The translations under genes and the position numbers were made by a program. A DNA stretch of 64,000 bases. Source: Craspedostauros australis. Taxonomy: Eukaryota > Bacillariophyta > Bacillariophyceae > Mastogloiales > Achnanthaceae. Under the pieces are notes generated by a model that did not search any database, had not been told where the DNA came from, and was given only the letters and a program-made list of their open reading frames with translations. Of the stretch, positions 1 to 64,000 are shown piece by piece (positions within the stretch are counted from its first letter, which is position 1; every line of letters begins with the position of its first letter). The stretch lies in the NCBI GenBank assembly GCA_026770025.1, contig JAMXDE010000031.1, positions 496,001 to 560,000 on the forward strand, given 5' to 3'.

Positions 1-469
1 CAGGAGGACAACAGCTGACGTCGACAGGATGTCATCGTGTCACCACATCGACATCTGTCTCCATGTCAGGAGCAGAAGGTGAAGATTCGATGACCAAAGG
101 GCATTGAGATCATGGATACATGAAGAGGAATTCAAGTGGTAAGTGCTTGTGGAGTAGGAGCCAGTAGTGAACAAACAGAGTGTTGAATGCGGAGCACACA
201 TCGAACATGGAGTATTGTGTAACACGAACATGCAACATTGAGGAGAGAGAGAGAATACGATATCAGCAAGAGAGCATCTCACGTACTGACTTATAGTCGG
301 AGTCCCAATCTACAAAACAGAGAGATGTGCCAAGAGCATCGGGCAAGAGGACAAGAGACACCGAGAGGATTGGAGTGCTTACACAATGAAATAGCAAACA
401 GAATCGTAACAACCATCACCGTCTTCCACAATTGCTAGGTATCTGTCTACGGAACTGGCCAACAAGGGC
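1..469 (+). repeat. Copy A of a ~460-base repeat, piggyBac-associated
   Basis: This stretch is about four-fifths identical by eye to 22429-22887, in the same orientation. Copy A is followed by a piggyBac transposase C-terminus and copy B follows a piggyBac N-terminal part, so the repeat is most simply an internal piece of one piggyBac family. Both copies keep a GTAAGT (139-144 here) and an AG about 300 bases later (437-438 here), which would fit an intron. It probably begins before the window edge. An unrelated solo repeat cannot be excluded. Confidence 0.6.
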
Positions 470-824
470 AAGGGCAACCATACCATCAAGGCCAGTGCCA
501 AGATCAATCCAAACAGCATCCAGAATGAGCAGGAAGTCAACAAGGCTGAGTTTGAAGAGACTGGCAGGAGAGTGTCGCAACCACAAAGAGCTGATTGTGA
601 GAGAAGGGTCCCAGCGGACCTGCACATACTGTGCGTTCTTGAAGGCCAAAGCAAAGCAAGAGGGAGAAGCAGCAGCGAAACCGAAAAGGGTGAGAAGGAT
701 GTGCAGCATCTGCAAGGTCTACATCTGTAAGCAACACTGGGCTGCATACCACGGACAGGACCAGAGACAACGAAACTTCTTTACCAGTAAAACCGCACGA
801 ATACGAAGAATGGCTCCGAACTAG
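432..824 (+). pseudogene. piggyBac transposase, C-terminal zinc-binding fragment
   Basis: The end of this frame carries the cysteine-rich C-terminal domain typical of piggyBac transposases: CTYC, then after a basic spacer CSICKVYIC and a final HWAAYH, with stop TAG at 822-824. In the family this domain binds the transposon ends, while the DDD catalytic core lies upstream. The core is not visible here: only about 430 bases precede it in the window, and they consist of the repeat at 1-469. The first third of the frame (about 432-540) does not look like transposase. I read it as the 3' end of a decayed or window-truncated element, and it could include a real last exon. Confidence 0.6.
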
Positions 825-987
825 ATTCAAATGAAGGCTTTCTGTCGTAGCTCCTGGTAGGGAAACCTCGTTCAAGACCTAACACGGGCCAAAAGTAAGG
901 GATATAACATATGCACTAGGCCTGAGTCATGAAGGGATAATGTGCGTTATTGTTGTATTGTATTGCTCTATACTGTTCCTCATCTCC

Positions 988-3051
988 TCAGTGTAACTGC
1001 ACGCATGAATTGCGCATCAAGGTGTGCGCCTGCAAAGGATCTTGTCGAAACACCGTCTTGCCCGTAGTGACCATCGTTCGTGGTGAGAGGAGGGAGGCTT
1101 GCTGTTTTTGCTGTTTTCTTTGTTGCTGCTGACTATCGTGATGAGTGTGCTTCAATGCTTTGGCCAGATAGAGCTTGGCTCTGTGCGCTGATGCGGCCTC
1201 GCTCGATTGGTCGCTGCTGTCCATCCATGGATCATCATACTGCTCCGGAAGCTGCAGGGGCATCTTGAACCAAATGATGTTGTTCGGGGTGCCCTTGGCA
1301 TCCTTCAGCTTGCCTTGAAAAAAGCCGGCCGTCCCTCCCATCGTCTTGACCATGGTAGAGACGGAATGCAGCAGGCTCTTTTTGGAGGCGAACAGCGCCT
1401 TGGCCTGGTGGGGCGTCATCAGTGTCTCGGCAGTGGCGTTCTGCTCGCATTCTACGATGAGGTCATCTCGTGTGTTGTTGGTGCGGACGCGGAGGTGGAT
1501 CTCGCTGGTGTGATTGCTGGCGCCATTCCTGCTGAAGCGGTTGGTGGTTTCCGTCAACATGAAGAGGCATGACTTGAAGAGAAGGAGATCCTCCGCGACG
1601 ATCTTCTTGGGAATCCCCTTCACGAACTCGATCGTGGTGGTGGTGGTCTTGGGGAAGGACGCCATGATGCGATCGAGGTTGGTGTACAGCTGCACCATGT
1701 CAACGATGGGGTACAGGATGTCGTTGAGATCATCTTGGAATGCTGCGGCCATTGATGAGAGGCCAGTGGGCGCCAAGATGATGTCCGATGCGATCGTCTT
1801 CGGTCCGTTGGCTTGGTTGATCGTCTCGTCTGGACCGCCATTTCCGCCGCTGGCAGTACGGTCGCTGTGACCACCAGATGTTTCGGTGTCCGATGATGCG
1901 TTGGAGTGGGAGCCATGCATGGCATCCAAGGCCGCGAGCTCAGGGTCCTGCTCCATCAGGGTCCTGGTGGTGGCAGAGCAGATCTGGGCTTGCATGGTGA
2001 GGGACTGGATGGCCTTGGACAACGCGGACTTGGCTTGCAGAGTGGTCATGGAATGCTTGCCGAGCTGCCGCAACTCCTGTGCCGTCTTGGAGATGGTGCT
2101 GGATGTGGAGCGGAAGACTTCCGCCAGATCCATCGTGCGGCGTTCGTACTCCCGCTTGATGAATCGTTCGCGGCGAGAGACCATGATGTCCACGACGAGA
2201 TCGCCCAGCTCCCGCAGCTGTGCGATCTGGTTGGCGGTGATCTTGATCGGTCCGTTCATGCCATCTTTCGTCCCGATCGTGCATAGCGTTCCGATGTTGT
2301 AGCCTTCGGGCGTCTTGAGGGCGACGCCGGCGTAGAACCGAACGTGGGGAGGTTCGGTGACCAAGACATTGTTGGCGAATCGAGGGTCCTTGGTGGTGTC
2401 TTCCACCAAGAGCATGTCCTTCTGGTTGAGGATGGCGTGGGCGCAGAAGGCGATGTTGCGCGGCATTTCGAAGACGCTGTCATCCTGCATTCCTACCTGC
2501 GACAGCCAGTACAGCCGCCCAAGGTCGACCAGGGAGATAAGCGACGCCATGTCATGCGAAGGGAAGAGCATCTGGGCCAACCGCGTGATACGATCGAATT
2601 CCCTCTGCGATTGTTCCTTCTCTTCTTGTGATCCGTGGCTGTCAAGGAGGAAGTAGCTCTGCAGGACCTGGAGTCGTTTCATCTCATCCTCCATGCATTG
2701 AGGTTTGGATGTGGCAGCGTCAGCATTGGAGATCTTCCACAGGCTTTCGCCGGTGTTGGGAGTGTCAGACGTAACACTGCCGGCGTCGCTGTGGGAGGAA
2801 GACGCGCTCATTGGCAGGTTGTCGGAAGCGTGATCAGCGATCGTCGCATCGTCCATCGTTTCCACGGTGGATGGTGATGAATCCCATCGATTTGGTGGCT
2901 GCTTCGTTCCACGAGAACGTGTCCCCTTGCCATGGCCGCTGCCGCCCGTCAGCGCCGACCGCAGATCCTTTGTGTTAGTGAAATCATTTACGGATGGATT
3001 GGTGGAGTCCTCGTGTTTGAACCTTCGCGTGAGCTTCTTGAGGAACTTCAT
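988..3051 (-). CDS. GAF-domain protein with a histidine-kinase-like C-terminus
   Basis: 687 residues, single exon, start ATG at 3051. Residues 1-115 are basic, then Ser/Thr-rich and disordered. Residues about 150-292 form a GAF sensor domain, with 'FCAHAI' followed by 'FYAGVALKTPEGYNIGTLC', the usual second half of the fold. Residues about 430-610 resemble the dimerisation and ATP-binding part of a histidine kinase in outline: 'MGGTAGFF' and then 'NIIWFKMPL' recall the G2 box and terminal strand of HATPase_c. I see no clear N box and no obvious phospho-accepting H box, so kinase activity is doubtful. The tail is Gln-rich. It may sense a small ligand or redox/light state; the ligand is unknown. 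It is divergent from the phytochelatin synthase gene across 2.2 kb. Confidence 0.8.
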   Translation of the reverse strand: MKFLKKLTRRFKHEDSTNPSVNDFTNTKDLRSALTGGSGHGKGTRSRGTKQPPNRWDSSPSTVETMDDATIADHASDNLPMSASSSHSDAGSVTSDTPNTGESLWKISNADAATSKPQCMEDEMKRLQVLQSYFLLDSHGSQEEKEQSQREFDRITRLAQMLFPSHDMASLISLVDLGRLYWLSQVGMQDDSVFEMPRNIAFCAHAILNQKDMLLVEDTTKDPRFANNVLVTEPPHVRFYAGVALKTPEGYNIGTLCTIGTKDGMNGPIKITANQIAQLRELGDLVVDIMVSRRERFIKREYERRTMDLAEVFRSTSSTISKTAQELRQLGKHSMTTLQAKSALSKAIQSLTMQAQICSATTRTLMEQDPELAALDAMHGSHSNASSDTETSGGHSDRTASGGNGGPDETINQANGPKTIASDIILAPTGLSSMAAAFQDDLNDILYPIVDMVQLYTNLDRIMASFPKTTTTTIEFVKGIPKKIVAEDLLLFKSCLFMLTETTNRFSRNGASNHTSEIHLRVRTNNTRDDLIVECEQNATAETLMTPHQAKALFASKKSLLHSVSTMVKTMGGTAGFFQGKLKDAKGTPNNIIWFKMPLQLPEQYDDPWMDSSDQSSEAASAHRAKLYLAKALKHTHHDSQQQQRKQQKQQASLLSPRTMVTTGKTVFRQDPLQAHTLMRNSCVQLH

Positions 3052-5250
3052 GGTCGAGGCTTGATGGTGGGTGGGTGGTGGAGTGGTGGAATGATTGAAT
3101 GTTGTTCTGTTTGAGTATGGACGCGGTTTGTGTTGTTTGTTTGCGAATTATGTTCATGCGAATTATGGTTTGCAATGTGTGTGCAGTGAGTTGTTGTTGC
3201 TGCACAATCCCTCGTGTGGCTTCAATCGAATTCTGACGAGAACAAGCGGGCAACATCTTCCGCATGATGCGCAATGATGGCATGGAATGGGGCAGAGTGT
3301 CAGAAGCACAACGAAGCGAGGGAAACAGAACAGTGAGCATGTTTGGGCCTCATGTGCACGTGTTCGTGGCGGTTCCTTGTTGATGTGGGTCAGAAGTGTT
3401 CCGAAATTTTGGAGACGATCCTCACCTTGGTTCACCTTTGCACTCTGGTTCATCTCCAAATGAGTATTTGGCGCGCCAAAAGTCCACGTTTCTGCTTCGT
3501 GAGATGGTGAAGGCAAGTCTTTCGGTGAAGGGAGTCGAAATACGTAGGTTGATTGCGTATGCTTTTGTAGCGTGGGAGTAACTGTTTTGTTTGTCTTTTC
3601 GGTGCGCTGAGCGCTTCATGTTGCCATTCAAGGCGCATTTGTCCGTCCCCCTCTTGTGTGTTCACTGGTTTGAACAACAATGATGGCTGCTGTTGTCGTC
3701 GTTGCTTCGAACGGCAGCGGGGCAGAGCAGCATGCTGTACGATCCACTCTCCTCGTGCGGCTATTCCAATACTCTGTGCCCATGGTTCCCACCAAGAGAG
3801 AGCAACAACATCGCACGGCAGTATCACATACCAACATCACGAAACAGAGCACGAATGGAGCAGACGGCTCCAACGCAGCCAAAAGCGCGAAGCCAAATGC
3901 TATGCAGTGAGGAGAGAAACCAACGAGTGGCTGCCGGAATCATTTCACTGCATTCAGCACGCCTCTTCGACCGAAATTGTGAGCCGCCATGCCGCTTCTG
4001 GAATCGCCTTGACGCGAGAACGGTGGATCCAAAAGAGAACCTGCGTGCGTTAGTGGTCGTAGAAAATTGGCGAGGTTCGGAAACTCACATCCGAGATGGT
4101 CAATACGAAAGGAAATGTCGTGATTGTTTGTTGCAGTCAAAGGCTCGGTAAGCAACGAAAGCGCTTGGATTGTTCATGTACAATTATGTCCAAGGAACAA
4201 GCTGTGACAGCAATACTCTACCTCTTCTGGACAGTTGAAGCGTAGACAGGTGCCACGCACGCTCACCAACTAATCAGAGTCATTGTCCAGTCATCGAGGA
4301 TGGCGACTCTGTGACACTTGATGGCCACCGATGTCTTGTTGCGCTTTGATTTCGCCGGAGGAACAAGACCGGAGAAAGTTGAAGACAGACAGCATCCAAA
4401 TCCCACAATTTTACATGGAACACCACACATCCTTCATACTGACAAACGCACAGACAATGAGACATTGTTTGGAAATTGTCACGGTATCAGTCTGACAGTA
4501 TGTCCACCAGCTTTTTGGTGCCTGTATTTGCGGTGAAATACATATTATACAACATTTAGGCCAATGGCGGAGCGTGTCAACCACGTCTCCCACCAACCAA
4601 AAACAACAACGAAACACCAACATGCCGCGAAACATGTCGCAGACGATGACGACACCAACGACGGTTCAATGGCAACAGATTTGAATTGACGCTGGCAATG
4701 CTATCTCAGAGAACAAAAGGTGCATCGGCATGGAGTACGAGCCATTGGTGGAGAAGAGTGGAGTCCAAGTACTACTATTACATCATCATCAAGACCAAGA
4801 GATTAGAAGAGGAAGAGAGCAAGAATCAAAGGAGAAGGAAGACGAAGAGGAAAGCCTGCACAAACAGGCAAGCACAAGGGAAGCGAGAGCGAGAGCGACA
4901 GAAGCTGAAATCGCATCGTGCTTCTCTTTGTTGCGTTCGTCACCACTCATCGCCGTTCGTTTCGTTGGTGAGAACCCGAAGCCCCAACTTCCCAAGAGCA
5001 ACCCGAACGAGTGTTCCACATCCATTGCTTCCCTGTGCCTCCTCGATCATCAGCCATAACATTACCCCAGGATTGGCTCCACACCTCTATTTTCATCCTT
5101 GTGTGCACAATCAATCAAGGAGTTGAAGAGAAAAGAACACAAGGAAGGAAGACAAGGAACAGAGAGAGAGAGAGAGTGAAGAGGAAGCCCCAAAGAGCAA
5201 CAGCATTCAACCTTCGCACTGCGCATACATCACACAGCCAAACAGCAACC
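3052..5250. other. Divergent intergenic region (GAF gene / phytochelatin synthase)
   Basis: This holds the promoters and leaders of the two flanking genes. I see no convincing coding frame; short frames on both strands have low-complexity composition. It includes purine-rich tracts with a GA run near 5160-5176 just upstream of the phytochelatin synthase start, where they would lie in the 5' leader. Confidence 0.5.
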
Positions 5251-6735
5251 ATGAAAGCATCGAAGCTGATCCTGAGGCGCATGGCGCGTCAAGTCGCTTT
5301 GATTCGTCCCGCGGCTGCAGCGTGCGTCCCCCAATCTACAGCATGGCCATCAACGCATTCCCAATGCCAACTGCGCAATATGCGGCAATGCAGGTCTCAT
5401 CCGACGAGCCATGTTGTCGCCCGGTTTTCTTCCATGCCAATTGCATCAGATGTGGTTGTGGAAGACAGTGACGAAGATGAGGACGATCACGATAACGACG
5501 ATGAGTACGGCCATGGCAGCGCCATCGATGATCCGGCGTGGGATCCAAACAACACCGCGATTTCAACAACGAATCAGACAGAAGTCAAGAAACACTGCCC
5601 CACGTGCGCATGCGATCATGATCAAACGCACAGCGATGATCACGATCATCCGTCGGAACCCTACCCTTGCGGCAGCGCTCAGCACGAGAATGAAGGGAAC
5701 GAGCTGCCACCGGATATGCCAGAACCATCGTATTCCGTCTACATGCGCATCTTGCCATCGACTTTGATTGCGATGCGATCGCAAGCCGGCAAGACCTACC
5801 TGCAAGAGGCCATGGCGCAACAAACGGCCGAACCCTACCTCGCGTTGATGGAGCAATTCATGAATCAAAGCGAACCGGCATTCTGCGGCGTCACGACTCT
5901 GTGCATGGTGCTCAATGCCATGGGCGTCGATCCCAACGTAAGGTGGCGCGGTGGCTGGAGGTGGTACGGCAGCGAGGACGTGCTGCTGGACCGTTGCTGC
6001 TTGTCGGCCGAGCGCATCCGCCGCGTGGGAATCGCGCTGGAAGAATTCGAGCAGCTGGGTCGCTGCCAAGGTCTTTCCATCCAGCTGAAGCGCCCATTTC
6101 CGCCTGCGTCGGCGGAACAAATGCCGTCGTCGTCATTTTCGTCGGGCCATTCCGTGGAGGACTTTCGGAATGACATTCTGCGGTTGTTGACGAACACAGC
6201 CACCACAACACCAGCAATGCCAGCGGCCAACGCCAACGCCAACGCAAATAACAGCGATGGCAGTCACCATCATCCATACCAACAACAGCACGCCCTGGAA
6301 GAGAACGTGAAGAATCCAATCGTCGTCGTATCATTCTCCCGTTCCGCTCTGGGTCAAACGGGAGACGGCCATTTCTCACCATTGGCGGCCTATCATGCAC
6401 CGACCGACTCCGTCCTCGTCCTGGACGTGGCGCGGTTCAAGTATACACCGTACTGGGTCCCAGTGGAAGATCTGTATCGCAGCATGCAACCCCTCGATTC
6501 CACCACCAACAAATCACGGGGTTGGCTCCTCCTACATCCCGCGCTCATAGCCCAAGATGGGCATGATAGGGACACCAACGACAGCATGACGGCCGTGACA
6601 GCCGAGCATGCCATTGAGGTCATGGAACGGCGCCGGCCTGCGAAGACAGTGCCGGTGGTAGGACAAGGGGATGTCTGTCCTGTGGGATCGATCAAAGTTG
6701 AATACTGCAAAGTGAATCCAAATGCAATTCAATAA
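5251..6735 (+). CDS. PCS: Phytochelatin synthase (glutathione gamma-glutamylcysteinyltransferase)
   Basis: 494 residues. It makes phytochelatins from glutathione for heavy-metal detoxification. The papain-like triad is visible: Cys212 in 'EPAFCGVTTL', His374 in 'GDGHFSPLAAYH' and Asp392 in 'VLVLDVARF'. The His-to-Asp spacing of 18 equals that of Arabidopsis PCS1 (162/180). The Cys-to-His spacing is 162 instead of 106, because a 50-60 residue Asn/Ala/His/Gln-rich loop is inserted. An N-terminal extension of about 170 residues holds an Arg-rich possible mitochondrial presequence (residues 1-30), an acidic stretch and a Cys/His/Asp cluster at about 115-133 (CPTCACDHD...). The cysteine-rich C-terminal half of plant enzymes is mostly absent; only two late Cys remain. 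The start was chosen at the ATG in 'AACCATGAAA'; an open frame runs further 5' but looks like leader. Confidence 0.93.
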   Translation: MKASKLILRRMARQVALIRPAAAACVPQSTAWPSTHSQCQLRNMRQCRSHPTSHVVARFSSMPIASDVVVEDSDEDEDDHDNDDEYGHGSAIDDPAWDPNNTAISTTNQTEVKKHCPTCACDHDQTHSDDHDHPSEPYPCGSAQHENEGNELPPDMPEPSYSVYMRILPSTLIAMRSQAGKTYLQEAMAQQTAEPYLALMEQFMNQSEPAFCGVTTLCMVLNAMGVDPNVRWRGGWRWYGSEDVLLDRCCLSAERIRRVGIALEEFEQLGRCQGLSIQLKRPFPPASAEQMPSSSFSSGHSVEDFRNDILRLLTNTATTTPAMPAANANANANNSDGSHHHPYQQQHALEENVKNPIVVVSFSRSALGQTGDGHFSPLAAYHAPTDSVLVLDVARFKYTPYWVPVEDLYRSMQPLDSTTNKSRGWLLLHPALIAQDGHDRDTNDSMTAVTAEHAIEVMERRRPAKTVPVVGQGDVCPVGSIKVEYCKVNPNAIQ

Positions 6736-7222
6736 TAGTGTTGTTTCGAGTGTCGTTGGGAGGAACACTCTTGGAGAGGATAAGGGGTTCTGCCCATACT
6801 CGGACCACACAGCACGTACTCCGCGGAGATGCTCCACAAGTAGGTAACCTGACAACACAAATATAAAAGAATAGATCAGTTTTGCAACAGACCCGAGGGA
6901 TGCTCGCTGTCATGACCGCCGCAATATATTATACGTGTAGAACACAAGTGCTGCATACGAGTATCTACTTTTATAGAGTACACAATTACATAACGTAAGC
7001 AGTCATGCGATGCAGAGCGCCACATGCTGCTTCTACTCTAATCGTACGCGCACAATGATCTGGATTGCCACCGCCCATTCCTATGCAGCCTTCGCTCCCT
7101 CTCTGGTCTATCCAGATGGCACCACTTCACTCCGCTCCACTTCATTTCATTTTACATTCTCGACATTAACTGCTCCCACACCCACCACATTCCCCGCATC
7201 AATTCAATTCTTCTGCACGACA
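6736..7222. other. Convergent 3' intergenic region
   Basis: AT-richer spacer between the phytochelatin synthase stop and the TLDc-gene stop, holding both 3' UTRs. AATATAAAAG at 6857-6866 could act as a poly(A) region. No gene seen. Confidence 0.5.
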
Positions 7223-9130
7223 TCAGAAATGCTGAACACGCTTGCTGCGCGGCGTCGACACGAGAATTTCCATCAAATTGAGATTGCGCGACGCTTTCCG
7301 CCGACGGCTTTCCGTCAGGAACAGGGTGTGCAACTCGGCATCCTCGGCCGCGTCGAGCGTATCATGCTGCGTCATGGCCCATAGTTCGACGTTGGTGACC
7401 TTGAACTCCTTGCCGCGCAGATGGCTGTCGATGAGACAGGGATTGCCGAAGGTCTCGCTCGTGCTCGTGGATCCGGAGCTCATCGTGGCGTTCAATCGGA
7501 TGGCGTTGCCGTAGTGCTGACCGCCGCAGCTCATGTCGGAGATCTCGCAGTCACCGATGGCGAGACGTTCGTTCATGCAGAATTGGACGTGGTTGTTGTG
7601 ACACGTGTAGGGAAAGACATCGAGCTTGCTCTCGTTGAGGGCCTGCTGCATGACGGATTGGGAGGATTCCTTGCGCGAACGTCGCATGCGCCACAGGAAG
7701 GAATCGCTGGTGCCGTAGTAGTATCCGCCGAGCTTCCACGGCTCGGTGGTGAAGCAGCCAAAGACGTTGCCGTCCGTCGTTTCGATCGCGAGGATTGTGT
7801 GCGTCGACGCGCGGCAGTGCCGCAGCATCTTGAGGAGGCCGGGCCCGTCGCGAACGAGGGAGAATTTGAGCAGGAAGTTGTGCTCGTGCAACGATTCTGG
7901 CATGAATCCCTGCAGACCTTCCATGAGGGGTGGCGACAGCACGTGCGGGTGGCACGATGTGTCCATCGCGGATGTGCCGAGGATTTTGAAGGATCCCGCT
8001 GTGGGTGCCGGAATCACTTGATTGCCATCCTCATCCAACTCGGCGCCGCTGTCGCCATCAATCCAAGAATCGACGTCCACGAATGGATTCCATCGGTTGC
8101 GACGATTCGCCACCGGTTCCTCGTCATCGGATTCCGGATCCCAGGAGGGATCCCGTATGATGGAATTGCGGTCCACCAATCGTTTCGGCGGTCCTGGATT
8201 GGCCTTTGCACTGTTGATGGTTGCGTTGGCGGTGTTGTTGTTGTTTGCATTGGTGTTTGCGATTGCGATGGTACTGGCCGACGCCGTGACAGCATCCACC
8301 GCATCAGAAGGCGAGGCGGACGACGACGCCATCGTGTTGCCGGACGTATCGAAATCACCCGCCACAATGGATGACGCCGAGTAGGTGTGGTTGGAACCTG
8401 ACAGAAGTCCATCTCGTTTGGACACGCGCGAACTCAACTTGCGCAGCAGCTGGCTCGGTGCAAAGGACGTGCGCTCGTGCAGCTTGTAGAGCTGCTGCTG
8501 CAGATCCGAATCGCGGCGACCCAGCAGCTTGTGCTGTCGCGGCGGCGATTGATTCTGGCGTTGATCGCCGTTGTCCGGCGTCGGCGGGAAGAGCTCCTTG
8601 TCTGCCAGCTTGGCGCTGGCGCGGCGGATCGATTCGAGGTCCTCCGATTTGAGCAGGTTCTCGAGGTACTTGCGTTCGCTGGTGGTGAGTTGGGATGATG
8701 AATCGAGGCTGGTGCGAAAGTCCTGCGTCGACTTGGTTCCGGACGATGAACCGAACGACTTCGAAGCGAAGCTTGTGAGGTTGGTCGACAGGTAGTCCTC
8801 CATGTCGATCGGTTTGGAGGAGAAGCGCGGTGCGAAAGACGCCTGCCACATGGCCTTCAGCAAGCCTCTTCTGGCCTCGTTGACCGTGTTTTCATTCTCG
8901 TGTTGCCCTTGCCCTTGCCCTTGCTCTTCTCCTTGCTGCCGCTGCTTCTGTTGTTGCCGTTGTTGCTGCTGCTGGTTTTCCTTCTGATCCGTCTGAGGTT
9001 GGGTTGGTGGCTTGCGACTGGGCTGCTGCTGATTCTGATGATGATTCTGATGCTGGCCAGTAATGTCGTTCTTGCTGATCTCTGCACGGTCAGCAGATGT
9101 GGGTGCCACAGGTGGTCTTGTCCTCGTCAT
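7223..9130 (-). CDS. TLDc-domain protein (OXR1/NCOA7-like)
   Basis: 635 residues, single exon, start ATG at 9130. The N-terminal 360 residues are Gln/Ser/Asn-rich and likely disordered, with stretches such as 'QQQQRQQQKQRQQ'. Residues about 380-600 form a TLDc domain: 'LLKFSLVRDGPGLLKMLRHC', 'VFGCFTTEPWKL', 'FLWRM', 'FCMNERLAIGD' and 'NPCLIDSHL...KVTNVELW' follow the family order. TLDc proteins bind the V-ATPase and influence oxidative-stress resistance and V1/Vo assembly. No TBC or LysM domain is present, so it is closest to the short OXR-like class. The region between the poly-Q part and TLDc holds a basic segment with 'LGRRDSDLQQQLYKLHERTSF'-like helix content (partial reading). Confidence 0.88.
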   Translation of the reverse strand: MTRTRPPVAPTSADRAEISKNDITGQHQNHHQNQQQPSRKPPTQPQTDQKENQQQQQRQQQKQRQQGEEQGQGQGQHENENTVNEARRGLLKAMWQASFAPRFSSKPIDMEDYLSTNLTSFASKSFGSSSGTKSTQDFRTSLDSSSQLTTSERKYLENLLKSEDLESIRRASAKLADKELFPPTPDNGDQRQNQSPPRQHKLLGRRDSDLQQQLYKLHERTSFAPSQLLRKLSSRVSKRDGLLSGSNHTYSASSIVAGDFDTSGNTMASSSASPSDAVDAVTASASTIAIANTNANNNNTANATINSAKANPGPPKRLVDRNSIIRDPSWDPESDDEEPVANRRNRWNPFVDVDSWIDGDSGAELDEDGNQVIPAPTAGSFKILGTSAMDTSCHPHVLSPPLMEGLQGFMPESLHEHNFLLKFSLVRDGPGLLKMLRHCRASTHTILAIETTDGNVFGCFTTEPWKLGGYYYGTSDSFLWRMRRSRKESSQSVMQQALNESKLDVFPYTCHNNHVQFCMNERLAIGDCEISDMSCGGQHYGNAIRLNATMSSGSTSTSETFGNPCLIDSHLRGKEFKVTNVELWAMTQHDTLDAAEDAELHTLFLTESRRRKASRNLNLMEILVSTPRSKRVQHF

Positions 9131-10517
9131 GTTGCTTTCTCAGATATTGGTACACTGCCCCTCCTTTCGATCTCGGACTGAAGGGTGTGGACGGGGAACG
9201 GAGAACGGAGTGAAGATCGGAAAGTCAACACTCGTCTGTGTGCTCTTTTATCCGTGATAGTTTGTCCTGTCTCGTGGCCAGTCTTCTGCTTGTGTTCTGG
9301 TTTGCCTTGCCTTGTCGTTTGTGTGGGCACTTGTGCGGACGCGGAGTCTGATGATTGCCGCGAGTGTATTTGTCCAGCTGCAGTCGGCAGTATGGAAATG
9401 GCTGCGTGTCGATGGTGCGAGGCGTGTGTCGGTTGAATGGAAATCCGCGATTGTGCAGATGGAACTCACGGACTTTCTCGCACTCACTTGTTTTGTGCGG
9501 CGGGTGGAGTTGGATTGTTCTTTGTGGTGTCCTTTTTGCACGGATGATGCTGACGTTGTCCGTATCGTTGGATGCGCAACTTGGGTTCCAGTTCGTTGCA
9601 ACCTCGACTCTCTGTTCGTTGTTTTCTGTGGTGCGATCTGTCTCCTGCAATACGTGTACGGAGTTCAACAGAAGAAGAAGAGTCGCATGTCCTCACGAAG
9701 AGCGAGCGATGTTGACAATGGCGATTGTGTGGATTTGCAGAACAATGATTCTGATTCTTGTGATGATGATGATGATGATGATGATGAAAGATGATGTGCT
9801 GTAATCTGATCTCCCTTCCGCTCACTCTGCCAGTCCGAGTACTGAAGATCACTTGCGTCTCATTCAAGTTGGCTTCTGCGTGCTTCGTTTCGTCGTGCGT
9901 TGAAATACTGACAAAGCCGCAACCATTCAACCCTCAAGCTAACCATTCGTCCAATCGCGTAAAATTTGCCCGAGTGTGCACGAACACCTCATTGCAAAAA
10001 TCCCCCATCCATGTGTTTCGTCGGCATAAATCTCCATAAAGTATCCGTTGCAACGACTATTGTAACTGCACAAATCTGCGCGAACCTAACAAACATGTCA
10101 TCACATCTATCGCCCTTAATAACGTCACGGCTAACGCCACAAATGGAGAAACGGGATTGCCCGCGTGTTGCTGTTGACACATTCAACACGAACCGATGCG
10201 AGTGTGTGTGACGCAATGAACGGGAAAACACGGTGTATTTGAGACTATTCCAGTACGTTGGGCGCAATGTTTCGCACGACACACATTCCAATCCACCGTC
10301 TCACATTTCGGAGTGGCGAAACGCGTCGCCAACTCATCGCATCGCTTGCGTCTCTTCGCCCACACAACCGCCTTCGCCATAGTCACAGCAAATGCAGCAA
10401 ACAGAACAGGTGTCTCTCAGCTTAATGTTTACAATATCAATACGTAGGTATTACATTACATCGCATTACATTACATTACATTCCATGTTTGGTTGCTGTT
10501 GCTGTTGCTGTTGTTGT
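9131..10517. other. Intergenic region with simple repeats
   Basis: No convincing gene. It contains the TLDc-gene promoter, a GAT run at about 9763-9787 and an ATTACATT-type short repeat at about 10448-10481 just downstream of the next gene's stop. Confidence 0.5.
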
Positions 10518-13500
10518 TCAGATCTCCATTCGGTGATGCTCAGCTGGAGATGGTGAGGGATAGCCGAAGCTGTTGTTCATGCTGTTGTTGTTGTTGTTGT
10601 TGACAGCCATGGGTGTTCCCCAGTTCAGCGGAGAGAAGGCCTCCTGGGGGAAGAATGGGTCGGATGAAGAGCCGCCGAAGCCATCATCGAAGCCATTCAT
10701 AGCCATGTCGCCACCATTGTTGCTTGTTCCTGCCTCCGCTCCTCCGGATCCTCCGCCGAAACCAGCACCGTCATCGTCACCACTGAACGGATCGAACACA
10801 TCTTTGCTGCGGCGTCTGGACTTTGAGGTCGACTTGTTGGATTTCTCCGTCACGAACGAAGTCTCCTGTTGCGACAGCCAGTTCTTCGAGCTGGGGGACA
10901 CCTCATCCTTCTTCGCCACTCGCTGTGCCTGGTGACGAGGTTGGCGCATCTGGTTGGGTTGGTGACGAGGAGCTTGCATCTGCAGGTGGGCAGGTCGTGG
11001 GGCTCTGGCCCCGAGGCCCTGCTGATGCGTGGGCCTTTGCATCGACGAATGCATCTGATTCTGCTGTTTCTGCTGTTGTTGCTGAAGCTGAAGCGCCTGC
11101 TTCATGTAGTCGCCATCATTATCGGCGTTATTGTCGTCCAACTGCGCAAGGAGATGCGGCTGCTGGCTGAGCTTGAAATCCAACACTGGCTTGGGCTCGA
11201 CCAAGGGTGACGGGTCCGGGTCCATGAAATCGAGATCAGGATCACGATCGGCCCATCCATCAGTATCCACGAAGCCGTCACCACCGCTGGATTCCATGGC
11301 GTTGTCGTTGCCGTTCCCGCTCCAAAAGTCAAGAACTCGCCTTTCTCCACGACCTCCGCCAGCAGCAGAAGCAGCACCAGCCGCTGGCGGCCTGCCTTCG
11401 AGTTCGGGGGTTGGCATGAACGGCAATCCGCCGCGGTCGGCCGTTCTCTGCTGCCCTGACCCCTGCGGGGATTCGGGCACTCTACCACCTTTCCATCCTT
11501 CGATGGCATGAGAGCGTTCCTTCACACTTGGAGATTTGCCGCCCGCATCTGGGTCGCCTGCGGAACCGTACGTCTTGGGATCTCCGAACACAACATCTGA
11601 ATCCACATCCGAGTTGATCTCCATGAGGTCAGGGTCCGCGTACGTGCGCGGAATGAAGTCCAGCCCATGCTGCTGTTGCTGCTCTCGTCCTACGGGCTTC
11701 TGACCGTAGTACATGGCACCGACACGATCTGGTGTCTCGTACTTCGCCTCAGGCGATGCGAAGTTGGCCTCGACCCGCGGATCCGGTCGGTTGCCTCTGG
11801 GTTCGTCCATGATGTCACCGGCGTTCATTTCACGAATGAATTCCTCAGCCGTGGCTTCCAGGTCGTGGTCCACCTCGACGCTGCCGGAACGTCCCATCAT
11901 GCGCTGTTGTCCGTCGGGATCCTCAGGCATCGGTGATGGCAAGAGGCTCTCTCCGTGAATGGGAGACGACTTGCGTCGCCGTCGGATACTCTCGGGCGTT
12001 TCTTCGCCGTAGTAGATTGCTCGGTACACTTCGTTGTCCTTGCGTGACGGGGTGAGCTTGGGCAGCCTTTTGTCGTCCAGCTTGGAGTCATCAGCAGGCA
12101 CGGGTTGCTGTGCTTGCAGTGGTTGTTGTTGTTGTTGCTGCTGCTGCTGCTGCTGCTGTTCTTCGGCAGGTGGGAGAAGATCATCCTCCACGGAATCATC
12201 GTCCACAAAGTGCGGTTCAAGCAGCCCCTTCGGTGCTGTTGGCTTGTTCTCTGTTGGTTCCTCAAGGCGTTTTTCCATCTCCGGTGGGAGAGTCTCCGGA
12301 ATGGAGCTGGTGTTACCACCGGGCAATTCCCCGCTTCCGTATGAGGTATCGTCTTCGCCGAACTCATTCGACCTGTTCTCATAGTTGCGAGCCTCATCGT
12401 AATCGGCAATGAGCGTGGAATCAGCGGCCATGCGGGAGATGTCCTTGTGATCTTCTTGTATTGGCGCTGCTGGACCTTCTTCCGTGGTTGCGCTGCCGTC
12501 ATTGTGGGTGTCGTCAAAGTAGATCTCACCGTCGTCCATGCTGCTCAGCTGTGCATCCAATGGAGTGGATGCATCGTAGTAGACCTCGCTGCTCGCCATG
12601 CTCTCGATGGGGAGCATCTTCGCGGAATCTTCGTCGGCACTCTTCTTTTCTTCGATGATGCCACGATCTTGGTACAACCCGCGTTCCTGTTGAAGCTGGT
12701 GTGGGTTGTGCGCAGTCTTCTGCATGCCGTCTTGCATGCGCTGTTGCCACGCAGAATTCTGCGCATCACCTGCCAATGGTTGCTGGTAGTCCTCGCCGTT
12801 CATGTCTCCACCTTCCTCATAATCCTGCTCCGCGAGATTCATCTGATCAAATCTCTCCTCCATGCCAGTACCGTTGTCCATGCCACCAGCATCCATTTGT
12901 GTTGTTTGGGCTAGTGGTTGTGATGACGATGGTGATGGTGCGCGGGCTGGTTGGTATCCCGTGGCGGATGGCAAGATGAATGGTGCAGCAGGTTGGGATG
13001 CCCTGGGTGACTCTCTTGCGGGTGGTGGCTGCGTGCTGTACGCCTTCGCCGATGGCAGAGTGATTGGTCCTGGATTTGCTGCCTTCGGCGGTGCTGGTGC
13101 AGGAGTTGGCGTAGATTGTTGATAATTACCGCCATTGTTGCTGTATTCGTAGCCACCAGAGCTGTGCCGTGATGAAGTCGATGCTTGGCGTGAGATTGTG
13201 CCATCGTTTGCGTATGGATGCTGTTGCAGTGTATGGTCGTTCATTCCAACGCCGACGTAATGAGCGACGTTGTCATTGTTGTTGCTGTTGCTGACCTCGC
13301 TCTGCCGCAACGTCTCCTTCACATCTTCTGGCAAATCCATCTTTTGACCCTGCGATCGGTTCTTCCAGTAATTGAGCAACGATGATCCACGTTGGGCTGG
13401 TGGAGGGACGTCCTGCCTCCGTACGGTGGCGCTGGACTGGAGGTTCACCTCGTGTCGCTTCACCATCTTCGGTGGCGATGAGTTTGCCGCGGGACGTACC

Positions 13501-16500
13501 TTGCTTGCGCTCGACGGCATTGTGGGCAAGATGGCTGGCCCTGGCGATGACACTGCGGCAGGACGCACCTTGCTTGCAGAGGATGACGTGGTCGGTAGAA
13601 TTACTGGACCTGGCGATGACACAGCCACGGGACGTGCCTTGCTCGCAGAGGAGGATGTGGTGGGCAGAATGACGGGACCCGGCGATGCGATTGCAGCATT
13701 CTCACGCTTCGATTGCCACGAACGCGACGGTGTAACCTGTCTGCCGTACTGCGATGATGTGGCATTCGCCTTGGTTGGGCTGCTCGATGCTTGAGATTCT
13801 TCAGCGCTTGTCGCTGCCAGTGTCGCGTTGCTGCCTCGCATGCCGCTGTTGCTGAGGTTTCTGCGCAAAGCAGGATGCTGGTTCTGCTCCACCGCAGGGT
13901 GTTGCGCTTCGTTACGACCTGGCGGATCCGCAGAAGGATGCTGGGACGATTCTGCTGCACGGTCCGCTTGCTGCGGTTCCGGCGCCAAATCGTCCTCCAT
14001 GCTGCCTCTGTTCCACAAGGCATTTTGTCCGTACCTCTGGGTAACGGCAGATTGCGTCTGCTTCCTGACAGGTGTCGCGCCTCCGGCCGATGCCTGCTTC
14101 GGTCGTTGCCATGTCTTGGGGGCCGTCTTCGTCTTTTGCTCCCAGAACTTGTGCTTCGAAACAGGCTCCTCTTCATTGTCTTCGGGTTGCGGTGGTGCTG
14201 CGCCGGCCTTCTGAGGTTGCTGGCGCGTCTTGAGGGTGCGCTTCTCCCACGTGTCGCGCAGAGATGAGTTGGGGGCGATGACAGGACCGGCACTTCTCGA
14301 TGCTGGCGCCGCCTCCGGAGCTCCTTGTGGTGCGGCCGTCTCATCTTGTGCGGTGGACTGGTCGGAATAGGACGGCGGCTTCCACGAGACGCGATTAGAG
14401 GCAACGGGCGCAGGAGGCGATTGCCACGAACGCACGCCGTTGCTCATTGTCTTGATGGTTGGAGACGCCCGCCCGCTGACTGGAGCTGCTCTTTGGTTGT
14501 TGGCAACGTGCGATGCCAACGTCACCGGCGAGCTACTGCGCGCCTTCCAGCTTCCGTTGCGCAGAATACCACTGGCAGCGGGATCCACATCGGTGCTGGC
14601 CGTGGAAGAACTGCGATTGAGCTGTTGCTGTTGTTGTTGCCATGTTGGCTTGCGTGCCACGGGCGTACCGTTGGGTCCGAATCCTTGCGACTGCACGTCA
14701 TGCACTTCCGAGCTCGTCGATAGCGAGAGACCCTCGTGAAGAGACCTGGCTGTGTCGTGGGACTCGGACGGTTGCAATTCGATGCCATCCACGACCTCCT
14801 TTTGGTCAGCGTTGCTCTCGCTGTCGATTTTGGGCTTGTTGGAGACCGGGAAGCTGTGCCGAACTTGCGGGGACCGTCCATTCATGGTTATGGGCGGAGA
14901 TCGGATCGCCTTCACTCCTCCGTTGCCGGCAACCCTGGAACCGAAGGAGGCACGCAAGGTGGCAACGCTGGATTTCGTTGGTGTCTCGATGACTGCGTTG
15001 CCATACGACGCGGATTGCTGCACTCCAGGTGTTTCCGCATTCGCATCCATGTCATCTAGGTTGACGGCGACGTCGGTGTCCGTCGCACTGCCATCGGTGG
15101 AAGGCTTTTCCTCGATTGCTTGATCGGCAGTGCGATTGCGATACGACGCGCCTGGTCGATAGGACGAGCCTACCGGCGTGCTGCCAGTGGAGTGACGGGC
15201 ACCTGCACCGAACTTGTTGTTGTTACTTGGTGGCACAGGGGGTGGTGACGACATTCCTCCTGGTGATGCGAATTTCCTGCCGAATTTGGAGACTGATGGC
15301 GATGCAAAAGAATTAGGCTTTGCGAACGACTTCGGAGCGGACGGTGACGGCGAGGACGGAATGTAGTTGCGTGCCGCACCACCGAAACGAGATTGCGGAG
15401 CAGGGCTCTTGCTGGCTGACACGACAGGAGAGGGCGCCTTGGCGGTTGCATCTGCAGCTGTATTTCTGTCTGTATCAGCATCTACGTTTGTAGGTGGATT
15501 TTGGGAGCCTTCGGGTGCGGAGTTGTGATTAACGATCGGTGCTGGTGGTGGCATGGGGGATCTTTGCACATTGCCTGGCTGATAGTCGGTTCTGGCTTTT
15601 GGTCGGTAGGAAGAGGCAGATGGCGAAGGCCCCGTGGATGGCGAAGGTGGCGGAATGAAATTCGCTTGCGCCTTGGGCCTCCACGATTGCTTCGGCTTGT
15701 TGGCGATTGGCGTGCTCGTGCCATTATGGTTGGACGAGTTCAGACTGGCGGATACGGATTGCGCCTGCTGCGTTGCGGTGGTCTTCTTTAAATCAGGCAC
15801 CGCGAGATGGTTGGAAGCGCTGGTTGCAGAGTTATCAGCCGAGCCCATAGTGTTGCTGTCGCCTTCGGTTTTAACACTTGTACCACCGTCATGCGATGTC
15901 GCTGGCGCTGGCGCTGCTTGTGACGATGAATAAACGTTGGGCGACGGAAGTGCACCGGAAGGAACGGGGCTGCGCGCAGATCTGGACGGCGTTCGTCTGG
16001 TTGGAGTTCCCGTGAATCGTTGCTGCTGCTGCTGCTGCTGCTGTTGTTTTTGGAAGGAAGATGCGGATGTAACTGAAGATGTGGAGGAGTGTTGGTTCTG
16101 GTTAACAGCGCCTCGTGGTTGCGGCACATGAGACACGGCTGGGACGGGAGAGCGAGACGAACCAAAGGATGACGATGCAACCACATCCGGAGGAGCCTGA
16201 GTGAGCGTTTGCTGCTGAATTGGAGTGCTTGTCACTGGGCGTTTGTTCATCGCAGGCGCGACAGGCGTCGATGGTGCTGCAGTTGGTTGCGGTGGGGGTG
16301 GCGGTGGCGCACTGGTCATGGCAGGCACAGGCGCAGGAGTGGGTGATGGTGATGGCGACGGTGTGCTCCTTGTGCCGGACTGCCCACGATTGCGATTTCT
16401 GGACATCATCAACGCTCTCTGCCGCCTTTGCGCCAAGGTTTCGCGGCCACTTGCGGGCGCTGGTGCTGCAGCAGCTGGCTTGGCTGCAACTGGCTTCGCG

Positions 16501-16643
16501 GCAGGCGCAGGAGCTTCCGTCTGATCCTCGCCGTTGCTGGAGACGCTGGCGCTCCCATCCTGGCTATTCTTTGCCCACTGACGATGCCGGCGGGAACGGT
16601 TCAATCGTTCCGCCAGCGAGTTGCGTGGGGACTTGGACGACAT
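10518..16643 (-). CDS. Very large disordered Pro/Ser/Gln/Asn-rich protein, unknown function
   Basis: 2041 residues in one uninterrupted exon, start ATG at 16643. No folded domain is recognised. The N-terminus is basic ('LAERLNRSRRHRQ', 'LAQRRQRALMMSRNRNR'). The middle contains many short Trp-centred motifs in disordered sequence: 'SWRPKAQ', 'TWEKRTLK', 'FWEQKTKT', 'TWQRPKQ', 'YWKNRSQ', 'NWLSQQ'. A 23-residue unit with core SPGPVILPT is tandemly repeated three times (near 13490-13700) and looser GPITLPS/PFILPS copies follow. The C-terminus has DPF-type motifs ('FDPFSGDDD', 'DPFFPQEAF') and a Gly/Asn-rich tail. DPF motifs bind clathrin-adaptor ears in other eukaryotes, so an endocytic or scaffold role is possible but unproven. 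An unbroken 6.1-kb frame argues for a real gene. Confidence 0.8.
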   Translation of the reverse strand: MSSKSPRNSLAERLNRSRRHRQWAKNSQDGSASVSSNGEDQTEAPAPAAKPVAAKPAAAAPAPASGRETLAQRRQRALMMSRNRNRGQSGTRSTPSPSPSPTPAPVPAMTSAPPPPPPQPTAAPSTPVAPAMNKRPVTSTPIQQQTLTQAPPDVVASSSFGSSRSPVPAVSHVPQPRGAVNQNQHSSTSSVTSASSFQKQQQQQQQQQRFTGTPTRRTPSRSARSPVPSGALPSPNVYSSSQAAPAPATSHDGGTSVKTEGDSNTMGSADNSATSASNHLAVPDLKKTTATQQAQSVSASLNSSNHNGTSTPIANKPKQSWRPKAQANFIPPPSPSTGPSPSASSYRPKARTDYQPGNVQRSPMPPPAPIVNHNSAPEGSQNPPTNVDADTDRNTAADATAKAPSPVVSASKSPAPQSRFGGAARNYIPSSPSPSAPKSFAKPNSFASPSVSKFGRKFASPGGMSSPPPVPPSNNNKFGAGARHSTGSTPVGSSYRPGASYRNRTADQAIEEKPSTDGSATDTDVAVNLDDMDANAETPGVQQSASYGNAVIETPTKSSVATLRASFGSRVAGNGGVKAIRSPPITMNGRSPQVRHSFPVSNKPKIDSESNADQKEVVDGIELQPSESHDTARSLHEGLSLSTSSEVHDVQSQGFGPNGTPVARKPTWQQQQQQLNRSSSTASTDVDPAASGILRNGSWKARSSSPVTLASHVANNQRAAPVSGRASPTIKTMSNGVRSWQSPPAPVASNRVSWKPPSYSDQSTAQDETAAPQGAPEAAPASRSAGPVIAPNSSLRDTWEKRTLKTRQQPQKAGAAPPQPEDNEEEPVSKHKFWEQKTKTAPKTWQRPKQASAGGATPVRKQTQSAVTQRYGQNALWNRGSMEDDLAPEPQQADRAAESSQHPSADPPGRNEAQHPAVEQNQHPALRRNLSNSGMRGSNATLAATSAEESQASSSPTKANATSSQYGRQVTPSRSWQSKRENAAIASPGPVILPTTSSSASKARPVAVSSPGPVILPTTSSSASKVRPAAVSSPGPAILPTMPSSASKVRPAANSSPPKMVKRHEVNLQSSATVRRQDVPPPAQRGSSLLNYWKNRSQGQKMDLPEDVKETLRQSEVSNSNNNDNVAHYVGVGMNDHTLQQHPYANDGTISRQASTSSRHSSGGYEYSNNGGNYQQSTPTPAPAPPKAANPGPITLPSAKAYSTQPPPARESPRASQPAAPFILPSATGYQPARAPSPSSSQPLAQTTQMDAGGMDNGTGMEERFDQMNLAEQDYEEGGDMNGEDYQQPLAGDAQNSAWQQRMQDGMQKTAHNPHQLQQERGLYQDRGIIEEKKSADEDSAKMLPIESMASSEVYYDASTPLDAQLSSMDDGEIYFDDTHNDGSATTEEGPAAPIQEDHKDISRMAADSTLIADYDEARNYENRSNEFGEDDTSYGSGELPGGNTSSIPETLPPEMEKRLEEPTENKPTAPKGLLEPHFVDDDSVEDDLLPPAEEQQQQQQQQQQQQPLQAQQPVPADDSKLDDKRLPKLTPSRKDNEVYRAIYYGEETPESIRRRRKSSPIHGESLLPSPMPEDPDGQQRMMGRSGSVEVDHDLEATAEEFIREMNAGDIMDEPRGNRPDPRVEANFASPEAKYETPDRVGAMYYGQKPVGREQQQQHGLDFIPRTYADPDLMEINSDVDSDVVFGDPKTYGSAGDPDAGGKSPSVKERSHAIEGWKGGRVPESPQGSGQQRTADRGGLPFMPTPELEGRPPAAGAASAAGGGRGERRVLDFWSGNGNDNAMESSGGDGFVDTDGWADRDPDLDFMDPDPSPLVEPKPVLDFKLSQQPHLLAQLDDNNADNDGDYMKQALQLQQQQQKQQNQMHSSMQRPTHQQGLGARAPRPAHLQMQAPRHQPNQMRQPRHQAQRVAKKDEVSPSSKNWLSQQETSFVTEKSNKSTSKSRRRSKDVFDPFSGDDDGAGFGGGSGGAEAGTSNNGGDMAMNGFDDGFGGSSSDPFFPQEAFSPLNWGTPMAVNNNNNNSMNNSFGYPSPSPAEHHRMEI
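13490..13700 (-). repeat. 69-base tandem repeat, three units, inside the large disordered protein
   Basis: Successive 'GGNCCYGGCGATGA' landmarks lie at 13537, 13606 and 13675, giving a strict 69-base period. Each unit encodes 23 residues with the core SPGPVILPT followed by a Ser/Ala and 'SKxRP' part. Keeping the frame suggests selection on the protein repeat. Confidence 0.8.
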
Positions 16644-18330
16644 GCTTCGTCTGCCGCTTGGGCCGATCTTAACTTGATGCGTGTCTCACGAGAAATGATC
16701 AGCTTGCTGCACCTTCGCTTGGTCCACGAAGTGTGTTCTATTTGTGCGTGTGTCTGTGTTGTCTCTTTCGTTGTCGCTGGCCTTCTCACAACCAAGATAC
16801 GAACGCCAGCGCTCGTGATGTGGTCCCGTGAAGGCAACTTCGGATCTTGCCAATTACAACCCTCTCTCTGTCAACTCGAGCTGAGCAAAGATGGTGCTCT
16901 CAACGATGTCGATGTGTTGATGAGTGTGGAGATGACTGAGATGATGGATGGTATGGGGCGGTAAATAAGTGAGAGACGGACGGATGCCTCTCTTGTTGTG
17001 CACAACTTGGAATGTTTGAGATGTGCAATCGTAGCTCGTACGAATGGGGGTACTCCGTTGATGTGTTGAGCAAGGGACAACTGCTCCTTTCGAAATTCTG
17101 TGCGAGAAAGCGGACAACACGCTGTCTGCTGCTCTCTGTGTCTTTGCGCATCTCTCTCTCTCTCTCTCTCTCTTGTTGACACGCACACACATACACAAAC
17201 TCAAGGGAAACAAACGAAGTCGTTACTTTTGGTAACGGCACAACACACGAGAAACGAGATGTGAACGTCGTTCTTGTGAGATCCGCATTGTTTGGCATTT
17301 TATCGTTGGGATTGTGGGCCGAATCTGCATTTGAAAGGAAACTGAAATCCCCATACGACACACTGGACGGCTCATTCATCATTCAATATCATTGATTCAT
17401 GAATACTTTCATTTTGTCCCAGTCTTGTCAGACACCAAAGTCGGATGGCTCGTTATTTGTTGGTTTCGTGTGCTTCTTGGCGCCAGATACAAGATCCGAT
17501 CACGCCATGCGAGTCGTGGATGAAAACGTCTTTGTCGGTTTGCGACCGCCCACGACGACGACAACTTGTGGTGCAAACGGTACGGCGAAAAGCAACAAAA
17601 GTATAGTGCCACACGATCTGGGTTGCTGGATGATGTTCTCTGCTACTGAGTGTAGGCAATGTATCACCTGCGTATCGCAGAGAATACAGTCACGATAACA
17701 CTAGTTGCAGAGCTTTGCCCGTTTTGGACGATGGTTTGCTCCGAATTGGTTGCTGTTGAGAGAAGCGGTGATTGGATATTTAGATATATTTCATGTTGTC
17801 TCTCTCCGATCCACCTCCCACATCATGGAGAAAGGATCCTATGTTGTGAAATACCAATCACGACACATTGTGAAAGATCATCAGCTGTGTTTTGTTGTGA
17901 TGGAATGCTTGCGTGGCTTGAATACTTGTGAAGTGTGTTGTGCCGTTTTTCCTTGCGCACATTTGGTACCAATCTGGGCAATCTTCACGCCCCCCAACAG
18001 GAACAACGAGCCAAGAACACCAAGCTCAACACAATAAGACGACCATCGAGAAACACAACAAACCTCATGTATCATATGAGCGAAAAAGTGCAGCCCACGG
18101 TGTGCATGATGGTAGCAGCAGTTCTCTTTCCCACTATCTCTCTTCAGAGACCTCCATGCTGTGGTCTTTGGATGGATGCCTTGCAGTGGACACCAAGGTG
18201 ATATTGGTTGTGGCCAATGTTGTGGCTGGAGTCCGAGTTGTTGGTTGCAGTCGGTGTTGCCGATAGTCGCCATTCAGGGATCTTCCTGAATGGTCCTCCT
18301 AGTCGAAGAATACCGTCTTTGATGATGTCA
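16644..18330. other. Intergenic region upstream of the large protein gene
   Basis: Promoter side of the 2041-residue gene, followed by DNA leading into the accessory island. A (TC)n microsatellite lies at about 17151-17174. No gene supported. Confidence 0.5.
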
Positions 18331-18727
18331 CAGAAGAGAACTCTGTTGTGGTGCTTCTTTCGTCTTGTTGTGTGCTTTTCGTGATGGATGAGGACAGAAG
18401 GATCCAAACCACACGAACCAGAGGGGTGCGACCAAGAGGAGGCAAACGCAGACAAACACAAAGAGAGAAAGAGAGGACACGTGCAAACAAGACAACAACA
18501 CATACCACTCAACCCCATACTCGAGCACATCAACAACAGACATCGAATTGCCACTCATACTACTATTCATCACGCAGTGCATGATACGCGTACTACTACA
18601 AGCTATTGAAGACACCACCATCGATATCTCTGCCATTGGTGGCTCGAACTGCACGCTTCCTTGACAGCCAATCCATCGCCAATCGTCCAACGCCGATCGT
18701 CTAGCAACCATCGATCATCCTCTCAAA
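18331..18727 (+). promoter_or_regulatory. Conserved 5' flank of ANK-BTB copy 1
   Basis: About 400 bases upstream of the start resemble the flank of copy 3 (about 40300-40687) and, more weakly, copy 2 (about 32490-32821). Shared blocks include 'GAGAACTCTGTTGTGGTGC', 'GTGATGGATG', 'ACTCAACCCCATACTC', 'CATCAACAACAGACAT' and 'ACCATCGA(C/T)CATCCTCTCAAAATG' (given in parts). The shared flank shows that promoter and leader were duplicated with the gene. Confidence 0.65.
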
Positions 18728-19612
18728 ATGCCGAAAGTTACAAACAAACAACTTCTTCATGCTGCCTGGGAAGGTGACTTGTTGGTGTTGAAGGAATGGA
18801 AGAAGCAGAACAAGACGCAGAATGGAGGAGTTGATGTCAACAAGATTGCAGACGGGGATGGTTGGACTCCCCTTCATGCTGCATGCGGCAACGGCCAGCT
18901 GGAGTGTATCGAGTACCTCATCGAATCATGTGAGGCGAACACCAACTACGAAGATGACGATCGTGACACTCCCCTTCATGTGGCATGCTGCAACGGCCAC
19001 CTGAAGTGTGTGAAGCACCTCATCGAATCATGTCAGGCGAATGTAAACTGCCAAAACAATGATGGTTGGACTCCCCTTCATTGGGCATGCCGCAACGGCT
19101 ACCTGGAATGTATCGAGTACCTAATCAAATCAGGTGGAGCGAACATCAACTGCAAAGACAGCAATGGTTGGACTCCCCTTCATGTGGCATGCTACCACGG
19201 CAAGCTGGAGTGTACCGAGTACCTCATCGAATCATGTGAGGCGAACATCAACTGTGAAGACAACGATGGTGACACTCCCCTTCATGTGGCATGCTACCAT
19301 GGCGACCTGGAGTGTATCGAGTCCCTCATCAGAGGACTTTCGCCTTCAGCTCACCCACAACTGCAACAACTGCAGCAACGCTTACAACAAAACGAACAAG
19401 CAAATGAACAACCACAACACCAGCTTAGACAGCAGTTGAAACGAAAGAAGCACGAGAATGAACACAAGCACAATAGCCACAAGAGGACCAACATGAGCAT
19501 TGAAGAAGACAGCTCAGATCCTTCCAAACCGAGAACAGGGCAGACACCATCTTCTTGCGTGGACAGGGCGACGAGCAGCAACCAATCAAGGCAAACAGCG
19601 GAGTCCTCATGA
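18728..19612 (+). CDS. Ankyrin-repeat protein, ANK-BTB family copy 1
   Basis: 294 residues. An N-terminal helix ('VTNKQLLHAAWEGDLLVLKEWKKQNK') leads into five ankyrin repeats of 34 residues, pattern 'TPLHxACxxGxLECxEYLIESCEANINC', the last ending in 'SLIRGLSPS'. A Gln/Lys-rich coil with nuclear-localisation-like basic runs ('LKRKKHENEHKHN') follows. The BTB/BACK part lies immediately downstream but one frame off. Ankyrin plus BTB proteins in other eukaryotes act as CUL3 ubiquitin-ligase adaptors; that role is inferred. Start chosen at 'CAAAATGCCG', an identical context in copy 3. This copy has the fewest repeats of the three. Confidence 0.8.
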   Translation: MPKVTNKQLLHAAWEGDLLVLKEWKKQNKTQNGGVDVNKIADGDGWTPLHAACGNGQLECIEYLIESCEANTNYEDDDRDTPLHVACCNGHLKCVKHLIESCQANVNCQNNDGWTPLHWACRNGYLECIEYLIKSGGANINCKDSNGWTPLHVACYHGKLECTEYLIESCEANINCEDNDGDTPLHVACYHGDLECIESLIRGLSPSAHPQLQQLQQRLQQNEQANEQPQHQLRQQLKRKKHENEHKHNSHKRTNMSIEEDSSDPSKPRTGQTPSSCVDRATSSNQSRQTAESS

Positions 19613-20175
19613 TCACTGTCCCATCCATTGAGACACTGATCGACAAGGGAATTCAACATCGCCACAGGAATGATAGCACAGAAGACTACGCGGCCCCCAT
19701 GCAAGTTACTGTCCCTCTCCCCAACCTTCAACCAAAACACATCCGATACGTCCTCCAATACATCTACACAGGCAAGATATCATTCAACAACAACATTCAT
19801 GATGACAACGCCAATGCTGATGACACAAACCAGCCAACTCCCACCCTCAATGGACAGGACGATCTGCAACAGCTCATCCTTGTGGCCAACGAGTTCGGCT
19901 TCTGGCGACTCAAGCTTGTTCTTGAAGCAGAGTTGGCCCACAAGCATCTCACAGAGGCCACCATGATAGACGCGTTGATATTCGCCAATCAACACAACTG
20001 CTTGGTGTTGAAGGATGCAGCAATGAGGATGGCAGCTGAAAGTGAGAAAGATATGTTCACTCATCTAGTGCCTCAAAGAGCCAGACCAATAAATTGGCGA
20101 TTTTTGGCTACAATTGGCTACAGTTGGCTACAGATTTTGGATCCATTTTTCCCTATCTCAGACTTAAAGTTGTAG
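19504..20175 (+). pseudogene. BTB/BACK part of ANK-BTB copy 1, 3' end replaced
   Basis: The frame opens after a TGA at 19501-19503. 'ADTIFLRGQGDEQQPIKANSGVLM' (read in parts) fits the first strand and helix of a BTB domain, and 'PKHIRYVLQYIYTGKI' fits its last helices. A BACK-like helix pair follows ('FGFWRLKLVLEAEL', 'LIFANQHNCLVLKDAAMRMAAESEKDMF'). Compared with copy 2, homology stops sharply at 20068 (...CATCTAG) and foreign sequence follows. The last 36 codons to the stop at 20173-20175 are unrelated. The ANK frame above and this one overlap at 19504-19612; an intron, frameshift or separate gene are all possible. Confidence 0.6.
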
Positions 20176-20702
20176 ACACTCAATCGAATATCTCCTTACA
20201 TCTACGTAAACTTAAGACTCAGGGCTATCCAGGAAAGCAATAACATTATCTTGTTGTTACTACCATCTCGTCGATCTTAATGTGTTTATTGATCCCCTTG
20301 GTGTGGTTTTGCCGTCGATCGACGGACAGACCGGATGTTTTTTGGATATCGTTGGCTACAGTTGGCTACAAGTAGGATTCTACAGGGGTCCGGTAGGATC
20401 TGGCCTCTTTGTTCGAGAAATTCGACCATCCATCTTTGAAGTCTCCGGACTTAGCGGTCTTTGGCTCAATCTGTACAATAGATATCATTTCAGAATCTTC
20501 TCTCCGAGGTGGTCACAATAATATGGTCTATGCATTGTTGTATTGCTATGGTGTGTTGGTATGCTCGTGTTTAGTGCTCCCATGACAATCGGAATGTTGT
20601 TTGACCACTCGGATCCACTCTCGGAAGCATGTGTGAAAGTTAATTTCCGTCATTCGCGTCATCATGACGTCATGAGGAGGACGTAGCAACACGACTGCGA
20701 CC
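20069..20702. other. Unassigned insertion-like DNA between BTB copy 1 and piggyBac
   Basis: It replaces the 3' end of the BTB gene. It carries repeated GTTGGCTACA-type words at about 20107-20133 and again at about 20350-20370, suggesting an unknown mobile element or its end. A TTAA at 20640-20643 upstream of the piggyBac start could be the left insertion site of that transposon. A 12-base palindrome CATGACGTCATG lies at about 20663-20674. No coding capacity seen. Confidence 0.35.
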
Positions 20703-22091
20703 ATGGCAACAGCAACAGATGCAACACCAACAACAGGTGCAGCACCAGCTTTTCTCTACCCCAACCGACATCGCCCTCCTCTCTATCTATTCTCCACTGA
20801 ACATCGCACCATGAAGATCCGCCCTGGAAGCCACGTATCGAGTCCCTGTGGACCTCTTGTGACCTCTGGAAACAGCAAGGGCAAGGTTCGAAGCATTCTG
20901 TATGGTGTTGTCCTCAAGTCTCTCCCCAAGAATCACTGGGTTGTGCACTGGCGTTCCATCAATGCAGTGTGTGAACATGCAGGCACCAAGCCGACTTTGC
21001 TTGACAAGACGCGAGTCGAATTGGACAGCAGCTGTGTCGAAGAGCTCATCCGTGCGCAGAGTGTTGGGAGGGGATCGGTGGAACTAGACAAGCACTACAA
21101 GACGTCGCGGTACCACAACCTCTGCCGCAACACATCCACATTCAGCAATGCCTCTTATTCACACCACACCAACTTCTAATCCCCAGGGAACAGCGCATCA
21201 GCCAGCCATGGCTCAGCCATGGACATCTCTAACCAAAACACGGATGATTCTGCGCCAGGAATCTCGATTTGCAGCGACAATGATGCAACAGATAACCTCC
21301 AAGGCACCTTTGACTCGAGCACAGGCGATTTGCTCACAGGGGATGAATTTGACTAAGTCATGCTACGTGAAGAAGAGTCAGCAGACTACTGGCACATGGA
21401 GGAGAAGAACCAATTGATGGATACAACAGTCCTGGTCGGCAAGCAAAAGAATGCACAGTCACGGATGGTGGTGGATGACAAATCAGTTGAACAGTGTGAT
21501 GAAGAGCCTCAAGCTGAGCTTGGTGTCGCAGGTTTCGACTTCGACAAGAAATGCTTGCAAGACGACACCAATCGTGACCGCATCAACCTCCTGGGACTGG
21601 TGCAACATCTATGGCCTGGCAATTGGAAACAACAAGTTGACACTCTCAACAGGCGTATCATGGCAGGTGCAATTGATGTTGGCGGCAGGCGGAACAATGA
21701 CCCCATGTCTGAGCGCGAACTGTGGGTGTTCTTTGGAATTATGCTCATGGGCAAGCTCAATTCGACCATGAAGCTTTGGGGCGACAGGATGAATGAAGGT
21801 TTCTGTGAGGGCAGGAATGTCACGACACACATGCCTTTCCATCACTTCCAAAACATCTGCGAGCACTTCATCCCGTACTTGTTCTCTGACCTGGCCAGGC
21901 AACACAAGGATAAATGGTGGCAAATCCAACCTGGGGTGGAGTTGTTCAACAAGCGTTGGCGCGACACCATCATTCCAGGCCAGGTAAAAGTCATGGACGA
22001 AAGCATGACCGCATACAAGCCCCGTCTGTCGCCCACCGGAAACCTTCCCCATCTGACGCACATTCCACGCAAGCCAGAACCGCTTTGTTGA
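20703..22091 (+). pseudogene. piggyBac-family transposase, decayed, N-terminal two thirds
   Basis: One reading frame runs through this whole stretch with two in-frame TAA stops (21177-21179 and 21354-21356). The first 158 codons form an N-terminal extension ('GKVRSILYGVVLKSL...WVVHWRSI') that looks like a small Tudor/chromo-type barrel. After an acidic linker comes the piggyBac core: 'YWHMEEKN', 'RINLLGLVQHLWPGNW', 'SERELWVFFGIMLMGKL', 'HHFQNICEHF' and the first catalytic region 'VKVMDESMTAYKPR'. Similarity ends at 'HIPRKPEPL' near 22085, where normal family members continue into the second half of the core. The C-terminal zinc domain is absent here; one is seen at the left window edge in another copy. 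A plain cut-and-paste DNA transposon, now inactive. Confidence 0.8.
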
Positions 22092-22428
22092 GATGTACAT
22101 GTGAGTATATGTCGAGATGTACGTGTATATGTGCATCGTTCACCCATTATTCTCTCATACGTGCTTGGACGGTACAACGACATTCGTGTCGATAGTATAC
22201 TGTGATTCGTCAGAATTACAGTGGAAATGGAACACACAAAAATGAGCAGAATTTCTGGAGGAAATTTGCAATCGACAATTTCTGAGAGAATTAGAAATCT
22301 CGTCCGTCCATCCATCAATGCAAATGTATGGTACCAAGCGAATCTTGAGGTACTTCCCAACTAAACCTCAGATGATGATATCATCTGACAGACTGCTGCA
22401 TCACCAATGGAACATGACATCTGGAGAG

Positions 22429-22887
22429 CAGAAGGACGCCTACTGACGTCAACAGGATGTCATCGTGTCACCACGTCAACATCTGTCTCCAAGTCAGAGC
22501 AGAAGGTGAAGATCCGATGACCGAAGGACATCAAGATCATGGATACGAGAGGTGAAGTTCAAATGGTAAGTACTCATGGAGTAGGAACCAGTAATGAATG
22601 AACGGAGTGTCGGATGCAGAGTACGCATTCAACACGGAGTATCGTGTAGCAGAAGCATACGAAACTAAGAGAGAGAGAATACAAAGAGTAACGAGAGAGC
22701 ATCTCGCGTGCCAACTCATAGTCGGACGATCGAATCTACGAAACAGACCGAAGTGCCGAGAGCACCGGGCAAGAGAACGGACACTGAGAGGATCGGAGTG
22801 CCAATGAAATGAAATAGCAAACAGAATGACTATCAACCAACACCATCTTCCACGATCGTAGGCTTCAGTGAGCGGAACTTGCCAACA
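22429..22887 (+). repeat. Copy B of the ~460-base piggyBac-associated repeat
   Basis: Same orientation and order as positions 1-469, about four-fifths identical by eye. The conserved GTAAGT is at 22566-22571 and the AG at 22860-22861, giving a 296-base interval against 300 in copy A. It lies about 340 bases after the transposase frame ends and is not followed by the C-terminal domain. Confidence 0.6.
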
Positions 22888-24505
22888 CACACTCTGCTCT
22901 CCTTCAAAGGTGCTCAGCGTCAATCGATATCGCCATCAGCATCGTTATAATAAGTGATGTTATCTTGCATGGAGCACTTCACACCGCTCTACTTCAATTC
23001 ACCACTATGTCCGACTTCATGACCACCATCTCATCTTCGTTGATCACGTTTGTTCTACTGTTGCTTGTTGCTTGTTCAGGATGGTGAGTGTTACATGAAG
23101 TAGATCGTCGGTTGCATGATGCCGACGACAATATCTTGCAGCGCAGGGGCGGCGTACCCATGGATCTCTTCGCTGAAGGCTCATCTTCCATGCCGTCGTT
23201 CTACCATGCAACGCTTGGCTTCTCGCCTGGAGCGCATAAACTAAGAGCAAGAGGAGCTGTCACCGTTGTGCATGCCACTGCTGCTGGAGGTACTCAGCGT
23301 GCGTCCGAAGTTTCGGTTCGACATCGCATGCTGATGCAACGGTGGAGGTGATTTCGGTGCGTCCAAGGGCGCGAAATCGTTCCTGGAGGCCCAACGCGAT
23401 CTACCAGATGTCGAACGCGAGGTAAATCTGGAACGATGCGATCGACATCTAGCGGTATTGATCTTGCAGCGACGGACGCGGCTGGATGAGTCGAGTTCTG
23501 TGACGATTGTGACGGCGAAAGCCAATCGCTTTCATTCCACTCGTTCGGTAGATCGATGTGGGCTCGCTGGCCGCTTTTCGACGAGCTGCTCATGATGCAG
23601 AAGATGCTGATGTTCAAGGAGATTGGAGATTTCTGGTTGTCCGACACATTTTGCATTCACAGCTTACATGGTAGTATCATATGTAGTCGTAGTTATCTCG
23701 CTCATCCCTCAAGGGGATCGTTTCAAGCATGTCCAGCGATGACTGATTGAACGAATACTCACCATCGCAGGCTAATTCATTCATGTTGGTGGCATTGTTG
23801 CGGTGAGCTATTGTAGTTGTGACCAAAATCGTGGATCATTTGGAGCTGCTCGAGGGTGACTTCATGACTCCCATGAGGATAGTGAAAACAGAGTTGACCA
23901 AGGAAGAGAGGGGGGGGGGGGGTGCCTCCGGAGGCTGTGGTGCCATCGGGACCGACAAGGGTGATCATTCCGTGAAGCACAAGAGTCCACCGAGCTGACG
24001 CTTGTCTCTCTCTTGCATCGTTCTTGGCCAATCATGCTGCTGCTGCTGTTGGTGTTGCTCTTGTTTGTGCTGTGGGTGCTGTGCATGATATTCATTGATT
24101 TGCTGAGTTGCTTGTGTCTGAGTTGTTGGTGATTCTGATGCAGATGCTGATGTGTGAGATGAGGACTGGTGGCAACGAAGAGACTTGAGGATCTCGCATG
24201 ATGAGGACGCCACAAGATGGATGGGATTCATCGCCAATGCTGAGAGTAGCATCCATTTACATGTGAACACCCTGGCGCGATCGTTTGGATATTGCGCAGG
24301 CGTTCGCCACGAGAAATCGATCTTGTTCGGCATCTTCAGGGACGTCGCAGGTTCTCAACTACAAAAGTGTCTTCTGTTGTGGAGGGACCATGTTGTGTTG
24401 TGGTTGCAAGCATCTGTGGATGTTGGTGCTCTCGTCTATCGATGGCTCATGGGACAACCACTGTGGCAATATGAGTGATGGAATGCTGGAGTATCGGCAT
24501 ATGGA
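22888..24505. other. Unassigned DNA on the left of the Copia insertion
   Basis: No gene I can support. A minus-strand frame at 23965-24333 has His/Gln-rich composition and a second at 23777-24031 overlaps it in another frame; neither matches a family I know, and they may be pieces of one broken gene. A 13-base G run lies at 23910-23922 between them. Confidence 0.4.
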
Positions 24506-25186
24506 TGTCAGGAATCGAGGGTACGACTCTGTCGGAAAGATACCCATGATTGCCGCAACTCCCAACATTATTTGTCACACCTTTGGATATTATTCGTCAC
24601 ACCATTGAATATTATCCATTCCACCCACGACACGAATCACACGGGAATGACCCCAGTCTTACCAAGCAAACAAGCCTGTCCTCTGTGTATCAAGAAAAGG
24701 CCACGACATCTAAATCATGTGAAGGAAGATGATGACCGACCCTTTGATGATCACCCCATCTGGAGATCATGGCACGTGTCACCCACGGACTAGAACAACT
24801 CAGAAAGGGCATCAAACATGACATCAATCATGACACCAATCGTAAAGTTTGGTGTCAAGAGATCAAGAGCGAAACGCAAGACTGTGGAATCGTACCGGAG
24901 GGAATGTAGAATAAGGATATGCACGACGAGGTGCATGGCAAGAATGCCTTCGGATATGCATGACGATATGCATGACAAGGATGCCTGCGGACGAGATCTC
25001 ATGCATGCAAGCGATGATCCATGATGATGATGAGCATGAATGCAACAGTATAACACGGTGCTGCTGCAAGGGATGCTACATGTGAAACGAAAGGCAAAGG
25101 AGCTGGAGAGAATGAGCTCACAGTTCTGAATAGTACGATCTAACAACGAATTAGTTCTTACTAACACTAACCCCGGATTTCCAACA
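24506..25186 (+). repeat. 5' LTR of the Copia element
   Basis: 681 bases, TG...CA ends. By eye it is identical to the 3' LTR. It contains nested ATGCATGAC/GATATGCATGAC-type words near 24955-24985. Confidence 0.95.
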
Positions 25187-25265
25187 CGTTTCGAAACGTT
25201 ACGATTGAAATCCTACGTTTCCATCATCACCAACACAGCAACAAACGACTCTCACCATCATCACC
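25187..25265 (+). other. Leader of the Copia element with primer-site palindrome
   Basis: The sequence abutting the 5' LTR, where the primer-binding site is expected, is part of the 14-base perfect palindrome ACGTTTCGAAACGT (25185-25198). It does not show the common initiator-Met primer match (TGGTATCAGAG type). The primer is therefore not identified. Confidence 0.5.
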
Positions 25266-28200
25266 ATGACGTCTTTCCTCGGTAAGACCGATCGTTACAT
25301 GATCATGTTCGACGGCAAGCAATCCTCCTGGAAAGCTTGGAGTGCGAAGTTCCTCGCCCGCGCCAATCGCAAGGGCTACGGAGACTTGTATCTCAAGGAC
25401 TTGAGTGAAGTGATTGTGAAAACCGAGGCTTTTGACCCCTCTCCTCTCGCCTCCATCGTGGGAAGCGAAGAGAAGAAGCTTAAGGCCTCGAAGTTATCTG
25501 CCATGTCTCCCGAGGAGAAGGCGGAGTACAAGATGGCTCTGGCCAAGTACGCGTTTGAAGAACTGACCATGGCAATCAACCATGAAACCACCGAAGGCGA
25601 TGTCGCCTTCATGGCTGTGTTGGGATGCGAGAGCAACATCTACAAGGGAGGAGACCCTCGCAAGGCGTGGAAGGCTCTCGAGCGCATCTACGAGCAACGC
25701 ACTGCGCCAATGAAGGCAAAGTTGTTGGCTCAACTCAACGGGATGCGATTGAAGAAAGGCGAACACCCGGATACCTTCCTCACCGAAATGGAGGTGATCC
25801 GTAACCACCTCAAGCACGCGGGAGTTAACATGGACATGGAGCAGTACCACATGCTCGTGCTCAACGCTCTCGGAAGGGACTACGAAATGGATGTGAAGCT
25901 CATCGAGCTCAAGTTCGAGAACATCGAAAAGCAGATGACCATCGAAGACATCCGCGAAGCAGTGAGTGCAACCTACGACGCACGTCACATCAAGCAAGGA
26001 GGTAGTAAGCGCGAGCACAATAGCAAGGAAGAAATGGCTCTCGCCGCCACTGGTGGTTTCAAGGGCCACTGCCGCAACTGCGGCGCCTACGGGCACAAGA
26101 AGGCTGACTGCCGCTCTGCGCCTAAGAACAAAGGAGGCAAGCCCTCGAAGAAGAACAAGAGAAGTGATACTGAGGACAAGACCAAGTTCAACGGAAACTG
26201 CAAGTACTGCGGTAAGAAGGGACACAAGATCCTCGAGTGCTTCAAGTTGAAGGCAGCGATGAGAGCAGCCGACGCCGCCAACGTGGCCACCGACGGCATG
26301 GACGGAACAGACGACGTCGCCCTCGTGATGGTCGAAGAACCGATGTGGCTACCCGAAGACGCTGCGGCAGACAACACCGCGTTCGTCGTGGTAGATGAAC
26401 CCATGTGGATGCCCGCTGACGACGAAGAAGACGAGATCGGTCTAGTGATGACCGACGAATCCATGTGGTTACCCGACGAAGACAAGTCGGTCAACAACGA
26501 AGAACTGGTGTGTTTCCCCACCGACGAGGCCAAAAGCGACCCCGTTGAGGTCAAAAATGTGACCAACCCAAGAATCGTGACAATCGACGAAATCACGAAC
26601 ATCAAGAAAAACCAAACAATCAACACCACCAACATGGCGCACCACGAGCCGTCCATCAACGACATGGCTCTCGCAACCACCGACGAAGACATGACCGGAC
26701 TCGACCTCGAAGAAGAGGACAAGTACTCTGAAGAGGAACGAGAGGCCCACACCCCAAGTGTGTACGGATACTACGGGCCCCCAGTTGCTGCAGTTGAGAC
26801 TATCAACCGCGAGCACTTCCCATCAAGCGAGGAAGACGATTACACCGACGAAGACAACCTCTTCGACGGGATCGTCTACGAGGATGAACCCCTCAACGTC
26901 GGAGACATCATGGAGAATGAAGTAGCGATGCCTGGAGTCGACCATCGCGTCACCTCCACCATCTACTCTCGAACCGAGCCAAGGACTCTGGTCGATCGAA
27001 TGATCGAAGAGTCGTCCCGCAACGGAGGGAGCACCGCAGGATGGTGCCCACTGTGCTTTCAGCGCGGCCCTCTCTACGCCATGTGCAAGACCTGCCGTAA
27101 CTCGCCGTTCCTCATCCAACTGGCAAACCCCCCTGCAAGGGCGGCGCCAACAACGATCCAAGACATCATGACGCGCCGCCAGAAGCTCTGGACTGCAGGA
27201 CCTTTGCATGTCGCAATGAGATACTCTCTCAGCAACATGATGGTTGCTGATGAAGTACGCTCTGAGCTCGCCCTACTATGCTGCAACGCGGCGCACGCGT
27301 ACACCGAAGGAGGAGGAGAAAGCTTGAACCCTCGCACGCTCTACTACATGATGCACCGCATCGACGTGTTCACGCCAATGCAATTGGTGCAAGCCGTGCA
27401 ACACATCAACGCAAGACTTGAGGAGCTCAACTTGCCACCCATCCACAGAGGGCTCATCGACAGCCTGGTTCAGCATGCCGCAGAGATGCTGATGTGGATG
27501 CATCATCCAAGCGACCAAGGAGTCCGAGACCCAGAGGAGTTCATCCAGCTCCCCATCTACCGAGCGGCCGATGCCCAACCAGACATGGCCATGGTGATCG
27601 GTGACCACCAAGACGCTCAACCAGACATGGCCATGGTGATCGGTGACCTCGACGATGCAAGCGCACTCTGCCACACCATCGCCCCCGACCACCACGAAGC
27701 AAACACTTGGCTGGGTGATTCCGGTGCCTCATGCCACCTCACCAACAACGAAGAGGGAATGATTAACGTACGAGTGGCCAACCACTCCATCAAGATCGGC
27801 AGCGGCCGATACCTCAAGGCAACGAAGGTTGGCGATAAACGCATGATCGTGATGCAGAAGAACGGGAACCAAGCTACCACCGTGCTCAAGCAAGTGAAGT
27901 TCGTGCCCAACCTGTGGGTGAACCTCTTGAGCATCAACAAAGCTCTCGAGAACGGCTTCGACATCAGCAACCAAGGTGTCGTGATGAGCTTGGAGAAGCG
28001 CGGGCAACGCATCACGTTCGACAGACTCATGGCAACCCATAGCGGTTTCGTGAGTGGAGTGAACATGATCAGTGCCCCTCCCCACGAAGACCAAGCCAAT
28101 GTCGGCGTGTCCACCAGGTCCGCAGTGGACATCAACCAAATTCATAAAATGTTAGGCCATGTTGACACTTACACGATCTCTCGCACAGCGGGACGATACG

Positions 28201-31200
28201 GTTGGAATGTCACAGGCAAGTTGCATGCATGCATTGACTGCGCAATTGGAAAACAGAAGCAGAAGTCAATGACAAAACGCCTGCAGCGCCGAGCAAAAGA
28301 AATTGGTGAGCGGTTGTTCATTGATACATCGAGTGTTCAAACACACAGCTACGGACAAGGAAAATATTGGCTCCTTGTCATCGATGATTACAGTGATTAC
28401 TGCTGGAGCTACTTTTTGAAAGAGAAAAGTGAAGTCGGAGAAAAGCTGATCACGCTCCTCCGATGGCTTCACTCCAACCAACAGGCACATGTGAAAAATA
28501 TCAGATGTGACAACGCGGGAGAGAATTATGCCGCGGAGAAACAGCTTCTCGATGCAGGGTTCGGTCCAACGTTCGAATACACTGCCGCTTCCACTCCCCA
28601 ACAGAACGGTCGCGTGGAAAGAAAATTCGCGACGCTGTACGGGAAAGTCCGCTCCATGCTCAATCAAACGCATCTACCGAGAACAGTGCGTGGAAAATTG
28701 TGGGCGGAGGCAGCCCGAACCGCGACTCAGCTCGAAAATATTATCAAGACAAAGACAAGAGAACCAGCATGTGTTCTCTTCAACAACCGCATCCCAACAT
28801 TCGTGGATGGACTACGAAAATTCGGAGAAATAGGCATGGTGTACATCGGCGGTCGTACGATAAAGGCTAAGCTGGACGATAGATCCAGACCAGCCATGTT
28901 CGTCGGATACGGCCAATCGCACGCAAAGGGAGTATATCGAATGCTGAATCTCGCAACAACCAAGATCCTAATCACGAGAGACGTGACATGGATGAATCAG
29001 TCATACGGGCAATTCAGAGGTATCGAGAATGCCAACAGATCTGTGCTGATAGATCTAGAAGATGACGACTCTACGTCGGGTATGAACACCCGAGCTACGA
29101 GGACAACTTGGGAGCGACGATCGGAGACCATCAAGAGCATGGAGGCTGACGACGCGGATCGCAGCAGCAGAGCCGAAGAAATAGAAGATACTGATGACGC
29201 TGCGCGAGGGCAAGATAGCTTGCTCCCTGCCCAAGGGGAAAATGAATCGAACGAAGAGATCGACGATGAATTCGGAAGGGACGACGAGGGGAAAGTAGAC
29301 GAAGCGGCCGAGAAAGAGCCCGAAGACACCCCTGTCGCAGAACCTGTGACACGCATACCAAGGATGCTGAGCGCTCTCGCCGGGTACAACAACGACCCAA
29401 TCCCAGAGGAGGAGCGAGATCTCGGATCAAGTGATGAGTCAGAACCTAACGACAGCGAGGGATATGTGACGCCCGAAGAGACCATCACAACTCCACCGGA
29501 AACAGGAGGACCCGACTTCCACGCAGACGGGTCAATATTCAACAGAGATATCGCAGGTACGATGATAGACACACCTCATGGAATGATGAGATTAGATGAC
29601 ATCATCGCTGCGGACCAAGCATTGAAAGAAGAACGAAATGAGGAAGGGGCAGAATACGCGAATGTCGCAATGCTACTGGACCCCACCACATTCGAGGACT
29701 GCTGGGACCATGCGGATCCCAACAAAAGAAAGAAATGGCGCGAAGCTATCAACAAAGAGTTCTACGATATGGCCAGAAGGAAAGTATGGGAGAAAATCAA
29801 GAAGGACCAGATGCCGAAGGATCGGCGGTGTGTGAAGACCAAATGGGTTTTCAAGGAAAAGAGAAATGGGGTATTCCGCGCCAGACTCGTGGCATGCGGA
29901 TACTCGCAGATCGCAGGAGTCGACTTCTCGGCACACCACGCACCAGTGATACATGATGCTACATATCGAATCATGCTCACGATGAAGATGATATTACACA
30001 TGGACAGTATCATCATCGACTTTGAGACAGCATTCTTGCATGGAGAACTCGATGAAGAAATCTACATGCAATGCCCGAAGGGCATGAGGCACGAAGCCGA
30101 CGAATGCCTGCTACTCAAGAAAACCATCTACGGACTCGTGCAGAGCGCGAGACAATGGAACAAGAAGCTTGTCGACATCCTATTCAAATTGGGGTTCAGA
30201 CAGAGCGAGGTGGACCCTTGCCTACTGATTCGGAATCAGGAAGGGAGACTGCTACTGATCGGCACCTATGTGGACGACTGCCTCTGCATCGGAGAGGAGC
30301 AGGAATTGAAGAAGCTCGTGAAGGATATCCGAGCGGAACGATTCGGTGTCAAAGTGGAGGAAGATCTCGAAGACTACCTGAGCTGCAAGATCATCTTCAA
30401 CCGCGACAAGACGAACTGTTGGGTGAACCAACCACACATCCTCAAGAACATCATCGATACGTTCGGAAGCGATGTGGTGAAGCTGCAACGATACGGAACG
30501 CCTGGGACACCAGGGCAAGGCATCCAAAGGCAAAGCAATGCACCCAAAGTGGACAAGCAGCGACACAGCAGATACCGAAGCGGAGTAGGTATGCTGCTAT
30601 ACCTGGTGAAACACTCTCGACCCGACATCGCCAATGCAGTGCGAGAACTGACCAAGGTGTTGGATGGACCAACAGCCGCAGCATACAAGGAAATGCTTCG
30701 AGTCATGAAGTTCGTGTGGGACACGAGAGAGTATGGACTGAAGATGAAACCGAGTCCACTGACCCAAGATGCATGGAAGATTGCAATATACACCGACAGC
30801 GAATTCGCAGGTGACAAGGACAATCGCATCAGCGTAGGAGGGCACATCATCCTACTACAAGGAGTGCCGATCATATGGAGATCAAAGGCACAACGGAGCG
30901 TAACACTCAGCTCGACGGAAGCAGAGTACGTCGCCCTGTCGGAGGCAGGAAAAGAAATTCGCTTCGTAACTCAATTGATGAGCGACATCGGACTGAAGAT
31001 GCACAAGCCGGCAGATGTGATGGTTGACAATGTTGGAGCGATCTTCATCGCGTCCAACCCATCAACGTCCGCCAGGACACGGCACATCGACATCCGACAT
31101 CATTTCATTCGAGAATTGATTACAAATGGAGAGGCCAGAACCAAATTTGTGCGTTCTGAAGACAACATCGCAGACGGCTTTACGAAGAATACCAAAAAAG

Positions 31201-31259
31201 AGACCTATGAAAAACACAGGGATCACTACATCCAACTGCGTTCCACAATGGATCAGTGA
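25266..31259 (+). CDS. Copia gag-pol polyprotein
   Basis: 1997 residues in one frame, longer than most Copia polyproteins, which are usually around 1300-1500. Order: gag capsid-like region (1-250); two CCHC knuckles (about 269-282 and 312-325); an acidic linker of about 490 residues; protease with the DSG motif near 818; pre-integrase zinc region and integrase core (about 955-1180); reverse transcriptase with YVDD near 1668; RNase H with the TDSEFAGD and SSTEAEY motifs near the C-terminus. The long linker carries repeated 'EPMW(L/M)P(E/A)D' units and a CxxC-x9-CxxC cluster at 594-610, which I do not know from typical Copia. Confidence 0.95.
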   Translation: MTSFLGKTDRYMIMFDGKQSSWKAWSAKFLARANRKGYGDLYLKDLSEVIVKTEAFDPSPLASIVGSEEKKLKASKLSAMSPEEKAEYKMALAKYAFEELTMAINHETTEGDVAFMAVLGCESNIYKGGDPRKAWKALERIYEQRTAPMKAKLLAQLNGMRLKKGEHPDTFLTEMEVIRNHLKHAGVNMDMEQYHMLVLNALGRDYEMDVKLIELKFENIEKQMTIEDIREAVSATYDARHIKQGGSKREHNSKEEMALAATGGFKGHCRNCGAYGHKKADCRSAPKNKGGKPSKKNKRSDTEDKTKFNGNCKYCGKKGHKILECFKLKAAMRAADAANVATDGMDGTDDVALVMVEEPMWLPEDAAADNTAFVVVDEPMWMPADDEEDEIGLVMTDESMWLPDEDKSVNNEELVCFPTDEAKSDPVEVKNVTNPRIVTIDEITNIKKNQTINTTNMAHHEPSINDMALATTDEDMTGLDLEEEDKYSEEEREAHTPSVYGYYGPPVAAVETINREHFPSSEEDDYTDEDNLFDGIVYEDEPLNVGDIMENEVAMPGVDHRVTSTIYSRTEPRTLVDRMIEESSRNGGSTAGWCPLCFQRGPLYAMCKTCRNSPFLIQLANPPARAAPTTIQDIMTRRQKLWTAGPLHVAMRYSLSNMMVADEVRSELALLCCNAAHAYTEGGGESLNPRTLYYMMHRIDVFTPMQLVQAVQHINARLEELNLPPIHRGLIDSLVQHAAEMLMWMHHPSDQGVRDPEEFIQLPIYRAADAQPDMAMVIGDHQDAQPDMAMVIGDLDDASALCHTIAPDHHEANTWLGDSGASCHLTNNEEGMINVRVANHSIKIGSGRYLKATKVGDKRMIVMQKNGNQATTVLKQVKFVPNLWVNLLSINKALENGFDISNQGVVMSLEKRGQRITFDRLMATHSGFVSGVNMISAPPHEDQANVGVSTRSAVDINQIHKMLGHVDTYTISRTAGRYGWNVTGKLHACIDCAIGKQKQKSMTKRLQRRAKEIGERLFIDTSSVQTHSYGQGKYWLLVIDDYSDYCWSYFLKEKSEVGEKLITLLRWLHSNQQAHVKNIRCDNAGENYAAEKQLLDAGFGPTFEYTAASTPQQNGRVERKFATLYGKVRSMLNQTHLPRTVRGKLWAEAARTATQLENIIKTKTREPACVLFNNRIPTFVDGLRKFGEIGMVYIGGRTIKAKLDDRSRPAMFVGYGQSHAKGVYRMLNLATTKILITRDVTWMNQSYGQFRGIENANRSVLIDLEDDDSTSGMNTRATRTTWERRSETIKSMEADDADRSSRAEEIEDTDDAARGQDSLLPAQGENESNEEIDDEFGRDDEGKVDEAAEKEPEDTPVAEPVTRIPRMLSALAGYNNDPIPEEERDLGSSDESEPNDSEGYVTPEETITTPPETGGPDFHADGSIFNRDIAGTMIDTPHGMMRLDDIIAADQALKEERNEEGAEYANVAMLLDPTTFEDCWDHADPNKRKKWREAINKEFYDMARRKVWEKIKKDQMPKDRRCVKTKWVFKEKRNGVFRARLVACGYSQIAGVDFSAHHAPVIHDATYRIMLTMKMILHMDSIIIDFETAFLHGELDEEIYMQCPKGMRHEADECLLLKKTIYGLVQSARQWNKKLVDILFKLGFRQSEVDPCLLIRNQEGRLLLIGTYVDDCLCIGEEQELKKLVKDIRAERFGVKVEEDLEDYLSCKIIFNRDKTNCWVNQPHILKNIIDTFGSDVVKLQRYGTPGTPGQGIQRQSNAPKVDKQRHSRYRSGVGMLLYLVKHSRPDIANAVRELTKVLDGPTAAAYKEMLRVMKFVWDTREYGLKMKPSPLTQDAWKIAIYTDSEFAGDKDNRISVGGHIILLQGVPIIWRSKAQRSVTLSSTEAEYVALSEAGKEIRFVTQLMSDIGLKMHKPADVMVDNVGAIFIASNPSTSARTRHIDIRHHFIRELITNGEARTKFVRSEDNIADGFTKNTKKETYEKHRDHYIQLRSTMDQ

Positions 31260-31334
31260 CGGAGAGGAGAGGACGCGAAATTATGAAAAACGTGAGAGTG
31301 TGAGTGATGTGTTGTCGATGCGACAATGGAAGGG

Positions 31335-32015
31335 TGTCAGGAATCGAGGGTACGACTCTGTCGGAAAGATACCCATGATTGCCGCAACTCCCAACATTAT
31401 TTGTCACACCTTTGGATATTATTCGTCACACCATTGAATATTATCCATTCCACCCACGACACGAATCACACGGGAATGACCCCAGTCTTACCAAGCAAAC
31501 AAGCCTGTCCTCTGTGTATCAAGAAAAGGCCACGACATCTAAATCATGTGAAGGAAGATGATGACCGACCCTTTGATGATCACCCCATCTGGAGATCATG
31601 GCACGTGTCACCCACGGACTAGAACAACTCAGAAAGGGCATCAAACATGACATCAATCATGACACCAATCGTAAAGTTTGGTGTCAAGAGATCAAGAGCG
31701 AAACGCAAGACTGTGGAATCGTACCGGAGGGAATGTAGAATAAGGATATGCACGACGAGGTGCATGGCAAGAATGCCTTCGGATATGCATGACGATATGC
31801 ATGACAAGGATGCCTGCGGACGAGATCTCATGCATGCAAGCGATGATCCATGATGATGATGAGCATGAATGCAACAGTATAACACGGTGCTGCTGCAAGG
31901 GATGCTACATGTGAAACGAAAGGCAAAGGAGCTGGAGAGAATGAGCTCACAGTTCTGAATAGTACGATCTAACAACGAATTAGTTCTTACTAACACTAAC
32001 CCCGGATTTCCAACA
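31335..32015 (+). repeat. 3' LTR of the Copia element
   Basis: 681 bases, identical by eye to 24506-25186. A short purine run (GGAAGGG) ends just before it and may be the polypurine tract. Confidence 0.95.
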
Positions 32016-32489
32016 TATGGAAATGGGGATCATCCCATCCCTCCATCATCAGGAGCGCCGATGACTCGCTGGTCAAACCTGTTGGGAACACGCTCGTTCA
32101 ATCCACTGCCTTTATGCTTCCTCGTAGTAGTACAACACATATTCCAGGTGCGGTTCTCAGGCAACCATGTTGCCGATTGAACTCCTTGGGGGATATGCGT
32201 ACATCGTGACGTGCGATGGTTGCAATTGAGATTGTGATCATCTTGGTGCTCCCTCCATCGCATCATCGCTGTTGGCGTCATCATCACTTTCGTGGTTGTT
32301 TCGAGTTGACGATCAGAGATCTCATTTGAACGCCTTTCTGACGTGTCCTTTTCATGAAAGAAGCTAATAAAGCACTTCATTGACACGCAGAATTCGTGGA
32401 ATTGGGAACATCTCTGCACGCGCAAAAGTGGTGAAGCGAGAATCGACGATTCCCATTTGTGGTGTTCTCATGTTCGCAACAGCGATCTT
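32016..32489. other. Unassigned DNA to the right of the Copia insertion
   Basis: Continuation of the pre-insertion locus after the TATGGA target repeat. Minus-strand open frame 32030-32425 has no recognisable domain. Nothing else seen. Confidence 0.4.
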
Positions 32490-32821
32490 GTGGGGTGTGT
32501 CATGTTCTGTTCCTTCTTCTCGTTGTTGTGTGCGCCAGTTCGTAGTCAGCAAAAGGAAGGATCCGCGCTCTCCGGACAGCGCTGGTGCCCTCTCCCAAAC
32601 CAGGGTGCGATCAAGAAGTGGGCAAACAGAGAAACGAGGAGAGAAACGGGAGAACATTGAAACGAGGCAACCGCACACACCGCTCAACCCCATACTCCAA
32701 CACATCAACAACAGACATGTCATGGGTAGCTCGAACAGAACACTTCCTCGACAGTCAATCCAACGCCAATCGTTCAACGTCCAACGTCAATCGTCCAGCA
32801 ACCATCGACCATCCTCTCAAA

Positions 32822-33802
32822 ATGCAGAATGTTACGAACAAACAACTCCTTGATGCTGCCGAGGCAGGTGACTTGTCAGTGTTGAAGGAGTGGAAGAAGC
32901 AGAACAAGACGAAGAATGAAGGAGATGATGTCAACAAGGTTACAGACAGAATTGGTTCCACTCCCCTTCATTACGCATGCTCCAACGGCCAGCTGGAGTG
33001 TGTGAAGTATCTCATCGAATCATGTGAGGCGGACATCAACTGCGAAGACAACGATGGTGACACTCCCCTTCATGTGGCATGCATTTATGACCACCTGGAG
33101 TGTGTGGAGTACCTCATCGAATCATGTGAGGCAGACATCAACTGCAAAAACAACAATGGTTCCACTCCCCTTCATTGGGCATGCTCCAAAGGCCACCTGG
33201 AGTGTGCCAAGTACCTCATCGAATCATGCAAGGCCAACATCAACTGCAAAACCAGGTATGGTTCCACTCCCCTTCATTACGCATGCTCCAACGGCCAGCT
33301 GGAGTGTGTGAAGTATCTCATCGAATCATGTGAGGCGGACATCAACTGCGAAGACAACGATGGTGACACTCCCCTTCATGTGGCATGCATTTATGACCAC
33401 CTGGAGTGTGTAGAGTACCTCATCGAATCATGTGGGGCGAACATCATCTGCCAAAACAACAATGGTTGGACTCCCCTTCATTGGGCATGCTCCAAAGGCC
33501 ACCTGGAGTGTGTCAAGTACCTCATCGAATCATGTGAGGCGAACATCAACTGCCAAAACAACCGAGGTGAAACTCCCCTTCGTTGGGCATGCTACAACGG
33601 CAAGCTGGAGTGTATGGAGTCCCTCATTAGAGGACTTTCGCCTTCAGCTCACCCACAACTGCAACAACTGCAGCAACGCTTACAACAAAACGAACAAGCA
33701 AATGAACAACCACAAGAACAGTTGGGACAGCAGTTGAAGCGGAAGAGGCAAGAGAATGAACACAAACACTGCAGCAACAAGAGGACCAACATCAACATTT
33801 GA
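32822..33802 (+). CDS. Ankyrin-repeat protein, ANK-BTB family copy 2
   Basis: 326 residues from the ATG in the conserved context 'CAAAATG'; the frame is open further upstream but that part matches untranslated leader of the other copies. The same N-terminal helix ('VTNKQLLDAAEAGDLSVLKEWKK') is followed by seven 34-residue ankyrin repeats. Repeats 1-3 and 4-6 are a 306-base tandem duplication (see the repeat feature). Variable positions sit after 'PLH' (Y/V/W) and in the turn (SNGQ, IYDH, SKGH), which are exposed residues in ankyrin structures. A Gln-rich coil and basic 'LKRKRQENEHKH' tail end at a TGA just before the BTB-coding part. This is the copy with the most complete BTB/BACK half downstream. 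Confidence 0.82.
   Translation: MQNVTNKQLLDAAEAGDLSVLKEWKKQNKTKNEGDDVNKVTDRIGSTPLHYACSNGQLECVKYLIESCEADINCEDNDGDTPLHVACIYDHLECVEYLIESCEADINCKNNNGSTPLHWACSKGHLECAKYLIESCKANINCKTRYGSTPLHYACSNGQLECVKYLIESCEADINCEDNDGDTPLHVACIYDHLECVEYLIESCGANIICQNNNGWTPLHWACSKGHLECVKYLIESCEANINCQNNRGETPLRWACYNGKLECMESLIRGLSPSAHPQLQQLQQRLQQNEQANEQPQEQLGQQLKRKRQENEHKHCSNKRTNINI
32954..33565 (+). repeat. 306-base tandem duplication (three ankyrin repeats, twice)
   Basis: The block starting GGTTCCACTCCCCTTCATTA at 32954 recurs at 33260, exactly 306 bases on. The first two ankyrin units of each block are nearly identical at DNA level, including silent sites; the third differs more. This points to a recent unequal exchange or slippage adding three repeats at once. 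Confidence 0.85.
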
Positions 33803-33825
33803 GAAGATCGGCCATATCCTTCTAA

Positions 33826-34650
33826 ACCGAGGACAGGACAGACACCATCTTCTTGTGTGGACAAGGCCACGACCAGCAACTAACCAAGGCAAGCTCTGAA
33901 GCCCCCATCATCACACTCCCACCCATTGAGACACTGATCGACAAAGGAACCCAACTTCACCGCGCGAATGATGACACTCACGATGGAACTGAACCCATGC
34001 AAGCAACCATCCCTCTTCCCAACCTTCAACCAAAACACATCCGATACGTCCTCCAATGCATCTCCACAGGAAAGATATCCTTTGATGACAGAGTTCGTGA
34101 CAACGCTGCTGCTCACACCGGCGCTCACCATGATGTAGATGCCTCTCACCAGCCAACTCCCACTCTCACTGGACAGGACGATCGGCAACAGCTGACCCTT
34201 GTGGCCAACGAATTCGGCTTCTGGCAACTCAAGCTTGTTCTTGAAGCAGAGTTGGTCCGTAAGCATATCACAAGGGATAACATCATAGATGTGTTGATAT
34301 TCGCTGATCAACACAACTGCGTGGTGTTGAAGGATGCAGCAATGAGGATGGCAGCTGAAAGTGAGAAAGATATGTTCACTCATCTAGATTTAAGCAAACT
34401 GATTCTACAACCCCAACTGATGAGAGGTATTCATATCCTCCGCAGTGGGGGAGCGGAGACTGATGGCATTGACGATGAGTACAGCCACATGTCCATGATG
34501 GAGCTGTACAAGGTCATAAATGAGGATGAGGGTACAACACAAGTGGATTCATACATGGATCGGGTGACATTGGTGGACTTCGTCCGCTCTGTGAAAGCCA
34601 AATCATCCAAAGGGATTGAGACGGACGGCACTGCCGAAGAAGAGGAGTGA
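33826..34650 (+). CDS. BTB/BACK part of ANK-BTB copy 2 (full-length 3' half)
   Basis: The frame opens after a TAA at 33823-33825 and has no good ATG at the beginning of the BTB domain, so it is probably a downstream exon or the second half of a disrupted gene. It encodes 'TDTIFLCGQGHDQQ' (first BTB strand), 'PKHIRYVLQCISTGKI' (last BTB helices), 'EFGFWQLKLVLEAELV' and 'LIFADQHNCVVLKDAAMRMAAESEKDMF' (BACK-like). It then has a C-terminal part absent from the other copies: 'LDLSKLILQPQLMRGIHILRSGG', an acidic 'DDEYSHMSMMELYKVINEDEG' segment and an EEE end. BTB domains recruit CUL3; substrate choice would fall to the ankyrins. The join to the ANK frame is one base off, as in copy 1. Confidence 0.65.
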   Translation, partial: TEDRTDTIFLCGQGHDQQLTKASSEAPIITLPPIETLIDKGTQLHRANDDTHDGTEPMQATIPLPNLQPKHIRYVLQCISTGKISFDDRVRDNAAAHTGAHHDVDASHQPTPTLTGQDDRQQLTLVANEFGFWQLKLVLEAELVRKHITRDNIIDVLIFADQHNCVVLKDAAMRMAAESEKDMFTHLDLSKLILQPQLMRGIHILRSGGAETDGIDDEYSHMSMMELYKVINEDEGTTQVDSYMDRVTLVDFVRSVKAKSSKGIETDGTAEEEE

Positions 34651-35995
34651 AGTGCCAGACCTTTCCATATCATGCCATAGCAGAAGTCTTCGAGAAGTGA
34701 ACGCATGACGGAGTTTAGTTGATGGATAAATATAGTCGTCAGAATATTCATTAGGATAGTAACCACGTGAAAGGAGCTGGAGCAATCAGTGATTCATTCA
34801 TTCAATGGTGCGTCCGGCATGCCTTGACCGTCGCCTTTGGTGATGCGCACAGCATGCTGCTCCATGCACTACCGTGTCGTTCGCAGCACAGTCTGGCTGG
34901 GCCGCAAGACACGCATGATCTTCTGTGCATGAATTGCAGATGATCCCGGTTGGCGCACGGCACGTTGGTGTGCAGCATCATTGGCCAATGCGACAGGAAG
35001 AAGATGGTTCAGCCACCACTGTCATCGCCGTGGTTGTCATGCCAATCATATGATTTCCGCGTTCGTTGGTGTCAATGATGTGGAAGGAGCTGCGTGGGAA
35101 ACGATGGCGGACCCCGCGGGCATCATACATGGTTTGTAGGAATCGAGTCCAACTTGATGAAGTGGAGCCTATTGCGACTGTCAGCTTGTTGTTGTTGTTG
35201 TTGTTGGTGGTGCAGTTCGTGCATGATGTCGTGCAAGGCACAGGCGTATGCCAGCAGCTGCATGGTTTCGTTGTGGTCGACAAAGATAACGAGCAATGGG
35301 AGAAGTCGCCGACATCATTACACACAATTTCTTTCATCTGTGGATGGGACGAGACAGTGCCTCTGTCTCATCGTTTGGGGTTTGTGGCAGCGACGCGTCG
35401 CTTTGAGCATCGGTATGAACAAGCGTGGCTAGTTGTGGTGCGTGCTGTGGAAACTGAGGAACATCTCCGAACAACAGGCTCTGCAGGTCTGGGAAAAAGT
35501 CGCTGCGTCCGATCTCGCGGATGCACCCGTCCAACATGTGTTGAATCTCCGTTTCCGACAACGCATCGGACGTTTATGTGCGTGCGCGCGGCTGCTGATG
35601 ACTTGAATCCAGACCGCACCATGGGCCATGACATTTCTTGCCATCGTAGTTGGCTCTGTTGTTGGTGCTGCCATTGCCCATGTCCCAAGATCTTCTCTAC
35701 TCCGGAGCAGTTGGCTTGATATCTTCCTTTCTGATGTTTCTGAGCGATGCGGCACGTTGGAGATCGCTGTTCGTCGCCGCTTGCCATTCATCATCATCGG
35801 CATGATCATTGGCATCAGCATCATCTCTTGCCATGGCCGCCTTCATCGATGCTGGTTGGCGTGCCATACTTTGCGCAGCTGCCGCTTGCTTGATTACTTC
35901 ATTGCTTCATTGCTTTGCTGCTTGACAGACAATGTCTCAGTGTTGGCTGATACCTCTATTAATGTAAACATAGTCATGCCATTTCATCTTTCTTG

Positions 35996-36027
<32 letters not shown>

Positions 36028-36200
36028 TTGTGTTGATGTTGTTTGATGGATCATGGGTGCAAAATCGAAGATTCGTTGTTTTGGGTGGTGTCAAGAATTG
36101 TTGGCGCGTTTGGTGGGTACTCGTCTGTCTGTCATCCGTTGCTCATTCAACTGATGACACACACAAACACTCACGACGAACATCACCTCTGTGTTGTCTT
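34651..36200. other. Unassigned accessory DNA
   Basis: No gene I can name. Frames on both strands are short and overlapping. The minus-strand piece 35334-35561 ('MSETEIQHMLDGCIREIG...') has protein-like composition but no known family. A (CT)n run lies at about 36001-36028. Confidence 0.35.
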
Positions 36201-36545
36201 CATTCGACGCAACTCTGTTCGACGATGGTGATGACGATGGCGACCCCTCCAATGAAGCCGCATCCCTTCACATTAGTATCACCAACAACACAAACACAAA
36301 CAATCAGACAAACAATCAGACAAGATGATGAGTCATCGACATCCAAGAGGAACTGTGGGAAGGCTCGCCAGTTGCCCCTCACCTTGACCCACCCGTTGTA
36401 CAACTATGAGTCTGGAACCTCCCATGAGTATGATCTACTCTGGGAGTTGCCACAGCAAACCGTCCAGCCTGATACTCTGTTCGAGCCTTCATGAGGTCAT
36501 GAGGTCATGACAATCGAAGTTTCTGGAAGAGGACGGTGTCAGACT
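36201..36545 (+). repeat. Duplicated segment, copy 1 (with 42149-42466)
   Basis: It shares a continuous alignment with 42149-42466. Both encode 'ALxxTLTHP...YE.G..HE.DLLWELPQQ.VQP..LFEPS' in the plus frame, and both keep 'AAGTT(T/G)CTGGAAGAGGACGGTGT' near the end. The preserved protein frame suggests a coding exon of an unrecognised gene. Here the frame stops at TGA right after FEPS (36492-36494). Confidence 0.65.
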
Positions 36546-38684
36546 GATAGCGGAGAAGCAAACGGAGACCAAGCAACCGCAACAGGCCGACACGAAATTG
36601 AAGGCGAGCAAGTCCACCAGCGTTGCCAAAGAGGCCAAAGCAGCTGCAAAATCAGGTCGTCGTGCGAGTGTCAGCACAGATGCACCAAGCAGGGCGAATA
36701 GAAGTACAGCAAAAGATGCGAAAGCTTCGGCTGTGAAACCATCACATGCGAAGAGTCTGGACATGCTCGACATGCAAGCTCACGAGATGTCATTCAGCTC
36801 CCTTGATCGCAGCCAGTTCAACAACAACGAATCGATACCGGCATCAAACATCCCAGGTGGACTCAGCTTCGCCACAGCCCCAGCACTTGGCGCGGCCCGC
36901 GAACGGAGCAGCCAAGACAAGACGAAGCTTGCCCAGAGTCGGAGATACAGGCCAAGGCCAAGAACGAATTCCAACAGAACGACCAGCAGCGCCAAATCGA
37001 GGAGCAAGAGTTTTGAGTTCTTGGAATTCTCGAAGGACGGACACAACATGCCAGGCACATCAGACACATCAGACATACCAGGCGCGATGAGTGCAGCCAG
37101 CACCCCGGCTCTATCTCGAGTTGCGACAACGGAGACGTCACGCAGCAAGAGCCCGGAGTTACTGACCAATCTGCCAAGTCTCCACAACGATGACGACAGC
37201 GCCGGCGTTGCGACAAGTGCTGCTGCAATGAACGGTGGGAGATGCTCCGCTGCCCCTGTCACGCCTGGAGGTCGGAGCGCGGCATCTACACCAGCCCCCT
37301 TTCCCTTCAGCCACATACATGAATAGAGACAACAGTCTTCGTTGTTGAGCAAGCGCAGGTCGACGTTGGAAGCTATCCTCAAGGCCAAACGATCATCATT
37401 ACGTGAAGTGTCGTCGACCAATCCTGCAAAATCGAAGCAACGACCATCTCTCGAATCCCGACCATCGCAATTGGCCGATCTTGCCTTGACTGAAGCATCC
37501 GCAAAGGCGCCATCATCGCCATCATCATCGCCGTCGCCACCGTCATCATCATCACAGTCCAAATCCAAGCTCAACCTTCAACAATTCGAACGCGAACACG
37601 AACAAGGAGGTGTCTCGACCGCACCCCAAGCCCCATCCAGTCCTGGAGCCTTGAGTTTGGGAATCGAATTGAAATCGAGCAAGAAGGAAAGGGTGGCTCC
37701 TTCTCGCAACAGATCTGCATGCAGTTCGTTGCGCCCAAGCGAAGACTCAAAGCAACGACGTTCACACGGATGAAGCACGGGTGCTCTGGGTGATGCGATC
37801 AAGGAAAGGAAACGTTCTCCAAGGTGCTTGGCAATGGGCCCCGACATCACCACTCCAGCAAAACAAGAGACGTGTCATCACCATCACCATTGATATTACC
37901 ATCCATATCACCATCGCCACGGCATCGGCGGAGAAGCGCACAGCACGCCAGTGGCAAGCCGCGCTCGACATCGTCAAGATCAAAGAGTGTGGAGCGTTCA
38001 CCATCATTGCATCATCGTCGCGACAGAGAAATTCGCACATCCTCCTCTGGAAGAAGCTGCCGCTCGCCATCGGCGCGGAGTCGTCGAAGCCCGTCCGATC
38101 GCGGCCGTAGAAGAACTGCGCAAGTATCGATGGACTCATCGCCATCATCACGGCGACAAGGAACATCTGGCAGTTCGGATGATGCGAACGCAGCCACGCG
38201 TTCACGCGAAACCAACTCAAATGCGCACTCCACCAGTACTGGTTTGCACGAACGCAAGGGCTCACCTTCCCAAAAGCATGCCCGGGGAAGTTCGCGAAGA
38301 CCAAATCAACGTGGCCATAGCCAATCGACACCATGTGGCGAAGATCGGCGAAGGAAGTCCTCCGATGAACGATCACCATCGGCGCGACCACGAAGCAGAT
38401 CAAGAGGATATCGAATTGACAGCATCGAACGGCACAGCAATGAGAGATATGAAGATGGACGACGTGGCAAACAACAGCATGGCAACAAACGTTCGTCATC
38501 ACGCGGGGCCCTTCAATCAAATCGCCGTGGACGAAGCAGATCGTCAACTCGGGACGCTGTCTACCATGAGAAGCTGTCTGACACAAAGCCACTGCAACTC
38601 ACACCAAAGAAAGTGGTCAGGAGCAAGAGCGCGTCTCAGTGCCGCCATCCCTTGATGAATGGTACCAAAACTCCCACCCCGTGA
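36505..38684 (+). pseudogene. Arg/Ser-rich disordered protein in several open frames (introns or decay)
   Basis: Three successive open stretches have matching composition: about 36508-37326 ('KFLEEDGVRLIAEKQ...', Lys/Ser/Ala-rich), 37327-37773 in the same frame after a TAG, and 37824-38684 in another frame (dense Arg-Ser dipeptides, ending 'LTPKKVVRSKSASQ...TPTP'). Long runs of biased but consistent composition suggest a single gene resembling SR/RS splicing-factor tails. No RRM was found. The stops may fall in short introns, or the gene may be broken; I cannot decide. The segment at 36201-36545 may be its upstream exon. Confidence 0.4.
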
Positions 38685-40299
38685 TGCATCACGACACGAT
38701 GGGATGGAATGACATGGAGGGGCCGCTCCGTATTCATATCATACTCATAGAGGTATGGTAGATCCACATCCCTGTATGTAATACACCTACGAATAGACTG
38801 TACTTCTCTACGTATGCTTGGAACAGTACCGCATGCACTATATCTGCTTGTGCAATAGAACACTGTGATGAAGTCACCGGATGTTTCTGGAGATTGAAGG
38901 GCTGGATACTGCTCCCACGCTGCCTCTGCCTTGTCTACGACTACTCGTGTGCGCCCTCTGCGGTACATACCCACACAGGGATGTTGCCGATGTCATTCAC
39001 GAGCAGATTGGACGTCTGTGGTTCTATCCACGCTCCGCCATCAGCATCGTTGTTGGTTCATTGCGCAGACAAAGGACGCATGGCAGCACCATTTTCACAA
39101 GCCGTGCGGTCGTCACAGGGCGGTCGTCACCATGCCAACAGATTTGCACACAGAGCAATCTACTCCAAGTCACACACTGCCAAGCCGATTCAAAGCTACA
39201 GTGCTGATGCCAGCCGATCCAAGTTTCTGGAAGAGGCGATCTACGAAGAGCACATGGCGAACAAGGCAGAGGGAAATGGTGAGAAGCCGCGAGGACCATG
39301 GGTGCTGCGCGCTTCCATCGACCGTCCCGTATCACGCTATCGTTCTCATCTCTTCATGAGTTGCACTCTCGCCATTGCGCCAAAGCTACAGTCGAGGCCC
39401 TCACCAAGTCCCAGGAGGAGTGATCACTCACTGTTGGAGCAACAAATGCCAGGGTCACCATCCATGCCGATCTTCGAAGCGAGCAGTGCCAGCATGGCGG
39501 AAAGACAAGAACCGACGAGCCAGCCCAGTCCAAGCATCCAGAGAGCTTGACGAGCAAAAGAAGAAACCAACCAGCAACACTGTGCAGAGTGCGAGTGCCG
39601 TATTGCGGATCATGGTTGACACAGAGTTCCAAAAGGCACAAGAAGCACACGGTCAGCGATCCATGGCCCATTCGCGCCATATTCCCACATGTCCTCCTTC
39701 GTGGTGCTCCCAACTTCGTTCGTGAGGTGGATGTTCCTGTCGATCGCCTCGGTCGAGCATCGATGCTCTGGAAGTCACGAGCCAAGACGGCGGCACTCAT
39801 GCCTATTGATAGAATGCGCATGGTGTTGTGTGTTGGTGGTCCGTGTGGCAGGAACAGTGGAGGCGGCACGGTATCACTCCGCCTGATGCTTGCTGGACGT
39901 GTCAACTCATCCCCAATATGCAATGTGGTGTTGGTTGGATGTGGAGGACTCTTGTTGCCCGCGCAGATGGTGATGGTTACAATGCAGTGGGATGGCAACC
40001 AGTCAAATCCAAATGAGATGAGTCGCAACCAACACAGGCAATCAACAAAGGCAGTCACATTGGTGGCTTCATCGGTGGCTTCATCGCTGTTCAAGGCATT
40101 GGCTCACACCTCAAGTTGGTGCTTGCGATGGCAGGCGGACGAGGGTCAGCGGTCTTGCAGATGCCACGATGACGCAAGCAAGTGTGGGCCATGGTGCACA
40201 TGGTGGTGGCGGCGGTGGTGGCGACGATGACAGCTCTCTGTGTTTCCGAAGACTTCCACGTTGTTTGCTTCGGATTGGTGTTGCGTTGATTGTGGCCAA
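38685..40299. other. Unassigned accessory DNA
   Basis: The plus frame 38894-39550 contains 'SRSKFLEEAIYEEHMANKAEG', whose KFLEE start echoes the 36.5-kb frame, but no family is recognised. A plus frame over 39547-40230 and a minus frame over 39354-40094 overlap each other; at most one can be real and neither shows a domain. Confidence 0.35.
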
Positions 40300-40687
40300 A
40301 AGAGAACTCTGTTGTGGTGCTTCTTTCTTGTTGTTGGTCGCACGCATTTTCGTGATGGATGGGAACAGAAAGATCCAATCCGCGCGAACCAGACGCGTTT
40401 GATCAAGAGAAGGAGACAAACACAGGCAAACAGAAGGAGGAGACCATGCGAACAAGACAACAACACACACATCACTCAACCCCACACTCAACCACGTGAA
40501 CAACAGACATCGAATTGCCACTCATATTCATCACACAGCGTATGGTGCTCATGCTCATACTAATACAAGCTGTTGCATACACAAACATCGATATCTCTTC
40601 CATAGGCAGCTCCGACCACAGACATCCTCGACAGCCAATCCAACGTAAATCGTCCAGCAACCATCGACCATCCACCATCCTCTCAAA
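40300..40687 (+). promoter_or_regulatory. Conserved 5' flank of ANK-BTB copy 3
   Basis: Closely matches the flank of copy 1 (18331-18727), starting at 'AGAGAACTCTGTTGTGGTGC' and running to the shared start context 'CCTCTCAAAATGCCGAA'. It probably contains the family promoter and leader. Confidence 0.65.
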
Positions 40688-41824
40688 ATGCCGAATGCTA
40701 CGAACAAACAGCTCCGTGATGCAGCCAAGGCAGGTGACTTGTTGGTGTTGAAGGAATGGAAGAAGCAGAGCACGACACAGAATGAAGGAGTTGATGTCAA
40801 CTGCAAAGACAGCGATGGTTGGACTCCCCTTCATTGGGCATGCTACAACGGCCACCTGGAGTGTGTGAAGTACCTCATCGAATCATGCGAGGCGAACATC
40901 AACTGCAAAGACAGCGATGGTTCCACTCCCCTTCATGATGCATGCTACAACGGCCACCTGGAGTGTGTGAAGTACCTCATCGAATCATGTGAGGCGAACA
41001 TCAACTGCAAAGACAGCGATGGTTCCACTCCCCTTCATGATGCATGCTACAACGGCCACCTGGAGTGTGTGAAGTACCTCATCGAATCATGTGAGGCGAA
41101 CATCAACTGCGAAGACGACAATATTTCCACTCCCCTTCATTGGGCGTGCTATTCTGGCCACTTGGAGTGTGTGAAGTACCTCATCGAATCATGTGAGGCG
41201 AACATCAACTGCAAAACCAACGATAGCGATACCCCCCTTCATGACGCTTGCCACAACGGCCACCTGGAGTGTGTGAAGTACCTCATCGAATCATGTGGGG
41301 CGAACATCAACTGCAAAACCAACGACGGCTCCAGTCCCCTTCATCGGGCATGCCGGAACGGCCACCTGGAGTGTGTGAAGTATCTCATCGAATCATGTGA
41401 GGCGAACATCAACTGCAAAGACAACCATGGAAACACTCCCCTTCATGTGGCATGCATTTATGACCAGCTGGAGTGTGTGAAGTACCTCATCGAATCAGGT
41501 GGGGCCGACGCCAACTGCGAAAACAACGATGGTTCCACTCCCCTTCGTTGGGCATGCCACAACGGCAAGCTGGAGTGTATCGAGTCCGTCATTAGAGGAC
41601 TTTCGCCTTCAGTTCACCCACAAGTGCAACGACGCTTCCAACAAAACGAACAAGAGAATGAACATCCGCAACAACAGGTGAGACAGCAGTTGAAGCGAAA
41701 GAAGCAAGAGAATGAACAACAACAACAACAACAACAACAGTCGAGACACCAGTTGAAGCGGAAGAAGCAAGAGAATGAACACAAGCACAGTAGCCACAAG
41801 AGGACCAACATCAGCATTGGATAA
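40688..41824 (+). CDS. Ankyrin-repeat protein, ANK-BTB family copy 3
   Basis: 378 residues with eight 34-residue ankyrin repeats, the longest of the three copies. The N-terminus is 'ATNKQLRDAAKAGDLLVLKEWKKQ'. Repeats 2 and 3 are an exact 102-base duplication. The exposed position after 'PLH' varies (W, D, D, W, D, R, V, R) while the core is constant. The tail has a duplicated Gln/basic coil ('LKRKKQENE' twice, separated by a poly-Q run). TAA at 41822-41824 and a TAG at 41828-41830 precede the BTB-coding part, which here lies in the same frame. If that BTB part is dead (see next entry), this copy may make an ankyrin-only protein. Confidence 0.8.
   Translation: MPNATNKQLRDAAKAGDLLVLKEWKKQSTTQNEGVDVNCKDSDGWTPLHWACYNGHLECVKYLIESCEANINCKDSDGSTPLHDACYNGHLECVKYLIESCEANINCKDSDGSTPLHDACYNGHLECVKYLIESCEANINCEDDNISTPLHWACYSGHLECVKYLIESCEANINCKTNDSDTPLHDACHNGHLECVKYLIESCGANINCKTNDGSSPLHRACRNGHLECVKYLIESCEANINCKDNHGNTPLHVACIYDQLECVKYLIESGGADANCENNDGSTPLRWACHNGKLECIESVIRGLSPSVHPQVQRRFQQNEQENEHPQQQVRQQLKRKKQENEQQQQQQQQSRHQLKRKKQENEHKHSSHKRTNISIG
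40904..41107 (+). repeat. Exact 102-base tandem duplication within ANK copy 3
   Basis: The unit beginning TGCAAAGACAGCGATGGTTC at 40904 recurs without change at 41006, except at its far end. No synonymous differences are visible between the two ankyrin units, so the event is very recent or maintained by gene conversion. Confidence 0.85.
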
Positions 41825-41830
41825 GACTAG

Positions 41831-42140
41831 CTCAGATCCTTCCAAACGGAGAACAGGACAGACACCATCTTCTTGTGTGGACAGGGCGACGAGCAGCAAC
41901 CAATCAAGGCAAACAGCGGAGTCCTCATGATCACTGTCCCATCCATTGAGACACTGATCGACAAGGGAATCCAACATCAATGCGCGAATGATGGCGCCCA
42001 TGATGGCTCTCACGATAGAACTGAACTCTCCCAGTCTTCAACCAAAACACGTCCGATACGTCCTCCAATGCATCTACACAGGCGAGATATCCTTCAACAA
42101 CAACACTCATGACGACACCGATGATGATGACGCAAACCAG
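41831..42140 (+). pseudogene. BTB fragment of ANK-BTB copy 3, frameshifted and truncated
   Basis: It begins 'LRSFQTENRTDTIFLCGQGDEQQPI' (read in parts), the same BTB start as the other copies. Near 42020-42035 the alignment changes frame relative to copy 2 (the region coding 'LPNLQPKHIRYVLQ' is read as 'SQSSTKTRPIR'), because bases are missing. Homology ends at 42140 ('...GCAAACCAG'), where the duplicated segment of 36.2 kb begins. The BACK half is absent. Confidence 0.7.
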
Positions 42141-42148
42141 CATCTCTT

Positions 42149-42466
42149 CATGCAACGCAACTCTGTTCGATGATGGCAATGGCGATGGTGACCACTCCAA
42201 CGGCGCCGTTTCCATACACATTGATACCACCAACACCAACAATCAGACGAGATGATGAGGCATCGACATCCAAGAGGCATTGTGGGAAGGCTCGCCAGTT
42301 TCTCCGCACCTTGACCCACCCGTCGTGCGACTATGAGTATGGAAGCTTCCATGAGGACGATCTACTCTGGGAGTTGCCACAGCAAAGTGTCCAGCCTGGT
42401 GCTCTGTTCGAACCTTCGTGCGGTCATGATGATCGAAGTTGCTGGAAGAGGACGGTGTGAGACCAC
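42149..42466 (+). repeat. Duplicated segment, copy 2 (with 36201-36545)
   Basis: Fused directly to the broken BTB of ANK-BTB copy 3. Reads '...TLTHPSCDYEYGSFHEDDLLWELPQQ' then 'LFEPSCGHDDRSCWKRTV' and a stop, so the frame is shared with copy 1 of the segment but runs 13 codons further. A CACACG microsatellite lies just after it (about 42493-42522). Confidence 0.65.
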
Positions 42467-42522
42467 CGGGTCCGTGCGCTGCCGTGAGAAGGCACACACG
42501 CACACACGCACACACGCACACA

Positions 42523-43258
42523 CATTGTCAGCATACCATACTCGGAATGCCGGCAGAACACAACAGTCGCAAACGTGGCATCGCGCAGTGCAGCGACAGA
42601 CTTTGGCGGTCCTGCGTGTGGACATCAAGGCTGCGAAGCTGCTGAAACAAGTGCTGCCAATGACATGCGACGCTGCATTTCACCGCATCTATTGCATCGA
42701 TCAACCGCAACAACGGGTCCGGCGCGAATGAAGCCGGCGCCACTGAATCCATCATGCATCGACACTCAACTGCCACAGACGACGCTGATGCCAGCGCCGA
42801 TGGCAGTGGTGGAATGAAGAACCAGACGCAGTAAGTGCGCCAAAGGCGTCTCGAGATGCAATACCTACGACCTAGTCGTACAACTATGATGGTTGGCAGA
42901 AGACGGAGACGTTCCCGTGGGGGCTGCTTCTGCGTCCCATGAACAACGCGCAGTCAGCCGCAATGCTGTGCGCGCAAACCACACGATGAATGAGAGTACT
43001 AGATATGTACCAGCGTGGTATTTACTGATCCTGTTCGCTGATTCTATTTGAGTACACGAGTATGATAGAGTATTGTTGTATTGTATGTACGATACTACGA
43101 TATGCTGCTCTATCGTATGCAAATAGAGTGGTTCGTTTATTTCTTCTTGGGTTCAGTTCGACACTAGTGGTTGCTTCGTTCAGATTGCCTCTTGTCACCT
43201 GCTCCAACAATACCCACTGCCGCTCCACCATTACGGGTACGCACCATACACCAGCCGC
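42523..43258. other. Spacer between accessory island and second host block
   Basis: No supported gene; the last part is the 3' side of the gamma-SNAP gene. Confidence 0.45.
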
Positions 43259-44791
43259 CTACCGCAGATCGAAATCATCATCTGATAGATCATCCGAGTC
43301 ATCTCCGTCGCCAAAGTCCAACGCATCGAGCTCGTCCTGCAGAGCATTCTGGTCGACGGCATCCGCTGCGGCGCCATCCACTTCGTATCCCGTCTTTTGG
43401 GCCGCCAGTTCGCCGAGGGACATCTGCGCTTGCTTTTCTGCCGTCTTGCTCTTGCTGGCGCCCGTGGAATCGCCAAAGGTCTCCGCAACACCCCGTCTGG
43501 CCACGCCCGACAGACGTAGAAATGACACGAGCTCTTTCATGGTCGGTGTCAAGTTGCCGATCGCCGCCCTGTTGGGGCCGGTGGGCGAACGCGCCTCCTC
43601 CAGGGCATCGCCGTCGCGCATCTTGATTGCCCGGAACAGCTCCTCTCCCAGCTTGCATTCACGCGACTGCAAGTATGCCGTCTTTTGCACGTGGCGGTTC
43701 AGGAATTCCTGCTCGGCCGCCACGGGGTCACCCATGGCCAGCGTGATGATGGTCTCGACGATGAAGGCGCGCGACAAGGTCAGCGAGCTCAGATTCTCTC
43801 TGTCCAAGATGGTGGAGGCGGCACCGGCGGCATACAATGCCGATGCGTATTCACCAAAGTCCACCAGCATGTTGATCATCTCCTGCACCGGTTCGTGCGC
43901 GTACGGTCTGTCGACGACGTGGTTCCTGGCAAGCTCCAATGTTTCCGGCGTTGGGTTGGTCGCGGTCTCCTCCGTCTCTGGGTTGATGTAAGAAGAAATT
44001 CCGGTCTGGCGGTACCTCGCGTACGGGTTGACAGGATCCGGCACGTGCGCCTCGATGGCCTCCTCGAGGGCCTCCAGAGCGACCTTCGGCAGCATGGCCG
44101 CCTCATCTCCCCAGATGAGCGCGATGGCAGCCTGGACCTTGCTGCTGGCGGCCTTGCTAGGCTCGTTCATTTGCGTGAAGGCCTTGGACGAATCCAGGTG
44201 CAGCTTGCGACCGATCTCGCGACACCGCTCCAGGCTCTCCGTGTTGGTGCCGTCGTCGAGGCTGTCCTTGATAATCTCCGCGGCTCGCGTGTACTCCGCT
44301 GCGGCCGTGGCGTAGGCCCCCGACATCATCTGACAATCCCCGCTGGACATGCGGCAGTTGCGCTCCAGCACGGTCTCGCCGCACAGCTGGTAGGCATCGG
44401 CCGCGCGCTTGTAGTACGTGGAAGCCGCCAGCGGGTCCGCCTTGGAGAAGAGACCGCGTTGCATGGCCTTCTTGGCCTTGTCCTGGTACTCCTTGGCATC
44501 CTTCATCTTGAGGTCCTTGGCCTCTCCTTGCAGAGATGGCCGCGGCGCCTTCTTCTTGGACGACGTGCGCGCACCGTACTGGTACCCGCTGGATGGCGGC
44601 GCAGTCGTCGTGACAGCCGTGGAGGTGGTGGCCGCCGTCATTCCCGATCGGGTCGAGCTTCCGCCGCGGGAGGCACCGGCGAACAGCGAGTCGCGGTCTG
44701 CCTTTGCGGATGCCTTTTTCTTCTTCGATCCGCCGCCCATCGATCCGAACAACGCATCGCGGTTGGCCTCATTGTTCTGCTTGTAGCTCAT
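43259..44791 (-). CDS. NAPG: Gamma-SNAP-like NSF attachment protein
   Basis: 510 residues, single exon, start ATG at 44791. After a Lys/Ser-rich N-terminus of about 100 residues comes the SNAP helical-hairpin (TPR-like) array: 'ASTYYKRAADAYQLCGE', 'AYATAAAEYTRAAEIIKD', 'EPVQEMINMLVDFGEYASALYAAGAASTIL'. An acidic end follows ('FGDGDDSDDLSDDDFDLR'), with the NSF-activating C-terminus in SNAPs being acidic/Leu-containing. SNAPs link NSF to SNARE complexes for disassembly after membrane fusion. It is longer than animal gamma-SNAP (about 310 residues) because of the N-terminal extension and a C-terminal insert. It is divergent from SYS1 with 674 bases between starts. Confidence 0.85.
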   Translation of the reverse strand: MSYKQNNEANRDALFGSMGGGSKKKKASAKADRDSLFAGASRGGSSTRSGMTAATTSTAVTTTAPPSSGYQYGARTSSKKKAPRPSLQGEAKDLKMKDAKEYQDKAKKAMQRGLFSKADPLAASTYYKRAADAYQLCGETVLERNCRMSSGDCQMMSGAYATAAAEYTRAAEIIKDSLDDGTNTESLERCREIGRKLHLDSSKAFTQMNEPSKAASSKVQAAIALIWGDEAAMLPKVALEALEEAIEAHVPDPVNPYARYRQTGISSYINPETEETATNPTPETLELARNHVVDRPYAHEPVQEMINMLVDFGEYASALYAAGAASTILDRENLSSLTLSRAFIVETIITLAMGDPVAAEQEFLNRHVQKTAYLQSRECKLGEELFRAIKMRDGDALEEARSPTGPNRAAIGNLTPTMKELVSFLRLSGVARRGVAETFGDSTGASKSKTAEKQAQMSLGELAAQKTGYEVDGAAADAVDQNALQDELDALDFGDGDDSDDLSDDDFDLR

Positions 44792-45465
44792 GCTGGTATC
44801 GTGCTTCTGTCGTTGACAATGCTATGATGTTATTGATGTTGTTGATGCTGTGGGAGTGATGAGAGTGATGCCAGTGGCCAAACGTATCCTCTCTATGATA
44901 ATATTCTACTCGCTATGAGCGGCTTGTGCGAGTATGATCCGTGGAGGTGGAGCCGTTCCGCTCTCTCTCTCTCTCCTGGGATCTTTGCGTTCCGGACACT
45001 GTTTCGTGATGTGAAAGGTTCTGTTGTGGTCTTTCGTTGTGACCGTAGTGTCACGTCATGGTTGTTGTGGGAGATCGTGTTTCGTACTCCTGCGTGTTGT
45101 TTCGTTTCTTCATGGAGTTTCGCCAGTTCGCATCTTCAAGCAATGGTCGAGTGGGTCGACTCGAAGTCCCACGAAACAACAACCTCCATTTGGATCACGA
45201 CAAACAACGCAATGCAACACGACACGACATTCCACGATCGTGGAACAACAACGAAGCACGAACAAACGCTGTCGAAGTGAGATGGCCATGGCGCTTTCTT
45301 TGCAGTTCATTTCTCACACTCCATTGCCCGCCAGCTCCACAACTATTACACTCGCTTCCATTCGCCACCTGTGACAACCTCAACCCACGACAATCCCCAT
45401 CTCATCATCTGTCATCGATCCTTCCAAGCAAGGCAAGAGAGACAACGGAATAGCGGCTCGCGACG
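44792..45465. promoter_or_regulatory. Putative bidirectional promoter, gamma-SNAP / SYS1
   Basis: The 674 bases between two divergent starts, both genes serving the secretory pathway. Contains a (CT)n tract at about 44963-44978 and a TCACGTCATG motif (about 45051-45060). No coding frame supported. Confidence 0.45.
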
Positions 45466-46383
45466 ATGCCAGAACGACGCGTCACAAGAACCAACAGCGG
45501 ATCGGGTGATCCAGCATCGCTGGGACTGGCTTCACCGCCGTCATCCGGCAATTCGAATGGACTGCAGCTGCCGAATGGATCCAACGGCGATGCGCCGCGC
45601 AACGTCGGTCGGCGAAGGCGCAATCCACTCGTCGCGGCATCCAACAAGGCCTTCAATCCCAAGCTCATCTTTTCGCAGATCGTCGCCATGCAGTGTCTGC
45701 ATTACGTCGTGCTGGGATTCTTCTTCGGCGTCAACAACCTGCTCTACGGCAATTCCATCACCATCGACCGGATATTCACAGACAGGTACCTCAATTTATG
45801 GTCCATCGGTGGATGGGCGGACAATTTCGCCGTCGTTCTCAGTTGTCTTTGCGGGTAAGTGGGGGGAACGGCAAGAATGCAAATCACACGGCAGTGCCAG
45901 TTGCTTCTGGTGACGCTGATGTTGGCGTGTCAGCATGGATGGTGGCTCTATCGTATCACGGGCATTGTTTCATGCAATGCAATGAAGGGAGATGTTAATG
46001 CCACCGGCGGCTTGAGAGTGGTCGCAACCTGCTGTTGGCTTGGTGTGATGGGTGCTCTACACCGCATATGTTGCTCACATGAAGAAACCAATTGCTTACA
46101 ACTTCTCTCGCTTCTCTCCTTCACAATACAACACGCCATGCCATGCATACCATGGAACAGATCCGTTCTGCTCGCCATCATTGTGGAAAAATCAAAGAAA
46201 TGTCTGGACTTCTGCGTCACGCTCTTCCTCATCCATCTCCTGGTGTGCACGCTGTACAATGGCATACCAGCGACGTGGGATTGGTGGATCATTCACATAT
46301 TCAGCACAATCGCAATGATATTGCTGGGGGAGTACGTCTGCAGTCAAAGGGAGCTGGATGAAATTCCGCTGCTGCAATTTTAG
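45466..46383 (+). CDS. SYS1: SYS1-like Golgi membrane protein, two exons
   Basis: Exons 45466-45854 and 46161-46383 (203 residues), separated by a 306-base intron starting GTAAGT and ending AACAG, phase 2. Exon 1 encodes a disordered N-terminus and 'FNPKLIFSQIVAMQCLHYVVLGFFFGVNN' (read in parts), the first membrane span of the Sys1 family. Exon 2 encodes 'VEKSKKCLDFCVTLFLIHLLVC', 'WDWWIIHIFSTIAMILLGEYVC' and the hallmark end 'ELDEIPL'. The join restores 'CLCGSVLLAIIVEKSKKCLDF' (parts), matching the family without gap. Sys1 recruits Arl3/ARFRP1 to the trans-Golgi. Four membrane spans are expected. Confidence 0.92.
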
Positions 46384-47182
46384 CAATGGCACGTGGTGCA
46401 CATGCTGTGGCAGACTGCTCTGCTCGACCCTTCTCTGCTCTGCTTGCTTTCGATTAGGGCAGAGCATTCCTTCTTCGTCATGCACATACTCTTGGGAAAA
46501 GCACTGCTCTAAGAGTACTCTACACAGTTGCGCATCGGATGTGGCAAGGATTCCACAATGGGAAACCAACTGGTCGGGAGCATTGATGCATCCATACGCG
46601 TACATTGACGACAGACCAAGACAGAAAACAATTTGCGAGAGTATCCCAAGTGGAGCAAACAAAGTGAAGCAGAAACGAAAAGTGCACAGAGATTTGATTC
46701 GCGCTTTTCATGGTTGCCAAAGATAGAGAGGATGCGTCCGTTGCTTCTTCCCCGCTGTCTCTCTCTCGCTCTCTTGTATCCAGGCATTGTGGGAAAGGCA
46801 ACTGAAAATGCATCAGGCGAATGCTAGGATATGATTGGCACCCCTGTTGAGTATATGTATCTGCATGCATGTGAAACGGAACGATGCTTACTCGTATTGT
46901 TGTTGCTGTGCCGTCTCCATTCCACAACTAGCTTCAAAGTGTGTAGCCCACATGGCGCGCTTGTTCGATCAGTGTTTCATCGAGTCCCGGGAACCAAGAC
47001 AAGACAAGTTTCTTGTTGTGTTGGCATCAGCTGCCACATTTGGAGGACCATGGAAGGCACAACCACAGCGCAACGCAACGCACATGGCAGCAGCCCAATC
47101 TGATCCCATAGCCGTACTTGACGATCCCCTCCCAAACCATTGGCATTGGCATTGGCATTGGCATTCACACAACTCCACCGCC
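46384..47182. other. Intergenic region
   Basis: Holds the SYS1 3' side and the promoter of the DUF4864 gene. An upstream in-frame extension of the next gene (from 46835) is open but looks like leader. A (CATTGG)n run at 47137-47163 lies here. Confidence 0.5.
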
Positions 47183-47797
47183 ATGATGACAACGATAACG
47201 ATGATGACGATGACGCAATCTGGGCGCTCAATACCCAAATCAAACACTGTCGGCCTTCCATTGGCACGTTTCGGTCAAAGATTCTTCGCGTTGCTCTCAG
47301 TGTTGATGGTCACATCATGCCTCACGCAGCAGGCAACCGCACTACAGCTGACACCACAGACCACACCCGAATCCGTCGTGCGATCGCAGCTGGATGCGTT
47401 GCAGATCGATGATATCTACGAGGTGTTCAAGTACGCGTCGCCCAGCAACAAGGCCATGACGGGACCGTGGCAGCGGTTCAGCGAGATGGTGCGATCACCC
47501 CCGTACCACCATCTGGTGGGGCATGCCAGAGCCAACGTTGTGCTGGAAGTTCGATCGAAGATGGCGCCGGACTGCTGGGGTGGTCTCGTCCAGGTTCTTC
47601 CGCCTTTCATCGAACAAGCTTCGGATGACGCCGATATCGACTCGGATAGTAACAGTAACGGCGATGGCGTGAACAGCAGCACAATGACTACGGCAGCGAC
47701 ATCACGATCAGTGGAGTTCTGGTGGTATCTATCACGGTGCACCGAGGGCCCCTACGCTGGATGCTACATGGTAGATTCTGTAAAGCCGAAGAGATAA
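47183..47797 (+). CDS. DUF4864-family protein with N-terminal signal
   Basis: 204 residues from the chosen ATG; starts at 46835 and 47084 are in frame but would add a low-complexity 'HWHWHWHW' leader. A hydrophobic stretch ('FFALLSVLMVTSC') ends in 'QQATALQL', which looks like a signal peptide; Leu at +1 is one of the residues allowed at stramenopile plastid presequence junctions, so plastid or secretory routes are both possible. The mature part fits DUF4864: 'VVRSQLDALQIDDIYEVFKYASPSNK', 'RFSEMVRSPPYHHLVGH' (parts), and ends in 'YMVDSVKPK'. The family is found in algae and bacteria, with no known biochemical role. Confidence 0.75.
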   Translation: MMTTITMMTMTQSGRSIPKSNTVGLPLARFGQRFFALLSVLMVTSCLTQQATALQLTPQTTPESVVRSQLDALQIDDIYEVFKYASPSNKAMTGPWQRFSEMVRSPPYHHLVGHARANVVLEVRSKMAPDCWGGLVQVLPPFIEQASDDADIDSDSNSNGDGVNSSTMTTAATSRSVEFWWYLSRCTEGPYAGCYMVDSVKPKR

Positions 47798-48202
47798 CGA
47801 CACTCTCATCGATTCCTCATCGCATTCTCAACGTCAACGGCTGGCGGTGTTGTCAGTGTCCCCTTCGAAGTATGGCTGTGTACTAGTACGATACAGCTAC
47901 AACTTCGAGTCCATTGCTAAATGGTGTGTGCTGCAGTAGAGTAGTCCACGTGGTGAGCAAGAAGAAAGACCTAAACATTTCTTCAGGGCTGTTGTTCGGC
48001 AACGATGGCATTGCGGCGGCAGCTCAGACAAAGCAATCTGTGGATGCCCCATTCTACGACTCTACTAATTTATCTGGAGGAAGGGGAAAAGAAATGTGTA
48101 TCTGGTTAAGAAACACAGCATCATCAGCAACAGCAGCAGAAGAAGCCGCAAGTAGGTCAGCACCAACATTCTAGTGCGTATCGTGCTCAACTCAACTCTG
48201 CT
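47798..48202. other. Convergent spacer
   Basis: 3' region between the DUF4864 and histone deacetylase genes. No gene seen. Confidence 0.5.
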
Positions 48203-49630
48203 CTATGATACTTCGCGTTTCCACATTTGATGCTTCCTCCAGACGTACGAGCATTCTTCATGCACGATAGCATGACGGCGTGCCAACGCATCGACATCCT
48301 TGTCGTACCCACCTCCAACAACAGCGGCCACGGGAATGCCCGATGACACGCATCGATCCAGCACCCATCGATCGCGTTGTCGGATGCCAGATTCGGAAAC
48401 CTTCAGCCGCCCAAGCTTGTCGTGCTCGTAGACGTCCACGCCGGCATCATAGAACACAAAGTCGGGCCGGACCTCGGTGATGGCGCGTTCGACGTTCGTT
48501 GTCAGCGCCTCCATGTACTCGTCGTCGGTACAGCCATCGTGAAGACCGATGTCGTACGTCGAATGCGCCTTCAACCGCGGATAGTTGGATGCGCAGTGCA
48601 TGCTCAAGGTGAACAACCGATCCTTGAGCGCGTCATCATCGCCGTCCTTCCATTGCGTGGAGAACTTGGCAGTGCCATCCCCTTGATGAACATCGCAGTC
48701 CACGACAAGCACGCGGTCGATGTGCGGTACGGATCCGCGGTGGAGATCCGCGTTGATCAGAAAGTTGGTGGCCACGGCAAAGTCGTTCAATATCGTGTAA
48801 CCTGCACCCCCGGCGGGGTGCGCATGATGCGTGCCGCCGGCCACGTTGCCTGCGATGCCGTGCTTGCATGCCAGCTGTGCCGTCAGGATGGTGCCCGCAA
48901 CTTCCAGCACCGTGCGTTCGATCAGCTCTGGTCGGCCGGCCTGGTCCCGAAATCCAATGTAACGCGCCTCCTGCACGGATAGCTTGCTGTCCAAGAACCG
49001 ATCTACGAAGTCTTCGTCGATAATGTCGAACCACTCACGAGGCACGTCGTTGAAATTCAGCGTGCGGAAGAAATGATCCTCCTGTCGCACCAGCGGTCGG
49101 GGTAGGGTCGATGTCGCGACGGTCTTGAAACTCGTGGACATCAATGCATGCGCGATGCGATGGAACTTGTCCATTGGAAACGTATGGTTCGGTGGCCAAT
49201 CGGCGAAAGAATAGTTCTCGTGGTACACCAAGGGTGCATGGAAGCGGTTTGTTACCGGATCCAAGCCGAGACGGGACGTTGCCAATCCATCGAAATCCAC
49301 ATGATTTGGGATCCAACTCTGCGAAGAGCATCGCTGGGATGCTGTTGGAACCGATGTCGTTGCCGATCCTTCCGATGGGCGAGCCGATGTACCGACAGAA
49401 CTCAGTGCTCGCACCTGCTGTTGCTGCAAGCATTCAAGCGTCGATGAATTTGATCCTGTTCTTGTCGGTATCGATGACGTTACCGTTGATAGAGATGACG
49501 ACGCTGCCCATGATGATGGATGCAGGCATCGAATCGATCGTTTCGATGATGGTATCTGGAAGCAAGTAGCGGTCTTGCCACGCCCAACGAATGATGCAGC
49601 GACGAGGCTGAGGTTGGCGAGTTGGAGCAT
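48203..49630 (-). CDS. Class IV (HDAC11-like) histone deacetylase
   Basis: 475 residues from the ATG at 49630; an in-frame ATG at 49741 would add 37. Zn-dependent deacetylase motifs are complete: 'AGGTHHAHP' (charge-relay His pair), 'DCDVHQGDGTA' (Zn ligands Asp and His), 'YDAGVDVYEHDKLG' (third ligand Asp) and 'GGGYD'. The order and the 'VYHENYSFADWPPNHTFPMDKF' start (in parts) are those of class IV enzymes, which in animals remove long fatty acyl groups from lysine. The first 110 residues begin with a hydrophobic Ala/Val stretch and contain 'VRALSSVG', like an organelle presequence. It is divergent from ADAT1. Confidence 0.9.
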   Translation of the reverse strand: MLQLANLSLVAASFVGRGKTATCFQIPSSKRSIRCLHPSSWAASSSLSTVTSSIPTRTGSNSSTLECLQQQQVRALSSVGTSARPSEGSATTSVPTASQRCSSQSWIPNHVDFDGLATSRLGLDPVTNRFHAPLVYHENYSFADWPPNHTFPMDKFHRIAHALMSTSFKTVATSTLPRPLVRQEDHFFRTLNFNDVPREWFDIIDEDFVDRFLDSKLSVQEARYIGFRDQAGRPELIERTVLEVAGTILTAQLACKHGIAGNVAGGTHHAHPAGGAGYTILNDFAVATNFLINADLHRGSVPHIDRVLVVDCDVHQGDGTAKFSTQWKDGDDDALKDRLFTLSMHCASNYPRLKAHSTYDIGLHDGCTDDEYMEALTTNVERAITEVRPDFVFYDAGVDVYEHDKLGRLKVSESGIRQRDRWVLDRCVSSGIPVAAVVGGGYDKDVDALARRHAIVHEECSYVWRKHQMWKREVS

Positions 49631-50567
49631 GTGTGTAGGAACAAAGGTGAACGCGAAGACCGCGTGGTCCAAACCGATCTGCTCTGATGTGGTTTGATGC
49701 GATGTGATTGCTGCACCTTCGCCGATGGTTCGATCGATCAATCAATCGCACTCGCACGCAGGAGGACAGTGTTCCAAGAGTTGGATTGTTGATGTCGCCT
49801 GATCTTGGTACGAATCAAACAAGCTCACCAAAAACGCCCGCACCACGCGACCACTCGTCGGTATGTCCAAGAACACGAAAAGTCACAGCGATGCTCGTCA
49901 GAGAATGTGCAATCGTAGCAAGAAGGTGATGTGCGAGTGCGTCAGAGTTCCTCTTTGGTGGGTGCGACAGATGTGTCTTGTGATGTGTTGATGTGTTGAT
50001 GGTTGGTGCCAAGAATGTGCCAATGCCATCAAGAGAGAAATCATGACGCAGCTCGGTTCTGATTGACGTGCGTGATCGATGTCTGGTCATTATTCACGTG
50101 AGATTCAGTACTACGCGAGGGAGAACACGAAGACATCATCTTTGGGACTGCGTGTCGCAGTTGATGCTGCCTTGGTTGTCACAAAACCCTTAAGTGTGGT
50201 GTGACGTGTTGAAGTGTTTTGGAAACGGAAAGCAATGACAACAGAGGAACACAAAACAATTCCACTGATGTGAGATGTCAACGTCCACAAGTGGCTGGAA
50301 GAAGAAGAGAGACATCAACATCATTGACACCACCCTTCCTTCTTCTTGTGTTGCGCCACCACCGGCTCGTGCCTTGTCCTTGTACTTCGTTCCATCCTCG
50401 GCATCATCCCAAGTTTTTTCCTTCCTTTTGTTTCTTCTTTGTTGCTTCGCCCCTTTGCATCCTGGATTGATTGATCGATTGATCGATTGATCGGGCTGTT
50501 CTTATGGTTACCAAGCCAACACAGGAGGAAGGAGAAGAACGGAGTGCTCTTGCGTGAAGCATCTGCG
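49631..50567. other. Divergent intergenic region (HDAC / ADAT1)
   Basis: 937 bases between the two starts, likely holding both promoters. A tandem TTGATCGA run at about 50467-50492 sits close to the ADAT1 side. No gene seen. Confidence 0.45.
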
Positions 50568-52823
50568 ATGAAGCAATCGAAGAAAGAGCTTCAGCAACAG
50601 ACCCGAAGCGAGGACAAGACATCACTCGAAGGAGGCGCGAGCGTGAGCGTCAACGAGACCGGAGTAGCGAACAATTCGACAAAAACGCGATCACCGACTC
50701 TGCCATCATCATCATTGTCGTCCTTGTCGTCATCGTCAAGATCAGTGAGGAACGCGGAACGCCGCCGCACAGCAACATGCCGCTTCGCTGACCGCGTTGC
50801 AGCCGCATCTATCCAGGAATACAGACGGCTCGTGCCGAAGGAGTACCAAGGTCACACATGCATGGCTGCCATCGTGGCCCATTTCGCTGCCACGGAACAT
50901 GGTTGTGATGAAACAAGAAACCAAACAAGCACGATAAGAACGGCGACATCAGATCCAACGCTTGTATCAGCAGCAACAACGCCAGCAACAAAGACAGCAA
51001 GCACTGATGGTCGACTCCTGGTCCTTGCAATGGGTGTGGGAACCAAGTTTCTCCCAAAGACATTACTCTACGCAGAGTCCAAGTCATCAGACTACGGTCG
51101 CTTGGTGCGAGATTCTCACGCAGAAGTGCTTGCAAGACGCGCCTTCCGTCGGCAGCTATCATTAGAGATCTTGTCAGGTGGAGGCGATACCAATTCATCA
51201 CCCCAGATAGACGACAGCGGCAGCATCTTACAACAGATCCACGCCCCACATCACTCTCAAACAGACCCAAACTCATCTCATGGCTCCAAATGGAAATTGC
51301 GAGATCATGTGACCCTGCACATGTATACAAGTTCCGCACCGTGCGGCAATGCTACGCTCAAGAAGTTTGCCACCATGAAGAAGGAAAAGTTCAAACCTGA
51401 ACTGGGATCTGATAAGTGGCCACTCAAAAGCCATGAGGTGGTGCAACCACACTCGCTACGTCTTGGGCAGTTTGCGCTTCTGGTGAAGAAGGACACTAGT
51501 GGCACGAGTGCGAGTGCCACTGCGAGTGCCATCACGACTGCGCAGACTGCAACAACAACTCAAGACAAGATAACCAAGAAACGTGGATCCGATTGTCTCG
51601 TGATCAAACGCCACGATGGCGATGACAATGGCGACAAGGGTATGCAGAATGCAACCTCCAGCAAGAGCAGCGCAAACGCTGACATCGGCATCTGCTACAC
51701 CACTTTTTCTGAGGGTGCCAAGGACAAAAACATCCAACACAATGCCAACAATCAGCGCAAGACACCTGGAAATGCAGATACAAATGCAAGTGCAGAGCAT
51801 AGAGCACAACCAAGAGGACATGTCAACCGTTCCAAAGGTAAACCGTGGCCAGCCATGCAGTCTGATGATTGGTGTCCTCCCGGAACCTCAACCGTCCATC
51901 ATGACAAAGGTGAAACTCACACGTGCTCCGACAAGATCTGCCGATGGAACGTCCTCGGTCTGCAAGGATCCCTCCTCTCCACCGTCTTCGATTCTCCGCT
52001 CTACTTATCTACTATCACAGTCGGTAGGAAGTTCACAGAATGCATCTGCCGCCGTGCTGTCTGCTGCAGACTTGGCAAGGAGCCCAAGGCTGCTACCAAG
52101 ACGCTGAAGGTCGCATCATCAACATCCAAGAAGCAGGCACTGCATCAGCAAGGGACTGAAGCATGCGCACCGGCGAAGGCGAATCCGGCCGACTCGCCAC
52201 ATGCCCGCACACGCACCCCCACCGATTTGCCCAACGAGACAACATCAGATCACACACCCGCCTCTGTCAGGCCTACTCGCAAGTATCGTTACAACCATCC
52301 CGCCGTCATGGGAACCGCCGTGTACCTCGACGAGGGTACGGTTGAGACCAACGCCGATGCCATTGGTCAAGACGTGCGTTTCCATTCATCGCTCTGCTGG
52401 GCATGGTGGCCAAGCCTTGCCGTCGAAGACACAACGCAATCAATCGAATGCATCGACGGCGTGACGGGCTTGCGACACGTTCACACACAACGTAGCATCC
52501 TGTCGAACTCCAAGGATCAGACCCAGGAAGGTGGAACTATCAAGACTGCAACACTGGATGCCAAGAAGACCGACACAAGCCCAACACAACAAGACGAGAT
52601 CTCACTGATCAGCACACAGCGTTTGTTCGATTTGAATACGAAGATGGCGGGCGTAACAGGCCACGCAGCCTCAGCCAACAAGGCCATGTCGTTGCATGAC
52701 CTACGAGCACATAAGCTGTCGCATGCATCGGAGTACGAGAATGCCAAGACGGACTTGCTCGAACAGCACCGAGTATTCCGGACCTGGAGGCGGAGAGAGA
52801 ACTACGCCACGAGTATTGGGTGA
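50568..52823 (+). CDS. ADAT1: tRNA-specific adenosine deaminase ADAT1/Tad1
   Basis: 751 residues. The enzyme converts A37 of eukaryotic tRNA-Ala to inosine. Catalytic residues: His184-Ala-Glu186 in 'DSHAEVLARRAF', Cys259 in 'SSAPCGNAT' and Cys453 in 'TCSDKICRWNVLG', followed by 'LGLQGSLLS', the ADAT1/ADAR signature. The N-terminus is Ser/Thr-rich. Disordered inserts lie between the conserved blocks (residues about 270-430 and 520-590), which explains a length well above the roughly 400-500 residues usual elsewhere. No double-stranded-RNA-binding domain is seen, which separates it from ADARs. I chose the ATG at 50568, after the leader; an in-frame open stretch upstream lacks ATG. Confidence 0.92.
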   Translation: MKQSKKELQQQTRSEDKTSLEGGASVSVNETGVANNSTKTRSPTLPSSSLSSLSSSSRSVRNAERRRTATCRFADRVAAASIQEYRRLVPKEYQGHTCMAAIVAHFAATEHGCDETRNQTSTIRTATSDPTLVSAATTPATKTASTDGRLLVLAMGVGTKFLPKTLLYAESKSSDYGRLVRDSHAEVLARRAFRRQLSLEILSGGGDTNSSPQIDDSGSILQQIHAPHHSQTDPNSSHGSKWKLRDHVTLHMYTSSAPCGNATLKKFATMKKEKFKPELGSDKWPLKSHEVVQPHSLRLGQFALLVKKDTSGTSASATASAITTAQTATTTQDKITKKRGSDCLVIKRHDGDDNGDKGMQNATSSKSSANADIGICYTTFSEGAKDKNIQHNANNQRKTPGNADTNASAEHRAQPRGHVNRSKGKPWPAMQSDDWCPPGTSTVHHDKGETHTCSDKICRWNVLGLQGSLLSTVFDSPLYLSTITVGRKFTECICRRAVCCRLGKEPKAATKTLKVASSTSKKQALHQQGTEACAPAKANPADSPHARTRTPTDLPNETTSDHTPASVRPTRKYRYNHPAVMGTAVYLDEGTVETNADAIGQDVRFHSSLCWAWWPSLAVEDTTQSIECIDGVTGLRHVHTQRSILSNSKDQTQEGGTIKTATLDAKKTDTSPTQQDEISLISTQRLFDLNTKMAGVTGHAASANKAMSLHDLRAHKLSHASEYENAKTDLLEQHRVFRTWRRRENYATSIG

Positions 52824-54504
52824 CAACAACAACACATCCAGCCGAAGAGGGTCGATACTGTCGCCCACTCCCACTCCCGTCCCAGCACAGCTGGAGTAAG
52901 GTAATCTGGTGGCGCTTCTCGCGTTCCTTCGCACCAGCATGGCACAAATCCGACCTTCCGGTTGCAGCCAACTGTACTCGTAACCAGCGCTGTTGTCTCA
53001 CGACGACACCAGGAATATATACAATGGCTCTCATAATGCGTAGTACTAGTAGGTAGATACCATACTTGTTCCGACTGGCCAACAGAGTGAAGCACTCACT
53101 CGGCACAATGCACGCAATGTAATGCATTTCACACAGTGTTGCAATGGGTAGGATGTGCACGTGCTCTCCCGTGGCTGCATTCTCGGATAGGAATAGCTTC
53201 ATTCTCGGCTACATGCCCCAACACAATCTGCATCATCGAGGTCCCAATGTCGCGGTATCAGTACTCGTACCGACATCAAGTACGTCCTCTGCAAGTGCTC
53301 GCACAAGAACAAGAGACACCTTTGGTTAGAATGTGATCCAACATCAGATCCTCCAAAGTCTACCCATCCACCGGGTCGTAACTTGATAGCACAACCAACT
53401 TGGCGCAACGTCATGACACCCTTCAGCCCTTCCAGCATTCAATCATTGCACTTGCATTGCGGAGAATTATTCGTCCGGGTACTCTGTGTGTGTATTGGTT
53501 AATAGCCTTTTAGTCGTAACATAGGAGTATAGAAGGAGGTGTGCGCGTTCTTGAACAGTCTTGCCTTGAAAGGTGACATGAAAGGTCGCCAGTAATCTCG
53601 AATTGATTGGTTTGTGGATATGCTATTCCAAAGCGCCGCTTGGTGGAGATGCACGAGCAGAGTAGCGCAAGCAAATGAAGCCCAAGTCCCCAATTCATTT
53701 GTTACACTTGCAGATGCACATGCACATCCCACCAGGCAAACCTACGATCGCAGGGTATGCGCGAAGAACAGCATCCATCGTGACCCTGTGCGACAACCCG
53801 GAAGGTTGAGAAAGTTGCAGGAGCCCGTCGAAGTAGAACAAGAAGTGAACCATACCGCATGGGAGGGTATAATCCAAGGAGTGTGGAGCAGCAGAACGAT
53901 TGCAACAGAGAAGCAAAGGTGAGTTGGTTTACTTCATTGCATGGTGTTCAAGAGCCATATAGCTATGGATGTCATCGAACCCTGTCGCAGTGTTGTCGTC
54001 TTCTTCAGCATGTGGATGGTGTCGATAATTGAGTATCTCTACTCTGCCGATCTAACAAAATATTTTATTTGCCATCATCAGAAGGACTGCGCAGGTGACG
54101 CGTGCATTCATTTCAAACGACTCTTCATCAATCTCTGGTGTCTTCCGCTTCAGCAAGCCCCGCATGCATTGAAAATGATAGAGCAGGAAGTGTGCTACTG
54201 TATCAAATCCCAGGAAGCGACCTGAATCGCACCGTGGATATGCAGGTGTGGACCAGGGCGTTCAAGCAACCTCCCTGTGGCATGGCAATGGCATGTTACG
54301 GGGAGCGACACAATACAGCGCAACATTCCACAACAAAGTATTCATACCTTGATCGATTCACCATGCATATGCATGTAGTCATATTCGATTTCAGTTGGTC
54401 CTCCCAAACAGTCGGAACGGCTGATCATCCACTCTGTTTGATACTCTCAGAGCCTCGCCAGGCTCTGAATGGCATCGCACCGCAAGGGAGGCAGACGTTG
54501 GATT
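52824..54504. other. Intergenic region
   Basis: 1.7 kb after ADAT1. Several short frames (for example plus 53614-53922 and 53941-54225) have no recognisable domain and are not supported. Confidence 0.5.
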
Positions 54505-54807
54505 CTATTCGCTTGCTTTTGGGTTTGGGCAGTCCTTGGCAATGTGCCCCTCATTACCGCAGTTGTAGCATGCCTTGTTGTTGGCAGGCTTGGTGCAATC
54601 TGCGGAGATGTGGCCCATCTTGCCGCAGTTGAAGCATCGACGGAATCTTGCCCTGTCCTTGTTGACCTCGGCTCTGGCCTCGCCTTCAACACGCGGGTTG
54701 GGACAGGCTCTGGCGATGTGGCCGTGCTGCATGCAGTTGTAGCACAGCTTCTCCTTCTTCTTTCCTTGCGCAGGAGGTGCTTCTTGTTCTTGCTCATCGT
54801 CAGCCAT
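54505..54807 (-). CDS. CCHC zinc-knuckle protein (CNBP/Gis2-like)
   Basis: 100 residues from the ATG at 54807; the frame is open further upstream but that part is Thr-rich and leader-like. Three CCHC knuckles are spaced along it: 'CYNCMQHGHIARAC', 'CFNCGKMGHISADC' and 'CYNCGNEGHIAKDC'. An acidic 'MADDEQEQEAPPAQGKKKEK' start precedes them. Such proteins bind single-stranded RNA or DNA and affect translation (CNBP/Gis2). It is shorter than seven-knuckle CNBP. The intact compact frame and absence of gag or pol context argue for a host gene rather than a retrotransposon relic. Confidence 0.85.
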   Translation of the reverse strand: MADDEQEQEAPPAQGKKKEKLCYNCMQHGHIARACPNPRVEGEARAEVNKDRARFRRCFNCGKMGHISADCTKPANNKACYNCGNEGHIAKDCPNPKASE

Positions 54808-57286
54808 GATTGCGAGTTGGTCTTCGGCTGTTGTTGTTGCTGTTGTTGTCGTGTCAATTGTTGGACGATGTTGAGTGCAAGTATGGCAGAGAAGCGTTTG
54901 TGTTTGCGTATGAGTACAGGTTTGGGTGTCGATGGGTATCAGGTATGACAAGCAGTACTTGTTCGAGATGAACCAGGGAGGCGATATCACGAGCCGAAAG
55001 GTCTCAGTCTTGATTTAGGTACCTTGTGTGTTGTGGATTGTGCTGTGAATTGGGTTGGTGCTGTTGTCAGTGCAAGAGACGAAGTGGTCGTAGTCGTGAT
55101 CCCGATCAGGATGGCGACAGTGATGATGGAGATGTTAATGTATGTGAATGGCAGTTGCAATGACAACGTCAGAGATGTGGGTGATGTGGGCGCAGAGATG
55201 ACGAAGATGAGAGTGAAGGAGGTTGTTCGCGATGGACAGATTCGTTTGTGTTTGACACCAAAAGACGAACGCAAAGAATAGAAAAAGTATGTATGGCGCA
55301 GAGGGGGTGTCAGTGGGAGTGTCCCGAGTGGCGTCAGGGCAGCCCGTGCAGCTCGTAGCTGTCTCCTCCCTCGCTCGCGAAGCGCCTGGTGCGTTCCAAC
55401 CCAGGCAGGGTGGCCCCGAACCACTTTGTGGCAGGCGGACGGAAGCGCGCATGTCCCACCGCGGGCGGATTTATCAATCAGCACACTTCAGTACCACACC
55501 CGTGAGGATGACGTATCGGCGCATCATGATGCCCCATGCTGGTGTTCTGTTTGCACAACCGATTTTGTTCAGTATCATCCGCGGAGGAAGCTCAGCAATG
55601 GGAACCCACAGACAAGAGAGGAATGTGTTCGCCGAGGTGACAACAGAACCACTCCAGCTACGTGGCGCGGTGCAGCTCGTGTGCGTACCATTCTTTCGTC
55701 ACCATCGTCGCCTCTCCTCTCAATACCGCTGCCGTTCTCCCCATGGCGGTTTGCTGCTGTTGCTGTTGTCATCGGCAACGCTCCGAACAGGCAGATCGGA
55801 GTCTTCTCCTCCACATCGCTGCGTCTCTGTCTGACGTTGCATCATGATACCATTCAACTCCAACTCCACTAGTAACATGTCATAGCATTGCAAGCCACTG
55901 CATGACATCGTCTTCCATTTCGTGTGATTGCGTGGTTGATGTTGACGTTGACGTTGACATTGACGTACATACCTGAGTGGGACAGTCGAAGAGTTATGTG
56001 ATGGGAGATGATCACTCGGCTGTACGGTGGAGTCGCCTCCTGGTAACGGATGGAGAAAGGATGTGGCGCTGTGAGCACTCGTGTGAGTATGGCTTTGGTT
56101 GAAGCTACTTCCCTTGATCGATTGCTTCCTTCCTTCCTTGTCTGTCTGTCTGCCTTGACGAGCCAGGACAGTCGGCATCGGTGGCAGAGCTCAACTTGGA
56201 CTCATGTGATGCCGCGCAGCAGGGCACTGTTGATCACCCACCCAACGACGATGTCGGCCTCATGGTCCCGGATCAAGTCCGAGGCGGCAACGCGAGGGCT
56301 GATAGGTCACGTAGTTGCACGAGCTCCCGACCACAAGATGTCGTGTTGTTCGCAAAGCGCACGGGGATACAAACGGCGCCCAGACTGTTCGCCGCGATGT
56401 GCCTCACAAGCCTGCTCACCACAGAAGAGGTGATGCCACAAACAGGACACAGCCCCTCGTCACGGTGTCGTCACCACTCAGGAACTCTTGGATGGGGGAG
56501 CAAGCATTGAGAAAGAGAGAGAATGAAGGGGTGTCATAGTGCCGTTCATGAAAGGGAGTATGTGGCACAACTTTCGTTTGTCTCGGGGGGATGATGTGGT
56601 CGTGGTTACCTTTCGTTCCTGAACTTTCGCTTGACATCACGTTTTGCGCCGTGTTTCACCAGATGAGGAAGCTGTCAACCAACGCGTCACGGCGGGCCGC
56701 CTCTTTGGATGACATCAACACGAGTGGCTGCCCGAAGTTGTTGTTGATGTCTTCGTTTCGCGGTCGTGGCCGTGGAGTGGCTCTGATTGGAGGAACCGAC
56801 GCATGACGGACGAAGCCTCATCTCTTCTGGACACAACGAAGACACGAAAGCGGCTGGATATTCTTCGAGCAGATGGTTGTGTCTGTATGTTTGTCTTCTG
56901 ATTTGTTCATTGAGGTGTGCGATGATCGTCCCAATCCTAAAGATGTCTGTGCATCAATCATGAGATCAATCTTATTTATTTCCATTAGTCGCATGCACTT
57001 CTCCTCATCACAAACGGTTCACCCGAACCAACCAAAAAATTGCACAAACAACAACCACCAAAACAACACACATCAGACAAAACACATCGCAGAGCACACA
57101 TCCACGCTTCATGTTTTCGTCGCAACAGATCGTACGTACCAGCGCAATGGAAACACGATCTTCATCACTCCGGAGCACACCAACACGGACACCAACACCT
57201 CGTCCCCCACAATCAGCACATCTCACAGATATAGCGGACAATCCGGCCTACTCCATCGAATTATTATTCATTGAAGTGTCTTGAAC
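54808..57286. other. Long divergent intergenic region
   Basis: 2.5 kb. Contains the 5' sides of the CCHC and exonuclease genes. A minus-strand open piece near 56290-56470 reads 'LCPVCGITSSVVSRLVRHIAA', a possible zinc-finger remnant, but no full gene is supported. A (TCTC)-type CT run and long CAACAA-rich leader lie close to the exonuclease start. Confidence 0.4.
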
Positions 57287-59185
57287 ATGCCAGCGCAAAA
57301 GTACAAGTTATCGTCCGTCGACCCATCATCTGGTGAGGCCAAGGTCTGCGCATTCTTCCAAAGACCGGAGGGCTGCCGCAACGGCGACAACTGCAAGTTC
57401 CTGCACAGTGAGGTAGGCGCTGCGGGTGCCAGGGAGCAATCTTCCAACGCAGCGGGTGATACGGCGAGCGTGGTAAGTTCGGAGAGCGAGGAAGAGACGG
57501 AGGTGGTGCAAAAGCCTCAGCGCGCAGTCAAGCCAAAGGCCAAGGCCGAGAAGGCCACCCCCACGAAGAATAAGAAGGCAAAGGCGAAGAAGCCGAAGGT
57601 GGAACCAGTGAACACGAGCATGGACGTGGATGATGGTGCTGCTGCTGCTGCTGGGAGTGCCGATGACAATAATGATGATTACAACCCATTCCTTTCGCCG
57701 AAGAGCAAGACTCCAACGGCCCGACTCCCCACCCCTGCCTCGAAGAAGAAGCGCAAGGCGAAGGAGGTTGAACATACCCCAGCTGCTTCCGACGCCGCTG
57801 CTGCTGCTGCTTCGAAGAGCCCTGCCCCACAAAGAGGTGCAACCCCAAAGTCCGGCAAAGAAACGCCCAAGAAGAAGAAGGCAAGGAAGGAAAAGCCGAC
57901 CAACGCGAAACCTGCATCACCTGCTCCGGTTGCAAAGTCACCCGACAGCAGCATTGCCACGGATTTCCGCAACTTCGCATCTGCCCTTCCCGTCGCCGCC
58001 TTCACCATCCCAGGAGTCACCACTCCCGCTGTGCCAGTTGCCTCTGGCGCCAACGCGGTTTACAGCAAGGAATCCAAAACGGATAACGTGCCCCTCCCCA
58101 AGTCGACCGACGTCGGTCGCAAATGGCAGAAGACTGTTTTGAAAACTCGCGAGCATCCACGATATGCGGGCACCTTCGATTGGGATAAGTGCAAGAAGAC
58201 CGATGAAGACCAGGGCGTCTGCAAGCCCAGCAGCTGGATCAAGGCCAAGCCGTTTGGCAAGTGGTGCGAGAACAACCCGCAGGCCATCGCCATCGATTGC
58301 GAGATGTGCGAAACGCAGGATCCAGCCACGGGAAGCAAGAATCCGAAAGCCCTGTGCCGTCTCTCCATCGTCAACGCGGAGAAGCCGGGGGAAGTGCTTA
58401 TCGACACCCTCGTCAAGCCCAAGTGGCCGGTGACTGATTATAGATCAAGGATCAACGGGATCAAGAAGGAGCATCTGGAGAATGTCGAGTTCACAATTGA
58501 CCACGCGCAGGCATTCATGATGGCGCTGTGCAGCGAGGAGACGGTCGTGCTGGGCCACGCCGTGCAGAACGATCTCGCGGCTCTCAAGATGGAGCACTAC
58601 TGCAGCGCCGACTCCTCGTTCCTGTTCCAGGCCTCCGACAATCCGACCTCCAGCGTGAGCCTGAAGGACCTCGTGAAGACCCTCTTCAGCAAGGACATGC
58701 CCGAAACGCATGACAGCGTGAACGATGCCCGCAAGGCTTTGGAGTGCGTTGACTACTACAGAGCGCACGGTGGCAAGGTCCCCCTGATCGAGCGCACGCC
58801 GCGCAACCGAAGCCACCAGCTGCTGGTGCACAGAGTCCCGAAGCAACTCAAGAAGGAGCACTTCGTCACCTTGTTCCTGGCCCAAACCACCATCCAACCG
58901 ACCGAGGTGGAGGACATCGAGTTCAACGGCGAGATCGGCAAGACCCACATCACCTTCAAATCGAGCAAGCACGCCACGTTGGCATTCGATACGTTGGACG
59001 GCAAACCCGAGGAGGACAAGACCAAACGACTTCAGAAGAAGATCTACCTGAAGGGCGGTGGTTATGTCCGTGTCCGCATGATGGTCGCCAAGAAGCCATC
59101 CGATCACACACATGGCGGCAGATCGAGCAGCGGTGGCAGCAATGGCAACACCAGCGACAAGCCGAAGGCCAAGACTGCAAGCTAA
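57287..59185 (+). CDS. C3H zinc-finger, DEDDh exonuclease and RRM protein (REXO/SDN-like)
   Basis: 632 residues. Residues about 15-45 form a CCCH zinc finger ('CAFFQRPEGCRNGDNCKFLH'). A basic Ala/Lys/Pro-rich linker runs to about 300. Exonuclease motifs: Asp337 and Glu339 in 'AIDCEM', Asp429 in 'LGHAVQNDL', His475 and Asp480 in 'HDSVNDAR', a complete DEDDh set of the REX1/REXO family. Residues about 510-620 resemble an RRM ('HQLLVHRVPKQL', 'EIGKTHITFKSSKHATLAF'). Plant SDN and animal REXO5 proteins pair the same exonuclease with RRMs and trim small RNAs, snoRNAs or rRNA 3' ends. The 'KKKRKAKE' motifs suggest nuclear location. Confidence 0.92.
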   Translation: MPAQKYKLSSVDPSSGEAKVCAFFQRPEGCRNGDNCKFLHSEVGAAGAREQSSNAAGDTASVVSSESEEETEVVQKPQRAVKPKAKAEKATPTKNKKAKAKKPKVEPVNTSMDVDDGAAAAAGSADDNNDDYNPFLSPKSKTPTARLPTPASKKKRKAKEVEHTPAASDAAAAAASKSPAPQRGATPKSGKETPKKKKARKEKPTNAKPASPAPVAKSPDSSIATDFRNFASALPVAAFTIPGVTTPAVPVASGANAVYSKESKTDNVPLPKSTDVGRKWQKTVLKTREHPRYAGTFDWDKCKKTDEDQGVCKPSSWIKAKPFGKWCENNPQAIAIDCEMCETQDPATGSKNPKALCRLSIVNAEKPGEVLIDTLVKPKWPVTDYRSRINGIKKEHLENVEFTIDHAQAFMMALCSEETVVLGHAVQNDLAALKMEHYCSADSSFLFQASDNPTSSVSLKDLVKTLFSKDMPETHDSVNDARKALECVDYYRAHGGKVPLIERTPRNRSHQLLVHRVPKQLKKEHFVTLFLAQTTIQPTEVEDIEFNGEIGKTHITFKSSKHATLAFDTLDGKPEEDKTKRLQKKIYLKGGGYVRVRMMVAKKPSDHTHGGRSSSGGSNGNTSDKPKAKTAS

Positions 59186-59920
59186 GCGACGATTGGTTCG
59201 GGAACCGATCGTTGCCATGTTTCCATGTCCAGTAGAGCGGAGCAGATTGCACGCTGGCAAGTGTACCAGTAGGCATACATCTGTATTCGTACAGTATTTG
59301 TGTGTGGGCTTCATCACATTCAATACCAGATTGCCAGCAAGCAGCCAAGAGTAAAAAACACAATAGGAATTCAGTCTCCTCCCCCAACATCTAATGTGTG
59401 TACTCGTACCGAGCTTGATGCAATTGCGCAGATAGATTGGATTGGGAAGAGGTGAAGTGAAGGACATCCAAAGTGTAGTAGTACGATAGCTCACATACGA
59501 TTGCCATGTTGTCTCTGTGTCTAGAGAGAGACAGATCACAGGTTGCTGCGATGCTTATCAAGCTATGTGCTCTGCACAGTGCGACTAAGTGCTTACTCCA
59601 CCACGCTCAGCCTCAAGCAAGGCACTCTCTGGGTAGAGATCACGAGCCAAGTACGGTATTCTGAAACCATGAAATATCTCTAGTTTCGTGCGTCGTAGCC
59701 TGTTATGCAGAAACGAACTGTTGTGCACCAGAACCCAATCAACACAGGAGAAGCTTCGCACCATGGCCAAGCAGATGGACGGACGATCCACGATCATGGC
59801 GACCCAACCAAGTCAGCAAACAAGCTAACAAGCAAGCAACGACCATCCACTCACCTTTTCACAAGCACCGATCATCTAACCAACTATTCTACAAGAAAGA
59901 CAAGAACGAAGGACAAGACG
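59186..59920. other. Intergenic region
   Basis: 3' side of the exonuclease gene and promoter of PDCD5. Open sequence upstream of the PDCD5 ATG is leader. Nothing else seen. Confidence 0.5.
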
Positions 59921-60328
59921 ATGGAACCAGCGCACGTGGACCCCAGCGAGCTGCCAGCAGGCTTCACCGCGGCCGGCAACGACGACGCAGCCGGATCGGC
60001 CGAACAGATGAAGAAGCAGGCCGTGCAGGAGCAGAAGCAGACGGTCCTCGAGCAGGCCTGCACGCAGGAGGCGCTGGCACGGCTGGGACGCATCCGTCTC
60101 GTCAAGCCCGACAAAGCCGCCAAGGTCGAGAACTCCATCGTGTCCATGGCCATGCAGGGCAAGCTGCCGGGCAAGATCAACGAGGGGAAGCTCATCGAGA
60201 TCTTGGAACGCGGCAGCATGCGGGAGGCCGCGAAGGCGGGGGCGCCCAAGGGCATCAACATCCAGCGGAAGCGATACGCGTTGGATTCGGATGACGAGGA
60301 TGATGATGATGATGAGGATTTGCTGTAG
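59921..60328 (+). CDS. PDCD5: PDCD5/TFAR19 family protein
   Basis: 135 residues, close to the usual length of about 125. The conserved core 'RLGRIRLVKPDKAAKVENSIVSMA' (in parts), 'GKINEGKLIEILE' and 'NIQRKRYALDSDDE' are hallmarks. PDCD5 is a helical-bundle protein that binds DNA weakly and the chaperonin CCT/TRiC; archaea share it. The ATG at 59921 gives the standard start 'MEPAHVDPSELP'; the preceding open sequence is leader. Confidence 0.93.
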   Translation: MEPAHVDPSELPAGFTAAGNDDAAGSAEQMKKQAVQEQKQTVLEQACTQEALARLGRIRLVKPDKAAKVENSIVSMAMQGKLPGKINEGKLIEILERGSMREAAKAGAPKGINIQRKRYALDSDDEDDDDDEDLL

Positions 60329-60526
60329 AGCAAGCAGAGTGATGCTGGAGGAGGCGTGTTCTTCGCGCATGTCCATCCCTGCCGCGAGACGTCTTCCATG
60401 TCTTCATGATGATGTTGGCGGTGCAAGGTGCGCAAGGCGTACAATGTCTGGAATGTGTGGAATGTGTGGAAGGAATGAAAGCAGACGCAATCGTGCTGAC
60501 GCAGTTCCCACCTGAACAACAGCAGC

Positions 60527-60570
<44 letters not shown>

Positions 60571-61402
60571 CGCGTGATGTCGTTACCATGCCCGAGAGGA
60601 ACCAAGTCGACGACCCTTCCTTGTCTTCGTCATGATGCGGCACTGCTATTTGTGGCAGATATTCTAGCCCATGCAACATTCCTTCCTACGTATGTTCTGG
60701 ATCAACCTTGGCATCGATCCCCGGCCAGCATGAGACAAGGATCATTCTCGTCTTCGACGGCAACAGGCTTGGAAAGTACTCCAAGTGGATTACAGCACCA
60801 AACATGACACAAGTTGGCAACGATGGAGATGGTGGAGCATCCGCACTCGTTTGTTGGAGCTTCTCTCTCTCTCGCGCACGCGCGCAAGGCGAGAGAAGAA
60901 TGGCAGTGCCAATGCACATGCGACTAATACTATCCATACAAAGAGAGTACCGTGATGTTGACATTGACGCGTAGTTGAAGAGTGCATGATGCAAATGTGA
61001 CCCACCATACGCACGACGACTCTCCAGAGAGGCTTCTCGGTCGCCTCTTGGTGGCGATGCGTGATTTCACAAGTATTATGGGAGTTTGGAGTATGTGTGC
61101 TCTACGTATGGTACTATCCTTTCAGACGACGTAGCGTCGTTTTCTTAATGCCTTGGCTTATTGGTACATAATCCATGTGCGCATCGTCGCTCGTAGCTGC
61201 AACGCAATCTCCGCGCATTGTACATAATGCGCATTGTCCACACGTTGATCGATCGGCAATCGCAGCAAGCAACGCAACTTGTAGCTTTGGCTGCGTGCAC
61301 TTGCGCTCATGCTTATCCTTTTTTCCAACGGACTCGAGATACAAAGGGATCTCCACATCCATCCATACCCGCTTGTACCTACGTCGGTTGTCTCAGTTTC
61401 CC
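60329..61402. other. Convergent intergenic region with a (CAA)n microsatellite
   Basis: Contains a long CAA/ACA run at about 60516-60571. Plus frame 60406-60807 runs through it but is only repeat-driven. A CT run lies at 60861-60872. No gene supported. Confidence 0.5.
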
Positions 61403-62080
61403 TCACGCCTCGACGGCTTCGACGCTCAATTTGCCGACCGTCACCTCGTCGTAGATCTCCACGGTCGCAGCGCCGAAGGGGTCGGCCTTCATGGTCTCCA
61501 TCTCGCGGATCTTCACTTCGCCGCCTTGCAGAATCACGCCAACCTCCTTCTCTCGCTGATGATTCATCTGCACGTAGAGCTGGAAGGGAAGGATGGAGTC
61601 ACCGGCCTCCTCGCTGTCGCCATCTTCCCCGTCTTCGTTCGACGACGGCGTCGCCAACGCGATGGCATCAAACTCCATCTGCAGCAAGAGGAACGGATAC
61701 AGCGGCTCCGCAAACAACCCCCAGACCCACAATCCATCCTTGCGATCCGTCGGATCTTCCGATAATATCCAGCGGCTGCTCTTGAGGTCGAGACGATCGT
61801 TGTCGTTCTTGATCTGCTGCAGCGCGCCTTGCGGTGGTTCGTAGCCCACCTCCTCGACGAAGTGCGCGTCCATCGTGAAGATCTCATCGACCTTCTTGCC
61901 GTTGGCCGTTGGAAGACCCTCCAGCAGAAAGCGCAGCTTCCACGTCGTGTCTTGCGTCAACGTCGTCTTGGCGGCCGCGAGGCTCGTAGGTCGCACAGTT
62001 GGCGTGATGCCGACGAATGCCGCGACGCCGCAGAGATGGGCCAGGAGCAGGCAGAAACGCTGCAAGAAGAAGCCGGTCAT
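61403..62080 (-). CDS. Plastid-targeted protein, unknown function
   Basis: 225 residues from the ATG at 62080; an in-frame ATG at 62125 would add 15. The start 'MTGFFLQRFCLLLAHLC' is a signal peptide, followed by 'GVAAFVG' with Phe at +1 and then a Thr/Pro/Arg/Ser-rich transit stretch, the bipartite plastid leader of stramenopiles. The mature domain contains 'WKLRFLLEGLPTANGK', 'GLWVWGLFAEPLYPFLLLQMEF' (in parts) and 'LPFQLYVQMNHQREKEVGVILQGGEVKIREMETMKADPFG' features, soluble and acidic. I do not recognise the family; it resembles uncharacterised plastid proteins of algae in layout. It faces PDCD5 in convergent orientation. Confidence 0.8.
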   Translation of the reverse strand: MTGFFLQRFCLLLAHLCGVAAFVGITPTVRPTSLAAAKTTLTQDTTWKLRFLLEGLPTANGKKVDEIFTMDAHFVEEVGYEPPQGALQQIKNDNDRLDLKSSRWILSEDPTDRKDGLWVWGLFAEPLYPFLLLQMEFDAIALATPSSNEDGEDGDSEEAGDSILPFQLYVQMNHQREKEVGVILQGGEVKIREMETMKADPFGAATVEIYDEVTVGKLSVEAVEA

Positions 62081-62125
62081 TGTGTTGGCGGTCAGGATGT
62101 GCGGTAACGCAGCGAGAAGGTTCAA

Positions 62126-62898
62126 GTTGGCGCAGGCAGGCGACTCTCTTTCAACTTCGGTGGGTGCTGATTGTGTGTGAGCGTGTGATCCGGTGCGGTG
62201 TCTTTTACTATGTAGTCAACCAGTACCAATACTATGGAGAGTCTATTTACAATACAGTACGAGTACTTGATTGTGGTTGTCGGGTGCTCGTCCGCGGCAA
62301 CCAAAGGCGGAAACGGTGGCGAAGAGAGAGAAGTGGAACGCAATCGTTGGATCTTGTCGCAGTTGTCGGCGTGTTGCTTTGGATGACGTAACTGACGGGT
62401 TTCTTCACAAACAGTCAGACGCAAATGAAAAGTACTCCGATAGCTCTCTCCTTCGCTCTGCAACGACAACAACGATGACGCCACTCCAACCATCGCTCAC
62501 AACTCATCGGCTGTGACTTCTACCACGACACTGGAAGAAGCACCGAGCGATGGGACATTGGAAACGCAAGAGTGCTTCATTGATGTCTTGTTGTCGTCGC
62601 TAACATTCTAATTTAGAGTATCCATGATCAAAAGAGAAGCTCACCAATGCTGGTCTGTTCTATGCACAGGTACTCTGACCCTATTGATGTGGTATCACAT
62701 GAAGTTTACGCGCTGCCTCCAGAGGGCGACGTGAGTGCCGAGTATGACGGAATGTTGAATGTTTCGACAGGTCATGTGTGTTGGCTGTGCTGTTGTTACG
62801 TGGCAACGATTTGAGAAACGTCGCAATCTGTTCGCATCGGCTGAAGTTTCGATACCGTCATCTTCCAATGTGGCGCGCTCACGGTGGCATAACATCGT
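62126..62898. other. Spacer between plastid-protein start and ankyrin gene stop
   Basis: Promoter side of the plastid protein and 3' side of the ankyrin gene; short frames only. No gene seen. Confidence 0.5.
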
Positions 62899-64000
62899 TT
62901 AGAACTGCACGACAGATGGGTCCTTGCGTAAAAGTTCGTAGATGGTGCCGATGTTGGCAGATGGGTTGAATGCGGGCATCAATCCGGTCTTGGGATCAAC
63001 TTCCGTCAATGCATTGGGGTAACTCTTCCAGAGCTGCTTGGTCCCTTCGTTCCATTGCTTGCCGCTTCCGATGGCCATGTGCAATGGCAGCTGGCCAGTC
63101 TTGGCGTAGCGTATCTTCGCTGCTTCCGGGTCAGCGGAAAGGAGGATGTCGATGACCGACTCGCTCTTTTGCTGCGGCTGCGGTTGTTGCTGAGGTGGAT
63201 TTGTTGTATCCGTTGCGTTGGCTGGTGCTGCATCTGCGTTGTGTTGATTCGGAGCCGTGCTGTGATCATCTTCTGCGTGGCTCTCGTTGGATGCGGTGGC
63301 ATCATCGCCGAGGATTTGATCCTCGAGAGTGTAGCCACCATCGGAGAGATCGCGGACCTGATAGATGGGTGCCATCGCTGCGATGTGCAGTGGCGTCATG
63401 CCGTTCTTGTCGCACTCCTTGAGCTGCTGGCGATACAGCGTAGTGGCGATCTTGACAACGGCGCGTGGGCAGTCCACGGTGGAAGCCGCATGCAGCACGT
63501 GCGAGTGGTAGATGAGATCGGTCTCGCAGTCGTTGCGGCTGGCACTGCCGCTGCCAATGCTGTTCTCAGCTGCCTGTTGGGTGGATTGCGTCTGAGGATC
63601 GTTGGTGATGGACCCAGCGTACGCATAGCGCAGCAGGAGCATCGTGCGCCTCCACGCCTCGCCCAATTCGCCCACGAGATCGGCGGACGTCTTGACGTTG
63701 TCAATGACATCGTCTCCGAGGATGACGAAATACCTGACCCAGAGGCGCAGCATCGGCGTGAGGCCTTCGTAGTCGCGTTCGTGCACGGCTGCAGGGTTGG
63801 CCCGCAGGAGCTCGTGGATAACTTCGATGGGCGCGTCGCAACGACATGCCGCATGGAGGGGCGTGTCGCCGTCCACATCGCGCATGGAGGTCTGGCCATG
63901 GTAACCACCCTCCAGGAGGGTACGCACGACGTGGACGGAGGCGTGGGGTGACGAGCACGTGATGTGCAGCGGGTTCATGTTGGACGTTCCCACCATGAGC
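62899..64000 (-). CDS. Ankyrin-repeat protein of diatom type (5' end outside window)
   Basis: At least 366 residues. Ankyrin-like units appear in 'NPLHITCSSPHASVHVVRTLLEGG', 'DGDTPLHAACRCDAPIEVIHELLRANP' (in parts), 'NGMTPLHIAAMAP' and 'TGQLPLHMAIGSG', with a Gln/Asn/Thr-rich insert near the middle. It ends 'GLMPAFNPS...IYELLRKDPSVVQF', a C-terminal form repeatedly seen in large diatom ankyrin families. It is unrelated in repeat sequence to the ANK-BTB family of the accessory island. The coding frame is open to the window edge; the Met at 63996 may not be the true start. Confidence 0.8.
   Translation of the reverse strand, partial: LMVGTSNMNPLHITCSSPHASVHVVRTLLEGGYHGQTSMRDVDGDTPLHAACRCDAPIEVIHELLRANPAAVHERDYEGLTPMLRLWVRYFVILGDDVIDNVKTSADLVGELGEAWRRTMLLLRYAYAGSITNDPQTQSTQQAAENSIGSGSASRNDCETDLIYHSHVLHAASTVDCPRAVVKIATTLYRQQLKECDKNGMTPLHIAAMAPIYQVRDLSDGGYTLEDQILGDDATASNESHAEDDHSTAPNQHNADAAPANATDTTNPPQQQPQPQQKSESVIDILLSADPEAAKIRYAKTGQLPLHMAIGSGKQWNEGTKQLWKSYPNALTEVDPKTGLMPAFNPSANIGTIYELLRKDPSVVQF

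Follow-up and report, generated by a model that had tools for sequence, protein, structure and literature searches.

The three ankyrin genes found in the window, i.e. the whole stretch of 64,000 nucleotides that was analysed, are members of a very large diatom ANK-BTB family. Judging from substitution ratios, the core of the ankyrin array is constrained, whereas amino-acid changes are in excess at a small number of diversifying positions on what is presumed to be the binding face. In many copies, those of the window among them, varied stops and one-base deletions in the hinge or coil end the ankyrin frame, and the array upstream stays open and keeps the same selection pattern. The favoured reading, given a probability of about one half, is that fused members serve as substrate adaptors whose binding face evolves fast, and that a sub-lineage has repeatedly lost the BTB part and persists as ankyrin-only proteins, perhaps as decoys.

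The window genes consist of the following parts.

18331..18727, + strand: gene 1 5' flank (putative promoter), by blastn homology to the gene 3 flank
18728..19612, + strand: gene 1 ankyrin ORF, 294 aa, 5 repeats and coil; a hinge deletion (class D1) ends the frame
19555..20068, + strand: gene 1 BTB remnant, out of frame with the array; similarity to the family runs out at 20068
32822..33802, + strand: gene 2 ankyrin ORF, 326 aa, 7 repeats and coil; an in-frame hinge TGA ends the frame
33803..33852, + strand: gene 2 hinge, with TAA and a one-base deletion (class D2) in addition to the TGA
33853..34650, + strand: gene 2 BTB/BACK-like segment of full length, out of frame with the array, 265 open codons
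40297..40687, + strand: gene 3 5' flank, by blastn homology to the gene 1 flank
40688..41824, + strand: gene 3 ankyrin ORF, 378 aa, 8 repeats and coil; hinge TAA, then TAG
41873..42141, + strand: gene 3 BTB remnant, whose frame shifts along it

The first-pass annotation of these genes was partly confirmed. The repeat counts of 5, 7 and 8 that it gave were recovered in the three ankyrin ORFs (Pfam Ank_2 scores of 260.2, 344.8 and 271.7 bits for genes 1, 2 and 3, respectively; cut-off 27.3), the eight units of gene 3 comprising seven TPL and one SPL, and the common N-terminal helix and Gln/basic coil are present in all three genes. Of the shared promoter that had been proposed, the homology of the 5' flanks stood (79% by blastn between 18331-19330 and 40297-41287, and from about 32603 in gene 2), and the flanks are putative promoters. 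The BTB/BACK part had been taken as coded in the same protein, which did not hold. The ankyrin frame ends 53 bases (gene 2) or 51 bases (gene 3) ahead of BTB, and that of gene 1 enters BTB by 55 bases in the wrong frame. The 3' part of BTB is gone from gene 1, where homology ends at 20068, and from gene 3, where it ends at about 42141 and the remnant joins, at about 42145, sequence similar to 36197-36544; a full-length BTB segment is found only in gene 2. The gene 1 remnant matches PF00651 (23.3 bits, above the cut-off of 20.5), and for the gene 2 segment PF00651 was not matched even at E up to 1, while an AlphaFold2 model built from a two-sequence input had a mean pLDDT of 33, too low for the fold to be read. 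A profile search gave weak hits, at E 0.23-0.41, among solved chains of the BTB/BACK and SKP1-like kinds. With a broken frame into BTB in every one of the three, the window genes themselves are not supported as the BTB substrate adaptors that had been proposed.

The family had also been described as three-membered. A search of the genome (74.8 Mb, with silicon transporters that point to a diatom) for further copies, set beforehand as a test, gave at least 146 BTB matches and at least 150 matches to the N-terminal ankyrin part, both counts being lower bounds. In fused members, a single open frame comprises the N-terminal helix, an array of 34-residue ankyrin repeats varying in number among members, the coil and a BTB/BACK-like part. 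Seven fused members were scanned with Pfam (E up to 0.1): PF00651 was found in all seven (23.9 bits in the first, cut-off 20.5), PF07707 in five (best E 1.2e-4) and PF24570 in six (best E 0.0014), and NACHT and NB-ARC were not found in the C-terminal parts of these seven or in the window ORFs. Three near-full-length cullins are encoded in the genome. The Pfam BTB match in 7/7 scanned members suggests that the fused relatives may act as CUL3-type adaptors, in which the ankyrin face would select the target and BTB would recruit the ligase.

Variation within the repeat was evaluated on 316 distinct units of 34 residues each. At five unit positions (1, 3, 8, 11 and 12, picked after the entropies were known), entropy was 2.7-3.7 bits, compared with 0-1.45 bits for the 17 positions of the core; position 12, at 2.71 bits, hardly exceeds position 33, at 2.65 bits. 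At the five positions, pN/pS computed without a recombination model was 2.17 overall (95% interval 1.88-2.57), 2.44 in split copies (those with a broken frame into BTB) and 2.13 in fused copies, and in the strict structural core it was 0.44 in split and 0.32 in fused copies. Among 13 pairs with a common hinge lesion, the values were 2.23 at the five positions and 0.45 in the strict core. The excess at the five positions and the low ratio in the strict core support the earlier idea of a fast-diversifying family with presumed exposed positions variable and core positions fixed, with which the entropies agree, and the per-site check did not find neutrality at all sites; the earlier interpretation as a whole is partly supported. 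In an alignment with the DARPin of PDB 6mol, positions 1, 3, 11 and 12 fall on residues in which its modules differ.

In the hypervariable codons, bases one and two vary and the third is often fixed, for which reason targeted mutation of the DGR type was considered; it is not supported, since framework adenines do not vary as a rule (all 316 units have A as the first base of Thr4). When framework-nearest units from different loci were compared, 58% differences were found at first and second hypervariable bases and 2% in the core, against 62% and 13% for random unit pairs; these figures fit the shuffling of repeats as well as point change at the five positions.

The hinge segment was located at 114 places by genome pattern searches, and a stop or one-base deletion was counted there by hand in 87 of them. 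At least eight distinct hinge or coil lesions were distinguished; as these are of several kinds, from in-frame stops to the loss of one base and other shifts of frame, programmed frameshifting or stop read-through is judged unlikely. Three different backgrounds carry the hinge TGA: copies with D1, copies with D2 and copies that have neither deletion. Lesions concentrate in the hinge and are not spread over the gene: all 40 split copies that were sampled have an ankyrin frame open through the last repeat (10,313 codons), with no off-frame ankyrin match found in the same copies, and the BTB part carried in-frame stops in 12 (Fisher p = 0.0002, the copies not being independent). The one insertion-broken array seen was in a fused copy (C32). 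An ankyrin part that stays open despite the broken BTB frame suggests that these copies supply binders or decoys that stand alone.

It is conceivable, but rather unlikely, that the split copies are simply pseudogenes, left by an ANK-BTB family that duplicates fast and has spread through segmental duplication aided by transposons; the ankyrin frames would then be open through recent breaks or through homogenisation of repeats between copies. BTB pN/pS is equal in split and fused copies (0.64 and 0.65, the latter from 8 pairs; 0.70 in lesion-sharing pairs), as recent breaks would give; identical blocks recur in the genome (e.g. C19, with a spacing of 7,827 bases), and genes 1 and 3 have physically lost the 3' parts of BTB. 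However, the combination of lesions throughout the gene and neutral substitution that would mark a whole-gene pseudogene was not found in the ankyrin array, where the strict core ratios of split copies and lesion-sharing pairs are low and the lesions pile up in the hinge instead. A whole-gene pseudogene reading is not preferred because no ankyrin lesion was found among the 40 split copies.

The same BTB constraint in split copies would be accounted for if the hinge were spliced out, so that an ANK-BTB protein is still made and the lesions are harmless changes within an intron. A GT..AG pair able to rejoin the frames without a stop, in each case with a GTR donor, was found in 36/40 split copies, an enumeration that speaks weakly for a hinge intron. 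On the other hand, some such pairs are expected by chance, the remaining four copies have no rejoining pair, a consensus-like donor (GTRAG, GTRNGT or GTATGT) was found in only 4/40, and the hinge is coding in fused copies; neither the additional BTB stops in 12/40 copies nor the missing 3' BTB of genes 1 and 3 fits a spliced product, and splicing is considered improbable. More improbable still is that split and fused are interchangeable states, split BTBs being kept by gene conversion as a reservoir for occasional re-fusion. BTB constraint in split copies, the hinge TGA on three backgrounds, as expected from recombination, and the closeness of the copies (median nearest-neighbour distance of 16.6 kb among the BTB matches listed) agree with such exchange, but on the BTB tree split and fused copies tend to group with their own kind (4 changes against a shuffled mean of 10.2).

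Under the favoured reading of fused adaptors and an ankyrin-only sub-lineage, split members would yield proteins made of the ankyrin part only, decoys or blockers that bind a target without having it destroyed. Going by the pattern, the possible driver is a need to recognise foreign or self proteins that change. Among the observations that count against this reading are the equal BTB constraint in split and fused copies, which a long-dead BTB would not show; the near neutrality of split-copy repeats when every non-hypervariable position is pooled (pN/pS 0.91, 0.80-1.03); and the rejoining GT..AG pairs, which leave room for an intron. A more far-reaching proposal, put forward only tentatively and doubtful as a whole, is that the family constitutes a rapidly changing set of more than 100 natural DARPin-like binders, in which BTB-coupled members deliver their targets to a cullin ligase, the uncoupled ones being free binders or decoys. 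The uncoupled form would then have been made many times by breaking one short hinge, perhaps under repeated selection for a switch from bind-and-destroy to bind-only.

Ankyrin repeats and BTB are combined in ABTB1/BPOZ and in NPR1, which form small, conserved families. A fixed scaffold with a hypervariable face is already known, and the closest analogues of the diatom family appear to be the ankyrin repeats of fungal NLRs and the nematode MATH-BTB and F-box adaptors. Fungal NLR ankyrin, WD and TPR repeats are outlined as near-identical, variable in number and with few positively selected positions per repeat, one Podospora ankyrin locus having five, mostly on the concave face (PMC4986451). The diatom family resembles them in having hypervariable positions apparently under positive selection within highly alike repeats; however, fungal repeats terminate NOD (NACHT/NB-ARC) receptors whereas the diatom repeats precede the BTB part, and many diatom copies have lost the frame into the partner domain. 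The nematode adaptors are summarised as very large fast-turnover families with selection on the substrate-binding and not the cullin-binding domain (PMC4334554). In the diatom family, by comparison, the substrate domain would be ankyrin, BTB pN/pS is only moderately low and adaptor-less copies are a main feature. Brown-algal LRR-ROCO proteins are described as repeat-bearing candidate recognition proteins under diversifying selection in a stramenopile related to diatoms, with LRRs on separate exons, exon shuffling and alternative splicing; the abstract names no ankyrin or BTB (PMC11378527). In DARPins (PDB 6mol) the TPLH scaffold is conserved as in the diatom units, but these proteins are engineered, and their aligned modules all have Leu at position 8, which is hypervariable in the diatom units. 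The dAnks, outlined as proteins of silica morphogenesis (PMC11151724), have in common with the present family that they are ankyrin-repeat proteins of diatoms. In the open-licence literature searched, no title or abstract describing a diatom ANK-BTB expansion was found, and passages of two papers found there treat ankyrin proteins in general terms only.

The diatom family is large, varies where DARPin engineers vary and is repeatedly uncoupled from BTB. It would make a candidate system for self/non-self or antiviral recognition among photosynthetic protists, and over a hundred natural binders would offer themselves for testing. Hinge-broken genes may be joined wrongly or dropped by gene predictors.

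On contigs above 600 kb with known length, 14/56 split and 4/35 fused copies lie within 50 kb of contig ends (5.8% expected), an enrichment inflated by duplicated blocks. The mobile DNA that had been noted near the genes was borne out by two elements.

21360..22091, + strand: transposase fragment, DDE_Tnp_1_7, piggyBac-type (Pfam 2.7e-7)
about 24506..32015, + strand: Copia LTR retrotransposon, with LTRs at 24506-25186 and 31335-32015 and a long ORF at 25266-31259

The Copia element sits just upstream of gene 2; its LTRs are identical across 681 bp, and its flanks carry the 6-bp repeat TATGGA.

Genes 1, 2 and 3, the three homologous ankyrin genes of the window (positions 496001-560000 of C29, JAMXDE010000031.1, in a genome of 74.8 Mb and 90 contigs), share an N-terminal helix and a Gln/basic coil, and their 5′ flanks are homologous, as the first-pass annotation had observed. 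Their ankyrin arrays are built of 34-residue units.

18728-19612, + strand, ankyrin ORF of gene 1, 5 repeat units
32822-33802, + strand, ankyrin ORF of gene 2, 7 repeat units
40688-41824, + strand, ankyrin ORF of gene 3, 8 repeat units

The BTB part, formerly read as coded with the ankyrin part, is separated from it by a broken frame in all three genes. Gene 1 carries D1, one of two common one-base deletions (D1 and D2) in the hinge, the short segment between coil and BTB, and its family homology stops inside the BTB, at 20068. In gene 2 the hinge combines the D2 deletion with two stops, TGA and TAA, and the BTB segment is still full-length and open in another frame. The gene 3 hinge contains TAA and TAG, and its BTB is truncated at about 42141, where sequence begins that resembles 36197-36544 (79%), a segment found in gene 2 some 2.1 kb further along. 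As read from the sequence, an ANK-BTB protein from any of these genes is impossible without splicing, and a whole BTB from genes 1 and 3 is impossible even with it; all three are probably ankyrin-only members. A Copia element lies directly upstream of gene 2 (24506-32015), and its insertion was probably recent, since its LTRs match perfectly along 681 bp and it is flanked by a repeat of 6 bp.

The family is far larger than the three members first proposed. With the gene 2 BTB segment as genome query, at least 146 matches were obtained (best 144 of 390 candidates scored), with identities to the query of 55-85%, the query itself excepted. With the 71 N-terminal residues of gene 3 as query, at least 150 matches were obtained (best 150 of 2967 candidates scored); among the 150 listed, 149 were stop-free inside and 4 lay in frames shorter than 200 aa. 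Ank_2 matches of any kind numbered at least 277 (best 150 of 2529 scored). Equal-score BTB matches were repeated at C19:15610-61475 and C8:2571536-2595090, three on C19 being spaced 7,827 bases apart, and reflect either a recent amplification in tandem or a duplication in the assembly.

Copies with ankyrin array and BTB in one open frame were called fused, and those with the frame broken between them split. The open frame around the BTB reached 430 aa or more at 61 of the 146 BTB matches listed and fell short of this at the other 85; on reading, two of the longer-frame matches (C38:340380 and C82:72361) turned out to be split. N-terminal and BTB places were paired if within 8 kb, which gave, among the matches listed, 100 pairs (31 with a single open frame, 69 split), 50 N-terminal places without a listed BTB partner and 46 BTB places without a listed N-terminal one; these proportions are biased because both lists were truncated and ranked by likeness to the split window copies. 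In two of the 69 split pairs the open frame fell far below the distance to the BTB: C16:1058322, 4.1 kb apart, was perhaps paired wrongly, and at C32:230794 extra sequence breaks the ankyrin array of a fused copy close to the start of the array. In this interrupted array (copy L001, 976-1293), a 30-residue reading of the inserted sequence occurs twice, 265 bases apart.

A sample of 51 copies (11 fused, 40 split) was read, comprising 24 of the 30 best gene 2 BTB matches (omitting the copy in the window and five that belong to a single repeated block), the last 14 places of the list, 10 hand-picked split copies and the three window copies; near-identical copies remain in it (L013/L015, and L044/L045 in the BTB). 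The ankyrin ORF was open up to the last repeat in all 40 split copies (10,313 codons, no stop), no off-frame ankyrin match was found in them, and an ATG at the homologous place opened 35; in L013, L015, L035, L060 and L062 the start was outside the fetched stretch or not found. The stop lay at most 188 bases upstream and 82 bases downstream of the BTB start, and 12 of the 40 had in-frame BTB stops. Lesions of hinge and coil were in-frame TGA, in-frame TAA, the TAA/TAG pair of gene 3 and earlier coil stops; the indels among them were D1, D2 and further, rarer deletions of one base, together with an insertion of one base and another of two.

In genome-wide hinge pattern searches permitting 1 or 2 mismatches, D1 was found at 22 places and D2 at 29, and one identical hinge codon was TAA or TGA at 34 of 53 places among the matches listed. 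A further pattern listed 59 matches, 27 without lesion in the segment, 2 with TAG, and 30 that were stop-bearing places already in the 53-place list. By hand count 87 of 114 hinge places were lesioned, a figure that covers lesions inside the searched segment only, counts repeated blocks more than once and applies to one hinge type, not to that of L041-L050. In a quick tree built from 51 BTB rows, with genes 1 and 3 on long, uncertain branches, 34 split copies grouped together (SH-aLRT 95); the fused/split label needed 4 changes on this tree, versus a shuffled mean of 10.2. No lesion is common to this whole group, so that either the frame was broken repeatedly or lesions spread by recombination.

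The repeat set held 354 units (316 distinct) from 62 ORF segments, the unit being written D-G-x-T-P-L-H-x-A-C-x-x-G-H and so on. Positions 1, 3, 8, 11 and 12 had entropies of 3.1, 3.4, 3.6, 3.7 and 2.7 bits; values were likewise raised at positions 33 (2.65), 26 (2.4) and 14 (2.3), and lay at 0-1.45 across 17 core positions. The five first-named positions were selected post hoc from these values; among the 316 units their codons formed 295 distinct sets. Over 244 nearest-neighbour unit pairs, pN/pS at the five positions was 2.17 (95% 1.88-2.57) with their own silent sites; relative to all silent sites it was 4.2 there and 0.75 (0.68-0.82) at the remaining positions. By class, the five positions gave 2.44 (2.04-2.95) in split and 2.13 (1.65-2.98) in fused copies, and the core 0.44 (0.36-0.53) and 0.32 (0.23-0.44), bearing out the expectation that variable positions evolve faster than the core. 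Split-copy repeats were near neutral with all other positions counted (0.91, 0.80-1.03). Thirteen split pairs with a common hinge lesion totalled 2.23 at the five positions, 0.45 in the core and 0.70 in the BTB, repeats being alignable only in part for several pairs. Shuffling of repeats could be behind part of the rate change at the five positions. When gene 3 was aligned to the DARPin 6mol, positions 1, 3, 11 and 12 matched residues that vary from one DARPin module to another, which we take to be those randomised in DARPin libraries and lining the binding face.

In this family the repeat core is constrained while a few positions diversify, and the hinge breaks with the ankyrin frame left intact. 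The earlier interpretation is supported for a fast-diversifying ankyrin family, but not for genes 1-3 as BTB adaptors. A Pfam BTB match in all seven fused members scanned and three near-full-length cullins in the genome suggest that fused members would be cullin-ligase adaptors, and for these relatives we hypothesise a CUL3 adaptor function. Split members would be free ankyrin binders, for which a decoy or bind-only action is the preferred hypothesis. Confidence in this explanation is slightly lowered by possible splicing and by BTB constraint: a GT..AG pair able to rejoin the frames was present in 36 of 40 split copies (consensus-like donor in only 4, no pair in 4), and BTB pN/pS was 0.64 in split (28 pairs) versus 0.65 in fused copies (8 pairs), which counts against a BTB long dead in the former. 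The BTB profile matched solved structures weakly (E 0.23-0.41), and a predicted structure model of the gene 2 segment was of unusable quality (mean pLDDT 33).

In fungal NLRs one ankyrin locus has five positively selected positions, and this repeat behaviour, including that number, matches the diatom family (PMC4986451). Selection in nematode MATH-BTB and F-box adaptors is described as acting on the substrate-binding, not the cullin-binding, domain (PMC4334554), and diversifying LRR-ROCO genes occur in brown algae (PMC11378527). The diatom family is filed as working like these three systems yet belonging to none, since no NOD, MATH or LRR family matched in the parts scanned (window ORFs and C-terminal parts of seven fused members), except that gene 3 gave an LRR_2 match below threshold (0.018). 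In searches of open-licence literature, covering titles, abstracts and some passages, no report of a diatom ANK-BTB expansion was found.

Elsewhere in the window, a further ankyrin ORF of 365 aa lies at 62899-63996 (-), and a 2041-aa open reading frame that matched no Pfam family at E ≤ 0.001 lies at 10518-16643 (-). Ordinary-looking neighbours are a phytochelatin synthase at 5011-6732 (+) and, at 50487-52820 (+), a protein carrying an adenosine-deaminase (editase) domain. Genome-wide, the silicon-transporter family PF03842 had 88 matches (e.g. on contigs C2, C9, C11, C24, C37 and C61), seemingly many for a diatom; some 30 were nearly full-length.
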